Assembly (NCBI RefSeq): GCF_002252565.1
Contig: NZ_NPML01000019.1
Location: forward strand, 248,001 to 312,000
Source of the DNA: Petroclostridium xylanilyticum
GTDB taxonomy: Bacteria > Bacillota > Clostridia > SK-Y3
Length of the DNA stretch: 64,000 nucleotides
Reading direction: 5' to 3'
Part shown: positions 1 to 64,000 of the stretch, piece by piece
Position numbering within the stretch: position 1 is the stretch's first letter
Layout of the letters: each line of letters opens with the position of its first letter
The notes under the pieces: generated by a model
The model's input: the letters and a program-made list of their open reading frames with translations, nothing else
What the model was told of the DNA's origin: nothing
Database searches by the model: none
Program-made: the position numbers and the translations under genes

Positions 1-286
1 AGAGATCTTCATTTGGCATTGTTTCATATGCGATTGTCAAATTAGGATATGCTTTTCTAAAATCTCCCTGTAATCCATCCAAAACCTTCTTCGCATTCTC
101 CCAAATCCATACAGTTATTTCCCCTTCAATATTCTCAGGTGTGTCCCCTTCAACCTGTTTGACTGATTCATTAATGGTTATTTCTTTTCTAGAACTAGTA
201 TCTACACCTTTATTTTTCCAATCTCCAACCAATACTACCGAGATTGCTAAAGCTATAATTAGTGTTGTAGAAATAGGTTTTCTCAT
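1..286 (-). CDS. Sugar ABC transporter substrate-binding protein, N-terminal part
   Basis: The gene runs off the left edge; only the first 95 codons are visible. An ATG at 286 follows GGAGG. A basic N-terminus and hydrophobic segment (residues 4-20) are followed by an acidic linker and then the motif EITVWIWENAKKVLDGL, typical of the start of the mature domain of family 1 extracellular solute-binding proteins. Such lipoproteins capture sugars for MalFG-type permeases. The expected lipobox cysteine is missing: the sequence reads LVGDWKNK where LVGC would be usual. Its place downstream of a YesM/YesN-type two-component pair is the common arrangement for sugar uptake loci in Clostridia. The class is fairly sure; the substrate is unknown. 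Confidence 0.75.
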   Translation of the reverse strand, partial: MRKPISTTLIIALAISVVLVGDWKNKGVDTSSRKEITINESVKQVEGDTPENIEGEITVWIWENAKKVLDGLQGDFRKAYPNLTIAYETMPNEDL

Positions 287-541
287 TATGCAACCTCCTA
301 TAGACGAATAGAAATCATTCTATTGCTCTTTTCTATAGTAAGTCCCTCCCTTTAATATAATAATAATGTATAATAATTCTATATACAATGGCACATATTA
401 ACAAAATATCACTTTTCTTACTTTGCTGTTGAAAATGATATGATCCAATATTTTTGAATGTAGCTTTTATTAATAATGTGTGTTAAATATTATGTTGGAT
501 TATAGATTTATCTCCCAACTTTTATTTCACTACCGGCATAA

Positions 542-2152
542 TCATGCTTTTTTTACTTCTGAAGGAGTTACACCCGTCACTTTTTTAAATACCCTGCAGA
601 AATGCCTGTAATCGTTATAACCAACTAGTCGGGCTGCTTCATAGATTTTGATATTCTCTTCAAGTAATCTTCTGGCATTTTCCACTCTGACCTTCGCTAA
701 ATAATATATAAAATTTATCCCTACTTCCTGCTTAAAGAGCATACTAAAATAATTTTTACTCATATTAACGTGATTAGAGATACTTTCCAAAGATATTTCA
801 TCGGCATAATGTCTTGTAATATATCTTAAAGCTTCGGCTATGGCAGGAGAATAATGGCTGTTTTTCTTTTTTTGTATATTATCAATAAGCATGGTAATTA
901 TTTTCTTAACCCATTCTTCTATTTCAGCAAGAGTATCGTTCTTATATACTTCGTGCAGCATATTGTGTCTATCTCCAAAAAAATCTTCCAAAGTAATTTC
1001 ATCTCTAAAAATTCTTAAAAATTCAATAATAATCTCAATGACTAACGCGCAGACATCTTCCTTTTGAGGTATTTCCTTTTTTTTAATAGCGGAGAACAAG
1101 ATGGTTATATTTTTGAAGATATCTTCTATATTCTTAGCTCTTGCTGCTTCATACAAATCATTTAACTCTAAAGCAAAAACCTCTTTTAGATTTTTGCTAT
1201 TACAAGCTATATCTTTGAATTTTATTATTTTTCCTTTTCCTAAAACAAATTTTTGGTTCAATGCTTGTAGAGCCTGCTCAAAAGCAATACTTATATTATT
1301 AATACTGTTTGATACATTACTAACTCCTATAGTTACGGATATCCCTAAATAGTTATTGATTGCTATCTGAATTTTTTTATTAACTTCAATTACTTTTTGA
1401 TTTTCGCATTTTTGGCTGTAATGATTAACGTTAAACAGCACAACGATTTTTCTGGTTTCATGCATAAAGCACACACCATTATTGTATTGTTTCATGATAT
1501 CATTTACAGCATTAATACATGATAAGTACAACATTTGTATGTCATTATAGGTATATTTTTCTTTTATTTTTTCATAATCATCAAACTCAATTAAAAGGAG
1601 TATAAAGTGTTCCGGGTCAAAATTTATATCTAACCTGTCAAAATCGTTTTTTATATTTTGTAAATCTTTAATGCCACTGTTCAACAGATTATTTAAATAT
1701 CTTTCTCTCAATAAACTTAAGCTTTGATTCGCCTGTTCTTCAAGCTTTTTTATTTCTTTATTCTTATTTCTTTCTAAAACAATTTTTTCTTTTATTTCTT
1801 TCAAAACATTTAAGATATCCTCCGGTGTCATAGTAGGTTTAAAAAGATAGTCAACCGCACCATACTTCATTGCTTCCCTCACATAGTCATACTCATTCAA
1901 ACAACTCAACACAATAATCTTCGTATTCGGATTTATACATTTGATTCGTTTTATCATTTCAATACCATTCAATAAAGGCATTTTAATATCTGTTAAAATA
2001 ATATCGGGCTTCAACTTTTCAAACAGTTCGACAGCTTCTCCACCATTAGAAGCTTCTCCAACCACCTCAAAACCATTTTCTTCCCAATTGATGCAAGATT
2101 TTATCCCTATTCTCACTAGGGACTCATCATCCACAATCATAATCTTATGCAT
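542..2152 (-). CDS. Response regulator, YesN/AraC type
   Basis: This is a DNA-binding response regulator. An N-terminal receiver domain carries the acidic pair DDE near the start, the phospho-acceptor aspartate in LTDIKMP (about residue 55) and the conserved KP in FKPTM. A long central region precedes a C-terminal AraC-type double helix-turn-helix (about the last 100 residues, with ISLESISNHVNMSKNYFS and the final GYNDYRHFCRVFKK). An upstream in-frame start at 2170 has no ribosome site; ATG at 2152 follows GAAGGGACGGG and overlaps the kinase stop by 8 bases, so it is preferred. Proteins of this architecture usually activate the neighbouring sugar ABC transporter genes, here the one starting at 286. 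The cognate kinase is truncated, so signalling may be lost. Confidence 0.9.
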   Translation of the reverse strand: MHKIMIVDDESLVRIGIKSCINWEENGFEVVGEASNGGEAVELFEKLKPDIILTDIKMPLLNGIEMIKRIKCINPNTKIIVLSCLNEYDYVREAMKYGAVDYLFKPTMTPEDILNVLKEIKEKIVLERNKNKEIKKLEEQANQSLSLLRERYLNNLLNSGIKDLQNIKNDFDRLDINFDPEHFILLLIEFDDYEKIKEKYTYNDIQMLYLSCINAVNDIMKQYNNGVCFMHETRKIVVLFNVNHYSQKCENQKVIEVNKKIQIAINNYLGISVTIGVSNVSNSINNISIAFEQALQALNQKFVLGKGKIIKFKDIACNSKNLKEVFALELNDLYEAARAKNIEDIFKNITILFSAIKKKEIPQKEDVCALVIEIIIEFLRIFRDEITLEDFFGDRHNMLHEVYKNDTLAEIEEWVKKIITMLIDNIQKKKNSHYSPAIAEALRYITRHYADEISLESISNHVNMSKNYFSMLFKQEVGINFIYYLAKVRVENARRLLEENIKIYEAARLVGYNDYRHFCRVFKKVTGVTPSEVKKA

Positions 2153-3239
2153 TTTCACCCGTCCCTTCATCGATAATTATTGGCAGATAAAACATTACTT
2201 TTGTTCCTCTATTGATACTACTATATATTTTCAGGCTGGATTGCTCTCCAAAATATCTAACCAATCTTTCATTTACGTTCTCAATACCTAATCCGGAAAA
2301 TTTTCTATCTTTATCAATATTAATATCCATACCAATACCATCATCAATAATCTCAAATTTTAGTTTATCATTTATCTGCGATAACGTAATTTGTATTGTT
2401 CCTACACCACCCTTAGGCTCAATTCCATGAAAAATAGCATTTTCAATAATTGGCTGTAGAATTAGCTTAATTGTTTTATAGTGCAACAATTTTTCATCAA
2501 TGTCGTAATTAACTATAAATTTATCATTATAACGGATTTTTTGCAGGAATATATAATTTTTAGCGTGTTCCAGCTCTTGTTCTATAGAAACAAATTCTCC
2601 AATTCTTTTTCCACTGAACTCAAGAAGTTTTATTAACGAAACAATCATTTTACTTATGCTGTCAGCCTTTTGTATTACTGCCATCCACTTGATAGTATTG
2701 AGCGTATTATAAAGAAAATGGGGATTTATTTGAGCTTGTAAGGCTTTTAATTCGGCTTCTCTTTTTTTATTCTCTTCCTGATAAACCTTATTCATTAAAT
2801 TATTGATCTGGGCAAGCATATTATTAAATGCCACGCCAAGCTGCCCCACTTCGTCTTTTGAATCTACACTTACCCTTACACTTAAATCTCCAAGCTCTAC
2901 TTTTTTTACAACTTTTGCTAGTCTTGTAATCGGTGTGGAAATATAAATAGACGTATAAGAAGCCATAAGCACTACCAGAACAATAAAAATAATTCCAAAT
3001 ATTTGTGTTTGCCTTTTTAATTTGAAAGATTTTTGCATCAGTATATCTCTTGGAATGACATTGACAATTTTCCAATTTGTATAGGGTATCGTGCTATATT
3101 GTACTAAAGAATCCTTTCCAGCAAATCTTGCACTGGTAACACCTGCCGAGTCTGTAAAATAATTAAATAACTGTTTTTCATCATATGTATTATTAAAGAT
3201 TCTACTGAAATCCGGATGATACACCATTTCACCATACAT
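2145..3239 (-). CDS. Sensor histidine kinase, YesM type, N-terminally truncated
   Basis: The surviving 364 residues hold the end of an extracellular sensor domain (residues 1-70), one membrane helix (about 79-100), a HAMP linker (about 100-155), the His_kinase motif INPHFLYNTLNTIKW with the phospho-acceptor histidine near 174, and an ATPase domain with IIENAIFHG and DDGIGMD. Family members are normally about 570-600 residues with a first membrane helix and a full double-Cache domain, both missing here. Reading upstream in the same frame meets TGA after seven codons, while another frame continues with ENPSYIRLDGRFF, so a frameshift in a T-run near 3250 is likely. The gene overlaps its response regulator. 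It is probably inactive as a sensor, though the cytoplasmic kinase core is complete. Confidence 0.8.
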   Translation of the reverse strand: MYGEMVYHPDFSRIFNNTYDEKQLFNYFTDSAGVTSARFAGKDSLVQYSTIPYTNWKIVNVIPRDILMQKSFKLKRQTQIFGIIFIVLVVLMASYTSIYISTPITRLAKVVKKVELGDLSVRVSVDSKDEVGQLGVAFNNMLAQINNLMNKVYQEENKKREAELKALQAQINPHFLYNTLNTIKWMAVIQKADSISKMIVSLIKLLEFSGKRIGEFVSIEQELEHAKNYIFLQKIRYNDKFIVNYDIDEKLLHYKTIKLILQPIIENAIFHGIEPKGGVGTIQITLSQINDKLKFEIIDDGIGMDINIDKDRKFSGLGIENVNERLVRYFGEQSSLKIYSSINRGTKVMFYLPIIIDEGTGENA

Positions 3240-3500
3240 ATCATAAAGAAAAAACGTCCATCAAGTCTGATATACGACGGATTTTCCTTGCAAGGAACAC
3301 CATTGTCAGGAACTTCCCAGAACTCTGGGTGTACCAGATGCCCCCCTCTGGCGATGGGTTAGTGTAAAAAGTTTATATATTAACATGCTTTAAAAGCCTT
3401 GACTTAAAGGGAAATGTCAAAAAAGAAGGTGACACCCCCTGCCTTTCTGTTAAAATATTGTTCGCCAAAACACTTTTCAACGAAAGGAGTAAGTGTCACT

Positions 3501-3660
3501 ATGAACAATATTATAATAGTTTTGGTCTTAGTTTGTTGCATATTTTAACTTCTTAAGGCCTCATTCTTCGTTTGAAAACAGGGTTCCTGTCGTTATCCCT
3601 GAATTGGCAAATCTGCCACATATGCCTGCCAGGTGGTGTAAGCTGATTCAACTGGCATAG
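3501..3660 (+). pseudogene. Internally deleted transposase remnant
   Basis: A well-formed ribosome site (AAAGGAG) precedes an ATG opening MNNIIIVLVLVC, which stops after 15 codons. A shifted frame then gives NFLRPHSSFENRVPVV and ends in PARWCKLIQLA before TAG. The RPHSS block followed by a short C-terminal tail resembles the end of IS3/IS481-like rve transposases. The sequence therefore looks like the two ends of a transposase joined by a deletion. Family assignment is tentative and no clear terminal inverted repeats were found. The remainder of 3240-3763 shows no intact gene. Confidence 0.45.
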
Positions 3661-3763
3661 GAATATATCTTATTTGTCTGGTTTTCAGATATGCGCTGTA
3701 ATTGATACTATTTAATGCTTTCTTATTTCAGAGATGCTCTACGATTACTTATATTATCTAAAA

Positions 3764-4786
3764 CTAGTCGGTTAAAATAACTTTAATCAATGGACCAGGA
3801 TCTTTTGCCAATTGTTTAAAGAGTTCAACCCCTTTTTCCATAGGTGCTGTAAGGCTTATCATAGGTTCAACATTAAGTTTACCGCTGCTCAACAGATCCA
3901 CAACTTCTCCAAATTCCTGGAAGGTATAAATAAAAGTACCAAATACCTTCAGCTCTCTTGTTACAATTTCCTGCATATTGATATTGACCATCCTGGCAGA
4001 GTTTCCAATCCATACAGCCGTCCCACCAATTTTTAAGCTGGCCATCGCCTGCTGCACTGTCGAAGTGGCCCCTACTGCCTCAAAAGCAAAATCTGCACCT
4101 AATCCGCCAGTTTCAGCCTTAATAATATCGCTGATATTATCTTTAGATGGATTAATTACAAAATCTGCTCCCATTGCCTTGGCGACACTCAGTCTGCTAT
4201 CACTCAAATCTGAAACAAATACTTTGGCTGGATTGCGCATCTTGACAATCACCAAGACAAGCAGCCCTATCGTTCCTGCACCTACAATCAGAACATTCTT
4301 GCCGTTGAGCTCTCCAGCAGTATTTACACCTCTGTAAGCAACTGCCATAGGTTCGATCATGGAACCTGCATTATAGGATACATTGTCAGCAAGCTTAAAA
4401 ATCAGCTTAGCAGGAACACATATATACTCTGCCATTGCTCCATTGCAGTCCAATACACCCAATGACCTTTTATTGAGGCAAATATGAGTTTTACCTTGCT
4501 TACAAAACTCACACTCTCCACAAAAAATAACTGGATATGGTGCAACCCTGTCCCCTACTCTTAATGTGGCAACCCCTTCACCTACTTCCTGAATTACCCC
4601 GGAAAACTCATGTCCCATTACCATAGGTGGAATTCTTCTTCCTGTTATGCCCAAAAACCCGTGTACGTCTGAACCACATATTCCCACAGCCTTTATTTTT
4701 ATCAACACTTCATCTTTACCAGGACGTACATCATCTATATCTTCCCATCTTAGGTCTTCCGGGCCATGGTAAACTAATGCTTTCAT
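3764..4786 (-). CDS. Zinc-dependent alcohol/polyol dehydrogenase (MDR family)
   Basis: A 340-residue medium-chain dehydrogenase. The catalytic zinc ligands are visible as C37, H59-E60 and E145; the structural zinc cysteines are C89, C92, C95 and C103 in the CGECEFCKQGKTHIC block; the NAD-binding Rossmann fingerprint GAGTIG begins near residue 169. The family (sorbitol, galactitol-1-phosphate and threonine dehydrogenases) oxidises secondary alcohols of polyols or reduces the ketone. The ATG follows AGGAGAC. It lies downstream of garR and the transketolase pair but is separated from them by a palindromic element, so it may have its own transcript. The substrate cannot be read from sequence. Confidence 0.85.
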   Translation of the reverse strand: MKALVYHGPEDLRWEDIDDVRPGKDEVLIKIKAVGICGSDVHGFLGITGRRIPPMVMGHEFSGVIQEVGEGVATLRVGDRVAPYPVIFCGECEFCKQGKTHICLNKRSLGVLDCNGAMAEYICVPAKLIFKLADNVSYNAGSMIEPMAVAYRGVNTAGELNGKNVLIVGAGTIGLLVLVIVKMRNPAKVFVSDLSDSRLSVAKAMGADFVINPSKDNISDIIKAETGGLGADFAFEAVGATSTVQQAMASLKIGGTAVWIGNSARMVNINMQEIVTRELKVFGTFIYTFQEFGEVVDLLSSGKLNVEPMISLTAPMEKGVELFKQLAKDPGPLIKVILTD

Positions 4787-4843
4787 AATTATCAGTCTCC
4801 TATATCTATATTAATAATCTCTACTTATTTTCTATAGTAATTA

Positions 4844-4939
4844 GGTGCATATTTTTTAGTTGATGAATATTATTTAACAGGCTCTAAGCCTTTCCGCAAC
4901 GTCCTTTCCATAATATTCATCAACTAAATTAAATGCACC
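4844..4939. repeat. Palindromic element, copy 1 (shared centre, private stem)
   Basis: A 96-bp inverted repeat whose ends GGTGCAT and ATGCACC enclose arms of about 30 bases (TTTAGTTGATGAATATTAT side and its complement). The centre contains GCAACGTCCTTTCC. The element is flanked by an 11-base direct repeat, TATAGTAATTA (4833-4843 and 4940-4950), which looks like a target-site duplication. It ends 57 bases before the dehydrogenase start. It shares only its centre with the copy at 7754-7853. Confidence 0.75.
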
Positions 4940-4988
4940 TATAGTAATTATGCATTATTGTCAGACAAATTTTTTCATATTTTTCTTT

Positions 4989-5873
4989 TTACTTTCTTAC
5001 CTCTACTTTAGCAAGTTTTTCATAGAACTGAATAATACCACCGTGGTCGTGTTGTCCTTTACCATCTACTTTTAATGCTTGTAGTATTTCCATTACCTGA
5101 CTGGTAAGCATAAGCGGTACACCTACTTCTCTCCCTGTTTCGATTGCATTTGCCAGATCTTTTATATGTAAATCAATTCTAAATCCAGGTTTGAAGTTGC
5201 CTTTCATTACCATTGGCGCTTTTGCATCTAATACTGTACTTCCGGCAAGTCCTCCCCGGATCGCTTTATAAATCGCTTCCGGGTCTACTCCTGCTTTTGT
5301 GCCCAGTACTAAAGCTTCTGACATGGCCGCAATGTTTAATGCTACAATAATCTGGTTTGCAAGCTTTGTAATATTTCCTGCTCCGATTTCACCACAAAGC
5401 ACTACTGATGCACCCATTTTGCTTAAGATGTCATAACATTTATCAAATACTTCTTTTTTTCCTCCCACCATGATGGATAGTGTTCCATCAATTGCTTTCG
5501 GCTCTCCCCCACTTACTGGAGCATCCAGCATTTCCATCCCTTTTTCTGCTAATTTTGCTGCTATTTCTTTAGAGACCATTGGCGCAATGGAGCTCATATC
5601 AATTAAGATGCTTCCCGGTTTAGCACCTTCCAGCACACCGTTCTCCCCTAATACTACTGCTTTCACATGAGGAGAATTTGGCAGCATGGTAATAATGTAT
5701 TCACATTGTCCTGCAACATCCTTTGCGGACCTTCCTTCTTTTGCTCCTGCTGCGGTCACTTCCGCTACTGCTTCTTTATTAATGTCGTATACCACAAGGT
5801 CATAACCTGCTTTTAACAAATTTTTTGACATGGGTTTTCCCATAATTCCAAGTCCTATAAACCCTATTTTCAT
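4989..5873 (-). CDS. garR: 2-hydroxy-3-oxopropionate (tartronate semialdehyde) reductase-like
   Basis: A 294-residue beta-hydroxyacid dehydrogenase. The N-terminal Rossmann motif GFIGLGIMGKPM binds NAD(P); the substrate-binding block DAPVSGGEPKA (about 118-127) and the catalytic lysine in GAGNITKLANQ (K170) are present. GarR-type enzymes interconvert tartronate semialdehyde and D-glycerate; close relatives act on methylglyoxylate-type or 3-hydroxyisobutyrate substrates. The start follows AAGGAGG. It is 55 bases downstream of the transketolase genes and probably co-transcribed with them. The symbol denotes the family; the true substrate is not proven. Confidence 0.8.
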   Translation of the reverse strand: MKIGFIGLGIMGKPMSKNLLKAGYDLVVYDINKEAVAEVTAAGAKEGRSAKDVAGQCEYIITMLPNSPHVKAVVLGENGVLEGAKPGSILIDMSSIAPMVSKEIAAKLAEKGMEMLDAPVSGGEPKAIDGTLSIMVGGKKEVFDKCYDILSKMGASVVLCGEIGAGNITKLANQIIVALNIAAMSEALVLGTKAGVDPEAIYKAIRGGLAGSTVLDAKAPMVMKGNFKPGFRIDLHIKDLANAIETGREVGVPLMLTSQVMEILQALKVDGKGQHDHGGIIQFYEKLAKVEVRK

Positions 5874-5928
5874 GTTTTTATGCCTCCTTGTTGTGTGTTT
5901 TAGAATTGATAACCATCATTTCTTCAAA

Positions 5929-6864
5929 TTATTTGTTAGCTATTTTTTTCACAGCATCTACGATTGCTTTAGAAGTTAAACCGTAATATTCTAACAGCTC
6001 ATCATAGTTACTTGCCGAGGTTCCGAAGCTGTCTTTTATCCCTACAAATTCTATTGGCAGGTTAGTCTCCATCCTTAGAGCCTCAGCAATAGCACTGCCC
6101 AGGCCCCCTATGATACTATGTTCTTCTGCCGTTACTACTGCCTTGCATCCCCTTGCCATCTCTATTACTGCTTGTTGGTCTAACGGCTTTACTGTGCTTA
6201 CATTGACTACCTTGGCTGATATTCCTTCTTGTTCTAACTGCTCAGCTGCTTCCACTGCCTTGGATACCATCACACCGTTTGCAAATATCACTACGTCTTT
6301 CCCATCTTTTATTGGGTATAGCCTGCCTATTTCATATTCTCCTTCTTCACTTGTATAGATAGGCAAGTCATTCCTGTTAATTCTTATGTAGACAGGTCCA
6401 GGGTAATTTACCATTGCTTCTACCATTTTTTTGGTTTCTACGGCATCCACCGGTACCAATACCGTCATATTGGGAATTGCCCTCATGATTGCCATATCTT
6501 CTATTGCCTGGTGGGTTGAACCGTCACCAAAATCAGAAAGTCCGGAACTTGATCCGCATATCTTCACGTTTAGCTTAGCGATGGAGATGGTTTGTCTTAG
6601 TTGGTCATAGGCTCTTCCTGATGCAAATACAGCAAAGGAATTGATAAATGGGATTTTTCCTGTTAGCGCCAGTCCCGCTGCTGTAGAGGCCATATTCTGC
6701 TCAGCTATTCCCATTTCAAAATATCTTTCCGGGAATTCTTGCTGAAATAAACAGGACATTGTGGATTTTCCCAAATCTGCTTCCAACACTACTATATTTT
6801 TGTTTTCTTTTCCAAGCTCAACTAGCGCTTCCCCATAGGCAATTCTTAGGCTTTTTGTACTCAT
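5929..6864 (-). CDS. Transketolase, C-terminal subunit
   Basis: This carries the pyrimidine-binding and C-terminal domains of transketolase as a separate 311-residue chain. The TPP-activating glutamate is in MGIAEQNMASTAAGLA, followed by the substrate-loop region GLSDFGDGSTHQAIED. An earlier GTG at 6873 is in frame, but ATG at 6864 follows GAGGTGAGG and is preferred. It starts about ten bases after the N-terminal subunit ends, so the two are translated together. Split transketolases occur in archaea, Clostridia and dedicated catabolic loci such as apulose-4-phosphate or sulfofructose transketolase; no kinase or isomerase is nearby to tell which applies. Confidence 0.9.
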   Translation of the reverse strand: MSTKSLRIAYGEALVELGKENKNIVVLEADLGKSTMSCLFQQEFPERYFEMGIAEQNMASTAAGLALTGKIPFINSFAVFASGRAYDQLRQTISIAKLNVKICGSSSGLSDFGDGSTHQAIEDMAIMRAIPNMTVLVPVDAVETKKMVEAMVNYPGPVYIRINRNDLPIYTSEEGEYEIGRLYPIKDGKDVVIFANGVMVSKAVEAAEQLEQEGISAKVVNVSTVKPLDQQAVIEMARGCKAVVTAEEHSIIGGLGSAIAEALRMETNLPIEFVGIKDSFGTSASNYDELLEYYGLTSKAIVDAVKKIANK

Positions 6865-6874
6865 TTTCCTCACC

Positions 6875-7708
6875 TCACACCTTTAACTTTTCCAGGTCTT
6901 TTTTAGCCGTTTCATATTGTTCCTGAGTCATTGCACCATTATGAAATGCTGCATTGTTTTCCGCAAAGGAGATATATTTTCCTTTGATAGTTTCAGCAAT
7001 TATCACAGTTGGTTTCCCTTTTACTTCATCTGCTTTGTCTAATGCCTCTATGATTTGTTCAACATTGTGACCGTCTATTTCTATTACGTTCCATCCAAAA
7101 GCTTCCCATTTGGGAGCAATAGGGTTTGTGTCGAACCTTTCTTTTATAGGCCCGGTTGCCTGCAGCTTATTTCTATCTACAATGGCTACCAGGTTATCAA
7201 TCTTAAAGTTTGCAGCTGCCATTGCTGCTTCCCAGATTTGTCCTTCTGCCAGTTCCCCATCCCCTATGATGACATAGACTTTATTCTTTTTGCCATCCAA
7301 TCTAAGTCCCAGTGCCATTCCATTGGCGATGGACAGGCCCTGACCGAGAGATCCAGTGTTTGCTTCTATCCCTGGTGTTTTTGTCATGTCCGGATGTCCT
7401 TGGAGCATGGAACCTAATGTTTTTACTTTCTTCAGCTCATCTTTTGGGAAATGCCCTAATTCCGCTAAAGCGGCATATTGCACCAAGGCTGCGTGCCCTT
7501 TACTAAGCAGAAATCTGTCTCTATTCTCATTAGTTGGATTTTTAGGGTCTACTTTCATCTTATGAAAATATAAAGCGGCCACAATATCAGCACAGGAACA
7601 GGAACCCCCAAGATGGCCTACCTTCCCCACACCAATCATGTCTACAATATCTTCTCTTAACTGCAAGGCTTTTTTTTCTATTGCTTCTACCAGTTCTTTA
7701 GATACCAT
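6875..7708 (-). CDS. Transketolase, N-terminal subunit
   Basis: A 277-residue TPP-binding chain. The diphosphate- and magnesium-binding motif begins GDGELAEGQIWEAAM and ends with the asparagine in IVDRN; the conserved SKGHAA and PGIEANTGSLGQGL blocks that line the active site are present. Together with the next gene it would make a complete transketolase, moving a two-carbon ketol unit between sugar phosphates. It is first in the tkt-tkt-garR transcript. Its leader contains a palindromic element 45 bases upstream of the ATG. Confidence 0.9.
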   Translation of the reverse strand: MVSKELVEAIEKKALQLREDIVDMIGVGKVGHLGGSCSCADIVAALYFHKMKVDPKNPTNENRDRFLLSKGHAALVQYAALAELGHFPKDELKKVKTLGSMLQGHPDMTKTPGIEANTGSLGQGLSIANGMALGLRLDGKKNKVYVIIGDGELAEGQIWEAAMAAANFKIDNLVAIVDRNKLQATGPIKERFDTNPIAPKWEAFGWNVIEIDGHNVEQIIEALDKADEVKGKPTVIIAETIKGKYISFAENNAAFHNGAMTQEQYETAKKDLEKLKV

Positions 7709-7753
7709 ATACGTCCCTTCTTTCTTTATGATTATAAATTAAGATAACTATAT

Positions 7754-7853
7754 GTGTTGTGCTAGCTTAAATATGATTCCAAGAACTAAGCTACAAAACC
7801 TAGAGCCTTTTTGCAACGTTCTTTCCACCATATTTAAGCTAGCCACAATGAGT
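7754..7853. repeat. Palindromic element, copy 2
   Basis: A 100-bp inverted repeat with arms TTGTGCTAGCTTAAATATG and CATATTTAAGCTAGCCACAA, unrelated to the arms of the copy at 4844. The centre contains GCCTTTTTGCAACGTTCTTT, nearly the same as in copy 1. A nine-base direct repeat TAACTATAT flanks it (7745-7753 and 7854-7862). The left arm can alternatively pair with TAAGCTA at about 7787. It lies in the probable 5' leader of the transketolase transcript. Confidence 0.75.
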
Positions 7854-7862
7854 TAACTATAT

Positions 7863-8411
7863 AAAATAATATTGCTTTGCGGTTTTAGAAGAACGGTTAT
7901 GTTGTAAATGCGCCAAATTTAGACGATTGACTAGCTCAAGTATCTATTCTTTTTCTTTTATATAATGAATATCATTATATATGAGCTATTAATTGTGTTG
8001 CGGATATACAGATTTTCATGACTTTTTTTAATTCCGTGAATTCTACTAGCACAGTAAGTAAACACAGCTATTTGCCCATCATCTGCTAGTATATTAGAAA
8101 TTCGTTGATATATATTAGCTGATAGTTATATTACAGATATGTTTAAAAACTTTTGATTACATCAAATAATGCTATAAAACTTATCTCTAAAGGCTAATAG
8201 TTGTTAGTCTTTAGATGTTATACACTATATGTCAGTTGTAAGTTGTTATACATGTATGCTTACTAAAAATATTTTTACAACCTAATTATACAACCTTACT
8301 TATATATTGTCAATAAAAAAATCTTATTATCTTATTATTTTTTGTAATTTTTTATTAATTTTATATAATACATTTTAATATCCCAGTAAAAGCCAGCAGT
8401 ATGAAATCAAC
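7863..8411. other. Long intergenic region without a gene
   Basis: AT-rich and without a credible reading frame. It contains the putative regulator site at 8243-8256 and, at about 7963-7985, a short palindrome around AATGATATTC-like bases. It must hold the transketolase promoter, but no confident -35/-10 pair was found. Confidence 0.5.
8243..8256. promoter_or_regulatory. Putative GntR-family operator, distal copy
   Basis: TTGTTATACATGTA, containing the perfect palindrome ATACATGTAT when the next base is included. The same TTGTTATACA core recurs upstream of the gntR gene at 9212. It lies between gntR and the transketolase operon, as expected for a site controlling that operon. Inferred from repetition only. 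Confidence 0.4.
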
Positions 8412-9125
8412 TTAACTGTTTGATGTATTATTTTTATTTTTCTTTTGTAACATATTTTCCATAGTTGTTAATACGTGTTCTTCCATTATTTGTCTAGCTT
8501 TAGCCCTATCTTTTGTCTTTAATGCTTCAATTATCTTTTCATGATAATACAAACCAATATCAGATCCTAAAGTTTTTACTATATCTTTCATGGAAATACT
8601 TAGAATATCTTTAATAATATAATTTACTTGTATGATTAACGAGTTTTTAGTAATTTCAGCTAAAGTCTTATGAAAGTTTAAATCTTCAGCAGCAAATTCT
8701 TCAGGATCATTTTTATATTCATGCATTTTTTCTAAAATCTTTTCAAGCTTATCTATATCTTCTTTAGTTGCTTTTACAGCTGCTAAGCCAGCCGTTTCAA
8801 CTTCAATGACCTGCCTAAACTCTAATACTTCCATTGTAGCAGCATCACCAAGAAAAACTAAAGGTATTAAAGAGTTCATATATATACCCGGAGACAATTC
8901 TTTTACATAAGAGCCTTCTCCAGGACGTGTTTCCAGCAATCCTAGAGTTGTTAATTTTTGTAAAGCCTGTCTAACTGTAATCCGGCTTACATTTAATTGT
9001 TGAGCAAGTTCATTCTCAGATGGAATTTTAATTCCAGGTTTCCATTCCCCCGTAATAATCTGATCTCTTAGTTGTTCAAAAACTTTGTTACTAATATTAG
9101 TACGCTTAATTGGTTTTATTCCCAT
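8412..9125 (-). CDS. GntR-family regulator, FadR/FCD subfamily
   Basis: A 237-residue transcription factor. The winged helix-turn-helix spans about residues 8-75 (KIPSENELAQQLNVSRITVRQAL, then the wing GEGSYV). The C-terminal all-helical FCD domain (about 95-225) has the expected histidines, including LNFHKTLAEI and YYHEKIIEALK, that bind a metal and a carboxylate effector. Members of this group usually repress sugar-acid or organic-acid catabolism. Its position upstream of, and co-directional with, transketolase-garR suggests that operon is the target. ATG follows GGAGGG. Confidence 0.88.
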   Translation of the reverse strand: MGIKPIKRTNISNKVFEQLRDQIITGEWKPGIKIPSENELAQQLNVSRITVRQALQKLTTLGLLETRPGEGSYVKELSPGIYMNSLIPLVFLGDAATMEVLEFRQVIEVETAGLAAVKATKEDIDKLEKILEKMHEYKNDPEEFAAEDLNFHKTLAEITKNSLIIQVNYIIKDILSISMKDIVKTLGSDIGLYYHEKIIEALKTKDRAKARQIMEEHVLTTMENMLQKKNKNNTSNS

Positions 9126-9211
9126 AAACCATCACCCACCCTCCGGCTTTATTGTTAATTTTTTAACTTTTTAAGTTCCAGCATATAAGGATAATATCAC
9201 CTACGGTATGT

Positions 9212-9225
9212 TGTTATACAGGTAG
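9212..9225. promoter_or_regulatory. Putative GntR-family operator, autoregulatory copy
   Basis: TTGTTATACAGGTA lies about 87 bases upstream of the gntR start and matches the site at 8243 in 13 of 14 positions. Suggests autoregulation; not tested. Confidence 0.4.
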
Positions 9226-9357
9226 TCTAGCACAAAATTTAGCATTTTTCAACCTTTACACATTTTTTTGCTATTACATATTCTAAGACAATTTCCCTAT
9301 TGTCACCAAATTCCTAATTGAGAATATAATATACTAAGTGGAAGGAGGTGACTCAGA

Positions 9358-10362
9358 ATGAGAAAAGTAAAATTATTATTACTTCCTATCTTAATTTTCA
9401 GTTTTATTGCTCTAAACTTTAACGGATGCACTAAGAAAGCTTTAACCAAAGTAAGAGTTAATGAAGTTACTCACTCTATCTTCTATGCACCCCAATATGT
9501 TGCCATCAGCCAGGGATTCTTCAAGGAAGAGGGATTGGAAATTGAACTTACCAATGGCGGCGGTGCTGACAAAGTTATGACCGCATTGCTGTCAGGACAG
9601 TGCGACATTGGTTTTATGGGTCCGGAGGCAACATTATATGTTTACAACCAGGGTAAAGAAGACCATCCTGTTAACTTTTCCCAGTTAACAAAGAGGGATG
9701 GTTCTTTCTTACTAGCAAGAAAACCTGATCCTAACTTTACCTGGGATAAGGTAAAAGACAAACATATTATTGCAGGCAGAAAAGGCGGCATGCCTGAGAT
9801 GACTCTGGAATACGTCATCCGTAAACACGGCATGATACCTAACAAGGATGTAAAATGCGACACAACTGTTCAATTTAACCTGATGGCTGGTGCATTTACC
9901 GGTGGGACCGGGGACTATGTTGCACTGTTTGAACCTACAGCTAGCATGTTAGAAAAGGAAGGCAAAGGTTATATCGTAGCATCTATTGGTAAAGACAGTG
10001 GTGAACTGCCTTATACAGTTTACTCTGCAAAGAAAAGTTACATAAAGAAAAACAAAGACATCATTCAGAAATTTACCAATGCTATATATAAAGGTCAACT
10101 ATGGGTTGAAAAGCACTCCTATGAAGAAATTGCAAAATCTATCAAACCTTTCTTCCCGGATGCAAAGGATGATTTATTAGTAACAGTTGTAAAGAGATAT
10201 AAAGACCAGGATACATGGGCAAAAGATCCAATATTAAAACCGGAAGCTCTTGACCTGCTCCAAAAAATCATTTCAGAAGCTGGAGAGCTTGATAAGAAAG
10301 TTCCTTATAATAAGGTTGTAACAACTGAATTCGCTGAAAAAGCTATAAAGAAAGTTAAATAA
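9358..10362 (+). CDS. NMT1/TauA-like substrate-binding lipoprotein
   Basis: A 334-residue binding protein of the NitT/TauT/thiamine-precursor class. A lipoprotein signal ends at FNGC24. The mature part begins VRVNEVTHSIFYAPQYVAISQGFFKEEGLE, the standard NMT1 opening, followed by MTALLSGQCDIGFMGPEA. Proteins like this deliver sulfonates, nitrate-like anions or pyrimidine precursors to an ABC permease. No permease or ATPase is next to it; an efficient hairpin terminator follows, so it is a single-gene unit. The ATG follows GGAGGTG. Confidence 0.85.
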   Translation: MRKVKLLLLPILIFSFIALNFNGCTKKALTKVRVNEVTHSIFYAPQYVAISQGFFKEEGLEIELTNGGGADKVMTALLSGQCDIGFMGPEATLYVYNQGKEDHPVNFSQLTKRDGSFLLARKPDPNFTWDKVKDKHIIAGRKGGMPEMTLEYVIRKHGMIPNKDVKCDTTVQFNLMAGAFTGGTGDYVALFEPTASMLEKEGKGYIVASIGKDSGELPYTVYSAKKSYIKKNKDIIQKFTNAIYKGQLWVEKHSYEEIAKSIKPFFPDAKDDLLVTVVKRYKDQDTWAKDPILKPEALDLLQKIISEAGELDKKVPYNKVVTTEFAEKAIKKVK

Positions 10363-10369
10363 TTATTTA

Positions 10370-10412
10370 GAAAACTACGTGGAAATTTAAAACCTCCATG
10401 TAGTTTTTTAAT
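10370..10412 (+). terminator. Rho-independent terminator after the NMT1-like gene
   Basis: Stem AAAACTACGTGGA pairs with TCCATGTAGTTTT and is followed by a T-run. Confidence 0.85.
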
Positions 10413-10607
10413 ATTTGTTAACATTTTTTTAATTATTTTTTACTATTTAAAATTTTTTATCCTTTCAAACCTATGTATAATCAACATTCTAGGTTTTTTC
10501 CATATTTTTGGTATTTAATATTTTTGTAATATTTAGTATTATATATTACATACGGAAGTGTTAACATAATAATAAATACAGTTCCAGAAATTTGAAAGGG
10601 GATTCAT

Positions 10608-11444
10608 ATGACTCATTATAAAAAATATTTTAGTAAAAAATATCTTATTCCTGTTGTAATATCCGGTCTTTTGATATCATCGGGATACATAGTATCAACC
10701 CAGGCAGTTAATCTAGCTGAAAACAATAAGCCACATAGTGTTGTAAAAAAAATGCAACCTGAAACTAAGCAAACAGAAGATTTAAGCATTGAATCAACTG
10801 AAAATTTTAGCATAGCTTCCGCAGAGCCTGTAAATATTCCACAAGAAGACCAGCAGCAAGCGGATAAACAACCTGAAACTACCGATGTTTCTACAGTTGT
10901 TAAACAATCTGAAATTCCAGAAACTGCTGCCGTACAAAAAAAAATTGTATCAAGAAATTCTTCTACTAGCAGCAATGCTGCATTGCCATGGTTTGGACAA
11001 GCTGAGAAGATTTTCTCAATCGGGTCTGTTGCAAAAGTAACAGATGTAGCAACCGGACTTAATTTCAAAGTTAAGAGGACCTATGGCTATAACCATGCTG
11101 ATGTGGAAACACTTACCCTCGAAGATACAAAGATATTGAAACAAATTTACGGAGGCAGCTGGAGCTGGGAACGAAGAGCCGTTATTGTTGAAATTAATGG
11201 GCAGAAAATCGCAGCCTCTATGGCAGGGATGCCTCACGCAGGCCGGGATGACCAACCTGCAAATGTAAATGTTAGTAATAGAAGTGTTGGTTACGGATAT
11301 GGTGTTAATCTGGATGCCATAAAAGGAAATGGTATGGATGGCCATTTTGATATACACTTTTTAGGAAGTAAAACTCACGGGTCCAATAAAGTTGACTCAC
11401 AGCATCAGGCAAAAGTAAGAGAAGCTGCAAAGGCGATAAGATAG
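10608..11444 (+). CDS. Secreted or membrane-anchored protein of unknown function
   Basis: A 278-residue protein with a hydrophobic export or anchor segment (about residues 13-35), a low-complexity Q/E/T/S-rich linker (about 40-125), and a compact C-terminal domain (about 130-278). That domain contains LNFKVKRTYGYNHADVETL, IYGGSWSWERRAV, MPHAGRDDQP, and GMDGHFDIHFLGSKTHG. I recognise it as a conserved block at the ends of Firmicutes cell-envelope proteins, with several histidines and aspartates that could form a metal or catalytic site, but I know no established function. AAAGGGG precedes the ATG. The stop codon lies inside a bidirectional terminator shared with larC. Confidence 0.7.
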   Translation: MTHYKKYFSKKYLIPVVISGLLISSGYIVSTQAVNLAENNKPHSVVKKMQPETKQTEDLSIESTENFSIASAEPVNIPQEDQQQADKQPETTDVSTVVKQSEIPETAAVQKKIVSRNSSTSSNAALPWFGQAEKIFSIGSVAKVTDVATGLNFKVKRTYGYNHADVETLTLEDTKILKQIYGGSWSWERRAVIVEINGQKIAASMAGMPHAGRDDQPANVNVSNRSVGYGYGVNLDAIKGNGMDGHFDIHFLGSKTHGSNKVDSQHQAKVREAAKAIR

Positions 11445-11498
11445 AGATAAAGTAGAGATAAAGATTCGGATAAATTTATTCGAATCTTTATCTCTATC
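11436..11498. terminator. Bidirectional terminator with repeated arm
   Basis: GATAGAGATAAAG, repeated once as TAGAGATAAAG, pairs with CTTTATCTCTATC around a GATAAATTTATT loop. It lies between convergent genes and includes the stop codon of the upstream one. Confidence 0.8.
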
Positions 11499-12688
11499 TA
11501 CGCTTGCGCATCACTTGCTTTAATATTTGCATTTACCATTTCATATATATCTTTTAAAGGTAAATGTGCTATCTGCGCAAGCTTTTTGCAATCCTCATAT
11601 TCTGGAGCATATTTCTCTATATCTCCCAGACTGGATACTTTCACTCTTGCCAGACCATAAGGAGTATTCACAGTAATGATTTTTCTGTCCATACATATCC
11701 TTTCAGTTTTATATTTTCGTATCCCTATGGTTGAGGTTTCACTTAAAATAATATGCTCAATGGCTCCAAGTTTTTCCTGCGAACATATTACTGTTAATTT
11801 TACTGCAGGGCGGTTCTTCTTCATATATATGGGCGTATAGAATACATCCAATGCACCAGCGCTAAAAAGTTTCTCCATTACATACCCGGCAACCTCACCG
11901 GTCATGTCGTCAATGTTACTTTCCATTACGATTACTTCATCATTAGGAGTTATTTTTTTTTTGACCTCTCCGAGGGTTACTCGTAAGAGGTTTGGAATTT
12001 CCATATTGCGCTTGCCTGCGCCATAGCCTACTTTTTCTACAACCATCTCTGGCATATTGCCAAATTCTTCAGCCAAAGTAGCAATAATTGCAGCCCCGGT
12101 AGGTGTGACCAGCTCGTTTTTAATGCCTGTTGAATAAAATGGCACTGATGCTTCACGCAGAATTTCCAGCACTGCAGGGGCTGGAATAGGTATTAAACCG
12201 TGCTGGCATTTGACAAAACCTGTCCCATCATGCAAGGGTGAGCTGATCACTTTATCTACTTTTAACATATTCATGCAAATCGCTACACCAACTATGTCCA
12301 CTATCGAATCCAGTGCACCTACTTCATGAAAATGGATATTTTCTATAGTGGTACCATGTATTTTTGCTTCAGCCTGCGCCACCTTCATAAACATTGCTTT
12401 ACTTATTTTTTTTACATTTTCATCCAGAGCACTCTCATCTATTATTTTTTCAATATCATGCAGGTTTCTGTGCTCATGCTTATGATTGTGTGCATCAAGC
12501 CTTATATCAACATTCATCCCTTCTATCCCATTCTTTTTTGCTCTAGAAATATCAATTGTAAAACCGCTTACGTTTAATTTATTTAATTCATTTAAAAGCA
12601 CATCCTTGTCTACCCCTAAGTCAAGCAATGCACCTAATGTCATATCGCCGCTGATACCGGCGAAACAGTCAAAATATAGTACCTTCAT
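11498..12688 (-). CDS. larC: Nickel-pincer cofactor synthase LarC (nickel insertion)
   Basis: LarC inserts nickel into the pyridinium bis-thiocarboxylate mononucleotide to finish the nickel-pincer cofactor of lactate racemase and relatives, consuming CTP. The opening YFDCFAGISGDM is the family signature; histidine-rich DAHNHKHEHRNLHDIE (about 67-82) and IHFHEVGALDSIVD are also characteristic. Length (396) matches complete LarC. In Lactobacillus plantarum the gene is split into larC1/larC2 and joined by frameshifting; here a single open frame covers both parts. It is last in larE-larB-larC, 172 bases after larB. No larA-type enzyme gene is in the window. Confidence 0.95.
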   Translation of the reverse strand: MKVLYFDCFAGISGDMTLGALLDLGVDKDVLLNELNKLNVSGFTIDISRAKKNGIEGMNVDIRLDAHNHKHEHRNLHDIEKIIDESALDENVKKISKAMFMKVAQAEAKIHGTTIENIHFHEVGALDSIVDIVGVAICMNMLKVDKVISSPLHDGTGFVKCQHGLIPIPAPAVLEILREASVPFYSTGIKNELVTPTGAAIIATLAEEFGNMPEMVVEKVGYGAGKRNMEIPNLLRVTLGEVKKKITPNDEVIVMESNIDDMTGEVAGYVMEKLFSAGALDVFYTPIYMKKNRPAVKLTVICSQEKLGAIEHIILSETSTIGIRKYKTERICMDRKIITVNTPYGLARVKVSSLGDIEKYAPEYEDCKKLAQIAHLPLKDIYEMVNANIKASDAQA

Positions 12689-12708
12689 CTCATATCCTCC
12701 ATTGTTAT

Positions 12709-12873
12709 AGTGTGGAGTGGGGAGTGGGGAGTGATTAGTGGGGAGATAAATCCCTCTAATTCATCCTAATCCCAACAAATTTAAACACATTTCATTTAAC
12801 AGTTATATAAATTATTATAAGCTTTATCATAGAATCACGAGATTCTTCACTATCCAATCCTCACTCCCCACTA
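12709..12873. repeat. Heptad-armed inverted repeat, GGGGAGT family (larB-larC)
   Basis: The left arm (12709-12745) is GTGGAGT, GGGGAGT, GGGGAGT, GATTAGT, GGGGAG. The right arm (12844-12873) is the diverged reverse complement. The right arm runs into larB and encodes its last residues, SGE plus the stop. Confidence 0.8.
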
Positions 12874-13628
12874 ATTTTGTTAATCATACTCGCCAAATAG
12901 GCTGCCCCAAATCCATTATCTATATTCACTACACCTACCCCGCTTGCACAGCTGTTAAGCATACATAAAAGCGCTGATAGGCCTCCAAAGTTGGCACCAT
13001 AGCCTACACTGGTAGGTACGGCAATCACCGGCTTGTCCACCAAGCCCCCAACTACGCTGGCCAAGGCCCCTTCCATTCCTGCAACTACGATGAGTACATT
13101 GGCCTGCATGAGCACATCGGTTTTTGAAAGCAAACGGTGAATCCCTGCTACACCAACATCATAGAGACGTTCAACCGTATTCCCCAGGGTTTCGGCTGTC
13201 ACTGCCGCTTCTTCCGCCACCGGGATATCCGCAGTACCTCCGGTTACTACCAATATCTTTTTCTTAGTCTTTGGTATATCTCTTTTCTTAACAACTACTG
13301 TCCTGGCAAGTTCGTAGTATTCTACATCTTCCGTAACCTCTTTAATTGCCTCATACACTTCTCTGCTCGCCCTGCTGGCAAGAATGTTGTTGTCTTTGTG
13401 TTCTATCATATGTTTTACAATCCCTTTTATATGTTCCAAAGACTTACCTGGACAGTAGATCACTTCAGGATAGCCGTTTCTTATCGCTCTATGATGGTCT
13501 ACCTTGGCATATCCTAAATCTTCATAAGGAAGTGTCCTTAGCCTTTCCAATGCAGTGTCTATATCAGTTTCTCCATTTTTTACATTTTCCAGGAGCAAAC
13601 GCAGCCTTTCCATATCCATAAAACTCAC
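12861..13628 (-). CDS. larB: Nickel-pincer cofactor synthase LarB (NaAD carboxylase/hydrolase)
   Basis: LarB carboxylates nicotinic acid adenine dinucleotide at C5 and hydrolyses the anhydride to give pyridinium dicarboxylate mononucleotide, the first step of cofactor assembly. The protein is 255 residues, the usual size. The C-terminal half resembles PurE (AIR carboxylase): TGGTADIPVAEEAA (about 130-143), VAGMEGALASVVGGL and PTSVGYGANFGG. It starts five bases after larE, indicating tight coupling. Its final codons are made from a heptad repeat array, suggesting that the array has overwritten the original C-terminal tail. Confidence 0.95.
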   Translation of the reverse strand: MSFMDMERLRLLLENVKNGETDIDTALERLRTLPYEDLGYAKVDHHRAIRNGYPEVIYCPGKSLEHIKGIVKHMIEHKDNNILASRASREVYEAIKEVTEDVEYYELARTVVVKKRDIPKTKKKILVVTGGTADIPVAEEAAVTAETLGNTVERLYDVGVAGIHRLLSKTDVLMQANVLIVVAGMEGALASVVGGLVDKPVIAVPTSVGYGANFGGLSALLCMLNSCASGVGVVNIDNGFGAAYLASMINKISGE

Positions 13629-13633
13629 ACCCT

Positions 13634-14458
13634 TTAAATTTTCTTTTCCTCTTCTGTTAATACTTCATTCATACTACCTGTCCTGTATCCTTCAAGATCC
13701 AGTGCGACGTAGGTAAACCCTATTGCTTTGAATTCTTTTACTATATCATTAAGGAATTTTTCATTGAAGAATCTCTGCCTATCCTCAGGTAATACTTCTA
13801 TCCTGGCAATATCACCGTGGTGTCTTACACGGAATTGTTTAAACCCTAAATCCATCAGGTATTCTTCTCCTCGTTCTATCATAGCTAGCTTTTCACGGGT
13901 AATCCTTATCCCGTAGGGAATTCTTGAAGCAAGGCAGGCAAAGGAGGGCCTGTCCCATGTCGGGAGATTCATCTGCCTGGATAGTTCCCTGATCTCCTGT
14001 TTCGTAAGCTGGGCAAATTTTAATGGGCTTATCACTTGTAATTCCTTAATAGCTTTCATTCCAGGACGGAAGTCATTGCTATCATCTGCATTGGAGCCGT
14101 CTGCCACATAATTAATTCCATTTTGCACAGCAATCTCTTTAATTTTTGTAAATATTGCATGTTTGCAAAAATAGCATCTATCCTTTGTGTTTTCTACAAA
14201 TTCTTTTACACTGTATTCATCTGCATCAATGATGATGTGTTTGACACCTAATCCTGCAGCAAATTGTTTAGCTTCATCATATTCCCTTTTTGTGTACATT
14301 GAAGACCGAACGGTTACAGCCATGGCTTTATCTTCCAATACTTCATGGGCTGCTGCCAATAAAAAAGTACTGTCAACTCCACCGGAAAAAGCTATACATA
14401 AGCTTCCAAGATTCTTTATGTATTGTTTTAAATGATTATATTTTCTTTGTAAATCCAA
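13634..14458 (-). CDS. larE: Nickel-pincer cofactor synthase LarE (sulfur insertion)
   Basis: LarE adenylates the two carboxylates of the LarB product and replaces oxygen by sulfur. The PP-loop SGGVDSTF (about 25-32) binds ATP. Cysteines C95 and C98 (DRCYFCKHA) and C175 (SFACLASR) form the three-cysteine set found in LarE proteins that carry a [4Fe-4S] cluster and transfer a cluster-bound sulfide, as opposed to the sacrificial single-cysteine type. Length is 274. The start appears to be TTG after AAGGAAG. It is first in the lar operon. Confidence 0.93.
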   Translation of the reverse strand: MDLQRKYNHLKQYIKNLGSLCIAFSGGVDSTFLLAAAHEVLEDKAMAVTVRSSMYTKREYDEAKQFAAGLGVKHIIIDADEYSVKEFVENTKDRCYFCKHAIFTKIKEIAVQNGINYVADGSNADDSNDFRPGMKAIKELQVISPLKFAQLTKQEIRELSRQMNLPTWDRPSFACLASRIPYGIRITREKLAMIERGEEYLMDLGFKQFRVRHHGDIARIEVLPEDRQRFFNEKFLNDIVKEFKAIGFTYVALDLEGYRTGSMNEVLTEEEKKI

Positions 14459-14647
14459 CGCTATCTTCCTTTTTTATAATAATAATTTTTATAATAATAA
14501 ATATATTTACCATGGTTATATAAGAAATAATCAAAATCTGTAGGATATTATATGCCTATATAAATTATAAACGATTTTATTTGTTTTGCATATAAGAATT
14601 GGTTATTATTTTATGTTTCTTTTAGCACACATATTTGTCTCCGTAAT

Positions 14648-14680
14648 CAAAAGGCAGACCTTGGGTCTGCCTTTTGATCG
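14648..14680 (-). terminator. Terminator of the mannan operon
   Basis: AAAAGGCAGACC pairs with GGTCTGCCTTTT directly after the last mannan gene; the reverse reading also ends in T-residues. Confidence 0.85.
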
Positions 14681-14684
14681 TACT

Positions 14685-15899
14685 CTATATCACACTTTTT
14701 AGTAGTTCATCATCAGTTTTCTTTAGCAATTCCAGATTTTTTGTAATCAGCTCATTACGCTGGGCTACACATGCATAGGAGCGCAGCGGATCTTCCGGAG
14801 TATTGGTGACATAGTCAAGCAATTTATCAATTGTAGTAGTCGCCACGTGAATTCGGGTATCGGATGATGCATAGTAAATATATACATCTCCATTTTCTCT
14901 GGCAATAGCCCCGTTGCAGAACACCACATTGGATACGTCTCCAATACGTTCTTCTCCCTCCGGAGCAATGAAATACCCCCCGGGCCGGTGAATAACCTTT
15001 TCCGGCTGGTCCAGCTTGGATAAAAAGGCATACAACACATAACGCAATCCGGCAGCAGTGTTTCTTACCCCATGGGCAATATGCAGCCAGCCTTTCTCTG
15101 TCTTGATTGGTGCCGGACCCTGGCCATTCTTTACTTCCTTGACAGTATGATACTGCCTGTCATCTACAATGATTTCTTCATCAATCACGGCATGTTCAAT
15201 GCTGTTGCTGAGTCCCCAGCCGATTCCTCCGCCGGAGCCCGCATCTATGAATCCGTCTTGAGGACGGGTGTAAAAAGCATATTTCCCGTTTACAAATTCG
15301 GGGTGCAGTACAACATTACGCTGCTGCGGGGATTTTGTTTTTATATCGTCAAGTCTTTCCCAGGTTTTAAGATCTTTCGTCCTGGCAATTCCACACTGGG
15401 CTACAGCACTGGAAGTGTCAGTTTTGGGAGCATCGGGGTCTTTTCTCTCGGTGCAGAACAAACCATAAATCCATCCATCTTCGTGTTTTACCACTCTCAT
15501 ATCATAAACATTAATATCGGGGTCATCTGTTTCGGGCATTACAATAGGATAATCCCAGAATTTAAAATTATCAATACCGTTATCACTTTCAGCTACAGCA
15601 AAGAAAGATTTTCGGTCTGTCCCTTCTACTCTGGCAACAAGATAAAACTTACCGTCTATTTCAATGGCTCCGGGATTGAAAACACAATTAATACCCAAAC
15701 GTTCCATCAGGTAAGGGTTTGTATGGTAATCAAGGTCATAACGCCAAAATAATGGAGTATGTTCTGCAGTAAGCACAGGATACTTATACCTGTCAAAAAT
15801 TCCGTTTCCACCCTCAACTTTTACATTTTTTCTTTCTACAAGTTCTTTATGCTTTTTTACCAGCAAACTTAATCTTTCATTGAAAAATTCTTTACTCAT
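14685..15899 (-). CDS. 4-O-beta-D-mannosyl-D-glucose phosphorylase (GH130 subfamily 1)
   Basis: This 404-residue enzyme has the five-bladed beta-propeller pattern of GH130. [18 protein letters not shown] and VARVEGTD are subfamily 1 features, and the proton-donor aspartate is D133 in NVYDMRVV. Known members convert mannosyl-beta-1,4-glucose and phosphate to mannose-1-phosphate and glucose. The adjacent cellobiose 2-epimerase makes exactly this substrate from mannobiose, which strongly supports the call. There is no signal peptide, so it is cytoplasmic. It is last in the operon, before a strong terminator. Confidence 0.9.
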
Positions 15900-15918
15900 T
15901 AGAATACCACCCTTTATC

Positions 15919-17142
15919 TTAATTATTTTTTAATGTATGCTGCTTCAAGCTTTCCAAACGTACAATGGTCTCAAAGCAAGCCCTGCTGTTATGATAAGGA
16001 CACTTCCACGGACCTACCTTTTCTCTATCTTTAAGTACCTTCCCTTCGCGGGTTACTCCCCAGAACCACTCTCCATGTTCTTTATCAATAATATATTGTT
16101 CAATAAACTGCCAGCAACGATAGGAAGCATCAAAAAAGTACTCTTTTCCGGTTAGCTGGTAGGCATTAAGAAACCCCACCACTGCTTCTGCTTGAGGCCA
16201 CCAATCTTTATTTGAATCGGTTAATCCCTGGGCATTTGCTTCATTTAATATGGCTCCGTCAGCATCAATCCCTTCTTCATAGGTAACCTGCGCCATTTTT
16301 ACAGCGGCCTTCTTTGCTTTTTCAATAATTTGTCTATCCCCCAACACTTCAGCTGCTTCAAGCAGAAGCCAGCTTCCTTCGATATCATGGCCGTAGGAAA
16401 CATGGTCACTTTTTACATTCCAGTACTCATCGAAAAAAAGTTTAAAATGATATGTGTTTGAGTCAATGATATGCTCAATTGTAACTTCAATAAGTTCTTT
16501 CAGCTTTCCTCTCAATACATTGTCATTCCACACCCTCAGCAAATTTGTGTAAGCTTCCAAAACGTGCAGATGGGTATTCATGGACTTTTTCTCGTTTAAA
16601 TCCTTGCTGCTCAGCCGTAAATCTTCTGCGATTACCCATTCCCGTGTACAAGCTTCAAAATATCCTTTATTTTCTCTATCATAACCATATTGTTCTACTG
16701 CTCTGAAAATCTCTACTGCACGTTCTAAACTTTCCTTCTCTCCGGTCGCCCTGTAATATTCCGACAAGGCATACATCACAAAAGCCTGGGCATATATTTG
16801 CTTCTTGGTATTAGTGGAATTTCCTTTAAAATCCACCATCCAGTAAACTCCTGAAAATTCATTGTCCCAAAAATGCTTAATAATGTATTCATATGCCCGC
16901 TTTGCCATGTCAAGATAACTCTTGTCCCCTAATATCCTGTAGGCCGCAGCATAAGTCCATAAGATGCGGGAATTTAGGATTACTCCTTTATCAGCTTTTT
17001 CATCAACTGTCAAGTCATTGGACACGTATCCATAGAAACCTCCATTCTTTTCATCAACCACCTTGTTGGTCCAAAAAGGCAATATATTGGTTGTCAATTC
17101 ATTTTTAACCTTTGATTGGAATGTACATATCTGACTTGTCAT
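15919..17142 (-). CDS. Cellobiose 2-epimerase
   Basis: An (alpha/alpha)6-barrel protein of the N-acylglucosamine 2-epimerase superfamily, 407 residues from the ATG at 17142. The GTG four codons earlier overlaps the ribosome site GAGGTGG, so the later start is preferred. Catalytic-type histidines are seen in [28 protein letters not shown] and [11 protein letters not shown], and the family motifs [11 protein letters not shown] and [11 protein letters not shown] are present. It epimerises the reducing-end sugar of beta-1,4-mannobiose or cellobiose at C2, giving mannosyl-glucose for the following GH130 phosphorylase. Cytoplasmic. Confidence 0.92.
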
Positions 17143-17206
17143 TATTGAATCCACCTCTATCTGTAATACTGCACGGTCAAATTTTTAGTACTTTTATTCC
17201 ATCTCC

Positions 17207-18136
17207 CTATATAGAGGAATAAAAATGACGGATTACTTTTTCAGCTGGCTTACCGAATACACCGTATCCATTATCTTTTGACGCATCTTTTTCATCATAC
17301 AAAAGAGCAGACCAATCCCACAAACCAAAACCTCTTACCCACTTTTTCTCCATTGTTTTTTCAAACATAACCCTATAGTATTTTTCCTGTTCTTCCAAAT
17401 TAACTTCTCCCACAAGCTCCCAATTATTAGGAATCAATGAAGAACCCGTACGACTTGGACATCCTGCCTCTGCAAAAAAGAAAGGTTTATTGTATTTCAT
17501 GACTACTTTTTCTATCCTTTCAAGCTGGTTTTCCCAGTCATTTATAGGATAATATCCACTTGAGGATATGACATCCACAGCATCCCACCAGGTAACATGA
17601 TCTTCCTGATATTTATCGGTATTATACGAAATACACCCATGATAGATTTTTCTTACTTCTTGAATAAGCTGTCTCCATTCTTGCTCCCGGCGCTGTGCCT
17701 GAACCATCTCACATCCGACGATGAACATTTCGCAATTGGTGCGTTGCGCAATTTCAGCATAGTGGCACTGGTAATTTGTATAACTTTCAAACCATTCACT
17801 CCATTTTGGTTCACATGGTACGTCCACGTCAAAAAAATTAATATGCGCTCTCCATGTTCCATTCCTGACATTGACCAAAGGTTTTAAAATAACCTTCAAA
17901 CCCAATGTCCTGGCATAATCAATCATATGCATCAATTCTTCATCACTTACAATGTGAGGACCTGTATAATCTATCTCAACAGATTGCGCTGTATCTTGAA
18001 GTGCTGCAAGGCAGATGATCACATGATTGATATTGGTCCTTTCTTTGAGCAGCTTAAGGGATTCCTTTGCTCTGGAATTTAAAAAATCACCTTTCTTACT
18101 TAAAAAACCGAATGTAAAACCTTTAATATATTCCAT
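17207..18136 (-). CDS. Beta-1,4-mannanase, GH113
   Basis: A 309-residue (beta/alpha)8 glycosidase. The acid/base glutamate is E143 in FIVGCEMVQ and the nucleophile E223 in FFFAEAGCPSR, the clan GH-A spacing; KGFTFGF at the start and VRNGTWR near 91 are typical of GH113. No signal peptide or binding module is present, so it should cut imported mannooligosaccharides inside the cell rather than polymeric mannan outside. It sits between the two GH130 genes in a co-directional operon. Confidence 0.88.
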   Translation of the reverse strand: MEYIKGFTFGFLSKKGDFLNSRAKESLKLLKERTNINHVIICLAALQDTAQSVEIDYTGPHIVSDEELMHMIDYARTLGLKVILKPLVNVRNGTWRAHINFFDVDVPCEPKWSEWFESYTNYQCHYAEIAQRTNCEMFIVGCEMVQAQRREQEWRQLIQEVRKIYHGCISYNTDKYQEDHVTWWDAVDVISSSGYYPINDWENQLERIEKVVMKYNKPFFFAEAGCPSRTGSSLIPNNWELVGEVNLEEQEKYYRVMFEKTMEKKWVRGFGLWDWSALLYDEKDASKDNGYGVFGKPAEKVIRHFYSSI

Positions 18137-18220
18137 CCTTCTCCTCCGAATACCATTATAATATAAAATATTCTATACCATGGGCACAAAACCCATGGTA
18201 CTTACCTTTTCGCCTGTTAG

Positions 18221-19243
18221 TCAGATGATTCCCAATTCCTGGTCCTCTCCTACCGTTTCATGATTGTCAATAATATAATTCACTATTTCATCTACTGTTG
18301 TATAAGCAACTCCTACATAGGTATCTGCTGCCCCATAATAAATTGCAATCCTTCCCGTATCAGCATCCTGCAGGGTAGCACACGGAAAGATTACATTGTC
18401 CACAAATCCTCTTTCCTCATACCATTCTTCAGGTGTCAGCACAAAGTTTTCACACCGGTATTTGACTTTTGAAGGCTGGACAATATCTAAAATGGCCGCT
18501 CCCATACTATATACATAACCATTGCACGTTTGAGTAACACCATGGTAAAACATCAACCATCCTTCCGTTGTTTCAATGGGTGCAGGTCCTCCACCTATCT
18601 TTAATGACTGCCACCAGCCTTTTCCACCTTTGCTCATCACGTGCCTGTGATTTCCCCAGTATTTCAAATCCGGACTGTCGCTAACGAAAATGTCGCCAAA
18701 AGGAGTATGCCCACTATCACTGGGACGGGACAACAGTACAAACTTATTGTCAATTTTTCTTGGAAACAATACACCATTCCTATTAAACGGTAAAAACGGA
18801 TTTGGAAGCCGGATGAATTTTTTGAAATCCTTTGTTTTGGCTAATCCTAATGCGGCACCATAAAAATCTGTACACCAGATAATATAATAAGTATCTTCTA
18901 CTTTTACCACACGAGGATCATAGGCATAACGCGGCTGATAAGGCCTTCCTTCCTCGTCCGTAAACACAATGCATTTTTCGTCAATAGACCAGTTTAGCCC
19001 GTCATCACTCCATCCTAAATGCAAATGCGGACGCCCATTGATTGTTTCTGCCCTGAAAACGCCTGCAAATTTCCCTTCATAAGGTACAACCGCACTATTA
19101 AAAATACGCGTAATTCCTTTTACTAAATTACGGTTTATAATAGGATTTTCTGTATGTCTCCATACGGGTCCATAATATCCTTCAGGTTTATCTTGCCACG
19201 GAATATTTGGCAAACTTTGCCCAATAATTTTGACTTTTATCAT
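18221..19243 (-). CDS. Beta-1,4-mannooligosaccharide phosphorylase (GH130 subfamily 2)
   Basis: A 340-residue GH130 protein. The general-acid aspartate is D109 in RYAYDPRVVK; NSAVVPYEGKFAGVFRAE and the phosphate-site segment GGGPAPIETTEGWL are present. Subfamily 2 members phosphorolyse mannooligosaccharides from the non-reducing end, releasing mannose-1-phosphate; subfamily 2 also includes enzymes acting on mannosyl-N-acetylglucosamine. The surrounding mannanase and epimerase favour mannooligosaccharides. Cytoplasmic. An ATG with a weak upstream GGAGTAA site starts the gene, about 100 bases after the permease gene. Confidence 0.85.
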   Translation of the reverse strand: MIKVKIIGQSLPNIPWQDKPEGYYGPVWRHTENPIINRNLVKGITRIFNSAVVPYEGKFAGVFRAETINGRPHLHLGWSDDGLNWSIDEKCIVFTDEEGRPYQPRYAYDPRVVKVEDTYYIIWCTDFYGAALGLAKTKDFKKFIRLPNPFLPFNRNGVLFPRKIDNKFVLLSRPSDSGHTPFGDIFVSDSPDLKYWGNHRHVMSKGGKGWWQSLKIGGGPAPIETTEGWLMFYHGVTQTCNGYVYSMGAAILDIVQPSKVKYRCENFVLTPEEWYEERGFVDNVIFPCATLQDADTGRIAIYYGAADTYVGVAYTTVDEIVNYIIDNHETVGEDQELGII

Positions 19244-19350
19244 TCCGGTTACTCCTTTACATCACAAATTTTTAATATTATGTCTTATATAAATTGTACT
19301 AAATGCTTTACACTAGCGTGAACAGAATCATTTGTTCCATATTTTTTCAC

Positions 19351-20184
19351 TTACTTGACAGAACCTTGCACAAATCCATTATAGAAATACTTTTGTAACG
19401 ATAAAAATGCAATTAAAGTAGGAAAAATTGCAAGAATAACACCGGCACAAATAACCTCCCATTGAGAACCATAAGGACCTTTAAACTTGAAAAGAGCCGT
19501 CGATATTACGTGCAACTCACTTTTAGGCATATATAGGAATGGGGTGTAAAAATCGTTATAGATCCCTATTCCCTTTATGATTAAAACAATAGCAATCGCC
19601 GGCTTCATCAATGGGAATATAATCCGGCTGAAGATTGTAAGATAAGAAGCCCCGTCCAACATGGCAGACTCATCCAGTGACACAGGAATTGCTGACAAAA
19701 ACTGTATAAAAATATATACGGCAATAATATCAGTACCCAAATAAAGTAGTATGGCTGCTGCCCTGGTATTAAACAATCCCAAGGTGTTAATAATTTTAAA
19801 GGTAGCTACCTGCGTTGTAACTCCTGGTATCAAAGTGGCAAATAAAAAACTTGTAAATATTAATTTTTTGCCCATAAATTCAAAGCGATTCAGGATATAC
19901 GCTACCATTGTTCCCAATAATATTGTCCCGGTAATGGATACAGCCAAGATAAATAAAGTATTTAAAAAACCACGCAGCATGTTTCCTTCAAGAAAAGCAC
20001 GTTGATAATTCACAAAATTCAACCAATTCTGAGGAGGCGTTAAAGGACTAGTAGAAGCATATTCTTCCGGTGTCTTAAACGAAGCAAATAATACCACTAC
20101 CAGCGGCAGCAGTGCGACAAAAGAACCTAAAACTAAGGATAAATACTTTATAATATCAAAAAAAGAATATTTCACTTTATGCAT
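19351..20184 (-). CDS. Carbohydrate ABC permease, MalG type
   Basis: A 277-residue inner-membrane permease with six predicted helices. The EAA-type cytoplasmic loop that contacts the ATPase reads SLDESAMLDGASYLTIFSRI, followed by the conserved FPLMKPA. It forms the transport channel with the preceding MalF-type protein. Five bases separate it from that gene. It belongs to the mannan-oligosaccharide operon; no ATPase gene is included in the operon. Confidence 0.92.
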   Translation of the reverse strand: MHKVKYSFFDIIKYLSLVLGSFVALLPLVVVLFASFKTPEEYASTSPLTPPQNWLNFVNYQRAFLEGNMLRGFLNTLFILAVSITGTILLGTMVAYILNRFEFMGKKLIFTSFLFATLIPGVTTQVATFKIINTLGLFNTRAAAILLYLGTDIIAVYIFIQFLSAIPVSLDESAMLDGASYLTIFSRIIFPLMKPAIAIVLIIKGIGIYNDFYTPFLYMPKSELHVISTALFKFKGPYGSQWEVICAGVILAIFPTLIAFLSLQKYFYNGFVQGSVK

Positions 20185-20189
20185 TCCTT

Positions 20190-21074
20190 TTACACCTCCT
20201 TCTCACTAAAAATTCGCCTTTGTATCAATGTTACCGCAATGACAATTGACAGTAATACGATACCCATGGCCGATGCCATCCCGAATTTCTGAAACTTAAA
20301 CGCAGTATCCACCGTTTGTATTACAAAAGTTTTGCTGCCATTGGACCCGCCGGTCATAATATAAGGTATTTCAAATGCACTAATAGAGCCGCTGATGGAT
20401 AAAATAAGGTTCAGTTCAATAATTCTCCTGATACTGGGAAATATAATATACCAGAATTGATGCCACCTGTTTGCACCGTCAAGCTCGGCAGCCTCATAAA
20501 GATCTCCCGAAACCGATTGAATAGAGCCTAAAAACAGGATAAAATTAAACCCCATATATCTCCATACAGATGTTCCTGCAAGAGAAAAATTGATTATTTG
20601 GGGATTCCCCAGCCAAAGTTGTATTCTGTCACCCAACCCCAATATTCTTAATAACGTATCTAATGTTCCGTCCGGTCTGAAAAAGTATAAAAATATAAAA
20701 GCAATCGCAACACCATTCAACAAATAGGGAAAAAACAGGACTCCTTTAAAAAATTCCTTCCCTTTTAATTTAAAGCTCAGGACAGAAGCAAAATACAACG
20801 CTAGTGCAATCTGAACCAATGAAGCACCAAAATAATACAAACTAACTTTAAAAACCGAAAAATACTCCGGCCTGGTAAATAAATCTATATAATTCTTCAG
20901 TCCTACATACGCCATATTTTTACTATAGCCGTTCCAGTCATGGAAACTATATATAAACATCCACACCAAAGGCAGGTAGGAAAATACCGCCAATAATAGC
21001 AATGGTACTGCCAGGAAGGCTGTAATGAGAATTTTCTTCTGCGTCTTATAATTTAACCGTGAAAACACGAACAT
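20190..21074 (-). CDS. Carbohydrate ABC permease, MalF/UgpA type
   Basis: A 294-residue permease with six predicted membrane helices. The EAA loop is YEAAELDGANRWHQFWYI with FPSIRR. It begins about 115 bases after the binding-protein gene; a hairpin in this gap probably lowers permease expression relative to the binding protein. It pairs with the MalG-type permease to import oligosaccharides, by context mannan-derived. Confidence 0.92.
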   Translation of the reverse strand: MFVFSRLNYKTQKKILITAFLAVPLLLLAVFSYLPLVWMFIYSFHDWNGYSKNMAYVGLKNYIDLFTRPEYFSVFKVSLYYFGASLVQIALALYFASVLSFKLKGKEFFKGVLFFPYLLNGVAIAFIFLYFFRPDGTLDTLLRILGLGDRIQLWLGNPQIINFSLAGTSVWRYMGFNFILFLGSIQSVSGDLYEAAELDGANRWHQFWYIIFPSIRRIIELNLILSISGSISAFEIPYIMTGGSNGSKTFVIQTVDTAFKFQKFGMASAMGIVLLSIVIAVTLIQRRIFSEKEV

Positions 21075-21119
21075 CCCCCCAATCTAGTAAAACAGCACGA
21101 CATACACAGCACTTCACAT

Positions 21120-21170
21120 TTAAAATAAGGGAAAGAAATTTGATACTTTCCCTTATTTTAAACTTTAAAA
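21120..21170 (-). terminator. Intra-operon hairpin between binding protein and permease
   Basis: TTTAAAATAAGGGAAAG pairs with CTTTCCCTTATTTTAAA. It is likely a partial terminator or 3'-end stabiliser that gives excess binding protein, a usual stoichiometry in ABC importer operons. Confidence 0.7.
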
Positions 21171-21190
21171 ATACTGTTGTTGATAGAAAT

Positions 21191-22525
21191 TTATTTCACA
21201 ACTTCTTTTCTGGCAGCTGCCCATCTCTTGTTTAAATCATTCATAATATCATCAAAAGATTCCTTTCTGTTCCCCAAAGCTGCTTCAACAATACGTTTTT
21301 TAAAATCCGGCTTCCATAGACCGACTTCTGCCTTGTTGTCGATTGCGTCAACCCAGCCTGCTTCTGCCAGCGGTGTAGGAGCGTCTTCCAGCAAGACAAC
21401 ACCCATATCGTGAAATGCTCTTAAAGATTCCGGGAATGGCTGGTCAACACCCGTAGGAATCATTCCCTGTGACTGCGCAAAGCCTGATTCATCGATAAAC
21501 CAGTACATCCATGCCTTTGCCGCCTCTATATTTTTACTGTTCTTATTGATACCAAAGCAGTAGTCAGCAGCTGCACCGGAATATATCTTCCCATCTTTTG
21601 CTGTATATGGGAATGGCATGTACCCAATATCATCAGGGTTTTGAGCAAACGCCTGCATTTGACCGATAGCCCATGAACCCAATACCATTGTAGCGATTTT
21701 GCCTTCTGCAATCATTGGTTTGGAAGCTTCCCAATCGGTGGTAAAAGGATCTTTTTCTACCAACCCTTCCTTAACAACATCATACATTAATTTATAAATT
21801 ATGTAATGCGGCGTACCCTGTGCAAATGGTGCATCTGTATGTGCCAAGCTGTTCACATAGTTTGGATCACCGGAAACTCCTGTCCTGTTTGCTTCCCATT
21901 GGTCCAGTGCCCACCCTGCCGCATAGTTTGTATATAACGGGATAGCATCTGTCTTTTGTTTAATTTGCTTGAGCGCAGCAATGAACTCATCGGGAGTTTT
22001 CGGCAGCTGGGTAATACCTGCTTTTTCAAACACTTTTTTGTTATATACAATACCTTGGGCAGTTCCTGCATGAGGTATGCCGTAAACTTTCTCTCCCAGG
22101 GCTTTTTTATCAATAAACCTGTATTTTTTCCCTAACTCCTGTACGGTTCCCAATTCTACAAAGAAGTTTGGCAGTTCATTTGCGTCAATATTTGGAATTC
22201 CCAGTACATCGCCATAATCTTTTGTATTTAGGCGGATTTTAACCTGACCTTCATAATCGGTGATTGCTTCAAATTTGACTTTTACATCCGGATATTTTTC
22301 GTTAAATTTCTTCAGGTAATCCTGAAACAGGGTATCAACTACATCAGTCCGATGTGTTAAAAACGTAATTTCACCTTTTACGGTTGCTTTTTGCTCTTCC
22401 TTATCGGAAGATTGTTGTTTTGGATCTGCAGGTGTACTCACCTCCGGCTTTTTAGCACACCCTGCAAAAACCGAGCCTATTAGCATGATGACTAATAATA
22501 GTGTTAAAACTTTTTTACCCCTCAT
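21191..22525 (-). CDS. Mannan-oligosaccharide ABC substrate-binding lipoprotein (family 1)
   Basis: A 444-residue binding protein. The lipoprotein signal ends at VFAGC22. The mature domain begins GEITFLTHRTDVVDTLFQDYLKKF, followed by NEKYPDVKVKFE, the standard pattern of cluster D sugar-binding proteins. It should sit on the outer face of the membrane and hand oligosaccharides to the permease pair. It is the first gene of the mannan operon, with GGAGG before its ATG, a consensus promoter and a LacI-type operator. Substrate is inferred from the mannan enzymes that follow. Confidence 0.9.
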   Translation of the reverse strand: MRGKKVLTLLLVIMLIGSVFAGCAKKPEVSTPADPKQQSSDKEEQKATVKGEITFLTHRTDVVDTLFQDYLKKFNEKYPDVKVKFEAITDYEGQVKIRLNTKDYGDVLGIPNIDANELPNFFVELGTVQELGKKYRFIDKKALGEKVYGIPHAGTAQGIVYNKKVFEKAGITQLPKTPDEFIAALKQIKQKTDAIPLYTNYAAGWALDQWEANRTGVSGDPNYVNSLAHTDAPFAQGTPHYIIYKLMYDVVKEGLVEKDPFTTDWEASKPMIAEGKIATMVLGSWAIGQMQAFAQNPDDIGYMPFPYTAKDGKIYSGAAADYCFGINKNSKNIEAAKAWMYWFIDESGFAQSQGMIPTGVDQPFPESLRAFHDMGVVLLEDAPTPLAEAGWVDAIDNKAEVGLWKPDFKKRIVEAALGNRKESFDDIMNDLNKRWAAARKEVVK

Positions 22526-22550
22526 TTGAGATCCTCCTTTAGTTTAATTT

Positions 22551-22566
22551 ACCTAATCGTTTAGGT
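22551..22566 (-). promoter_or_regulatory. LacI-family operator of the mannan operon
   Basis: On the coding strand it reads ACCTAAACGATTAGGT, a 16-base near-perfect palindrome with the central CG typical of LacI-family sites. It lies just downstream of the -10 box, where bound repressor would block initiation. The neighbouring LacI protein is the obvious candidate. Confidence 0.75.
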
Positions 22567-22646
22567 TATGATTTAATTATAGATTGTTTCCAAGATTCTG
22601 TCAATATATTAAAAAAAATTATTTAAAAATACTAAAAATACTACTC
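22564..22646. repeat. 83-bp direct repeat, left copy (target duplication of the IS)
   Basis: Identical to 24621-24703 by eye, and directly flanking the IS1634-family element. It contains the mannan operon promoter. IS1634 and IS1549 are known for unusually long target duplications. Confidence 0.9.
22576..22604 (-). promoter_or_regulatory. Consensus sigma-A promoter of the mannan operon
   Basis: TTGACA at 22604-22599 and TATAAT at 22581-22576 are separated by exactly 17 bases, a perfect housekeeping promoter. The operator follows immediately, so repression rather than weak promoter strength must set expression. Confidence 0.88.
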
Positions 22647-24620
22647 GGGTCTTTGACAGTTGAATAAAGAAAAAATTCCTGAAAGCCTTGAAACAGGCTT
22701 ATTTTTTTGTCAAATTTTTTACTTTTCTATTGCGTGATATTACGTGATATGATATAATATAAGCAGTTTGGAGGGTTGCTTATGAGATTAAAGGTATCAC
22801 GTTCGAAAAATTCAGCTTCACTGTATGTAACAAAAACTGTGTATATAGATAAAAAAGAACGAACCATTACTGTCGAAAAACTTGGAACCGAAACTGAACT
22901 CAGAGAAAAACTTAATGGTGCAGATCCATATGAATGGGCTAAAGAATATATTAGAAAATTAAATGAAAAAGAAAAGGAACAAACACGAAAAATACTTGTT
23001 CCTTTCGAGCAGTCTAAAATTATTCCAAAAGATGAGCAGCGCTCCTTTAACGGTGGTTATCTATTTCTCCAAAAAATATACCATGAACTCGGACTTCATA
23101 AGATTTGCAAGGAAATATCACAAAAATATAAATTTGATTTTGACATGAATTCTATTCTTTCAAGATTGATTTATAGTAGAGTGATCTTCCCATCCTCTAA
23201 ACTTGCTACATATGAGCTTTCTAAAAAATTTATCGAGCAGCCGAATTTTGATTTGCATCAAATATACAGAGCTCTTGAATTCCTTGCTAAGGAGACAGAT
23301 TTTATCCAGTCCTCCTTGTATGAAAACAGCCTGAAGGTTTCCAAAAGAAATACAGGTATTCTTTACTATGATTGCACCAATTACTTTTTTGAAATTGAAC
23401 AGGAGGATGGCAACAAGCAATATGGTCCTTCTAAAGATCACAAACCCAATCCGATCATTCAAATGGGACTGTTTATGGACGGAGATGGAATCCCTCTGGC
23501 TTTCAGCATTAACAAAGGGAATATGAATGAACAACTGACTTTAAAGCCATTAGAAAAGAAAATTATTTCTGACTTTGAACTTTCTAAGTTTATTGTTTGC
23601 ACAGATGCAGGCCTTGCTTCTGAAGATAATCGAAAGTTTAACGACAAGGATGGCCGGGCATTTATTACAACACAGTCTATCAAAAAATTAAAGGAACATA
23701 TAAAAAAATGGACTCTTGCTCCAAATGGCTGGAAACTCCCGGGCAGCGATAAAACCTATGACATTTCCAAACTTGATGAAATGATAGATAAAGCTTCTCC
23801 TGAAGATAAAACGAAAATAAGGGCAAAAGTATTTTATAAGGAGCGCTGGATTAAAGAAAAAGATTTTGAACAAAGGCTGATTATAACGTATTCTATCAAA
23901 TACAGGGACTATCAGCGTAAAATCCGCAACTCTCAAAGAGAAAGAGCTCAAAAGACAATAGAAAACAACCCGACAAAAATCAAGAAATGCAATGCTAACG
24001 ATTACAAAAGGTTTATTACCAAAACAAGCTGTACTGCTGATGGAGAAGTTGCAGAAAACGAGATATACAGCATTGATTCTGCTCTAATCCAGAAGGAAGA
24101 AGCCTTTGATGGTTTTTATGGGGTTTGCACAAACCTTGAGGATGATGTATCTAAAATAATCAAGGTTAATCACAGAAGATGGGAGATTGAAGAATGCTTT
24201 AGAATTATGAAAAGCGAATTCAAAGCAAGACCTGTGTATTTAAGCAATGATGACAGGATTAAAGCACATTTCATTACTTGCTTTATATCTCTGATTATTT
24301 ATAGGCTGCTTGAAAAGCGACTTAATGAGGAGTTCACTTGTCATGAAATTATATCCGGGCTTCGAAATATGGAATTCTATGATACTCAATGTGAAGGCTA
24401 TGTTCCAACCTACACAAGAACTGATTTTACTGATGCTTTACATGATGCTTTTGGTTTTCGTACGGATTACCAGATTGTTAGCACAAATATGATGAAAAAA
24501 ATTTTCAAAGAAACGAAAAAATAAAAAAAGTACGCACTTTTTACATCAACACGAAATCCTGCAAAACCTCTTAAATCAAGGCTTTACAGGATTTTTATTT
24601 TGTGTAAGTGTCAAATATGG
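22647..24620 (+). mobile_element. IS1634-family insertion sequence, intact
   Basis: About 1.97 kb. The ends show imperfect inverted repeats (TTTGACAGTTGA on the left, TTTGACACTTAC on the right read inward) with further similarity inside (TCCTGAAAGCCTTGA and TCCTGTAAAGCCTTGA). One transposase gene fills it. A hairpin followed by ATTTTTTT (22687-22709) precedes the transposase and may block read-through from outside. It is flanked by an 83-bp direct duplication. Confidence 0.9.
22782..24524 (+). CDS. IS1634-family DDE transposase
   Basis: A full-length transposase of about 580 residues. The probable DDE residues lie in YYDCTNYFFE, FIVCTDAGLASEDNR and RRWEIEECFRIMKSEFKARP, in the IS4-superfamily order with a long insertion before the last motif. 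An earlier TTG at 22776 is in frame, but ATG at 22782 is better spaced from GGAGGG. Nothing suggests inactivation, so the element may be mobile. A hairpin and T-run at about 24559-24602 terminate it. Confidence 0.92.
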   Translation: MRLKVSRSKNSASLYVTKTVYIDKKERTITVEKLGTETELREKLNGADPYEWAKEYIRKLNEKEKEQTRKILVPFEQSKIIPKDEQRSFNGGYLFLQKIYHELGLHKICKEISQKYKFDFDMNSILSRLIYSRVIFPSSKLATYELSKKFIEQPNFDLHQIYRALEFLAKETDFIQSSLYENSLKVSKRNTGILYYDCTNYFFEIEQEDGNKQYGPSKDHKPNPIIQMGLFMDGDGIPLAFSINKGNMNEQLTLKPLEKKIISDFELSKFIVCTDAGLASEDNRKFNDKDGRAFITTQSIKKLKEHIKKWTLAPNGWKLPGSDKTYDISKLDEMIDKASPEDKTKIRAKVFYKERWIKEKDFEQRLIITYSIKYRDYQRKIRNSQRERAQKTIENNPTKIKKCNANDYKRFITKTSCTADGEVAENEIYSIDSALIQKEEAFDGFYGVCTNLEDDVSKIIKVNHRRWEIEECFRIMKSEFKARPVYLSNDDRIKAHFITCFISLIIYRLLEKRLNEEFTCHEIISGLRNMEFYDTQCEGYVPTYTRTDFTDALHDAFGFRTDYQIVSTNMMKKIFKETKK

Positions 24621-24703
24621 GGTTATGATTTAATTATAGATTGTTTCCAAGATTCTGTCAATATATTAAAAAAAATTATTTAAAAATACTAAAAATACTA
24701 CTC
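24621..24703. repeat. 83-bp direct repeat, right copy
   Basis: Second copy of the target duplication. Upstream-adjacent to the lacI terminator. It carries TTGACA and TATAAT but not the operator, which lies mostly outside the duplicated segment. Confidence 0.9.
24633..24661 (-). promoter_or_regulatory. Duplicated, operator-less copy of the mannan promoter
   Basis: The same TTGACA-17-TATAAT pair as at 22576-22604. It points into the right end of the IS, antisense to the transposase gene. Function is inferred. Confidence 0.7.
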
Positions 24704-24710
24704 TAGGCAA

Positions 24711-24752
24711 AAATAAAACAAGGCAGCTTTTAACTGCCTTGTTTTATTTTTT
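24711..24752 (-). terminator. Terminator overlapping the 3' end of lacI
   Basis: AAACAAGGCAGTT pairs with AGCTGCCTTGTTT around the stop codon, followed by a T-rich tract. The last three codons lie inside the stem. Confidence 0.8.
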
Positions 24753-25758
24753 TTACAGAATCCCGGTATATAATTTTTCCTTTTATCAATATTCTTCCGT
24801 ATTTTAGAGCATCATTCCTCACTTTTTTCACAATACATTCAACCGCCAGCCTTGCCATTTCCTGCATGTCAATCTCCACCGTTGTCAACCTGGGCCTCGA
24901 AATGGATGCAAAAATATCATTATCAAACCCAACAACCGAAATATCATCGGGGACATCATAATCCAGTTCATTTAGCTTATGAATCAGGTTGTAAGCAACC
25001 TGGTCACAATTACAGACAAAAGCTGTCGGCATATCGTCCTCCGGAAGTGCAAACGGAATATATTTCCCACGTTCGTCGCGGTCATTAATAAGATAGTTAT
25101 TGTTCAATTCCATCCTATGTTCCAGCAATGCTTTATAATATCCCAAAAACCTGTCCTGTATGCTGCTTGTGGCATAAATGTTGCCTACATAAGCTATTTT
25201 TTTATGCCCGTTATGAATTAAATAGTTTGTAATCTGGTAAGCTCCATAAAAGTTATCGGTAACTATCGAATCAATATCCATATGCTCATCATAAAAGTCA
25301 AGAAAAATTATAGGAATTTCAATGTTTTGCAGTAATTCAATGTATTTTTTGCTTACCTGTCCAAGAATAATAAATCCATCTACTTTTCGTTCATGATATA
25401 TCCTCGGCAAGTTAAGCTGTTCTTCATCTTCCTGCATTAAAATATGCAGAATGCCGGCATATTGGTGTTCTTCCAGCATTTTTGAAATATGCTGATAGAA
25501 TTTCATATAAAATGACTGACTTATTTCTTTCATATCGGTAAAACGTTCGGCCACTATGATGCCAATATTATATGAATAACCTTCTTTTATTGATTTTGCA
25601 AGCGTATTATAACGATATCCCATTTCCTCAGCAAGCTTTTTTATTTTTTTTTTCAGTTCTTCACTCACTCCCTCTTTGTCATTAAGGGCTTTTGATACTG
25701 TTACACAGCTCACATTAAGTTTATCCGCTATATCTTGCATTGTAACACCATTTTTCAC
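24730..25758 (-). CDS. LacI-family transcriptional regulator
   Basis: A 342-residue LacI/GalR protein. The N-terminal helix-turn-helix reads VTMQDIADKLNVSCVTVSKALND, with the hinge region near residues 45-60, then a periplasmic-binding-like sugar domain (about 62-335). It begins at GTG after GAGGTGATT. It was originally directly upstream of the mannan importer; the IS now separates them. The 16-base operator before the importer gene is its likely target, with a mannan-derived sugar as inducer. Confidence 0.92.
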   Translation of the reverse strand: MKNGVTMQDIADKLNVSCVTVSKALNDKEGVSEELKKKIKKLAEEMGYRYNTLAKSIKEGYSYNIGIIVAERFTDMKEISQSFYMKFYQHISKMLEEHQYAGILHILMQEDEEQLNLPRIYHERKVDGFIILGQVSKKYIELLQNIEIPIIFLDFYDEHMDIDSIVTDNFYGAYQITNYLIHNGHKKIAYVGNIYATSSIQDRFLGYYKALLEHRMELNNNYLINDRDERGKYIPFALPEDDMPTAFVCNCDQVAYNLIHKLNELDYDVPDDISVVGFDNDIFASISRPRLTTVEIDMQEMARLAVECIVKKVRNDALKYGRILIKGKIIYRDSVKKIKQGS

Positions 25759-26097
25759 ATAATCACCTCAATTATTCTGTTGAAACACCTAATTTCAAAA
25801 TCTCATCCACCTGCACCCTGTCTAATTAACATGAAATTTAAGAAAATTTTGTCATATATTATTAATATTGACAACACCCAGTAATAAGAATTTTTATATG
25901 TTTATCGTTAACCTTACAGGATATATGATACTTTATATGTTTATTGTTTGTCAACAATATATTTTAAAATGCAAATTCTTTAATGTAAAACATATATAAA
26001 AAATATTTTAAAATATTTTTAAACTTGGAAGCAGGAAAAAAAGAATAGCCGGAGAATATATAGTATGAATAAATTACAATCAAAGGAGATGTTGGCA
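25759..26097. other. Intergenic region between divergent units
   Basis: AT-rich. TTGACAACACCC at about 25869 could be a -35 for the esterase gene but no convincing partner was found. No operator matching the one at 22551 was seen. Confidence 0.4.
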
Positions 26098-27066
26098 ATG
26101 CCACCGGCAGTAGATCTGAGCCTTGAACAACTGCGGGTATACAAGCCCGAACTGACAAAACAAGATGATTTTGATGATTTTTGGGAAGAAAGCATAAAAG
26201 AAAGTAAAAAATATCCCATTAATGGAGAACTCATTCCTTATGATTATCCTGTTAAAGAGGTAAAAGTATATAACGCTTATTATAATGGATTTAAAGGTGC
26301 ACGTATCAATGGCTGGTACATTCTTCCCCTAGAAGCCGACAAAAATAATAAAGTCCCAGTCCTCATCCACTATCATGGTTACACCGGGGATAAAGGTTAT
26401 ATCCAGGAATACTTAAAATGGGTTATCCAGGGTTATGCCGTTTTTGCTGTGAATGTCAGGGGACAGGGCGGACAAACACCGGACCCGGCCATATACTCAC
26501 AGGGAGGTATCACCGGCTGGATGACGCTTGGGATATTGGATAAATATGAATATTATTACCGCAACGTATATATGGACTGCGTAAGAGCTGTTGATTTTGT
26601 ATGTGAGAAAGAAGAAATAGATACTGAAAAAATAGGTATCTTGGGAGCTAGCCAGGGTGGAGGCTTAACAATTGCTGTTGCGGCGCTGGACAAAAGACCC
26701 AAATTTGCCATGCCCGTATTTCCATATCTTTGCCACTTCAAGCGGGCAATGGAAATGTACCAGGAAGGGCCTTACCGGGAATTTTTTGAATATTTCAGAC
26801 GGTTTGATCCGGAAATGAAGACAGAAGACAAGGTTTTCCAGACACTCAGCTATTTTGACGGCATGAATCTGGCGACAAAAATTACTTGTCCCGTTTTGAT
26901 GGCGATCACGTTAAGGGATGTAATATGTCCGCCTTCCACAATGTTTGCAGCCTATAACCATATGACCTGCGCAAAAGAATTAAAAATCTATCCTCATCAT
27001 GGACATGAAGCTTTGCCTTTTCATGACGAAGCAATGATAGAATTCGCCAGAAGGTTTATGAAATAA
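26098..27066 (+). CDS. Acetyl esterase, CE7 family
   Basis: An alpha/beta hydrolase of the acetyl-xylan-esterase/cephalosporin-C-deacetylase family. ATG at 26065 is in frame, but AAGGAG at about 26085 favours the ATG at 26098, giving 322 residues, the usual CE7 length, beginning MPPAVDLSLEQLRVYKP. The oxyanion motif RGQGGQ, nucleophile GASQGG, the aspartate in TLRDVICPP and the histidine in HHGHEAL form the expected triad. It is cytoplasmic (no signal) and removes acetyl groups from imported oligosaccharides, fitting acetylated mannans. It stands alone, followed by a hairpin terminator. Confidence 0.9.
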   Translation: MPPAVDLSLEQLRVYKPELTKQDDFDDFWEESIKESKKYPINGELIPYDYPVKEVKVYNAYYNGFKGARINGWYILPLEADKNNKVPVLIHYHGYTGDKGYIQEYLKWVIQGYAVFAVNVRGQGGQTPDPAIYSQGGITGWMTLGILDKYEYYYRNVYMDCVRAVDFVCEKEEIDTEKIGILGASQGGGLTIAVAALDKRPKFAMPVFPYLCHFKRAMEMYQEGPYREFFEYFRRFDPEMKTEDKVFQTLSYFDGMNLATKITCPVLMAITLRDVICPPSTMFAAYNHMTCAKELKIYPHHGHEALPFHDEAMIEFARRFMK

Positions 27067-27125
27067 GAAGCAAAACGATAAAAATATTAGATTATGTATT
27101 TGCCGTAATGCCTATGTTATATTAG

Positions 27126-27170
27126 CAAAACAAGATGATACCCGGAAGTATTATCTTGTTTTGTTTTTTG
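27126..27170 (+). terminator. Terminator after the CE7 gene
   Basis: AAACAAGATGATACCCGG with GAAGTATTATCTTGTTTT and a T-run. The hairpin core is almost the same as the one after the beta-mannosidase gene. Confidence 0.85.
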
Positions 27171-27295
27171 CGATTTAAAAATCACCCTATATCCTATATG
27201 AAATCAGGGCAATGTTTCTGGATAAGCTATCCTTATTACGGATAGAAAGATTATATATAAATGTGCTATCATAGTAGATAAGAGGTGAGAACGAT

Positions 27296-28171
27296 ATGCA
27301 GCCATATAAAGAAAATCCGATCCTATCTGAAGCTTCCTTTCCGGTTGAGGTTTTTTTAACGAATAACTTGAAAAATCATATAAAAGGTGCACCTCACTGG
27401 CATGACTTTATTGAAATCATCTATATGCTGGAAGGTACTGCGACACAGCAGATTAACGATAGATATTTTCAAGTCCGGAAAAATGATATTGTAATTGTTA
27501 ACAGCGGCGTAGTCCATGATGTAAAATGCATTGAAGGAGAGGACACCAGATATCTGGTAATCAAGTTTTTACCTGAAGTCATAAATTCCAACTATGCAAA
27601 CACTTTTGAGTCTAAGTATATTATGACATTTCTAAACAGCCAACATCATCAGATTTATCATATTGAAGACACTCTAAAAAATTCCAGGGATATATTTAAT
27701 CTAATGATGGGAATATACCAGGAATATTTGAAAAAAGAAACAGGATACGAAATTGTAATAAAAGGCCATATTTATCACCTGATTGCTTACCTTCTTCGCA
27801 ATAATATATTAAGGGCGTACCAGCCTGTAGACCTTGAAAAAAAATTAAAAAAATTGGATACTCTTTTCAAATATATTGAGAATAATTTTTTTGAAGAAAT
27901 ACCGCTGGAAAAGGCAGCAAAAATGGTAAATATGAATTATCATTACTTTTCAAAATATTTTAAGAAGATAACAGGGAAAAATTTCAAGGAATACATTGAT
28001 TATGTAAGGGTATGTGAAGCTGAAAAGCTGCTGTTATCCGAGGATATACCAATTACGCAGGTTGCCTATGATGTAGGATTCTCTAATGTATGCAGCTTCA
28101 ACCGTGTATTTAAAAGGGTTAGAAACTATCCGCCAAGTTCTATAAAAAAACCAAAAACTGCAAAGAAATGA
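27296..28171 (+). CDS. AraC-family regulator with cupin sensor
   Basis: A 291-residue protein. An N-terminal cupin-like half (about residues 15-130, with HWHDFIEIIYMLEGTATQ and VRKNDIVIVNSGVVHDV) should bind a sugar. The C-terminal pair of helix-turn-helix units (about 190-285) includes IPLEKAAKMVNMNYHYFSK and GFSNVCSFNRVFKR. It is 110 bases upstream of, and co-directional with, the GH2 beta-mannosidase and likely activates that gene and perhaps the esterase. AGAGGTGAG precedes the ATG. Confidence 0.9.
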   Translation: MQPYKENPILSEASFPVEVFLTNNLKNHIKGAPHWHDFIEIIYMLEGTATQQINDRYFQVRKNDIVIVNSGVVHDVKCIEGEDTRYLVIKFLPEVINSNYANTFESKYIMTFLNSQHHQIYHIEDTLKNSRDIFNLMMGIYQEYLKKETGYEIVIKGHIYHLIAYLLRNNILRAYQPVDLEKKLKKLDTLFKYIENNFFEEIPLEKAAKMVNMNYHYFSKYFKKITGKNFKEYIDYVRVCEAEKLLLSEDIPITQVAYDVGFSNVCSFNRVFKRVRNYPPSSIKKPKTAKK

Positions 28172-28282
28172 CCAAAAACAAAGTATATTTAAGAGGTAAA
28201 CCCTTGTATAATAGAACTTAATAAAAGGACAAAAGAACTTGAGAGCGTCCGAATTTGTTAAAAGATTTAAGGGGGAACCAGG

Positions 28283-30742
28283 ATGGTTAGTTTAAGTTTA
28301 AATGGAATTTGGAAGATGAAGCAAACAGTCAGTTCAGAATGGATCGAAGGTAAAGTTCCGGGTTCCGTTTTTAATGATTTATTAAATGCAGGAAAGATAG
28401 AGGACCCATTTTATAGGGACAATGAAGACCAGGCAAAAGAAATTGCATCCTATGATTATGAGTATGTAAGGGATTTTTATGTTGATGGAGAGTTGTTCAA
28501 ACAGGATAAAATTGTTTTATGCTGTGAAGGTCTTGATACCCTTTCGGAAATAAGGATAAACAATCAAAAGGTCGCAAACACAGATAACATGCACAGGACT
28601 TATGAATTTGACATAAAAGAACTTTTAAAAGAAGGGATGAATAATATTCATGTCATCCTCCATTCTCCATTAAAATTTGTTGAACAAAAGCATAAGGAAA
28701 ATCCATTATGGGGAGTAGCGGACGCTATTCCGGGTTATCCGCATCTCAGAAAAGCACACTATATGTTTGGTTGGGACTGGGGTCCGCAGATACCCGATTC
28801 AGGGATTTGGAGAAATATTTCTTTAAAAGGATATAGCTGTGCCAGGCTGGAAGATGTTTATGTTACACAGAACCATACAAAAGACAAAGTGTCGTTGGAT
28901 GTTCGGGTAAGGCATTTACAGTGGGATAAAGCAAATCTTAGGATCGAAGTCAGGGTGACATCTCCTGATGGAGGGATAGTTACTGCAGATGCGGTTGCAT
29001 CCGGTTTTGAAAATCACATTAATATAGATATTGAGAATCCACAATTATGGTGGCCAAATGGCTACGGTAAACAACCACTCTATAAGGTTGAGGCAGCATT
29101 AAAGAAAAATGAGACTATTCTGGATGAAAAGAATTATAATATAGGGTTAAGAACCCTTACCGTAAGAAAAGAAAAGGATCAGTGGGGGGAGTCCTTTGAG
29201 TTTAATGTAAACGGTATTTCTATTTTTGCAATGGGTGCCGATTATATTCCTGAAGATAACCTGCTTGCCCGATGCAATCCTGAAAGAACTGAAAAGCTAA
29301 TAAAGGATTGTGTAGAGGCTAATTTTAACTGTATCCGTGTATGGGGTGGAGGAATATATCCCGAGGATTACTTCTTTGACTTCTGCGATAAATACGGCTT
29401 GATTGTATGGCAGGATTTGATGTTTGCCTGTGCCGTATATGAGATGAACGATGAATTTGCGGAAAATATCAAGAAGGAAGCGGAAGATAACATAAGAAGA
29501 ATCAGACATCATGCATGTCTTGGATTATGGTGCGGCAATAATGAAATGGAATGGGGCTGGGTAGCCTGGGATTTTCCTAAAACTGCAAAACTTAGGACCG
29601 ATTATATAAAACAGTTTGAGATTCTCCTGCCACAGGTAGCAAAAGAAACAGACCCAAATACTTTTTACTGGCCTGCATCCCCATCATCCGGCGGCGGATT
29701 TGAGGATCCCAACAATGAAAATATGGGAGATGTGCACTACTGGGATGTGTGGCACGGACTTAAGCCTTTTACCGATTATAGAAATTACTATTTCAGATTT
29801 GCTTCGGAATTTGGATTCCAGTCTTTCCCATGCTTGAAGACTGTAGAGTCCTTTACTTTGCCTGAAGATAGGAATATATTCTCCTATGTAATGGAAAAGC
29901 ATCAGAAGAACGGTGCGGCAAATGGGAAAATACTGTATTATCTTTCTGAAAACTTTAAGTATCCAAAGGATTTTGATTCATTATTATATACTTCACAGAT
30001 TCTGCAGGCGGAAGCAATAAAATACGGTGTGGAGCACTGGAGACGCAATCGGGGAAGATGTATGGGTGCGATCTACTGGCAGTTGAATGACTGCTGGCCG
30101 GTGGCATCCTGGTCTAGTATAGACAGCTTTGGCAGGTGGAAGGCATTGCACTATTTCGCCAAGAAGTTCTTTGCACCGGTTTTACTATCTGCCTGCGAAG
30201 AAGGAACGCAAGTAGGACTTTATGTAACAAATGATACACTAGCCCAGGTAAAAGGAAAAATTATATGGAGTTTAAGAAATAACAGATCAGAAATTATCCG
30301 GGAAGGTTCAAAGGAAATTGCAGTAGATGCTTTAAATGCCGCAATATGTGAACAATTGGATTTTAGTGATGTCCTCACAAGTAAAGAACTGCTTAGAAGC
30401 ACCTATCTGGAGTATTCACTAATTATAGATAATAACTGCATAAGTGCCGGGACGGTATTATTTACAAAAGCAAAACATTTTGAGTTTATTGACCCTGAAA
30501 TTATAGTAGATGTAGGAGAACAAGCAGATAGATTTATTATTACGGTTCAATCAAAAACTTTTGCTAAATATGTGGAACTGGACATTAAAGATTCAGACTG
30601 TAAGTTTAGCGACAATTACTTTGATATTTCGGCAGGAACTATCAAAGAAGTAGAGGTTAAAAAGGATAGCTTATCCAGAAATATTACCTTGGATGAACTC
30701 AAAGAGAAGCTAACTGTTAGAAGTATATTTAATATAGCGTAA
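28283..30742 (+). CDS. Beta-mannosidase, GH2
   Basis: An 819-residue glycosidase with the multidomain GH2 plan: sugar-binding jelly roll, immunoglobulin-like domain, (beta/alpha)8 barrel and C-terminal domains. In the barrel, WGGGIYPEDYFFDFCDKYGL and LWCGNNEMEWG (acid/base glutamate after NN) are typical of beta-mannosidases, as is the nucleophile segment RFASEFGFQSFP. No signal peptide: it hydrolyses mannose from imported mannooligosaccharides in the cytoplasm, complementing the phosphorolytic route. It lies behind an AraC regulator and is followed by a terminator. Confidence 0.93.
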   Translation: MVSLSLNGIWKMKQTVSSEWIEGKVPGSVFNDLLNAGKIEDPFYRDNEDQAKEIASYDYEYVRDFYVDGELFKQDKIVLCCEGLDTLSEIRINNQKVANTDNMHRTYEFDIKELLKEGMNNIHVILHSPLKFVEQKHKENPLWGVADAIPGYPHLRKAHYMFGWDWGPQIPDSGIWRNISLKGYSCARLEDVYVTQNHTKDKVSLDVRVRHLQWDKANLRIEVRVTSPDGGIVTADAVASGFENHINIDIENPQLWWPNGYGKQPLYKVEAALKKNETILDEKNYNIGLRTLTVRKEKDQWGESFEFNVNGISIFAMGADYIPEDNLLARCNPERTEKLIKDCVEANFNCIRVWGGGIYPEDYFFDFCDKYGLIVWQDLMFACAVYEMNDEFAENIKKEAEDNIRRIRHHACLGLWCGNNEMEWGWVAWDFPKTAKLRTDYIKQFEILLPQVAKETDPNTFYWPASPSSGGGFEDPNNENMGDVHYWDVWHGLKPFTDYRNYYFRFASEFGFQSFPCLKTVESFTLPEDRNIFSYVMEKHQKNGAANGKILYYLSENFKYPKDFDSLLYTSQILQAEAIKYGVEHWRRNRGRCMGAIYWQLNDCWPVASWSSIDSFGRWKALHYFAKKFFAPVLLSACEEGTQVGLYVTNDTLAQVKGKIIWSLRNNRSEIIREGSKEIAVDALNAAICEQLDFSDVLTSKELLRSTYLEYSLIIDNNCISAGTVLFTKAKHFEFIDPEIIVDVGEQADRFIITVQSKTFAKYVELDIKDSDCKFSDNYFDISAGTIKEVEVKKDSLSRNITLDELKEKLTVRSIFNIA

Positions 30743-30761
30743 TTTTGGAATAATAAAGAAC

Positions 30762-30806
30762 AATAAATAAGATGATACTCGGAAGTATCATCTTATTTAT
30801 TGATAT
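30762..30806 (+). terminator. Terminator after the beta-mannosidase gene
   Basis: AATAAGATGATACTCGG pairs with GAAGTATCATCTTATT. The core GATGATACYCGGAAGTAT is shared with the hairpin at 27126. Confidence 0.8.
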
Positions 30807-30900
30807 ATAAAATATTGAAGAATTAAGCATATGCCATTTTCCCTCTGGATTGGGGAATTGGCCTTCCTAATTATATTAATATCATAGAATAACTTACATA

Positions 30901-30930
30901 GAAAAAAGAGCAGGTAGTGCTGCTCTTATG
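30901..30930 (-). terminator. Terminator of the arsR-aldo/keto reductase operon
   Basis: AAGAGCAG pairs with CTGCTCTT and a T-run follows on the minus strand. Confidence 0.8.
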
Positions 30931-30976
30931 TTGGTTTTAAAGACTATTTAACTTTGTCCGTTTAAGACTATATTCT

Positions 30977-32071
30977 CTATATATTTGCAATATACTTTAA
31001 CCGCTCAATAATCGGCAAATGCTGTGTACACTGCGCCTCACACTTACCACATTCAATACATTCAGCAGCTTTTTCTTTATTCATCCCCCAATGCCATTTT
31101 AATCGGTCACTGATAGCTGTATTTTCTTTATTAAGAATATACATATTATATGCATCCATGTATTTAGGAATTTCAATGTCCTTAGGACATCCTTTACAAT
31201 ACTGGCAGCCAGTACAAAGCGCGTCCAGTGATTCGTTCAACATTTTTGCCATCTTGTTTAGTTTTTCTTCTGTCATTTCACCAAAGTTTTCTCCTGCTTT
31301 TACATTTTCCTCAACTTCTTCTATTGTACCCATACCAGGAAGTACTACAGTGATTTCTTTATGGGATGCATTGAACTTTAAAGCAGCCTGAACTAAGGAA
31401 TCATTTTCATTCTCTTTTATAAAAGAGTAAAACTCAGGATTTTGAGGAATAATTCCTCCACCAAGCGGATTCATTGTTACTACTCCCAATCCCTTTTCAT
31501 AGGCTGCTTTAATACCCCTCTGACGGAATGCAAAATTTGTTGCATTATAGCCAAGGGTTACCCCTTCAAAATAGCCTTCATTCACTATTGTCTCAATATC
31601 CTCCCCATTACAATGAGTAGAAAACACAATATGCTCAATAAGTCCTTCTTCTTTTGCCTTTAGAGCTCCTTCATAAGGACCACCCGGTGCCATAACCTTT
31701 CTATATTGCTCTAAATTAAGAATACACCACATATTAAAGAACGTAATCTTTTCCAAGCCCATCCTTTTAAGGGATTTCTCTATTCTTCGTCTTACATCGT
31801 CTGCGTTTTTTTCACTCCATATAGCACTTTTTGTTGACACATAAAAAGGATTTGGCATATCTTTAAAAGCCTCACCCATGATTTCTTCACTTTTATCGTC
31901 ACAATAATTAGGGGCAGTATCAAAATAGTTAACTCCTAATTCGCTTGCCCTTCTGACAACTGCTGCACATTTTTCCATGGACTTAGAATAATCTTCTTTT
32001 CTAAATCTCATTCCTCCAAATCCTATTACAGATACTTTTTTACCGGTTTTTCCGTATTCTTTGTATTGCAT
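30977..32071 (-). CDS. Aldo/keto reductase with C-terminal ferredoxin-like domain
   Basis: A barrel oxidoreductase of about 364 residues. The N-terminal part begins MQYKEYGKTGKKVSVIGFGGMRF; the catalytic tyrosine lies in NYFDTAPNY. The C-terminal extension carries two cysteine clusters (CTGCQYCKGCP and CIECGKCEAQC) expected to bind [4Fe-4S] centres. An earlier ATG at 32089 is itself part of the AGGAGG site, so the ATG at 32071 is preferred. Members occur widely in anaerobes with poorly defined substrates. Expressed together with the ArsR protein that ends a few bases upstream. Confidence 0.9.
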   Translation of the reverse strand: MQYKEYGKTGKKVSVIGFGGMRFRKEDYSKSMEKCAAVVRRASELGVNYFDTAPNYCDDKSEEIMGEAFKDMPNPFYVSTKSAIWSEKNADDVRRRIEKSLKRMGLEKITFFNMWCILNLEQYRKVMAPGGPYEGALKAKEEGLIEHIVFSTHCNGEDIETIVNEGYFEGVTLGYNATNFAFRQRGIKAAYEKGLGVVTMNPLGGGIIPQNPEFYSFIKENENDSLVQAALKFNASHKEITVVLPGMGTIEEVEENVKAGENFGEMTEEKLNKMAKMLNESLDALCTGCQYCKGCPKDIEIPKYMDAYNMYILNKENTAISDRLKWHWGMNKEKAAECIECGKCEAQCTQHLPIIERLKYIANI

Positions 32072-32094
32072 ATTACTCGTCCTCCTCATTGTAT

Positions 32095-32385
32095 TTACTT
32101 AATTTCGTCCTGAAAGTCATAAAAGGTTTCTTGTATCTTCTCAGTGTTTACCACATAGTAGCAAAAAGTATCACTTTTTTCACATTGTACTAATTCTGCT
32201 TGTTTTAATATTTTTAAATGATGTGAAACGTTAGGTTGTGAAACTCCCAGTGCTTCCGCCAGCTCACAGACACACAATTCTTTCTTTTTTGCCTGTTTGT
32301 TAGCTGACAATAATTTTAATAATTTTATTCTTAGAGGATCGGATAACGCTTTAAATACTTCTGCAAGTTCCTCAGCGTTGGGCAT
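32095..32385 (-). CDS. ArsR-family metal(loid)-responsive repressor
   Basis: A 96-residue winged helix protein. The DNA-recognition region CELAEALGVSQPNVSHHLKIL is preceded by ELCVC, the CxC motif that binds As(III) or similar thiophilic metals in ArsR itself. GGAGGTG precedes the ATG. It is followed within ten bases by the aldo/keto reductase, so that reductase is the likely regulated gene; no arsenite pump or arsenate reductase is nearby. Confidence 0.9.
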   Translation of the reverse strand: MPNAEELAEVFKALSDPLRIKLLKLLSANKQAKKKELCVCELAEALGVSQPNVSHHLKILKQAELVQCEKSDTFCYYVVNTEKIQETFYDFQDEIK

Positions 32386-32488
32386 CTATTCACCTCCTGC
32401 TAAAATATATATAAATATGTAAATATATAAATATTTCACTATATTTATATTATATCTAAATTACAATTTTTTCAATACTATTTTCAAT

Positions 32489-32554
32489 AAGTTCACGGTT
32501 GACAGTTCACAGAATTAGATACAAAACTAAAATCTGTTAACCATGAACTGTGAG
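32489..32554. repeat. Heptad-armed inverted repeat, AGTTCAC family
   Basis: Left arm AGTTCAC, GGTTGAC, AGTTCAC, AG; right arm CTGTTAACCATGAACTGTGAG. Short and diverged. It lies between the dapB-like terminator and arsR. Confidence 0.75.
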
Positions 32555-32576
32555 TATTCATAATTATTTTACTGTA

Positions 32577-32622
32577 AAAAAGAAATGGAAGTATAGAAAA
32601 CTCTATACTTCCATTTCTTTCA
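32577..32622 (-). terminator. Terminator of the dapB-like gene
   Basis: A long stem: AAAGAAATGGAAGTATAGA pairs with TCTATACTTCCATTTCTTT, followed by a T-rich stretch on the minus strand. Confidence 0.9.
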
Positions 32623-32628
32623 TTTGCA

Positions 32629-33516
32629 TTATACAGACATCTCATTTTCAGCCATTTCAACATTAAAGTGCCTTTGCTTTTTGAAATAAGCTTCTCTCTC
32701 CAAGTATCTGGTCATTATACGTTTTAAATCTAACACATCAGTCATTTCAAAAAAACCAACCTTCTCATGAACAAATCTTACAGCTTTTAATGCTCCCAAT
32801 GCAAAAGCCGTTCTCGCAAATGATTCGTGTATTATCTCAACTTTATCATACTCTCCAGCCATTATGACCCTATGCCTTCCAATAATTCCTCCAGCTCTTA
32901 CTGCATGAATAGGTATTTCATTATAGTCAAGGTCACGAGGATAAATATTACTATTTGCAGACATTCCTTTTAATACTTCTTCAGCTATTTTCTTAGCAGT
33001 ACCGGAAGGCGCGTCTTTCTTATTTTTAAAGTGAGACTCGATAATAGTGCAATCATAACCTTCCAAAATGCTTGCAGCCAAGTTTGTAAGAACCATCAAA
33101 ACATTTACTCCTAAAGTAATATTAGGGGCATGTACAATACCTGTCTTATTGTTTTTCGCAATAGACATAAGCTTCTTAGATTGAATTTCAGTAAATCCCG
33201 TAGTTCCTATGACCATACGAACTCTCATTTTACCTAGAATCTCAGCATTCCGAATGGTAGCTTCAGAGTCTGAAAAATCAATTGCTACATCCGGCTTATA
33301 TTTAAAAATATTTTTTTCTAAGTTACTACAACTGTCAATAATTATCCCTGTATCTCTTGATTCTAATATTTCTCCCAAGTCCTTACCAATTTTATCACTA
33401 TTCTCACTACATACAGCCATTACTAATTCCATATCAATTTGCTTTAATAAAACCCTGGCAATTTCTTTTCCCGTTCTCCCCAAACCAATTAAACAAATAC
33501 GAATTAAATCCGCCAT
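32629..33516 (-). CDS. 4-hydroxy-tetrahydrodipicolinate reductase-like protein
   Basis: A 295-residue NAD(P)-dependent reductase of the DapB fold. The N-terminal Rossmann fingerprint is CLIGLGRTGKEIA. The DapB signature ESHFKNKKDAPSGTAKKIA keeps the substrate-binding K-DAPSGTA, but the second of the two usual histidines (HH) is replaced by phenylalanine. It is longer than E. coli DapB (273). It may be the lysine/DAP pathway enzyme or a paralogue acting on another imine. It is transcribed alone, divergently from the BusR-like gene, and ends at a very strong terminator. Confidence 0.75.
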   Translation of the reverse strand: MADLIRICLIGLGRTGKEIARVLLKQIDMELVMAVCSENSDKIGKDLGEILESRDTGIIIDSCSNLEKNIFKYKPDVAIDFSDSEATIRNAEILGKMRVRMVIGTTGFTEIQSKKLMSIAKNNKTGIVHAPNITLGVNVLMVLTNLAASILEGYDCTIIESHFKNKKDAPSGTAKKIAEEVLKGMSANSNIYPRDLDYNEIPIHAVRAGGIIGRHRVIMAGEYDKVEIIHESFARTAFALGALKAVRFVHEKVGFFEMTDVLDLKRIMTRYLEREAYFKKQRHFNVEMAENEMSV

Positions 33517-33748
33517 TTTTATCCCTCCTGTATGTATTTCATTTTATTATAATTATATGTATGTGACAATCTTATTATACTAAATAAGTTGTCACTTGTC
33601 AATATTTGTAGTATAATTACTTTAAAACTACTCAGACCAAAGGCTTTGCTTAATCTCAATCTTTATATATAAACAAAATACTTTAAAATTTAAATAAGAT
33701 TGGGTATAATATTTTTTATGAAATATCGAGAAAAATTGGAGGTTAAAT

Positions 33749-34393
33749 ATGTCAAAAAGCAGCCTTTCGGCGAGATATCAACAAATTGCATTAGATATTG
33801 CACAACGGATAGTGAATAAAGAATTCAGTATTGGAGAAAAAATTCACGGAAGGTCTGTCCTTGCCAGCATGTATAATGTATCACCGGAGACAATACGCAA
33901 AGCTGTAGCGTTACTGCAGGATATGGATGTGCTTCAAGTAAATCAAGGCAGTGGAATTGTTATAAACTCAATCGATAAAGCGTATAATTTTATTCAAAGA
34001 TTTAAATATCTTGACTCTGTTAGCTCGTTAAAGCACGATCTTGAAAAACTGATAGAACAAAAAAAGCAAATAGATGAAGAACTGGAAAAAACGCTAAATA
34101 GTATTATAGAATATTCCGACAAACTTAAAAATTTGTCTCCATATAATCCTGTTGAGGTTGAAGTCTCAGAAAAATGCCCGTATATTGGCAGCAGTATCTC
34201 AGAAATGAAATTTTGGCAAAATACAGGCGGTACTGTTGTTGCACTTAGAAAAGGAGATAATCTTATCGTTTCTCCAGGCCCTTATGCAGTATTGGAAGAA
34301 GGCGATGTAATTGTTGTTGTGGGTGGCAATGACATACTCAAAGATGTGGAAAAATTTATTAACGGGAAAGATTCAGATTTAGACTCAGATTGA
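33749..34393 (+). CDS. BusR-like regulator: GntR winged helix plus RCK_C domain
   Basis: A 214-residue protein combining a GntR-type winged helix (about residues 8-75, VLASMYNVSPETIRKAVALLQD), a coiled-coil-like helix (about 90-128) and a TrkA-C/RCK_C domain (about 135-205, ending VVVGGNDILKDVEKF). This domain order and length match BusR, the c-di-AMP-responsive repressor of glycine-betaine uptake in lactococci and streptococci. No osmolyte or potassium transporter adjoins it here, so its targets are elsewhere. GGAGG precedes the ATG. Confidence 0.8.
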   Translation: MSKSSLSARYQQIALDIAQRIVNKEFSIGEKIHGRSVLASMYNVSPETIRKAVALLQDMDVLQVNQGSGIVINSIDKAYNFIQRFKYLDSVSSLKHDLEKLIEQKKQIDEELEKTLNSIIEYSDKLKNLSPYNPVEVEVSEKCPYIGSSISEMKFWQNTGGTVVALRKGDNLIVSPGPYAVLEEGDVIVVVGGNDILKDVEKFINGKDSDLDSD

Positions 34394-34498
34394 AATTAAA
34401 CTGTGAAAATAAATACACATTCATTTGTCTAATTTTAAACTGGTAAGTAGATTATTATGTTTTATTAGCAGAATAAAAATATAATGTATTGAGTATAA

Positions 34499-34540
34499 AA
34501 ATAGAAGCTGACTAGATATACTAATCAGCTTCTATTTTTT
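34499..34540. terminator. Bidirectional terminator between busR-like gene and rRNA operon
   Basis: AAATAGAAGCTGA pairs with TCAGCTTCTATTTTTT; T-tracts on both sides. It serves both the plus-strand regulator and the minus-strand rRNA-tRNA unit. Confidence 0.85.
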
Positions 34541-34615
34541 GGCTCCTCAAGTAGGACTCGAACCTACGACCCTGCGGTTAACAGCCGCATGCTCTACCGA
34601 CTGAGCTATTGAGGA
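34540..34615 (-). tRNA. tRNA-Asn (GTT)
   Basis: A complete cloverleaf beginning TCCTCAATAGCTCAG and ending in encoded CCA. The anticodon loop CTGTTAACC gives GTT. It is the last gene of the rRNA operon. Confidence 0.97.
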
Positions 34616-34621
34616 ATATCG

Positions 34622-34740
34622 GTTCCGGCAACGACCTACTTTCCCGGGAGGTCCCCCTCCAAGTATCATCGGCACGATGGAGCTTAACTACCGTGTTCGG
34701 AATGGGAACGGGTGTGTCCTCCATGTCATTGTCACCGGAT
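34622..34740 (-). rRNA. rrf: 5S ribosomal RNA
   Basis: Recognised from the conserved segments CACACCCGTTCCCATTCCGA and GGGAAAGTAGGTCGTTGCCG. Ends approximate. Confidence 0.95.
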
Positions 34741-34755
34741 AATTCAACTGTGTCT

Positions 34756-34896
34756 AGTTCACAGTTCACGGTTCACAGGTCACGGTTTGAATTCTTAACC
34801 TGCTCTTTTAATTGCCTTAGGTACTCTTTCTTGTTCACCAGCATGTTCCCCATTCACCTTTCTACTGTGAACTGTGAACCATGAACTGTGAACTGT
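34756..34896. repeat. Heptad-armed inverted repeat in the 23S-5S spacer
   Basis: Left arm AGTTCAC, AGTTCAC, GGTTCAC, AGGTCAC; right arm (34864-34896) is CTGTGAA, CTGTGAA, CCATGAA, CTGTGAA. They enclose about 75 bases. Confidence 0.85.
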
Positions 34897-35015
34897 TTCA
34901 TGTACCCTCAAAACTATACAATGTAAAACATGAGGTTTTTGCAAAAACCTTCTTCATATATTCTTTCCCGCAATTAACCTCGTCTTTAATAATTATTCAT
35001 TGTTAATTGCTTTCT

Positions 35016-37860
<2,845 letters not shown>

Positions 37861-37867
37861 TTGTTTT

Positions 37868-37934
37868 AGTGTGGAGTGGGAAGTGGATAGTGGGGAGTTC
37901 CCTCCTCCAGTCCTTACTTCCTTATCCTTCACTT
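37868..37934. repeat. Heptad-armed repeat in the 16S-23S spacer, copy near 23S
   Basis: GTGGAGT, GGGAAGT, GGATAGT, GGGGAG, then a diverged reverse arm ending ACTTCCTTATCCTTCAC. GGGGAGT family. Confidence 0.7.
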
Positions 37935-38082
37935 TTTGAACATTCTGGTGTTCTCCTGTTTTTAGAATTATATGAGTAAAGTTTTCCTTTGAAATTACAG
38001 TGTAATACAGTGTTCTCCACTGCAGTTACCCTATGATCTTTTCCTCATGTCTTTACATTGTTTAGTTTTCAAGGTACATTGT

Positions 38083-38229
38083 CAGTGAGGAGTGTGGAGT
38101 GATTAGTGGGGAGTTTCCCCTTCTGCTACTCTGCACTTCTACACTACTATTGAAAAACCTTTTATTAGCTTCATGCTTTCATGGGTAATGGTTTTCTCCC
38201 CACTCCCCACTATTCACTGTCCACTAATG
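38083..38229. repeat. Heptad-armed inverted repeat in the 16S-23S spacer
   Basis: Left arm CAGTGAG, GAGTGTG, GAGTGAT, TAGTGGG, GAG; right arm (38195-38229) CTCCCCACTCCCCACTATT and on. GGGGAGT family. The spacer (37861-38353) has no tRNA. Confidence 0.8.
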
Positions 38230-38347
38230 AATTGGTCTTTCAAAATTAAACAGCGTAAGCGTTCTCAGACATTACTTATCGTAATGTATCGACCATAGGA
38301 TTCGTTCCTTACTTTAATAATTATTAATTATTAATTGGAACTTCTCT

Positions 38348-39872
<1,525 letters not shown>

Positions 39873-39873
39873 T

Positions 39874-40080
39874 GTTCACGGTTCACAGGTCACGGTTCAC
39901 TGTTCACTGAACCTCTTCTGTCAACCCAATCTGTTCCCCGTTATATATTAATCGTTCAATTTAGCTCATAAACTATTACTAACTTACTTTATTAAGTACG
40001 CTAGGTTTACTCATTTTTTGTTCACACTTTCACTCTCACCGCTCACTTCTGTGAACTGCGAACCGTGAACTGTGAACTAT
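39874..40080. repeat. Heptad arms flanking the 16S leader
   Basis: Arm one (39874-39913): GTTCACG, GTTCACA, GGTCACG, GTTCACT, GTTCACT. Arm two (40049-40080) is the reverse complement type, CTGTGAA, CTGCGAA, CCGTGAA, CTGTGAA. They lie between the rRNA promoter and 16S. Confidence 0.8.
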
Positions 40081-40179
40081 AATCAACGAGAACCTCTTAC
40101 GCTGTTTACTTTTCAAAGACCAATTATCATATATTCACTCTTTCGAGTGATTAATCGACTTTTACCGCCGACTTTTATA

Positions 40180-40208
40180 ATGTTACCACATTAATTTATA
40201 TTTGTCAA
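40180..40208 (-). promoter_or_regulatory. rRNA operon promoter
   Basis: TTGACA (40208-40203), 17-base spacer, TAACAT (40185-40180). It is about 310 bases upstream of 16S. A GC-rich discriminator-like stretch (GTCGGCGG) follows. The rest of 40209-40401 is AT-rich with a GCGAGT/ACTCGC hairpin at about 40229 and no gene. Confidence 0.7.
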
Positions 40209-40401
40209 TAACAAAATTATATTTTTTAGCGAGTTATCCTGCACTGTTTGCATCACTCGCTATCGCCGACAGCTATATTAATATAGCATATACTTTTTTC
40301 TGTTTCAACTGATATAGCATTCTATTTAATATAACTAATACAATTTATTTAGTTATTTTTACTTTTTTCTTGTTTTTTCAACGTTATACACTTATATACT
40401 C

Positions 40402-40839
40402 TCAATTTGTTTTTTTCAATATAATAACTTTATTCCCCTTTTTATTTCTTTTTATACAGTCACATAATGCAGATGTTATTGCAAGACCCCGTCCACTTTC
40501 ATTAAGACAAAATACTTCTAATTCTTCCTGTTCTCCTTTTTTCAAATTACAATCTTCTATCTTAGCAGCTATTCCTTCTCCTTCATCTTCAACAATAATG
40601 TATACCTCACTATTGTTGCATATTCCCGCTTTAATGTGCACCTTTTTGCTCTTATCCTTTTTGTTACCATGTACTACAGCGTTGATAATTAGCTCATTTA
40701 ATATCACTTTAATTTCAAAAATTAATTCCTCTGTTAATTTTATATTTGTTTGTAGAAAATTAACAATCTTCTCTACCGAATAACCGATATAAGCAGTGTC
40801 AGCCGGAATATCAACAGCGCACGAACAACCTTTTTTCAC
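40402..40839 (-). CDS. Anti-sigma factor-like serine kinase (RsbW/SpoIIAB family), second copy
   Basis: A 145-residue GHKL ATPase. The N box is LNELIINAVVHGN, G1 box VEDEGEGIAA and the lid-side motif SGRGLAITSAL. Such proteins bind a sigma factor and phosphorylate an anti-anti-sigma factor. It is separate from the rsbV-rsbW-sigB operon, transcribed after it in the same direction with sigB's terminator between. Its partner is unknown. It begins with an atypical cysteine-containing stretch KKGCSCAVD. Confidence 0.85.
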   Translation of the reverse strand: MKKGCSCAVDIPADTAYIGYSVEKIVNFLQTNIKLTEELIFEIKVILNELIINAVVHGNKKDKSKKVHIKAGICNNSEVYIIVEDEGEGIAAKIEDCNLKKGEQEELEVFCLNESGRGLAITSALCDCIKRNKKGNKVIILKKTN

Positions 40840-40951
40840 CCTACTCCCACCTTTTATTGCTCATTATTCCCGGTTCATAACCCCCAAAACACATCTATTA
40901 TTTTCACATAGGTAACATGTTTATAATTACCACATATAATATTAGATAAAA

Positions 40952-40985
40952 CAAAAAGTGCTAAAATTTAATTAGCACTTTTAAA
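40952..40985 (-). terminator. Terminator overlapping the end of the sigma gene
   Basis: AAAAGTGCTAA pairs with TTAGCACTTTT and a T-run follows; the sigma-factor stop lies within the hairpin. Confidence 0.8.
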
Positions 40986-41726
40986 ATACAATCGTTTAAA
41001 TTTGTCCAGTACTTTTTTTTCCAACCTGGAGATATACATTTGGGACACTCCCAACAAATCAGCAATTTGTTTTTGGGTCTTTTTATTGTAATATCTCTGT
41101 TTTATGAATTCTTTTTCTGCCTTATTAAAATGATTTAGGCTCTTCTCTATAAAATCTCTATTCTCTATTTTTGCAAAGGATGCATCTTCCTCACCAACTA
41201 GTTCTTGTAATGCTGTCTCATCGTCAGAATACAAGGATTGTTCTAGCGATTGAACGGCACTTATATTTGCAGATTCTATAATCTCAAGTATTGTTTCTTC
41301 GGATAAATTAAGATATTCTGCAATTTCCTCCACTTTGGGTGCTCTCCCCAAGGTTTGTGATAATATATGCCTTGCTTGATTTACTTTTTGATATATCTCG
41401 TATATTCTTCTTGGAACTCTTATTATATTTCCCTTATCCCTAAAGTACCTTTTTATCTCACCTATTATCGTAGGTGTGGCAAAGCTCGAAAATTTTACAC
41501 CCTTAGTAACATCATACCGTTCTACTGCTTGAAGCAGCCCAATACATGCTACCTGATATATATCATCATACTCGACTCCCCGGTTTAAAAATTTTTTAGT
41601 TAGTATATCAGCGATATACAAATACTTGTTAATAATATAGTCTCTTAAATGCTTGTCCCTTTTTTCACGATATTCAGCAAACATTTGTTCTTCAGTTAAA
41701 TATTCTATTTCTTTAGCTACTGCCAT
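40968..41726 (-). CDS. sigB: RNA polymerase sigma factor, SigB/SigF subfamily
   Basis: A 252-residue sigma-70-family factor. Region 2 includes YDDIYQVACIGLLQAVERYD and FSSFATPTIIGEIKRYFRD; region 3 APKVEEIAEYLNLSEETI; region 4 QKQIADLLGVSQMYISRLEKK. Length and motifs match the SigB/SigF/SigG group. Its gene follows an anti-anti-sigma and an anti-sigma gene, the layout of both the sigB and spoIIA operons. SpoIIA proteins are similar, so sigF is an alternative; the absence of other sporulation-operon marks keeps this open. Confidence 0.85.
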   Translation of the reverse strand: MAVAKEIEYLTEEQMFAEYREKRDKHLRDYIINKYLYIADILTKKFLNRGVEYDDIYQVACIGLLQAVERYDVTKGVKFSSFATPTIIGEIKRYFRDKGNIIRVPRRIYEIYQKVNQARHILSQTLGRAPKVEEIAEYLNLSEETILEIIESANISAVQSLEQSLYSDDETALQELVGEEDASFAKIENRDFIEKSLNHFNKAEKEFIKQRYYNKKTQKQIADLLGVSQMYISRLEKKVLDKFKRLYFKSAN

Positions 41727-41728
41727 GC

Positions 41729-42148
41729 CTAATTCTCCTTTAAAAACATGGATAAAGTAATAATTTCTTTACTGTGCTTTGAATAATTTACATCTACCTC
41801 ATCCACCAAGGAGTTTACAATAGAAATACCAAGAATGTCTTCTTCATCAAACAGTTCAAACTCTTCCGGTTTTCTATTTTCAAAGCTGAAACTTACCTTT
41901 AACTGCTCATCTCCCATAGTAAACCTGATAAAGCATCGCTCTGAAGTTGGGTCAGTTTTTGTTATAATTCGATTACAAATTTCCGCGACAGCAACCTTAA
42001 TATCTTCAATCTCATCTATTTGAAACCCTATTCTGCTGGCTATTCCGGAAACAGTTAACCTTACTATTCTCACCATCTCAGGTAAAAGTGGCACTACTAA
42101 ATCTATCTCCCTGGTAATTGAGTTATTTTTCTGCTGGAATTGTTCCAT
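41729..42148 (-). CDS. rsbW: Anti-sigma factor serine kinase RsbW
   Basis: A GHKL ATPase of about 139 residues from the ATG at 42148. A TTG six codons earlier is in frame, but GAGGAG lies correctly for the ATG. The N-box region VAVAEICNRIITK and downstream ILGISIVNSLVDEV are recognisable. It should bind the sigma factor and phosphorylate RsbV. It follows rsbV closely and ends three bases before the sigma gene. Confidence 0.85.
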   Translation of the reverse strand: MEQFQQKNNSITREIDLVVPLLPEMVRIVRLTVSGIASRIGFQIDEIEDIKVAVAEICNRIITKTDPTSERCFIRFTMGDEQLKVSFSFENRKPEEFELFDEEDILGISIVNSLVDEVDVNYSKHSKEIITLSMFLKEN

Positions 42149-42155
42149 TACTGTT

Positions 42156-42473
42156 TCACTCCTCAATTATGAATACCTTATTAAGTCCGGTTATCAAGAA
42201 TAGCTTTTTGATATTATTTTTAAGATTAGTTATATAAATATCGTTATTATTGCTTTTTACTTTTTTAAGAACTCCTACTAATACTCCCAAGCCTGTACTA
42301 TCAATATAATTTAAGTTAGTACAGTCAAGCTTTACACTCCTATTTTTTTGTTCTACGATAGCATAAAGCTTTTCCTTTAGCTCTGTAACAGTAGAAATAT
42401 CTATTTCACCACTTAACTCAACTACTACTGCATCTTCCAATTCTTTTTCAAAAATATCTAAGTTCGAAGCCAT
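42156..42473 (-). CDS. rsbV: Anti-anti-sigma factor RsbV (STAS domain)
   Basis: A 105-residue single STAS domain: VVVELSGEIDISTVTELKEKL then LDCTNLNYIDSTGLGVLVGVL, in which the serine after YID is the usual phosphorylation site. When unphosphorylated it frees the sigma factor from RsbW. First gene of the three-gene switch, preceded by GAGGGGG. Confidence 0.9.
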   Translation of the reverse strand: MASNLDIFEKELEDAVVVELSGEIDISTVTELKEKLYAIVEQKNRSVKLDCTNLNYIDSTGLGVLVGVLKKVKSNNNDIYITNLKNNIKKLFLITGLNKVFIIEE

Positions 42474-42500
42474 AATATACCCCCTCTAAATTATCATTAC

Positions 42501-43181
42501 CTACTTTTTATTGTACTTTACTATTTCTTGAAAGATTTCATAAACATTATTATATAAAACCTTTTTCTTCTCATTTTGTTTATCTTTTTCACCTAGGATT
42601 CTTAAAGCAATATAAGTATCTTTAGTTTTAAAGCCTATCTCTTCTAACATGCTATTACCTTCCAAAGGAACACCGTAAACATGGGCTTCCGTTGTTTCTC
42701 TGGCTGTTAGCTTTATCTCGGGATTTTTATTAATATCCACACCACACTTTGCTGCTACATCATCAAGGGGCTGAAAAGCACCTTGTTCAGCAAATCTTAA
42801 AAAATTCGTCTTATCCATTAAAAATATTTGTGTATCTCCCGCAGCAAATGTTACCATAACCTTTTGCTGCATTGCTATGTCCTGTTCACTCCTTATTTCA
42901 TCGGATAAAGTCATCGGCTGAAACAATAATTCTTTTTTCTTATCATTATTTATATCCTGTATAACTCCGGATAATTTTTCTTTAAGTTTTTGACCAACTT
43001 CATCAGCAATGTAGTTTTTACCTACGTAAGAGATAGTGATATCAGGCACAACATTGTTAGCACAATCTTTAAGAGTAATTAGCAACATGATGGCAACAAA
43101 AATTCCTACAAATGTGTGGATTTTATAATAATACCAGAAATTCTCGATTTTCTTTTTGTCTATATTTAAAATAGTACTCAC
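42501..43181 (-). CDS. Conserved membrane-anchored protein of unknown function
   Basis: A 226-residue protein with one N-terminal membrane helix (about residues 23-42, GIFVAIMLLITLKDC) and an extracytoplasmic domain. The segment PDITISYVGKNYIADE and the later DTQIFLMDKTNFLRFAEQGAFQPLDD look like a solute-binding-protein-related or lipoprotein-like fold, but I do not recognise a named family. It ends 27 bases before rsbV and might be co-transcribed with the sigma switch. Confidence 0.65.
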   Translation of the reverse strand: MSTILNIDKKKIENFWYYYKIHTFVGIFVAIMLLITLKDCANNVVPDITISYVGKNYIADEVGQKLKEKLSGVIQDINNDKKKELLFQPMTLSDEIRSEQDIAMQQKVMVTFAAGDTQIFLMDKTNFLRFAEQGAFQPLDDVAAKCGVDINKNPEIKLTARETTEAHVYGVPLEGNSMLEEIGFKTKDTYIALRILGEKDKQNEKKKVLYNNVYEIFQEIVKYNKK

Positions 43182-43274
43182 GAATCTTTCCCCCCACGCA
43201 TTACCTTTTTATCCGCATTACTATTTTATCATATCTTAAGTTATAAAACTACTGGAATCATTTATTATCAATAA

Positions 43275-43356
43275 ATTAAAGATAAAGAAAAAGATAAAGA
43301 TAAAGAACATAAATAAATTATTTTTTGTTTCTGCCTTTATCTTTATCTATAGCAAC
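43275..43356 (-). terminator. lysS terminator with GATAAA repeats
   Basis: Arms built from repeated GATAAA units: GATAAAGATAAAG pairs with CTTTATCTTTATC across a loop; located directly after the lysS stop. Confidence 0.7.
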
Positions 43357-43359
43357 ATT

Positions 43360-44859
<1,500 letters not shown>

Positions 44860-45006
44860 TCACTTTGTGCAATATATTATATATTATATTCTTTCCTTTG
44901 TAAAATAAAAATTGCCGCATCCCCTTCTTACGTGCCCAAATGTAATATTTTTAGTACGTTTTATATAATAATTACATAAATAAAGGAGTAAAAAGCCATT
45001 TTTCTG

Positions 45007-45030
45007 CTCTCCACTCCTCACTCTCTACTA
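45007..45030. repeat. Single heptad arm after greA
   Basis: On the minus strand AGTAGAG, AGTGAGG, AGTGGAG, AG begins at the greA stop codon. GGGGAGT-type unit. No opposing arm was found between greA and lysS. Confidence 0.6.
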
Positions 45031-45507
45031 TTTCTTGATTTCTAAAATCTTAAACTTAATTACCCCGTCAGGAACTGCCACATCAACAATACTTCCTACC
45101 TTTTGCCCTACGAGTGCTCTTCCCACAGGAGATTCATCAGAAATTTTATAATTGCTTGGGTCCGCTTCAGTAGAACCTACAATTGTATATTCTACTTCTT
45201 CATCAAACTCTAGATCTAAGACTTTAACTTTAGAACCGATACTAACAATCTCCGTATTTATATCTTCTTCATCTATAACTTTAGCATTTTTAAGCATATT
45301 TTCAAGCTGTACTATTCTAACTTCTACTTGCGCCTGCTCATTTTTAGCTTCATCGTATTCGGAATTTTCAGACAGATCACCAAAAGCTATTGCTTGTTTA
45401 ATCTTTTCGGCAACCTCTTTTCGCTTTACGGTTTTGAGATATTCAAGCTCATTCTCCAGTTTTTCAAGACCCTCATACGTTAATACAATTTGTTTACTAT
45501 TAGTCAT
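45028..45507 (-). CDS. greA: Transcription elongation factor GreA
   Basis: Rescues backtracked RNA polymerase by stimulating transcript cleavage. From ATG 45507 (after AAGGAGAG; an upstream in-frame ATG at 45525 lacks a site) the protein is 159 residues, the family norm. The N-terminal coiled coil carries the acidic tip in [18 protein letters not shown] and the C-terminal FKBP-like domain includes [14 protein letters not shown]. Confidence 0.96.
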
Positions 45508-45720
45508 TTGATGTCTCTCCTTCATATTCTTCTTTATTTTGCAATATTATCTACCTTTAAGTCCATCCTAGTATTTTCACAGTGTTGAAAAATTCCACAT
45601 AATACAGCTGCAAATTTTTATGTTGATAATATATGCTATAACTTTGTAATTATTCATGAAATGACTTATGTCTTGATTTTTTTATATTATAAACAACAGT
45701 TTATGCATTGTCAATAAATA

Positions 45721-46752
45721 TTATTTACTACCCGCCAAGTTTTTTGCCAGTTTTTCCAGCTTAGATATGTCTATAGGCTTTCCGAATCCCTTTAAAACGT
45801 TAATTTTATATCCAGAACTGTAGAATTCTTTATTGAACTCGAGATACTGCTGAATGTTATTCATATTCATATTTAAATTTTTATTCAATTTCAATGATAT
45901 GATACATTCTATTAATTCTTCGTTATCTATTTCCCCCAACGGTCCTATTACATCTTTAATATTTTGAGGTATACTGATATTGACGCTATCGATAATAATA
46001 TTACTAATTCTTTTTTCTGCCATAGAGCTCGTACTAAGATTAAATACAATCGTTGACATACTGAGGGATGCTTTTCTTATCAATTTATCGAGATCATCTA
46101 AAACAAAAACTACATCAATACTGCTTAATGCCTTGCTAATGTCTTCCGATACCCGAACAGTCAGACCTGTCTCTTCACATACCTTCTCTGTATACACCTG
46201 TGCTTCTTTTACATCCTTCGTTACAAGTGTAACATATTTTACATTAGTAGAAAGTATGTTAATAATTGCTTTCGATTTTTCTGTAAAGCTATTTTCCACT
46301 ATACCAATATCTATCTGTGACATATCAGTTCCTGCTATTTTGCATATCTTTCTGAGAATATCTACCAACAGAGACATTAACAATCTCTTGCTGTTTAACC
46401 GAAAGAATCTTCCGCTCCCATATACGTATTCAAACATCTGTTTGTTTGTTTTCACATGTTGTGATAGTACTACATATTTTATCCCCTCCATTTCAAAATG
46501 TTCCAAGATTTCGCCACAAAGCTTATCTATGTCAACAGGCTTTGTTGAGCTTAATTGATATTCTGTAAAAGGTAAGTATGCAACATAAAGTTTTATATCA
46601 GTATCAGGGATGTCTACATATTTATATACATTTTTCTTAAAGCGAACAGTTAAAATATCAATTAGTTTTTGTGGAATTTTATTATGGAAAAAATCAGGAA
46701 TATATTTAAATTTTATTTCTTTAGAAATAGTTATAATTCCTAAACGACTCAC
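45721..46752 (-). CDS. Hypothetical protein, possible Rossmann-like domain
   Basis: A 343-residue protein I do not recognise. The centre (about residues 155-245) alternates strands and helices: MSQIDIGIVENSFTEKSKA, then KYVTLVTKDVKEAQVYTEKV and SSIDVVFVLDDLD, suggesting a nucleotide-binding-like alpha/beta fold. No membrane helix or signal is evident. It starts at GTG after GAGGAGG and stands 200 bases before greA in the same direction. Clostridial conservation is likely but not checked. Confidence 0.6.
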   Translation of the reverse strand: MSRLGIITISKEIKFKYIPDFFHNKIPQKLIDILTVRFKKNVYKYVDIPDTDIKLYVAYLPFTEYQLSSTKPVDIDKLCGEILEHFEMEGIKYVVLSQHVKTNKQMFEYVYGSGRFFRLNSKRLLMSLLVDILRKICKIAGTDMSQIDIGIVENSFTEKSKAIINILSTNVKYVTLVTKDVKEAQVYTEKVCEETGLTVRVSEDISKALSSIDVVFVLDDLDKLIRKASLSMSTIVFNLSTSSMAEKRISNIIIDSVNISIPQNIKDVIGPLGEIDNEELIECIISLKLNKNLNMNMNNIQQYLEFNKEFYSSGYKINVLKGFGKPIDISKLEKLAKNLAGSK

Positions 46753-46898
46753 TATATCCCTCCTCTTGCGTATTATAATTATATAGATATTAACTTTTCC
46801 TTAAAATATGACAAATAAATCCTGTACTTTAGCAAGTAATATGATAGATTCTTCTGATTTCTGAAATTGTTAAAACCAACTAAGGGGAGGATACTTTT

Positions 46899-47423
46899 AT
46901 GTTTATCGTTAATTCCGGTAAAATACAAAACATCTTGGAATATAACCGTAAAAAGGCTGTAGAATACGCTCATGCATGGGCCTTTAGACGTAATCCGCAA
47001 TATTATGACTTTGAAAAAATAGGTGGTGATTGTACTAATTTTGCCTCCCAGGTGATTTATGCAGGTAGTAATATTATGAATTACACCCGCAATACAGGAT
47101 GGTATTACGTTAATGTAAATAATCGTTCACCATCCTGGACCGGCGTAGATTTTTTGTATAAGTTTCTCGTAAATAATTCTTCCAGAGGTCCCTTTGCAGA
47201 AGAAGTGAATGTAAAAGATGTCCAACCGGGGGATATTGTACAATTATCTTTCAATAAACCGGATGACTTTAATCATTCACCTGTCATTGTCAGCACAGGT
47301 ACCATCCCCGACGTGAGTAATATACAAATTGCTGCGCATTCAATTGATCGGGACTATTACCCGTTGACCAATTACGATTGGGCATATATACGGTTTATAC
47401 ATATTAAAGGAGTGAGAAAATAA
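46899..47423 (+). CDS. Amidase-like protein (Amidase_6 domain)
   Basis: A 174-residue protein, nearly all one domain: YNRKKAVEYAHAWAFRRNPQ, then GGDCTNFASQVIYAG with the presumed catalytic cysteine, and the histidine in FNHSPVIVST. The domain is an NlpC/P60-like cysteine peptidase/amidase found in Firmicutes envelope and spore proteins. There is no signal peptide, which favours an intracellular or spore-associated role. AGGGGAGG precedes the ATG. Confidence 0.8.
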   Translation: MFIVNSGKIQNILEYNRKKAVEYAHAWAFRRNPQYYDFEKIGGDCTNFASQVIYAGSNIMNYTRNTGWYYVNVNNRSPSWTGVDFLYKFLVNNSSRGPFAEEVNVKDVQPGDIVQLSFNKPDDFNHSPVIVSTGTIPDVSNIQIAAHSIDRDYYPLTNYDWAYIRFIHIKGVRK

Positions 47424-47427
47424 ATAT

Positions 47428-47463
47428 CAAAAGTCAACAGCTCAAATCTGTTGACTCTTTTCT
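47428..47463. terminator. Bidirectional terminator between amidase and SASP genes
   Basis: AAAAGTCAACAG pairs with CTGTTGACTCTTTT. It encodes the last residues of the SASP on the opposite strand. Confidence 0.85.
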
Positions 47464-47639
47464 TTCATTATCCTTTTACGTCTTGTCATAATTCCTCCAA
47501 TTCTTCCGGTTTCTTTTGCAGTAAGTCCTTTCCAGCCAAATTGTTTTACTTTCTCTAATAAGCCCAGCTCTTCCGCTACTTCAAGCTTGAGCTTCTCGTC
47601 AGCTTCATTTGCTTTTTTAGTTACCGCTTTTTCCTCCAT
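47442..47639 (-). CDS. Alpha/beta-type small acid-soluble spore protein
   Basis: A 65-residue basic protein. LKLEVAEELGLLEKVKQFGW and LTAKETGRIGGIMTRRKR are the two conserved blocks of the family, the second including the GGxMT segment that contacts DNA. SASPs coat spore DNA and protect it from UV and hydrolysis. An upstream ATG at 47657 is part of the AAAGGAGG site, so the ATG at 47639 is taken. It marks the organism as a spore former. Expected to be SigG-dependent; I did not identify a promoter. Confidence 0.88.
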   Translation of the reverse strand: MEEKAVTKKANEADEKLKLEVAEELGLLEKVKQFGWKGLTAKETGRIGGIMTRRKRIMKEKSQQI

Positions 47640-47721
47640 AATCTGCCTCCTTTCCATGGTAGTTTATGGAGAAAAGCAAGTTTTATACATAAACAATGTA
47701 CAGTTTTCTGTGAACCGTCAA

Positions 47722-48969
47722 CTACTTTGTTTTATACGATGAATAAACAATTTCAGGATTTTCAAAAGTTTCACTCAATACAAGTGCCACGGCACCTTTC
47801 AATACTGCATTCTGGCTTAGAGAGGAAAAAGTTATTTTGGTTGAATCCTGCAGGTATTTCATGCTTCTCCTTCCTACTTCCTTTTGAATACACTCCATGA
47901 TAATCTTGCCAAGCTTTATGATTCTTCCATTAATAATAACCATCGAAGGATTAAAGGTATTGATTAAATTTGCTACTCCGATTCCCAGGCAAGCAGCCTT
48001 CTCTTTCACCACTCTTAATGCGACATTGTCGTTATTTAGGGCAGCCTCAAAAATTATTTCCGGGGAAATACGACACAAATTTCCACCTACCCATTCATTG
48101 ATGATAGATTTCTCACCGTTCGACAAAATTTCCTTAACTCTATTGACTATTGCCTGTTCTGAAGCTAGTGCTTGTAAACAACCAAAATTGCCACAACTAC
48201 ACCTCGGACCGTTCACTTCAATCGTAGTATGGCCTATTTCCCCTGCCCCTTCAGTTATCCCCCTGTAAAGTTGATTATCAATTACTACGCTACCGCCAAT
48301 TCCATAACCTACATAGATGAATACAAAATTAGAGATGTCCTTTGCAATACCAAACCAACTTTCCCCCAGCGTCATGGTCCTAACATCGTTATCAACAAAC
48401 ACAGGAACATTTAATTCACTTTCTAATATATCTTTAACGGGTACATTTTCCCATCCAAGGTTTGGTGCATAGATAGAAATTCCTTCCCGGGATTTTACTA
48501 ATCCGTGCACTCCAACACCAACACCTAATATTTTCTTGTCCTTATTAGCCTTCATCCAGGTACTTATTTTCTGAACGATTTTATCAAGTACAACCTCATT
48601 TGGAATAGAAGAGTCAATTTCCAGACCATCAGAATAAATACTATCGGAATTCAGGTTCGCTACTATTATTTCTACAGCCTTTGAACCAATATAAACTCCT
48701 ATTACATAATACCCATTTGAATTAATTCGGAGCATTACCGGTTTTCTGCCACCGCTGGACTCTCCTCTTTCCGCTTCCAAAATTAAATGACATTTAATTA
48801 ATTCAGCAGTAATATTTGTAACTGTTGCAGGGGTTAGACCGGTTATTTTAGCAATTTCTGCTCTTGAAACAGGTCCTTTTTCTCTAATAGTATTTAAGAT
48901 TAATGATGTATTCATTTTTTTCATGAGAGAAAAACTGCCTGGTACAACCTGTTTGCGCATACTATCCAC
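47722..48969 (-). CDS. ROK-family transcriptional repressor (XylR/NagC type)
   Basis: A 415-residue protein: N-terminal winged helix (about 20-75, SRAEIAKITGLTPATVTNITAELI), linker with ESSGGRKPVM, then a ROK kinase-like sugar domain containing the zinc motif CSCGNFGCLQALAS (about 250) and the glycine-rich GVGVGVHGLV. Probable repressor of a sugar pathway; no adjacent target is obvious. Its stop codon forms the start of a degenerate heptad array (TAGTTGACGGTTCACAG). Confidence 0.88.
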   Translation of the reverse strand: MDSMRKQVVPGSFSLMKKMNTSLILNTIREKGPVSRAEIAKITGLTPATVTNITAELIKCHLILEAERGESSGGRKPVMLRINSNGYYVIGVYIGSKAVEIIVANLNSDSIYSDGLEIDSSIPNEVVLDKIVQKISTWMKANKDKKILGVGVGVHGLVKSREGISIYAPNLGWENVPVKDILESELNVPVFVDNDVRTMTLGESWFGIAKDISNFVFIYVGYGIGGSVVIDNQLYRGITEGAGEIGHTTIEVNGPRCSCGNFGCLQALASEQAIVNRVKEILSNGEKSIINEWVGGNLCRISPEIIFEAALNNDNVALRVVKEKAACLGIGVANLINTFNPSMVIINGRIIKLGKIIMECIQKEVGRRSMKYLQDSTKITFSSLSQNAVLKGAVALVLSETFENPEIVYSSYKTK

Positions 48970-49090
48970 CTACCACAACGAATTATTTCAGCATAATATC
49001 CTATAATCAACAAATTTTAAAACTGTCTCCAAGTCACATTCCTTCTTACGTACTTTCATGTAATATCCTAATGCAACTTATATAGTTATC

Positions 49091-49214
49091 TATACATTTA
49101 CTGATAGCGATTTTACATGGCAGATAAAGTCAATAAGTTCACAGTTCACGGTTCACAGTAAAAGCTATTAAATCGTTGATTGCTGTGAACTGAGAACTGA
49201 GAACTGTGAACTAT
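49091..49214. repeat. Composite heptad element, copy 1
   Basis: Contains the block TTTTACATGGCAGATAAAGT, a left arm AGTTCAC, AGTTCAC, GGTTCAC, the centre AAGCTATTAAATCGTT and a right arm of CTGTGAA-type heptads. The same composite occurs at 52082 and 56905. Apart from this, 48970-49317 shows no gene. Confidence 0.85.
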
Positions 49215-49317
49215 ACATTTAAATAAATATTAAAATTATCTCCATAATATTAAATATTTTAACACAAAATTAACAGGGCAACAATGTTAATTTATTAAAT
49301 TAACTTAAAATAAAATC

Positions 49318-49346
49318 AAAACCTCCGGAAAATTCCGGAGGTTTTG
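49318..49346 (-). terminator. ctpB terminator
   Basis: AAAACCTCCGGAA pairs with TTCCGGAGGTTTT immediately after the stop codon. Confidence 0.9.
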
Positions 49347-49347
49347 G

Positions 49348-50559
49348 TTACATTCCTTGTTTCACTACCTCAATTGCTTTTTTAAGTTGAACATCTTCTT
49401 CCTCTTTTATCTGAGCAATGCTCCTTTTTAATTCTTCCGGAAACTCCACAACGATATCCGGTTGTATTCCTACCCCCTGAATGGACGTGCCATTAGGAGT
49501 ATAATATTTGGAAATAGTAACTTTAACCGCCGAACCGTCGCCAAGAGGGAAAAGTGTTTGAACCAAGCCCTTTCCAAACGTTTTTGTTCCTACCAGCTTT
49601 CCTTTACCGTGGTCTTTTATTGCCCCTGATAGTATTTCTGAGGCACTGGCACTTCCGCCATTGACAAGTACAACCAGAGGAATTTTTATTTCTTCTTTAT
49701 CCGAATATTTTGTATCTCTATTCTTATTTTTATCCTCGGTATAAACGATTAACCCCTCCGGCAGAAGGCGGTCAGCAATTTTTACAACCTCGTCCAGCAG
49801 CCCTCCGGGATTGTCTCTTACGTCAATGATTAATCCGCTAACATTCTTGCTATATAAATCGTCCAAAGCGGCATCAAAGTCTTTACTTGTTTTTTCATCA
49901 AACATAGTAATACGGATATATCCGATATTTCCGTCAATAACTTTATGCTTTACAGTTTGCAAAACAATGATATCTCTTTTGATAGTTATATCTTTTGGCT
50001 GGGATAGATTTTCCCGTACAATGGTGATAGTGACCTCTGTATTTTTAGGTCCCTTCATCATGCTCACTGCTTCTTCCAATTTATCTGCCCACACATCTTT
50101 TCCATTTACCTTAATGATTTTATCTCCAGGTAATATCCCTGCTTTTTCCCCTGGAGTACCTTCAAAGGGTGCTACCACAGTAATAAGATTATCTTTTGGG
50201 TCTGGAGCTACTACAACACCAATCCCGGCATAACTGCCATGAGTCTGTGTCATAAAATCGTCGTATTCTTTTTTATTCATATATACTGTATACGGGTCTC
50301 CTACAGCCGCTGCTACTCCTGCAGCAGCTCCTTCCATCAGTTTTTCTTCTTCTACAGGTTCAACATAATATTTTTTAATAATTTCTCTTACCTGGTTTAT
50401 TTTTGTATATTGTGTCCTTCCCCCCTGCACATTAAAAATGCCATAGAGAGGCAGGTTGCCTACTACAAGATACAAAACACTTGTTGCAATAAAGGTTGTA
50501 AATATAGTAATTAATACTAGTACAATTGCGCCAATCAATATACTACGTTTCCTAAACAA
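49348..50559 (-). CDS. S41-family C-terminal processing peptidase (CtpA/CtpB)
   Basis: A 403-residue protease. An N-terminal membrane helix (about 8-33) is followed by a PDZ domain (about 95-180, GIGVVVAPDPKDNLITVVAPFEGTPGEKAGILPGDKI fold, positions rather than full motif) and the S41 core with the serine in NGGSASASEILSGA and the lysine in GTKTFGKGLVQ. Homologues process extracytoplasmic proteins; CtpB in Bacillus acts in SigK activation during sporulation. It begins at TTG after AAGGAGA. It lies near an EnvC-like protein and ftsEX, a common clostridial neighbourhood. Confidence 0.93.
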   Translation of the reverse strand: MFRKRSILIGAIVLVLITIFTTFIATSVLYLVVGNLPLYGIFNVQGGRTQYTKINQVREIIKKYYVEPVEEEKLMEGAAAGVAAAVGDPYTVYMNKKEYDDFMTQTHGSYAGIGVVVAPDPKDNLITVVAPFEGTPGEKAGILPGDKIIKVNGKDVWADKLEEAVSMMKGPKNTEVTITIVRENLSQPKDITIKRDIIVLQTVKHKVIDGNIGYIRITMFDEKTSKDFDAALDDLYSKNVSGLIIDVRDNPGGLLDEVVKIADRLLPEGLIVYTEDKNKNRDTKYSDKEEIKIPLVVLVNGGSASASEILSGAIKDHGKGKLVGTKTFGKGLVQTLFPLGDGSAVKVTISKYYTPNGTSIQGVGIQPDIVVEFPEELKRSIAQIKEEEDVQLKKAIEVVKQGM

Positions 50560-50835
50560 TCAATCCCATCTCCTTAAAGTTACCCAAAGCTGAAGAAATC
50601 TTTATAATGAAGATAAGCTTCATTTTGAGTCCCTTATTATTCTCTAGTTTATAATATTTTGTACATTAAATTATTATACCTTATTATTGTAAAGAATAAA
50701 AGATTAAGATAACAATAAAATTGAAATCTTAATCTCTTCTTAACATTAAACTTTAAATAAAATTTATAATTATAACTATTTATATCGATAACCAATATTG
50801 AAGCTAAAAATAAATTAATGTAGTTATCGATGAAA

Positions 50836-50883
50836 TTAACCAACTTTAAAATCTCAATATTCAGTTTTAAAGTTGGTTAATTA
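50836..50883 (-). terminator. Terminator overlapping the end of the EnvC-like gene
   Basis: ATTAACCAACTTTAAAA pairs with TTTAAAGTTGGTTAAT across a 14-base loop; it covers the stop codon. Confidence 0.8.
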
Positions 50884-52016
50884 TAATATTTCATGGGGTC
50901 CACAGGGGTACCATTTTCTCTAACCTCAAAATGCAAGTGAGGTCCGGTTGACCATCCTGTACTTCCTACCTTTGCTATTGTCTGTCCTTTTTTCACTTCA
51001 TCCCCGGCACTAACAAGAAGGGAACTATTATGGGCATACAATGTTGCAATTCCTCCTCCATGGTCAATGATAATGCATTTTCCGTATCCCCCGTTGGATG
51101 CAGCTAAAATAACCTTTCCAGCATTAGCTGCCTTTACGGTCGCACCGGAAGGAGCGCCTATATCAATTCCTGTATGCATCCTTGTCGTCCTTAATATCGG
51201 GTGATATCTATTGCCGAAGGGGGATGTAATATTATAATAATTTGGCGCCGGCCACTCCAATTTACCTCCAGCATATTTTCTTTTGTTTTGTTCTTGCAAC
51301 TTTCGTATTTCTTTTTCCACCTGCTTTGATAGTTCCTCCAATTCATCTAAAGCACGTTCATATTCTTTTTCCTGTGAACTTAGTCTTGCCAGCGTTTGAC
51401 TTCTTGATACCTGCTTTTCATTCAATACCCTTTTTGTATCTGCTACACGATTTTTTATTTTTTCTCTATTTTTCCTTTCGTCTTCAGCAGCCTGCCTGGC
51501 TTTAGCTACATTGTCCCTGTTCTGTTTTAATTGTGCTAAAAGGTTATTGTCATATTGTATAATCTCTTTTACAATCTCCAGTCTGGATATGAAATCAGAA
51601 AAACTTGTTGCGTTTAACAGTACCTCCAAATAAGTAGTATTTCCATCTTCATACATCGTCCTGGCTCTCAATTTTAACACTTCAAACTGTTGTTCGGCTG
51701 CTCTCATTGCTTCTGCAAGCTCTTCTTCTTTTTCTTTAATCTTCTTTTCACTTTGAGAAAGCAGCTTGTTGATTTCATCCAACTCATTTTCTGTCTTATC
51801 AATTTCCTGTTCAATCTTTTCTATTTCATTGATTACTCCTTTTTTTTGGTTTTGTACTGCTTTTAACTCTTTCTGTGTCTCATTCATTTCCTTATTAACC
51901 CTATTAAGCTTTTTTTCCAAATCTTGCAGTCCTTCGGCATATACAGGCAAAATTGTTCCCAGTATAAATATTAATGTTATACTGGCAACTGCTATCGTCA
52001 TAACTCTTTTGTTCAT
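50877..52016 (-). CDS. Murein hydrolase activator / M23 endopeptidase, EnvC-like
   Basis: A 379-residue exported protein: signal peptide (about 1-27), a long coiled coil (about 28-245, repeatedly E/K/Q-rich), and a C-terminal LytM/M23 domain. The zinc-site motifs HTGIDIG and GPHLHFEVR are intact, so it may be an active endopeptidase, unlike E. coli EnvC. The proteins of this architecture act with FtsEX to control septal peptidoglycan hydrolysis, and ftsEX lies immediately upstream. Between them sits a composite repeat element. Confidence 0.92.
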   Translation of the reverse strand: MNKRVMTIAVASITLIFILGTILPVYAEGLQDLEKKLNRVNKEMNETQKELKAVQNQKKGVINEIEKIEQEIDKTENELDEINKLLSQSEKKIKEKEEELAEAMRAAEQQFEVLKLRARTMYEDGNTTYLEVLLNATSFSDFISRLEIVKEIIQYDNNLLAQLKQNRDNVAKARQAAEDERKNREKIKNRVADTKRVLNEKQVSRSQTLARLSSQEKEYERALDELEELSKQVEKEIRKLQEQNKRKYAGGKLEWPAPNYYNITSPFGNRYHPILRTTRMHTGIDIGAPSGATVKAANAGKVILAASNGGYGKCIIIDHGGGIATLYAHNSSLLVSAGDEVKKGQTIAKVGSTGWSTGPHLHFEVRENGTPVDPMKYYN

Positions 52017-52081
52017 CAGACCTCGGATCCCCCTTTATCATATAGTAAATTAATTGTCATAGATTCACGTGTTATACTATA

Positions 52082-52204
52082 TATTTACTAATAATGATTT
52101 TACATGGCAGATAAAGTAAATAAGTTCACAGTTCACGGTTCACGGTAAAAGCTATTAAATCGTTTACTACTGTGAACTGAGAGCTGTTAACTTTGAACTA
52201 TATA
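52082..52204. repeat. Composite heptad element, copy 2
   Basis: The same plan as at 49091, beginning ATTTACTAATAATGATTTTAC. The right arm ends about two bases from the ftsX stop codon. Confidence 0.85.
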
Positions 52205-52206
52205 GT

Positions 52207-53094
52207 TTAAACACGAAGGTATTTTCTAATCGATATTGCGCTGCCAATTGCACCTATGCTTGTCCCGATGACAATAAAAATTAACGCCAGACCTTCAAAC
52301 ACCTCTGAAAATTCTCTAAGTTTAAAGATATTTATACTTTGATAGATGAGCTTCAAAATATAATTATAGCCATAACCCACCAAAACCAGGGATAACAGTG
52401 CTCCTATTAGCCCGATCACGATGCCTTCCACAATAAATGGCCAACGAATAAACCAGTCAGTAGCTCCAACAAATTTCATAATATTTATTTCTTTCCTGCG
52501 GGCAAAAACTGCTAATTTAATGGTATTAGATATAATAAATACAGCGATAAATGCTAAAAGTATCATTACCCATAAGCTGCCCATCCTGATAAATTCTGTA
52601 ATCTTTAATAACTTTTCCACAGTCTCCCTGTGATTTTTGACTTTCACGATTCCAGGAATTGTCCCTAGCTGCTGTACTACCTGGTCTGCATACTGAATAT
52701 CGCTAAGATTTATTATATATGAATGTCTTAATGGGTTATGTTTCTCAAATCCTTCCAGTACGTGCGCATCTTCGCCCAGCTGCTTTTTATAGTTTTCCAA
52801 AGCTTGTTCCTTAGTTTCAAGGACACATTCCCGTACATACCGTATATTTTTAATTTTTGCTCCTATTTCATCAACTTGCTCAATGGGTATACTTTCATCA
52901 ATAAATGCTTTGATTTCCCACTGGTCTTTTATTTGACCACCTATAAAATTTATATTTGTACTAAACAGCATAAACATTCCAAAAATAATAAGACATGCAA
53001 CCACAATGCCTATTGAAGCCAAGCTCATGATCCGATTGGTCCATATGCTTGAAAAACCTTCTTTAACAAAATATTTAAATGTACTAACTTTCAT
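52207..53094 (-). CDS. ftsX: Cell division protein FtsX
   Basis: Membrane partner of FtsE, about 295 residues from ATG 53094. It has a short cytoplasmic N-terminus, one helix (about 22-45), an extracellular domain (about 50-165) and three C-terminal helices. VFARRKEINIMKFVGATDWFIRWPF is the conserved coupling region. It overlaps ftsE by about ten bases, so translation is coupled. Signals to the peptidoglycan hydrolase encoded next. Confidence 0.93.
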   Translation of the reverse strand: MKVSTFKYFVKEGFSSIWTNRIMSLASIGIVVACLIIFGMFMLFSTNINFIGGQIKDQWEIKAFIDESIPIEQVDEIGAKIKNIRYVRECVLETKEQALENYKKQLGEDAHVLEGFEKHNPLRHSYIINLSDIQYADQVVQQLGTIPGIVKVKNHRETVEKLLKITEFIRMGSLWVMILLAFIAVFIISNTIKLAVFARRKEINIMKFVGATDWFIRWPFIVEGIVIGLIGALLSLVLVGYGYNYILKLIYQSINIFKLREFSEVFEGLALIFIVIGTSIGAIGSAISIRKYLRV

Positions 53095-53770
53095 AACCAT
53101 ACACGCCTTTCTCTTCATCACGAACAACAGTACCTTTTTCTAAAGCAATCACCCGCTTTTTCATATTGTTTACAATTTCTTTTGCATGGGTAGCCATTAC
53201 TACAGTAGTCCCCCTCTTATTAATATCATTAATTAACTTAACAATATCCCATGCAGTTTCAGGGTCGAGATTTCCCGTCGGCTCATCGGCTATAAGTACC
53301 GAAGGGTTATTAGCCAATGCCCGTGCCAAAGATACCCTTTGCTGCTCTCCACCTGATAATTGATGGGGATACATTTTCGCTTTACTGCTCAACCCTACCA
53401 TGCTTAGAAGAAACGGAACCTGTCGCCGTATTTCCTTTGCAGAAGCTTCAACGATTTTCATTGCAAAAGCCACATTTTCATATACTGTTTTATTTGGAAG
53501 CAGCCTAAAGTCCTGAAATACTATACCCATACTTCTTCGCAAATATGGAATTTCACCTCTGCGAAGATTTGTCACATCAAAATCATTCACTACAATGCTG
53601 CCGGAACTGGCTTCTTCTTCCCTCAGCAACAATTTGATCAACGTGGACTTCCCTGCCCCACTGGGACCTACAATAAAAACAAATTCACCTTTATTTATTG
53701 ATAAATTAACGTTATTTAACGCTATTGTGCCATTACTATATGTTTTAGATACATTCGTCAACAATATCAA
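53084..53770 (-). CDS. ftsE: Cell division ATP-binding protein FtsE
   Basis: A 228-residue ABC ATPase. Walker A is GPSGAGKST, the signature LSGGEQQR and Walker B VLIADEPTGNLDP. It powers FtsX to activate septal hydrolases. Start at ATG following GAGGTG. First gene of the ftsE-ftsX pair. Confidence 0.95.
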   Translation of the reverse strand: MILLTNVSKTYSNGTIALNNVNLSINKGEFVFIVGPSGAGKSTLIKLLLREEEASSGSIVVNDFDVTNLRRGEIPYLRRSMGIVFQDFRLLPNKTVYENVAFAMKIVEASAKEIRRQVPFLLSMVGLSSKAKMYPHQLSGGEQQRVSLARALANNPSVLIADEPTGNLDPETAWDIVKLINDINKRGTTVVMATHAKEIVNNMKKRVIALEKGTVVRDEEKGVYGYES

Positions 53771-53949
53771 TTATTAACACCTCTAATAAAATAAAATTAA
53801 CAACCAAATTACATTATTCTACATAACACATCAAAATTCCTTCTTATTTCCCATCTTTTTTTGTAAAAATCTAGGAGTTAAAATTTGACACTATATGTAG
53901 ACGAATGTGTAAAATTATCCACAATATATCGACTAAATTTGATAAGAAT

Positions 53950-53980
53950 AAAAAAACCCGGGTAATTATTTCCCAGGTGT
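53950..53980 (-). terminator. Terminator downstream of the CdaR-like gene
   Basis: ACCTGGG pairs with CCCGGGT (one wobble) around AAATAATTA, followed by seven T residues on the minus strand. Confidence 0.7.
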
Positions 53981-53984
53981 CGTT

Positions 53985-54083
53985 TTTAGTTTATAGTTCT
54001 TAGTTCATGGTTCGTAGTTTTACAGCAACAGTCCATAGAACAATACTCAGAAACTATTAACAACGAACCACGAACTACGAGCA
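53985..54083. repeat. Heptad-armed inverted repeat, TAGTTC variant
   Basis: Left arm TAGTTTA, TAGTTCT, TAGTTCA, TGGTTCG, TAGTTTT; right arm CAACGAACCACGAACTACGA. A variant of the AGTTCAC family. The rest of 53771-54128 has no gene. Confidence 0.8.
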
Positions 54084-54128
54084 ATTTATATTATTTACGT
54101 CATGGTAGTCACTTATCTGTTTATCCTT

Positions 54129-55214
54129 TTAAATCTTTATCGGGTTGGAGTCCAAGTACTTTTTAACCATCATTGCAACTTTAAATATAATTGCATGGTC
54201 AAAAGTTCTCAAGTCCATTCCGGTCATTTTTTGTATCTTGTCCAATCTGTATACAAGTGTATTTCTATGAACATACAGCTTTCTTGAGGTCTCACTTACA
54301 TTCAAGTTATTTTCAAAAAATTTCTTGATTGTAAGCATAGTTTCTTCGTCTAGTGCATCGATAGACTCTTTTTTAAACACCTCTGCCAAAAATAGTTCAC
54401 ATAACGTCGTCGGAAGCTGATAAATGAGTCTGCCAATTCCGAGATTATCATAGTTAATGATATAATTTTCAGTATCAAAAACCTTACCTACTTCCAATGC
54501 AACCTGTGCCTCTTTATACGACTTAGCCAGATCTTTAATATTGCTCACTACTGTACCGATTCCCACATAAACCTTAACCAGAGCTTCTGTATTCAAAGTA
54601 TCTACAATGGTTTTAGCAATCTTCTCAAGGTCTTCAGACTCACAATTGCTCTTTACCTCTTTTACCAGTACAACATTATAATCATCTATAACAAATACAA
54701 AATCTTTATTTTTTGCAGGAAATAAATTTTGAATGGTATCATGGACATAAAGATCACTGCCCTCATAGGTACGTATTAAAAATACCACTCTATGAGCATC
54801 CAGCTGTAAATGTAACTCCTTGGCTTTTATTGCAATATCTCCAGGGAGAATGTTATCCAGTATAACATTCTTAATAAAATTACCCTTGTCAAATTTTTCG
54901 TCATAATACTGCTTCAAATTATCTATACTAATCGCTATTAATGAGCAATATTTACCGGCAAGCTCATCATCACCAGATACGAAGACGATATGTTCTGTTT
55001 TGTTTTTCTTTCCGATAGATTTAAATGTAAAACCATTATAAGCCACAGCTTCCTGATTTTCATGAACAGCATCAGGCAAATCTTCAAATTGCTCTCCATT
55101 TTTCATATCATTTGAGCACGCAATAATAAGTCCTGCTTCATCCAGCACTCCCAGTTCTCGATCTATAACATCTTTCATCTGATAAATAATATTTTGAAAT
55201 AATCTACTAGACAC
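54129..55214 (-). CDS. CdaR/PucR-family transcriptional regulator
   Basis: A 361-residue protein with the C-terminal PucR helix-turn-helix (about 295-350, FFENNLNVSETSRKLYVHRNTLVYRLDKI). The central part (about 150-270) resembles the GGDEF-like fold of this family. The N-terminal region is the putative sugar-diacid-type sensor. It is adjacent to and downstream of the MsmK-type ATPase gene in the same direction, suggesting a link to sugar uptake. The effector is unknown. Confidence 0.87.
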   Translation of the reverse strand: MSSRLFQNIIYQMKDVIDRELGVLDEAGLIIACSNDMKNGEQFEDLPDAVHENQEAVAYNGFTFKSIGKKNKTEHIVFVSGDDELAGKYCSLIAISIDNLKQYYDEKFDKGNFIKNVILDNILPGDIAIKAKELHLQLDAHRVVFLIRTYEGSDLYVHDTIQNLFPAKNKDFVFVIDDYNVVLVKEVKSNCESEDLEKIAKTIVDTLNTEALVKVYVGIGTVVSNIKDLAKSYKEAQVALEVGKVFDTENYIINYDNLGIGRLIYQLPTTLCELFLAEVFKKESIDALDEETMLTIKKFFENNLNVSETSRKLYVHRNTLVYRLDKIQKMTGMDLRTFDHAIIFKVAMMVKKYLDSNPIKI

Positions 55215-55255
55215 AATAACACCCCCTATACATAGTATACACTTAATTATACAAT

Positions 55256-55306
55256 AAAAAAAGAAGGAAATGTATCCATTTGATACATTTCCTCCTTTTT
55301 TTATAT
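55256..55306 (-). terminator. Terminator between the MsmK-type and CdaR-like genes
   Basis: GGAGGAAATGTATCAAA pairs with TGGATACATTTCCTTC, with T-rich flanks in both directions. Confidence 0.85.
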
Positions 55307-55315
55307 AAGTTTACA

Positions 55316-56428
55316 TTAGTTGATGATAGTTCTTTCTGTATCTTTATCAAACAGATGTATTTTATTTACATCTAAAGCAATCTTAACTGTGTCACCAGCT
55401 TTAGCTTTAGTTCTTGGATTAACTCTTGCAGTAAAGTTTACACCTTCAACAGTCATGTATAAGAAAGTTTCGGCACCCATCATTTCTACAACATCAATCT
55501 TGGATTCTACAATACTGTCAGGCATTGAAGAAAGGTAAGCTTCTTCATCATGAAGATTTTCAGGTCTGATACCCATAACAACTTCTTTGCCTATATATTC
55601 AGTACCTTCTAATTTCTTAGCTTTACCTTCCGGAAGTTTTATATCATTCTTGCCAAATACAAGATGTATACCATCTTCTTTCTTTTGAACCTTAACATTG
55701 ATAAAGTTCATCTGAGGACTTCCAATAAATCCAGCAACGAACATGTTACATGGTTTTTCATAAAGTGTTTGTGGCGTATCTACCTGTTGGATAAAACCAT
55801 CTTTCATAACAACGATTCTTGTACCCATTGTCATAGCTTCTGTTTGGTCATGGGTAACGTAAATAAATGTTGTTTGAAGTCTCTGATGGAGTTTGCTAAT
55901 CTCGGTTCTCATCTGAACTCTCAGTTTAGCATCAAGGTTAGAAAGAGGTTCGTCCATTAAGAATACTTTTGGTTCACGAACGATGGCACGACCTAAAGCA
56001 ACTCTCTGTCTCTGTCCACCGGATAATGCCTTTGGCTTTCTGTCAAGCAAGTGAGCAATATCAAGAATTTTTGCCGCTTCATTAACTCTTCTCTTAATTT
56101 CATCCTTAGGAGTTTTTCTGAGTTTCAAACCAAAAGCCATGTTTTCAAAAACTGTCATATGAGGATAAAGAGCGTAGTTCTGGAAAACCATTGCAATATC
56201 TCTATCCTTTGGTGCAACATCGTTAACAAGTTTGTCACCAATGTAAAGTTCACCTTCACTGATTTCTTCCAATCCTGCTATCATTCTCAAGGTAGTTGAC
56301 TTACCGCATCCTGAAGGACCAACCAGGATCAAAAACTCTTTGTCTTCGATATCAAGATTGAAGTCACTTACTGCTGTAACACCGCCAGCATACCTTTTGT
56401 AAACATTTTTTAGCTTTAAGCTTGCCAT
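55316..56428 (-). CDS. Multiple-sugar ABC transporter ATPase, MsmK/UgpC type
   Basis: A 370-residue ATPase. Walker A GPSGCGKST, signature ALSGGQRQR and Walker B FLMDEPLSNLDAK are intact, followed by the C-terminal OB/TOBE regulatory domain (about 240-370). An in-frame start further upstream at 56488 has no good site; ATG at 56428 follows AGGAGGGGG. In streptococci and bacilli one MsmK/MsmX-type ATPase energises several sugar importers lacking their own. The mannan importer in this window lacks one, as does the visible part of the locus at the left edge. Confidence 0.9.
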   Translation of the reverse strand: MASLKLKNVYKRYAGGVTAVSDFNLDIEDKEFLILVGPSGCGKSTTLRMIAGLEEISEGELYIGDKLVNDVAPKDRDIAMVFQNYALYPHMTVFENMAFGLKLRKTPKDEIKRRVNEAAKILDIAHLLDRKPKALSGGQRQRVALGRAIVREPKVFLMDEPLSNLDAKLRVQMRTEISKLHQRLQTTFIYVTHDQTEAMTMGTRIVVMKDGFIQQVDTPQTLYEKPCNMFVAGFIGSPQMNFINVKVQKKEDGIHLVFGKNDIKLPEGKAKKLEGTEYIGKEVVMGIRPENLHDEEAYLSSMPDSIVESKIDVVEMMGAETFLYMTVEGVNFTARVNPRTKAKAGDTVKIALDVNKIHLFDKDTERTIIN

Positions 56429-56474
56429 TATTGTGCCCCCTCCTAAATAATTTAAGTAAGTTAACTTTCTATAT

Positions 56475-56690
56475 TGAACCTCCCACAACTAAAGCCGCAG
56501 GATTCCTAATTCATCGACTGCTTTGCAGTCTCCAAAGGCTTAACTTCGGGTAGTCCCTACCCTAGTTCGAGTCCTTAACTCTACTGAAGTCACGAGTGTG
56601 CGGACGCTATTCATCAAAACGGCTTCAGATTTTCTTTTTACATATGAAAAGCCCTTTTGATTTCATACTTTTCTACCTCTTTTAAGATAT
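56475..56690 (-). pseudogene. IS200/IS605-type tnpB 3' end and right-end (omega-RNA-like) remnant
   Basis: Read on the minus strand, LPEVKPLETAKQSMN then a stop, ESCGFSCGRFN and GGGAGGTTCA match in my recall the last codons and right end of clostridial IS605 tnpB genes. The DNA here is GC-richer and highly structured compared with its neighbours. The upstream part is broken by stops. The end lies about 45 bases before the MsmK-type gene. No tnpA or nuclease domain remains. Confidence 0.5.
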
Positions 56691-56904
56691 TAAGTTTATT
56701 CAGGGAAAAGTATGCATTTCTTATATTCTTAATATAGCATATCGGCATACCGGATGTTAGATGTTATTTACACAAAATTGAAAATTTCATTTTAGTAACA
56801 TTGCATAAACAAGCCCTCGTTATTCTACTCCTTTTGTTTACATAAGTTCGATTCATTAAATAAAAAACAGAACAACATTTTATGATTCATTATGCATGAT
56901 CTAA

Positions 56905-57032
56905 TATATATATTTACTGATAATGATTTTACATGGCAGATAAAGTAAATAAGTTCACGGTTCACTGTTCTCAGTAAAAGCTATTAAATCGTTTATTACA
57001 GTTAACTGTGAACTATGAACTGTGAACTGTTA
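56905..57032. repeat. Composite heptad element, copy 3
   Basis: Third copy of the element at 49091 and 52082, starting ATATTTACTGATAATGATTTT. Its right arm (CTGTGAA, CTATGAA, CTGTGAA, CTGT) runs directly into the stop codon of the chromate-transporter gene. Confidence 0.85.
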
Positions 57033-57617
57033 ACCATATATATAAAATAGAACTATACCCATAAGTCCTGATCCGACAATAGTAAGAATTGGATGGAGCT
57101 TAAATTTAGTGAGAGCTACTAAGGTTAAAGCTAGTATAACTATACTCCCTATATTAATGACTTGAAAAGGACTATTAATCATGCTGCTAAAAACTTCGAC
57201 AGAAAACTCACGTTTAAATATTGCTGTTTCAGAAACAAAAATCGCTGCAGTTACAATAAGGCCTACAATAACCGGTCTTATTCCATAGAAAATTAATGTA
57301 TTTAGCGGATGCTTTTGAAACTTAAAAAAATAATTTGAAACAATTAAAATAAGTGCTAATGATGGGATGGCTACACCTATAGTTGCTGCCATTCCTCCTA
57401 AAAAACCGGCTGTTTTATATCCTACAAAGGTAGCAGAATTTACTGCAATAGGTCCAGGAGTCATTTCTGAAATTGCAATGATGTCCACAAATTCAGACGG
57501 ACTCAACCACCCATTCATCTCTATTTCCTTTTGAATAAGCGGAATCATCCCATATCCACCGCCAAAACTAAACAACCCTATTTTTATAAAAGTGACCAAC
57601 AACTTAAAATAAATCAT
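57030..57617 (-). CDS. Chromate transporter subunit (CHR family, short chain), second
   Basis: A 195-residue membrane protein. The start IKIGLFSFGGGYGMIPLIQKE and EMTPGPIAVNSATFVGY are the CHR signatures. Short-chain CHR proteins work as pairs of tandem genes with opposite membrane topology. It overlaps the preceding member by four bases (ATGA). Physiological substrate may be chromate or another oxyanion. Its stop codon touches a composite heptad repeat. Confidence 0.92.
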   Translation of the reverse strand: MIYFKLLVTFIKIGLFSFGGGYGMIPLIQKEIEMNGWLSPSEFVDIIAISEMTPGPIAVNSATFVGYKTAGFLGGMAATIGVAIPSLALILIVSNYFFKFQKHPLNTLIFYGIRPVIVGLIVTAAIFVSETAIFKREFSVEVFSSMINSPFQVINIGSIVILALTLVALTKFKLHPILTIVGSGLMGIVLFYIYG

Positions 57618-58207
57618 TTGCCAGCGCCTTCTTTCTCAATAATTTGCCTTGCCTTATCTGGAAACAGCTTATAAATTATTAAGCCAAGTACCGCTCCGCC
57701 AATAATTGCACATATCGCATGTACATTTAGCATAATAACCAGTATAACCGTTAAAACAGTAACGCTAAAACCTATTCTATCTTTGACAGACGTCTTGCCT
57801 ACCTTTACAACAGCCATCAAGATAAGTGCTGCAACTGCAGGCCGAATACCCATGAAGGCAGCCTTAACAACTGCATTTTCCTGAAACTTGACAAAGAAAG
57901 CTGCAATAAGCGTTATAGTTATAAAGGAAGGTAATACAACCCCTATTGTAGCTGCATAAGCACCTTTTCTCCCCGCAATTTTATAACCAATAAATGTTGC
58001 CGAATTGATTGCAATGGCTCCTGGTATAGATTGGGAAACAGCAAAAATATCTATAATTTCTTTCGCCTTTACCCATTGTTTTTTATCTATAACTTCTTTT
58101 TCGATTAAAGGAATCATGGCATATCCTCCACCGAAAGTGAAACAACCGATCTTAAAGAAAGTACTAAAAATTTCAATAAACAATTTAAAACTGGATTTTC
58201 CCTCCAT
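57614..58207 (-). CDS. Chromate transporter subunit (CHR family, short chain), first
   Basis: A 197-residue membrane protein, the first of the pair. KIGCFTFGGGYAMIPLIEKEV and SQSIPGAIAINSATFIGY are conserved. Several hydrophobic helices follow. It begins just after the ROK gene stop region (12 bases), in the same direction, so the ROK protein may share the transcript. Confidence 0.92.
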   Translation of the reverse strand: MEGKSSFKLFIEIFSTFFKIGCFTFGGGYAMIPLIEKEVIDKKQWVKAKEIIDIFAVSQSIPGAIAINSATFIGYKIAGRKGAYAATIGVVLPSFITITLIAAFFVKFQENAVVKAAFMGIRPAVAALILMAVVKVGKTSVKDRIGFSVTVLTVILVIMLNVHAICAIIGGAVLGLIIYKLFPDKARQIIEKEGAGK

Positions 58208-58218
58208 ACAATTACCCC

Positions 58219-59427
58219 CTACAATGTATTATTTAATATTTGTTCTACTACCGCTGCGGCTGCACCTACAGCAATAGCGTTATCTTTAAAATCCCCCCCT
58301 TTGCTAAAAACCATCTTGTTTTCTTGTTTCAAGTAGTATTTCTTAATGGCTACTTGTGTACATACTTCATAAAATAATTCAGAATGTTTCACCAACGGTC
58401 CACTTAAGATAACCAGATCCGGACTTAACAGGTTAATATAGTTTGCCAGCCCTGTACCTAGAATTGTAGCTGCACTTATTATAGTTTCTCTTGCCAGCTC
58501 ATCTTTTTTTTCTGCTGCATTACATATATCTATATACCCTATTGTTTCTAAGGGTTTAGAAATTATCGAAGTCCTTCCTTTTTTTATGGCTGACATAAAT
58601 TTGTTGGTAATGGAAAGAATGGAAGAATAGGCTTCAACACACCCATAATTACCACAACTGCAAAGCTCTCCATCTACATCTATGACCATATGTCCAAAAG
58701 CATCTTCTGCATCATTAATGGTCCTTACAATCGTTCCCCCCGAGATAGCTCCGGTCCTAATTCCTATACCGCAATTAAAATATGCAATATTTTCAAAATC
58801 CTTCCCGCACCCAAAAAGAGATTCTGCCAATACGGCTGTATTTGCTCCATTATCAATAACAATCGGAAGTTGAAGTTCCTGTTCTAAAATTTGCTTAATC
58901 GGGACATTAACCCAACCTGGTGCTGCAAAGTTCTTTGGATTAAGAATTATTCCCTTCTTCCTATCCAAAGGTCCTATAGTGCCCACCCCTGCTCCAAGAA
59001 TCATTGATCTGTCTATCGATAGTTGTCCTAACATATTTTTGATTATATGTGAAATTGCTTTTGCAGTTTTTTCAGGTGCGAAAGATTGAGTCATGGTGAA
59101 TTGTTGCTGGTTTAATATTTCCATTTTTAGATTCGAAATTACAATTTGTGTGTAAGTTCTAGAGATATCTATTCCTATTACATAGTATTGCAGGGGATTT
59201 ACATCGTATACTACAGGTTTTCTACCTCCTGTTGACTCCCCAATACCTACCTGAACTATTAATTTTTTATCTTCAAGTGGCTGCATGAATCTATTAAGAG
59301 AAGTTAATTTCATTTTGGTAATAAGTAAGAGTTCGCTTTTTGTTAATGGCCCTTTTTTCTGGATTAGGCTAAAAACAGTCCTACTTTCTTTATTTAAACC
59401 ACATAAAACATCTGCGGCATTTTGCAT
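58219..59427 (-). CDS. ROK-family transcriptional regulator or sugar kinase-like protein
   Basis: A 402-residue ROK protein. The N-terminal winged helix (about 18-70, LTKSELLLITKMKLTSLNRFM) suggests a repressor. The sugar domain has the zinc motif CSCGNYGCVEAYSS and ESTGGRKPVVYDV in the linker. It directly precedes the chromate-transporter pair, an unusual neighbour; the true target may lie elsewhere. Ribosome site GGAGG. Confidence 0.88.
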   Translation of the reverse strand: MQNAADVLCGLNKESRTVFSLIQKKGPLTKSELLLITKMKLTSLNRFMQPLEDKKLIVQVGIGESTGGRKPVVYDVNPLQYYVIGIDISRTYTQIVISNLKMEILNQQQFTMTQSFAPEKTAKAISHIIKNMLGQLSIDRSMILGAGVGTIGPLDRKKGIILNPKNFAAPGWVNVPIKQILEQELQLPIVIDNGANTAVLAESLFGCGKDFENIAYFNCGIGIRTGAISGGTIVRTINDAEDAFGHMVIDVDGELCSCGNYGCVEAYSSILSITNKFMSAIKKGRTSIISKPLETIGYIDICNAAEKKDELARETIISAATILGTGLANYINLLSPDLVILSGPLVKHSELFYEVCTQVAIKKYYLKQENKMVFSKGGDFKDNAIAVGAAAAVVEQILNNTL

Positions 59428-59521
59428 ATTTTATCTTGCCTCCTCCAGCTTGTTATTTATTCTACTTTCATTATAAATACTTTTCACCAATTTGGCAATA
59501 AGTTATTAAAAAAATACTTGC

Positions 59522-60325
59522 CTAATAATTATGAATATGATAATGGGAATGTTCCCCCTCATGTTTATGGTAATATTCATCAATAAGATTTACCCTTATT
59601 AGTAAGTCTCTATCATCCAATACCTGGTGTGTTGGTCCATCGGCAACAATTTGGTGGTCCTCACTAAAAACAATGACGCGGTCGGAAATCTCCTGTACCA
59701 ACTCTAAGTTATGAGTACTTGTAACAATTGTTTTACCTGCCTTATTTAATTGAATAAGAAGGTTTACAAGCCATCTTTGGCTCTTTGGATCCAAGCCATT
59801 AGTAGGCTCGTCTAATATTAAAACCTCCGGATTTGTAACAAGTACCGAGGCAACTGCAACTTTTTTCTTCTCTCCACCACTCAATCTAAACGGTGCCCTA
59901 TCACGAAGTGTATCTATCTTTAACATATGAATGGTATCTTCAACCCTTTTTACTACTTCCTGTTTACTTAAGCCCAGCTGAAGCGGCCCAAAAGCTATTT
60001 CATCCCATACGCTTCCGCAAAATAACTGGACATCTGAATCTTGAAAAATAAATCCTACTTTCTTGTGGTATTGTTTTGAAAAATTATCGTTTTCCAATTT
60101 TTCTTCTGTAATTTTCTCTCCAAAGGCAGTAAAATCTCCGACAATAGGAAAAATTAACCCGCATAAAATCTTTAGCAGCGTGGATTTACCGCTGCCATTT
60201 GCTCCGAGAATACATATTTTTTCGCCTCTATTGATTTTTAGGTTTATGTTTTTCAAGACAGGAAAACCATCTAAATAGCTATACTGCACGTTACATAAAT
60301 CGAATACTGGCATATTGTCTAACAA
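59522..60325 (-). CDS. cbiO: Cobalt/nickel ECF transporter ATPase CbiO
   Basis: A 267-residue ABC ATPase. Walker A GANGSGKST, signature RLSGGEKKK, Walker B VLILDEPTNGLDPK. The C-terminal tail is histidine-rich (YYHKHEGEHSHYHIHNY), plausible metal binding. It probably starts at TTG (60325), which is better spaced from GAGGAG than the ATG four codons later. Last of the cbiMNQO set, separated from cbiQ by about 95 bases that hold a fragment of the palindromic element. Confidence 0.92.
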   Translation of the reverse strand: MLDNMPVFDLCNVQYSYLDGFPVLKNINLKINRGEKICILGANGSGKSTLLKILCGLIFPIVGDFTAFGEKITEEKLENDNFSKQYHKKVGFIFQDSDVQLFCGSVWDEIAFGPLQLGLSKQEVVKRVEDTIHMLKIDTLRDRAPFRLSGGEKKKVAVASVLVTNPEVLILDEPTNGLDPKSQRWLVNLLIQLNKAGKTIVTSTHNLELVQEISDRVIVFSEDHQIVADGPTHQVLDDRDLLIRVNLIDEYYHKHEGEHSHYHIHNY

Positions 60326-60346
60326 ATTAATTCTCTCCTCTAAATC

Positions 60347-60395
60347 AATGTGCTGTGCTAATTTAAATATAATTCCAATTCAAATTAGTACAATG
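60347..60395. repeat. Fragment related to the palindromic element (copy 2)
   Basis: TGTGCTAATTTAAATATAAT then TCCAATTCAAATTAGTACA resembles 7757-7793, with the stem bases changed on both sides (CTAATTT with AAATTAG instead of TAGCTTA with TAAGCTA) and the loop AATATRATTCCAA kept. Confidence 0.5.
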
Positions 60396-60420
60396 AATTA
60401 AATTAACCTTATATAAGTAT

Positions 60421-61365
60421 TCAACTGAATACATATAATACAATCATAAATAATATTATAGCAAACAACCAAATAAAATCCAGTTTCATAAATTTAAAAG
60501 GTGAAATTGTCTCTACCTGTCCTGTAAATCCGCGGGACACCATCGCCATATATACATTTTCGCTGTAATCCATACTTTTTGTAAATAATACTCCGATTGA
60601 ATTAGAAGCAAATTGTTTATTGCTGGAATGGCTTATTTTGCCTATGGTCCTTAAATTCCGTGCTTCAAATATTTCAATGGATATTTTGATAAGGACGGCA
60701 ATATATCGGTATGCCATATCCAGCATGGTAATAAAAATAGCAGGAATTTTGATCAAGCGTAAACTTTTCATAAGCCTGGCCCAGGGAGTTGTTGCAGTAA
60801 GTATAAGTCCCAGCGATACTGAAATACTTACCCTTAAAATCAACACCACCCCGGATATTATTCCTTGCTGTGTAATAGATAAAGTTTGAGGAAATTGAAT
60901 ACCAAATAATTCTATAGGTTTGTCAAATTCATGTATAATGAGCAAGACTCTGCCGGGAACAATAACGTTAAAAATAGCCGGTAATACCATAATGGCTGTT
61001 ACCAAGGGCATAAATATCCATATTCTTTTTATAAATTTGAGAAAAGGCAGTTTCGATAAGAATATTAAAAGTAATGTAAATAGATATATTACTATTAAAA
61101 CACTTACACTTCTTGTTAGCGTTGTAAAACCCGTCAGGGCAACAAATGTAATCAATTTAATCCTTGGATCCAGTTTTTGCAGTAAACCATCTTTTTTAGT
61201 ATACATTTCTGAAAGAAATTCATTTCTTACCGTATCAGATAGCTGCATAAGTGTTTTTGTTATGAAGTTTTTTTTGCTTTTCTTAATATGTCGATTATTA
61301 AATTGCAAGCCGGATTGCTCCTCCGGCTCTAGCAACCATTGTGGAATTGTATCCGTCCTATTCAT
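60421..61365 (-). CDS. cbiQ: Cobalt/nickel ECF transporter transmembrane protein CbiQ
   Basis: About 314 residues from ATG 61365 (after GGAAGG; an earlier in-frame start at 61389 is less likely). Multiple helices and the coupling motifs of ECF T-components are present (ARNLRTIGKISH and the earlier SLGLILTATTPWARLMKSL). It transmits ATPase movements to the CbiMN substrate unit. It overlaps cbiN by eight bases. Confidence 0.9.
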   Translation of the reverse strand: MNRTDTIPQWLLEPEEQSGLQFNNRHIKKSKKNFITKTLMQLSDTVRNEFLSEMYTKKDGLLQKLDPRIKLITFVALTGFTTLTRSVSVLIVIYLFTLLLIFLSKLPFLKFIKRIWIFMPLVTAIMVLPAIFNVIVPGRVLLIIHEFDKPIELFGIQFPQTLSITQQGIISGVVLILRVSISVSLGLILTATTPWARLMKSLRLIKIPAIFITMLDMAYRYIAVLIKISIEIFEARNLRTIGKISHSSNKQFASNSIGVLFTKSMDYSENVYMAMVSRGFTGQVETISPFKFMKLDFIWLFAIILFMIVLYVFS

Positions 61366-61690
61366 TGCTACCTTCCTGTTCTGCCGCAACTACCTTTCCT
61401 AGGGTTTGTATAACACCAACAACCAGCAGTACACCTATTATTGCTGATAAGATATATCCTATTGCGCCTTGCAACAAACTATCATTTAATGCCGGTATGC
61501 TGTAATCAGGCAGCGGCGCTATGGTCCAGGATTGGGAAAGCTTTTCCAGCCCTTTAGGTATATAGTTTATCATTTCTTGGAGCTCATCTGTCCCCCATTC
61601 TCCCCATGCCGTTCCGGTTGCCAGCATCCCCAGGGGAGATAACAATATCATTATCCCAAGTGCAACCCAAAGATTTTTATATTTTTTCAT
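61358..61690 (-). CDS. cbiN: Cobalt/nickel transporter auxiliary protein CbiN/NikN (PDGLE type)
   Basis: A 110-residue protein with two membrane helices (about 8-26 and 78-100) and an extracellular loop between them containing PKGLEKLSQSW, the variant PDGLE segment. It helps CbiM load metal. ATGA overlap with cbiM. Confidence 0.85.
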   Translation of the reverse strand: MKKYKNLWVALGIMILLSPLGMLATGTAWGEWGTDELQEMINYIPKGLEKLSQSWTIAPLPDYSIPALNDSLLQGAIGYILSAIIGVLLVVGVIQTLGKVVAAEQEGSNE

Positions 61691-62409
61691 GACATAACCT
61701 CTCCCTCTGTAATCTGTTGGTACATATGCTCTGTCCTTTTTATGCCAAGCAGTTCAGGATTTGTTTTTCCTACATATAAATATGCCAATCCTGTTACAGC
61801 TCCTTCAATGGGACCGGCAATCAGCAGGTGTTCAAACATCATTACCGGCACAGAAACCCATAGAGGATGAGGACAATAAAGAGGCGTGCCGTCTGCCGCT
61901 TTAAATAGTAACGGTTGTATTCCAAACTCTACTGCGGTAAGCAAAGCCGCCATATTTAATCCAACATATCCTGCAACTGCTGCAGCAAAAATTGCTTTTT
62001 TTGAAAGAGGTTGTGCATTTCCCCTTATCAATTTATATGTATAATATCCCACAAACGGCATAGCAAAGGCCATATTGAAAGAGTTTGCACCTATCGCCCA
62101 TACACCGCCGTCACCAAACATTAGTGCCTGAACGATTAACGCTAAAGATACTCCAATGCAGGCCGCCCACGGCCCTAGCAATAGTGCTAATAAAACAGCA
62201 CCTACGGCATGCCCTGAGCTTCCTCCCGGCAAGGGGACATTAAACATCATAATAGTGAAGGAAAAAGCAGCTCCGATAGAAAGTACCGGTATATGTCTTC
62301 TTTTTAGTGTTGTTTTTATCTTTTGTAATGCTTTTCTCCAGATAGGAATCATTGCCCCTATAAAAGGGATTGCAGTTTCCAAACCTATGTACCCGTCAGG
62401 AATATGCAT
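61687..62409 (-). CDS. cbiM: Cobalt/nickel ECF substrate-binding membrane protein CbiM/NikM
   Basis: About 240 residues from ATG 62409, preceded by AGGAGG. The mature N-terminus MHIPDGY with the metal-binding His2 must be at the start, which fixes the start codon. It also has GGSSGHAVGAVLLALLLGPW. Helices throughout. Sequence alone does not separate nickel from cobalt. Confidence 0.93.
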   Translation of the reverse strand: MHIPDGYIGLETAIPFIGAMIPIWRKALQKIKTTLKRRHIPVLSIGAAFSFTIMMFNVPLPGGSSGHAVGAVLLALLLGPWAACIGVSLALIVQALMFGDGGVWAIGANSFNMAFAMPFVGYYTYKLIRGNAQPLSKKAIFAAAVAGYVGLNMAALLTAVEFGIQPLLFKAADGTPLYCPHPLWVSVPVMMFEHLLIAGPIEGAVTGLAYLYVGKTNPELLGIKRTEHMYQQITEGEVMS

Positions 62410-62427
62410 AATCATACCTCCTAAAAC

Positions 62428-62484
62428 ATAAAAAACCATGAAAGAATAAGCTGCTTCTTACAGCTTAAACCTTCGTGGTTTTAT
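62428..62484 (-). promoter_or_regulatory. Terminator-like hairpin in the cbiM leader (possible attenuator)
   Basis: AAAACCACGAA pairs with TTTCATGGTTTT, with an inner AAGCTG/CAGCTT stem, followed by a T-run and, ten bases later, the cbiM ribosome site. It may end the upstream gene's message or attenuate the transporter operon. GCAATC/GATTGC and CTAAAG/CTTTAG hairpins precede it. Confidence 0.55.
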
Positions 62485-62581
62485 TTTTCATTAAAATATT
62501 CATTCTAAAGACTTTAGTTGTTTGCAATCTTCTTGATTGCTCTTCCTTTTATGAATATATTACCATCTATTTAAAGCTAAG

Positions 62582-63883
62582 TCAATAAGGAATAACTGTC
62601 CCCTTAGATTCGCGGAATTTCCCCGGGGTAATGCCGGTTATTTTCTTAAATACTTTTGAGAAATAACTTAAATCCTCAAAACCGACAAGATCTGATACCT
62701 CCACCAAGGATATGGAATCATCCGCCAATAACTTCTTGCTCATCTCAATCCTTACCTGATTGAGATAGGTATTAAAATTGCATTTCATCTCTTCTTTGAA
62801 GGTTTTGCTGAAGTAGGATGCACTTAGATGCACATGAGACGCCACATCTTCCAGAGTAATCTTTTTCATATAATTTTTCTTTACATAATCGATAGCCTTA
62901 TAAATTACATCCACATGCTTCACATCGGCTAGATTGAATACACAATCGGTAAAACGCATCATGATGTTAGACAGCCACTGCATAAGTTCTTCTACTTTAT
63001 GGAACCGATGTATTTGTTGCATGTACCTGTAGTTTAAACCAAAAATCTGCTCCACATCAGCACCACCCTGTAAAGCTGCTCTTGATAGTAGAACAATAAG
63101 TTCCAATACTCTGGCTTTTATTACTTCAAAATTTCCTTCAGCAGAAACAAATATATGGTTAGACAGCTCATTTAACACTTTTTGTGAGCCGGCCTTATCT
63201 CCTATGGATATAAGGGATAAAAGCTCCTTCTCTTTTTCTAATGGATAGTTCTGTAAGCCGCTGTCGCTTCCCCCCATTGTACTGATATAGTTTATATATT
63301 CGGAAATATCCGACTGCTGCTCTTCGTATTCTCTCCTTTCAAGATACTGCGTTGTCTGAGTATCTGAAACATGACAAGCAATCAAGTAAAGCAGTTCTGA
63401 TAAACTATTTATTCTATCGGACTGCACAACAGGAATTTCATTAGCATATTGTCTCAGTTCATTCACATATGACTCATCTATGTGATTCCTTCTTATGATG
63501 TCTTCCAACAGCAATTCTTCTGGTTTTGCCGCAAGCACGGGCCCACCCAACAGAGCACCTCTTAGTACTCCATCTACAATAATAGGGGATGCCCAGTGAA
63601 TCAGCCCCATAGGGCAAAAGAATATAAATTTCCCCCCAAAACGTTCCGCTTGATAGCTTCCGTATAAATGGACATTCTGGCAGCTTTGATTTTGATCAAA
63701 TATGCCTTGTACCTTCTTACAAAACTTACAGCCGTCTTTGTTTGGACTGGTATTATACAGTGTTTGACCATGAATGTCTACAACGCTGCATTCTAATTCT
63801 ATGGAATGACTATAAGCTTGCACACAGCTTTTTATTTTATCTAAATCAAATCCAAGATCTTCTTGATCTTTTATTGCCATCAT
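62582..63883 (-). CDS. PocR-domain AraC-family regulator
   Basis: A 433-residue protein. The N-terminal PocR sensory domain (about 12-165) carries the cysteines in GCKFCKKVQ, NQSCQN and FFCPMGLIHWASPI. The C-terminal AraC double helix-turn-helix (about 330-430) includes ITLEDVASHVHLSASYFSKTF and GFEDLSYFSKVFKKITG. PocR itself activates propanediol and cobalamin genes in Salmonella, so location before a cobalt/nickel importer is fitting. Transcribed in the same direction as cbiMNQO, 170 bases upstream. Confidence 0.9.
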   Translation of the reverse strand: MMAIKDQEDLGFDLDKIKSCVQAYSHSIELECSVVDIHGQTLYNTSPNKDGCKFCKKVQGIFDQNQSCQNVHLYGSYQAERFGGKFIFFCPMGLIHWASPIIVDGVLRGALLGGPVLAAKPEELLLEDIIRRNHIDESYVNELRQYANEIPVVQSDRINSLSELLYLIACHVSDTQTTQYLERREYEEQQSDISEYINYISTMGGSDSGLQNYPLEKEKELLSLISIGDKAGSQKVLNELSNHIFVSAEGNFEVIKARVLELIVLLSRAALQGGADVEQIFGLNYRYMQQIHRFHKVEELMQWLSNIMMRFTDCVFNLADVKHVDVIYKAIDYVKKNYMKKITLEDVASHVHLSASYFSKTFKEEMKCNFNTYLNQVRIEMSKKLLADDSISLVEVSDLVGFEDLSYFSKVFKKITGITPGKFRESKGTVIPY

Positions 63884-64000
63884 TGTCCCACTCTTTCTTT
63901 AATTTGTTTATTTCTATTTACTATTTTATCATAAAACACTACTATGGACTACTCATAATAAAATAAGTTCATAATTCACAACCTTTATAAAGACTAAATC

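Follow-up and report, generated by a model that had tools for sequence, protein, structure and literature searches.

Intergenic arrays of seven-base units recur in Petroclostridium xylanilyticum and in Petroclostridium sp. X23, and they are probably slippage-driven repeats, spread in part by a MITE and tolerated or used in RNA that is discarded or untranslated, which together form a lineage-specific and patchy repeat landscape. The sites are a mixture of copies of one MITE (E1), free arrays that are either paired or single, and arrays that flank stable RNAs. The known range of paired heptad hairpins is thereby widened from Xanthomonas and Nostoc to Clostridia, with one subset tied to a MITE whose copies record the gain and loss of units.

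Abundance, placement and unit families

A sequence-only reading of the window, the 64-kb stretch of P. xylanilyticum DNA analyzed here, had described inverted repeats of 7-base units between genes, and all eleven of its sites were re-found within a few bases of where it had placed them. In 464 kb of P. xylanilyticum, 42 period-7 arrays were counted against a mean of 2.4 (maximum 8) in eight second-order Markov resamplings, and 320 kb of X23 contained 44 against a mean of 1.4 (maximum 4). Such arrays are thus about 17-fold and 31-fold above the resamplings, and the concern that they might be no commoner than in shuffled DNA does not apply. Periods 6, 9, and 12 gave 18, 14, and 18 arrays in P. 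xylanilyticum against about 2 in the resamplings, a smaller rise than that of period seven, which would be explicable by coding periodicity; periods 5 and 10 lay slightly over the top resampling (6 vs. 5 and 5 vs. 4), while periods 4, 8, and 11 were at chance level in the same 464 kb. X23 had 4–6 arrays each for periods 6, 10, 11, and 12 against about 1. Genome-wide, GTTCACNGTTCAC found 145 + 128 matches and the reversed pattern 0 + 0. For an AGTG pattern, by contrast, the reversed version hits the very arrays that the forward one does and could not serve as a control. Across the two samples, 71 of 85 arrays lie mostly outside ORFs, which make up 79–88% of the sequence, a count from an analysis whose unit pattern (ARTK) was picked post hoc. 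Both the intergenic placement and the period of seven are therefore borne out.

The two unit families originally distinguished are both present but are merely two among many: P. xylanilyticum carries AGTTCAC, AGTTCAT/CGT, AGTGGGG, AGTTAGG, and AATTGAG units, and X23 carries AGTGAAT, AGTTAAT, AATGTAC, and AATGGAC units. The description of arms facing a reverse-complement arm likewise holds for some inverted pairs, but many arrays are single when partners are tested against a 99% null. At a looser threshold, 24 of 69 arrays in C7 (400 kb) had a partner above this null vs. 13 of 16 in the window, which holds an rRNA operon and three E1 copies and in which pairs are over-represented. The hairpins of the window fold better than shuffled sequences (z −2.7 to −7.4).

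E1, a two-hairpin MITE

Three of the sites in the window are copies of E1, a MITE of about 125–135 bp with two hairpins:

49091–49217, plus strand: E1 copy 1, left hairpin followed by heptad arms (left 3 units, right 4), ends TATA...TATA
52078–52204, plus strand: E1 copy 2, read among the E1 copies
56907–57040, plus strand: E1 copy 3, right arm of 5 units

The gap orthologous to copy 1 lacks E1 in the relatives L031, L032, and L033, and that of copy 2 lacks it in L032 and L033. With 0–1 mismatch allowed, a marker for the left end of E1 lies at 50 places, whereas the control matched 10 times with up to 3 mismatches allowed; in three relatives the marker counts were at control level. Among the 44 copies that were read, the conserved block begins and ends at TATATA, the termini are the imperfect inverted repeats TATATTTACTG / TATAGTTCACAG, and the second stem consists of heptads. 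Five copies lie inside copies of another repeat, of which the unoccupied copies serve as empty sites. Comparison of filled and empty sites revealed a duplicated TA for three of them (C7:330341, L091, and L114), while the TA overlap was not clean for C7:378669 and L115 in the same host repeat; 41 of the 44 copies could be tested for target duplication and 3 could not be parsed. One hairpin type is part of E1, an element that inserts at TA, as shown by these three copies. The mover is likely to be a missing mariner/IS630-like transposase. No transposase able to move E1, and no autonomous IS630, was found with PF13358, the one profile searched, which gave two fragments, both below the cut-off and neither with E1-like ends.

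The idea of a mobile system is supported for E1 by the TA target duplication, but the free arrays have no mobility evidence of equal quality. The possibility that the arms are the termini of some known IS or MITE applies to the three E1 sites in so far as they are MITE copies, although E1 was not matched to a named family. That every paired array, and not just E1, is a small mobile hairpin insertion or the inverted ends of a mobile insert seems rather unlikely. Where some P. xylanilyticum gaps are short (C7:145475, 137902, 313727), X23 does contain about 100–450 bp of paired hairpin or of sequence bounded by heptads. Moreover, of 32 arms in non-E1 pairs, 20 have a T before the outermost unit, a count in which the outer boundary is fixed by construction and which relies on the same post hoc ARTK pattern. 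However, no target duplication could be demonstrated outside E1, many arrays are single, and the unit families are too unlike for one element.

Gain and loss of units

All differences in arm length among the 44 E1 copies are multiples of seven, with mis-parsed rows corrected by eye for the unit counts, and after the 16S rRNA gene one of the operon copies is a single heptad longer. Both observations are consistent with the slippage proposed in the sequence-only reading. Arrays gain and lose whole units, and replication slippage would be the most likely cause, although its products are indistinguishable from those of unequal recombination between copies. Coevolution of the two E1 arm lengths was considered and dropped, since neither correlation was significant (rho 0.11, p 0.48; second parse rho 0.21, p 0.17; uncorrected values, each including three mis-parsed rows: L100, L108, L115; w56931, L086, L090).

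The arms could also copy each other by template switching in the hairpin, which would keep them complementary as the units change. The arms of 20 non-E1 pairs do share a unit family far more often than chance would give (summed score 346, vs. a mean of 159 and a maximum of 273.5 in 5000 sets of shuffled partners), and in a few pairs, X_440:60066 among them, the variants of the two arms come in matching order. Within a family, however, an arm's own partner is usually not its best match, the ranks in these 20 pairs being spread over the range, and the E1 arms lack a significant correlation in length. Copying between arms is disfavored by these ranks and is very unlikely.

Free arrays and their orthologous gaps

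The remainder of the sites are free arrays of several unit families. Four such sites lie in the window outside the rRNA operon:

12709–12873, no strand assigned: AGTGGGG-type pair (left arm 12709–12745, right arm 12848–12873), fold z −4.2
32489–32554, no strand assigned: free degenerate pair (left arm 32489–32512, right arm 32534–32554), partner below the 99% null
45007–45031, no strand assigned: single arm of AGTGAGG type at the 3' end of the 45028–45525 gene
53988–54082, no strand assigned: pair with AGTTCGT/AGTTTAT units, adjoining a conserved terminator-like hairpin

The X23 gap orthologous to the 32489 site has no array. At the 53988 site, X23 (L032) has an AGCTCAC pair in the same place (fold z −3.4), and at the 45007 site L033 has a paired AGTTCGG hairpin (fold z −4.7), both under the threshold of the array scan. 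In L031 and L032 the array at the 45007 site gives way to a short hairpin of ordinary type followed by a T-run. This replacement is what would be expected if the arrays were transcription terminators or 3' RNA-stability hairpins, a reading that is nevertheless highly improbable. Convergent gene pairs are not enriched (5 sites vs. 5.6 expected by length; 4 vs. 5.8 in X23), so that a terminator bias between convergent genes was found in neither genome, only 12 of 188 genes have an array within 60 nt downstream of the stop codon (in a set that includes ORFs inside rRNA), and heptads occur within rRNA operons.

A general retention of array sites between P. xylanilyticum and X23 was rejected, as the Fisher p value of 0.034 over 79 gaps rose to 0.11 when two rows with spurious ORFs in rRNA were removed. 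With rRNA excluded, 7 array-bearing gaps are common to both vs. 5.2 expected (p 0.18, stratified by gap length). In G001, G002, and two MAG loci, an array was found in 0 of 10 array-bearing gaps by a scan that misses weaker ones such as the L033 hairpin at the 45007 site.

Arrays beside stable RNAs

Heptads are found throughout the rRNA operon of the window:

34756–34895, minus strand: hairpin of AGTTCAC heptads just upstream of 5S rRNA (34623–34739, minus strand), fold z −7.4
34970–35010, minus strand: short hairpin of AATTAAC/AATGAAT/AATTATT heptads at the 3' end of 23S, read by eye and missed by the array scans
37868–37933, minus strand: array of AGTGGGG type immediately 5' of 23S rRNA (35015–37858), partner weak and below the null
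38084–38225, minus strand: hairpin of AGTGGGG-type heptads in the spacer between 16S and 23S, fold z −2.9
38313–38341, minus strand: AATTAAT heptads after 16S
39874–40080, minus strand: hairpin of AGTTCAC heptads directly upstream of 16S rRNA (38354–39872), fold z −4.7

Four P. xylanilyticum operons with a full 16S gene and one leader at a contig end were compared with seven operons of X23. Corresponding spacers carry heptads in both, with different units: the 16S-23S spacer has AGTGAAT units in X23 in place of the AGTGGGG type, the 23S 3'-end hairpin has two other unit alleles there, and the 5' flank of tmRNA has CACTCCC-type heptads in P. xylanilyticum and CACTATT-type heptads in X23. The AATTAAT heptads after 16S number three in three operon copies and four in the fourth. 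Pairing is broken in some operons (L134 lacks the right ITS arm and two others have a truncated 5S-side arm), and the right arm of the X23 16S leader is degenerate.

These positions raise the question whether heptad helices are selected for RNA maturation, as double-stranded structures, indifferent to sequence, that flank the mature 5' end of a processed stable RNA and may serve an RNase III-type enzyme or act as insulators. Of seven stable-RNA classes, four (16S, 23S, 5S, and OLE) have an array in the 60 nt upstream, vs. 7 of 183 protein-coding genes (Fisher 2e-4), and at a looser threshold, where tmRNA joins, five of seven do, vs. 16 of 183 (Fisher 2e-4); when four tRNA loci are also counted, the fractions become 4/11 (Fisher 0.0015) and 5/11 (0.003), one threshold being applied to both sides of each comparison. 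In X23, all seven operons have an array with other units in the 60 nt upstream of 23S and of 5S, and an array also lies beside tmRNA. Against this, 16S, 23S, and 5S form one linked unit and were the source of the idea. Once the rRNA sites were known, tmRNA and RNase P were checked as a test, in which tmRNA has an array and RNase P has none. Within 60 nt upstream in P. xylanilyticum, no array was found beside RNase P RNA, 6S, or four tRNA loci, and X23 has none at RNase P either. In cyanobacterial rnpB, heptads do lie beside RNase P RNA. The X23 16S 5' end has no array within 60 nt in any of the seven operons, the array being located at a greater distance within the leader. For the X23 tmRNA leader, folding was no stronger than in shuffles (z −0.5). 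Furthermore, missing, truncated or degenerate arms show that pairing is not kept in every rRNA operon, and the majority of arrays lie away from RNA genes. For the earlier proposal of RNA processing signals the evidence is no more than suggestive, and selection for maturation is unlikely. A wider claim would be that, in this bacterial family, many processed stable RNAs (rRNAs, tmRNA, and OLE) bear in their discarded leader a heptad helix that takes part in maturation by structure alone, free of sequence requirements, with units exchangeable wholesale and fed by a slippage-prone, genome-wide repeat pool that is also spread by the MITE. This wider claim is distinctly unlikely.

In the preferred reading of a slippage-driven, partly MITE-spread repeat, arrays would persist where a helix in discarded or untranslated RNA does no harm or is of use, most of all in the spacers of rRNA operons and in the leader of tmRNA. 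Where a site is common to two genera and its unit family differs, wholesale replacement would be the simplest explanation, rather than base-by-base change, although this part is based on few loci. The rRNA and tmRNA loci act as replicates, in which the stem sequence differs between genera and the place is kept; together with the MITE copies, they make it testable why a period of seven recurs in bacteria.

Comparison with known systems

MITEs of the mariner/IS630 type duplicate a TA target. E1 is like these elements in being short and multi-copy, in its imperfect terminal inverted repeats and in its duplicated TA, but is unlike them in its inner stem of variable heptads and in having no autonomous partner in PF13358, the sole family searched. 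REP/BIME elements with a RAYT transposase are marked by a foot of the GTAG type close to a gene for a Y1 transposase. Intrinsic terminators combine a GC-rich stem with a T-run and stand at gene 3' ends, whereas the arrays show no bias toward convergent genes. Features of the STRR kind, known from cyanobacteria and Xanthomonas, are present in the clostridial arrays, namely imperfect 7-bp tandem units, intergenic placement and copy number steps of whole units.

The paired-arm form had been thought undescribed. For Clostridia this stands among the literature matches listed, which contain no report of heptad hairpins and mostly do not cover subscription papers, but Xanthomonas and the trnL intron of Nostoc are known to have such forms. 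Rehm et al. (2015, PMC4692102) describe GGGAATC heptads in Xanthomonas, with 70 and 75 inverted pairs, and GGGGA(C/T)T heptads in Nostoc PCC 7120; in Xanthomonas the lengths vary between two related genomes, while the single or pair type is usually kept. Intergenic tandem heptads are common to these and the clostridial arrays, whereas the Xanthomonas and Nostoc units are G-rich and generally unlinked to mobile elements, and the clostridial arrays belong to many families, are in part carried by a MITE and also flank rRNA and tmRNA. The AGTGGGG-type units look similar to the GGGGACT type of Nostoc. The intergenic TAACTGA 7-base repeats of Beggiatoaceae (PMC4679880) differ from the clostridial arrays by being one unit in direct repeats, with one indirect repeat reported in that genome. 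The trnL group I intron of Nostoc has a heptanucleotide stem, P6b, of Class I or Class II, according to Kaasalainen et al. (2015, PMC4476775) and PMC3488679. P6b is a single intron locus in cyanobacteria, whereas the clostridial arrays occupy many loci, notably rRNA spacers; the two are alike in that paired heptads form a stem of variable repeat number at a set place in the RNA, and in the swapping of one unit class for another while the fold stays similar.

Abundance and Distribution of Heptad Arrays

The intergenic sites with imperfect 7-base units named in the sequence-only reading all lie where it placed them, and such arrays are indeed commoner than chance: 464 kb of P. xylanilyticum (C7:1-400000 plus the window) contains 42, where eight resamplings average 2.4, and 320 kb of Petroclostridium sp. 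X23 (G003), of the same family, contains 44 against 1.4. Among other periods in P. xylanilyticum, multiples of three are also raised (period 6: 18) and period 8 is not. Three tandem copies of GTTCAC occur 49+48 times in the P. xylanilyticum genome (3.86 Mb, 41 contigs); a phylum-wide search, confined to this one unit and covering 248 other genomes selected without the relatives G001-G005, found no further case. Two tandem copies number 81+92 in X23, 22+22 in G001 and 2+4 in G004, with none in G002 and G005; they occur at all in 12 of 99 genomes and are common only within the same family, not in every member.

The E1 Element

The inverted repeats, for which a mobile origin had been considered, are of more than one kind: a single two-hairpin element, E1, accounts for three window sites, and the other arrays are free. 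E1, filed here as an unnamed TA-inserting MITE, runs from TATATTTACTGATAATGATTTTACATGGCAGATAAAGTMAATA through AGTTCAC-type units, a conserved 28-base tip and GTGAACT-type units to TATA. Its left-end marker is found at 50 places in P. xylanilyticum with at most one mismatch and at 66 with up to three, against 10 for the control; in G001, G003 and G004 its counts stay at control level, and the best G001 match to E1 spans the second hairpin only. Conservation starts and stops at TATATA in the 44 copies read. Five of 41 testable copies lie inside another repeat; set against unoccupied copies of the host repeat, C7:330341, L091 and L114 have a TA duplication, and C7:378669 and L115 have no clean TA overlap. 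For two window copies the orthologous gap lacks E1, in three relatives (L031, L032, L033) for one copy and in two (L032, L033) for the other. A PF13358 search returned two weak fragments only and no E1 transposase. Two DDE_3 transposase remnants lie in opposite orientation at C29:263640-265668 (L121, L122). E1 has also used as target another family of repeats, CGATAAC...GTTATCGATG bearing AACCAACTTTAA arms:

C7:255154-255233, second repeat family
C7:298390-298505, second repeat family
C7:184457-184565, second repeat family
C7:389081-389190, second repeat family

In the 44 copies, left arms have 2-6 units (length 17 in nine, 24 in 25, 31 in four, 38 in five, 45 in one) and right arms 1-6 (13 in one, 20 in one, 27 in seven, 34 in 29, 41 in two, 48 in four, after correction of three rows). 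Every step is seven in both arms, and left and right lengths show no significant correlation. Independent slippage in each arm predicts just this, and E1 is consistent with the suggested slippage origin of the heptads.

Free Arrays and Orthologous Gaps

Arrays outside E1 belong to several unit families, some single and some paired. A-R-T-K-N-N-N, chosen after the data were seen and hence counted as a pattern and not a test, fits one unit reading for 63 of the 71 arrays between genes, counting E1 arms (random heptads, 27.6%). Among 24 pairs it gives the better reading for 21 of the 5' arms and 22 of the reversed 3' arms, the exceptions being ties and the 16S-leader left arm, which has the opposite reading; these observations are not independent, because unit families recur. 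Paired arms have a common unit family, but the order of variant units usually differs.

As individual cases, 53985 has AGTTCGT-type arms in P. xylanilyticum and an AGCTCAC pair in X23, the same terminator-like hairpin adjoining both, and the single arm at 45007 corresponds to a paired AGTTCGG hairpin at L033 and a short hairpin with a T-run at L031 and L032. Over 77 non-rRNA gaps, array sharing with X23 is not above chance (7 against 5.2 expected, p 0.18); retention outside RNA genes is therefore not demonstrated, and most of these arrays look lineage-specific. GC-rich repeats of GGGGACGGTT...AACCGTCCCC type lie beside heptad arrays near C7 80900 and in X23 gaps opposite C7:137902 and 144591. 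A CRISPR-like array (repeat GTAGAACCGAAACATACGATGTATTGAAAT) lies near C7 23266.

Heptads at Stable RNA Genes

In the rRNA operon, the 16S leader, the ITS and the stretch before 5S all carry heptads, as do the 3' side of 16S and both sides of 23S; corresponding spacers have them in the P. xylanilyticum operon copies read and in seven X23 operons. The units are AGTTCAC, AGTGGGG and AATTAAT in P. xylanilyticum versus AGTGAAT, AGTTAAT and AATGTAC in X23, whose 23S-5S spacer has two alleles (L135/L139 versus L136-L138, L140, L141), the arms being matched in each but the family differing between them. Arrays lie within 60 nt upstream of 23S and of 5S in 7/7 X23 operons and of 16S in 0/7. As read, the long-range stems enclosing 16S and 23S are heptad-free, separate structures. 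One operon also has an extra AATTAAT unit after 16S:

G000:C19:503500-511500, P. xylanilyticum rRNA operon L134; two tRNA genes in the ITS replace the right heptad arm

RNase P RNA and tmRNA were examined because of the cyanobacterial precedent. RNase P RNA has no adjoining heptads; tmRNA has them 6 nt before its 5' end in P. xylanilyticum, at a looser threshold only, and directly before it, from a different family, in X23. OLE RNA (RF01071) lies at:

C7:148092-148723 (L043:8092-8723), P. xylanilyticum; heptads ~47 nt upstream
L159:3156-3783, X23; arrays overlapping the match at either end

When one threshold is applied to RNAs and genes alike, an array lies no more than 60 nt upstream in 4 of 7 stable-RNA classes and in 7 of 183 protein genes (Fisher 2e-4); the looser threshold gives 5 of 7 and 16 of 183 (2e-4). 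Four C7-sample tRNA loci bring the RNA count to 4/11 (0.0015) or 5/11 (0.003), tRNAs at other loci and the tRNA adjoining the window 5S being omitted. A strict requirement for heptads at stable RNAs is disfavored by a partner arm missing in one operon and truncated in two, and by the X23 tmRNA leader, which folds no better than shuffles. Two RAGATH-18 RNAs (L036:510-570, L044:4880-4940) have flanks that look similar and apparently lie in a duplicated segment.

Comparison with Known Heptad Repeats

The paired-arm form, thought new to Clostridia, is known from other bacteria: Xanthomonas has paired heptads that change in length (PMC4692102), and in the Nostoc trnL intron one heptad class is swapped for another in a paired stem of similar fold (PMC4476775, PMC3488679). 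Rehm et al. also cite the proposal that heptamer abundance reflects the DNA stretch held by the polymerase (PMC4692102). The present arrays depart from these in host group and number of families, and in involving the E1 MITE and the flanks of stable RNAs. They are therefore placed as a variant within tandem-heptad repeats.
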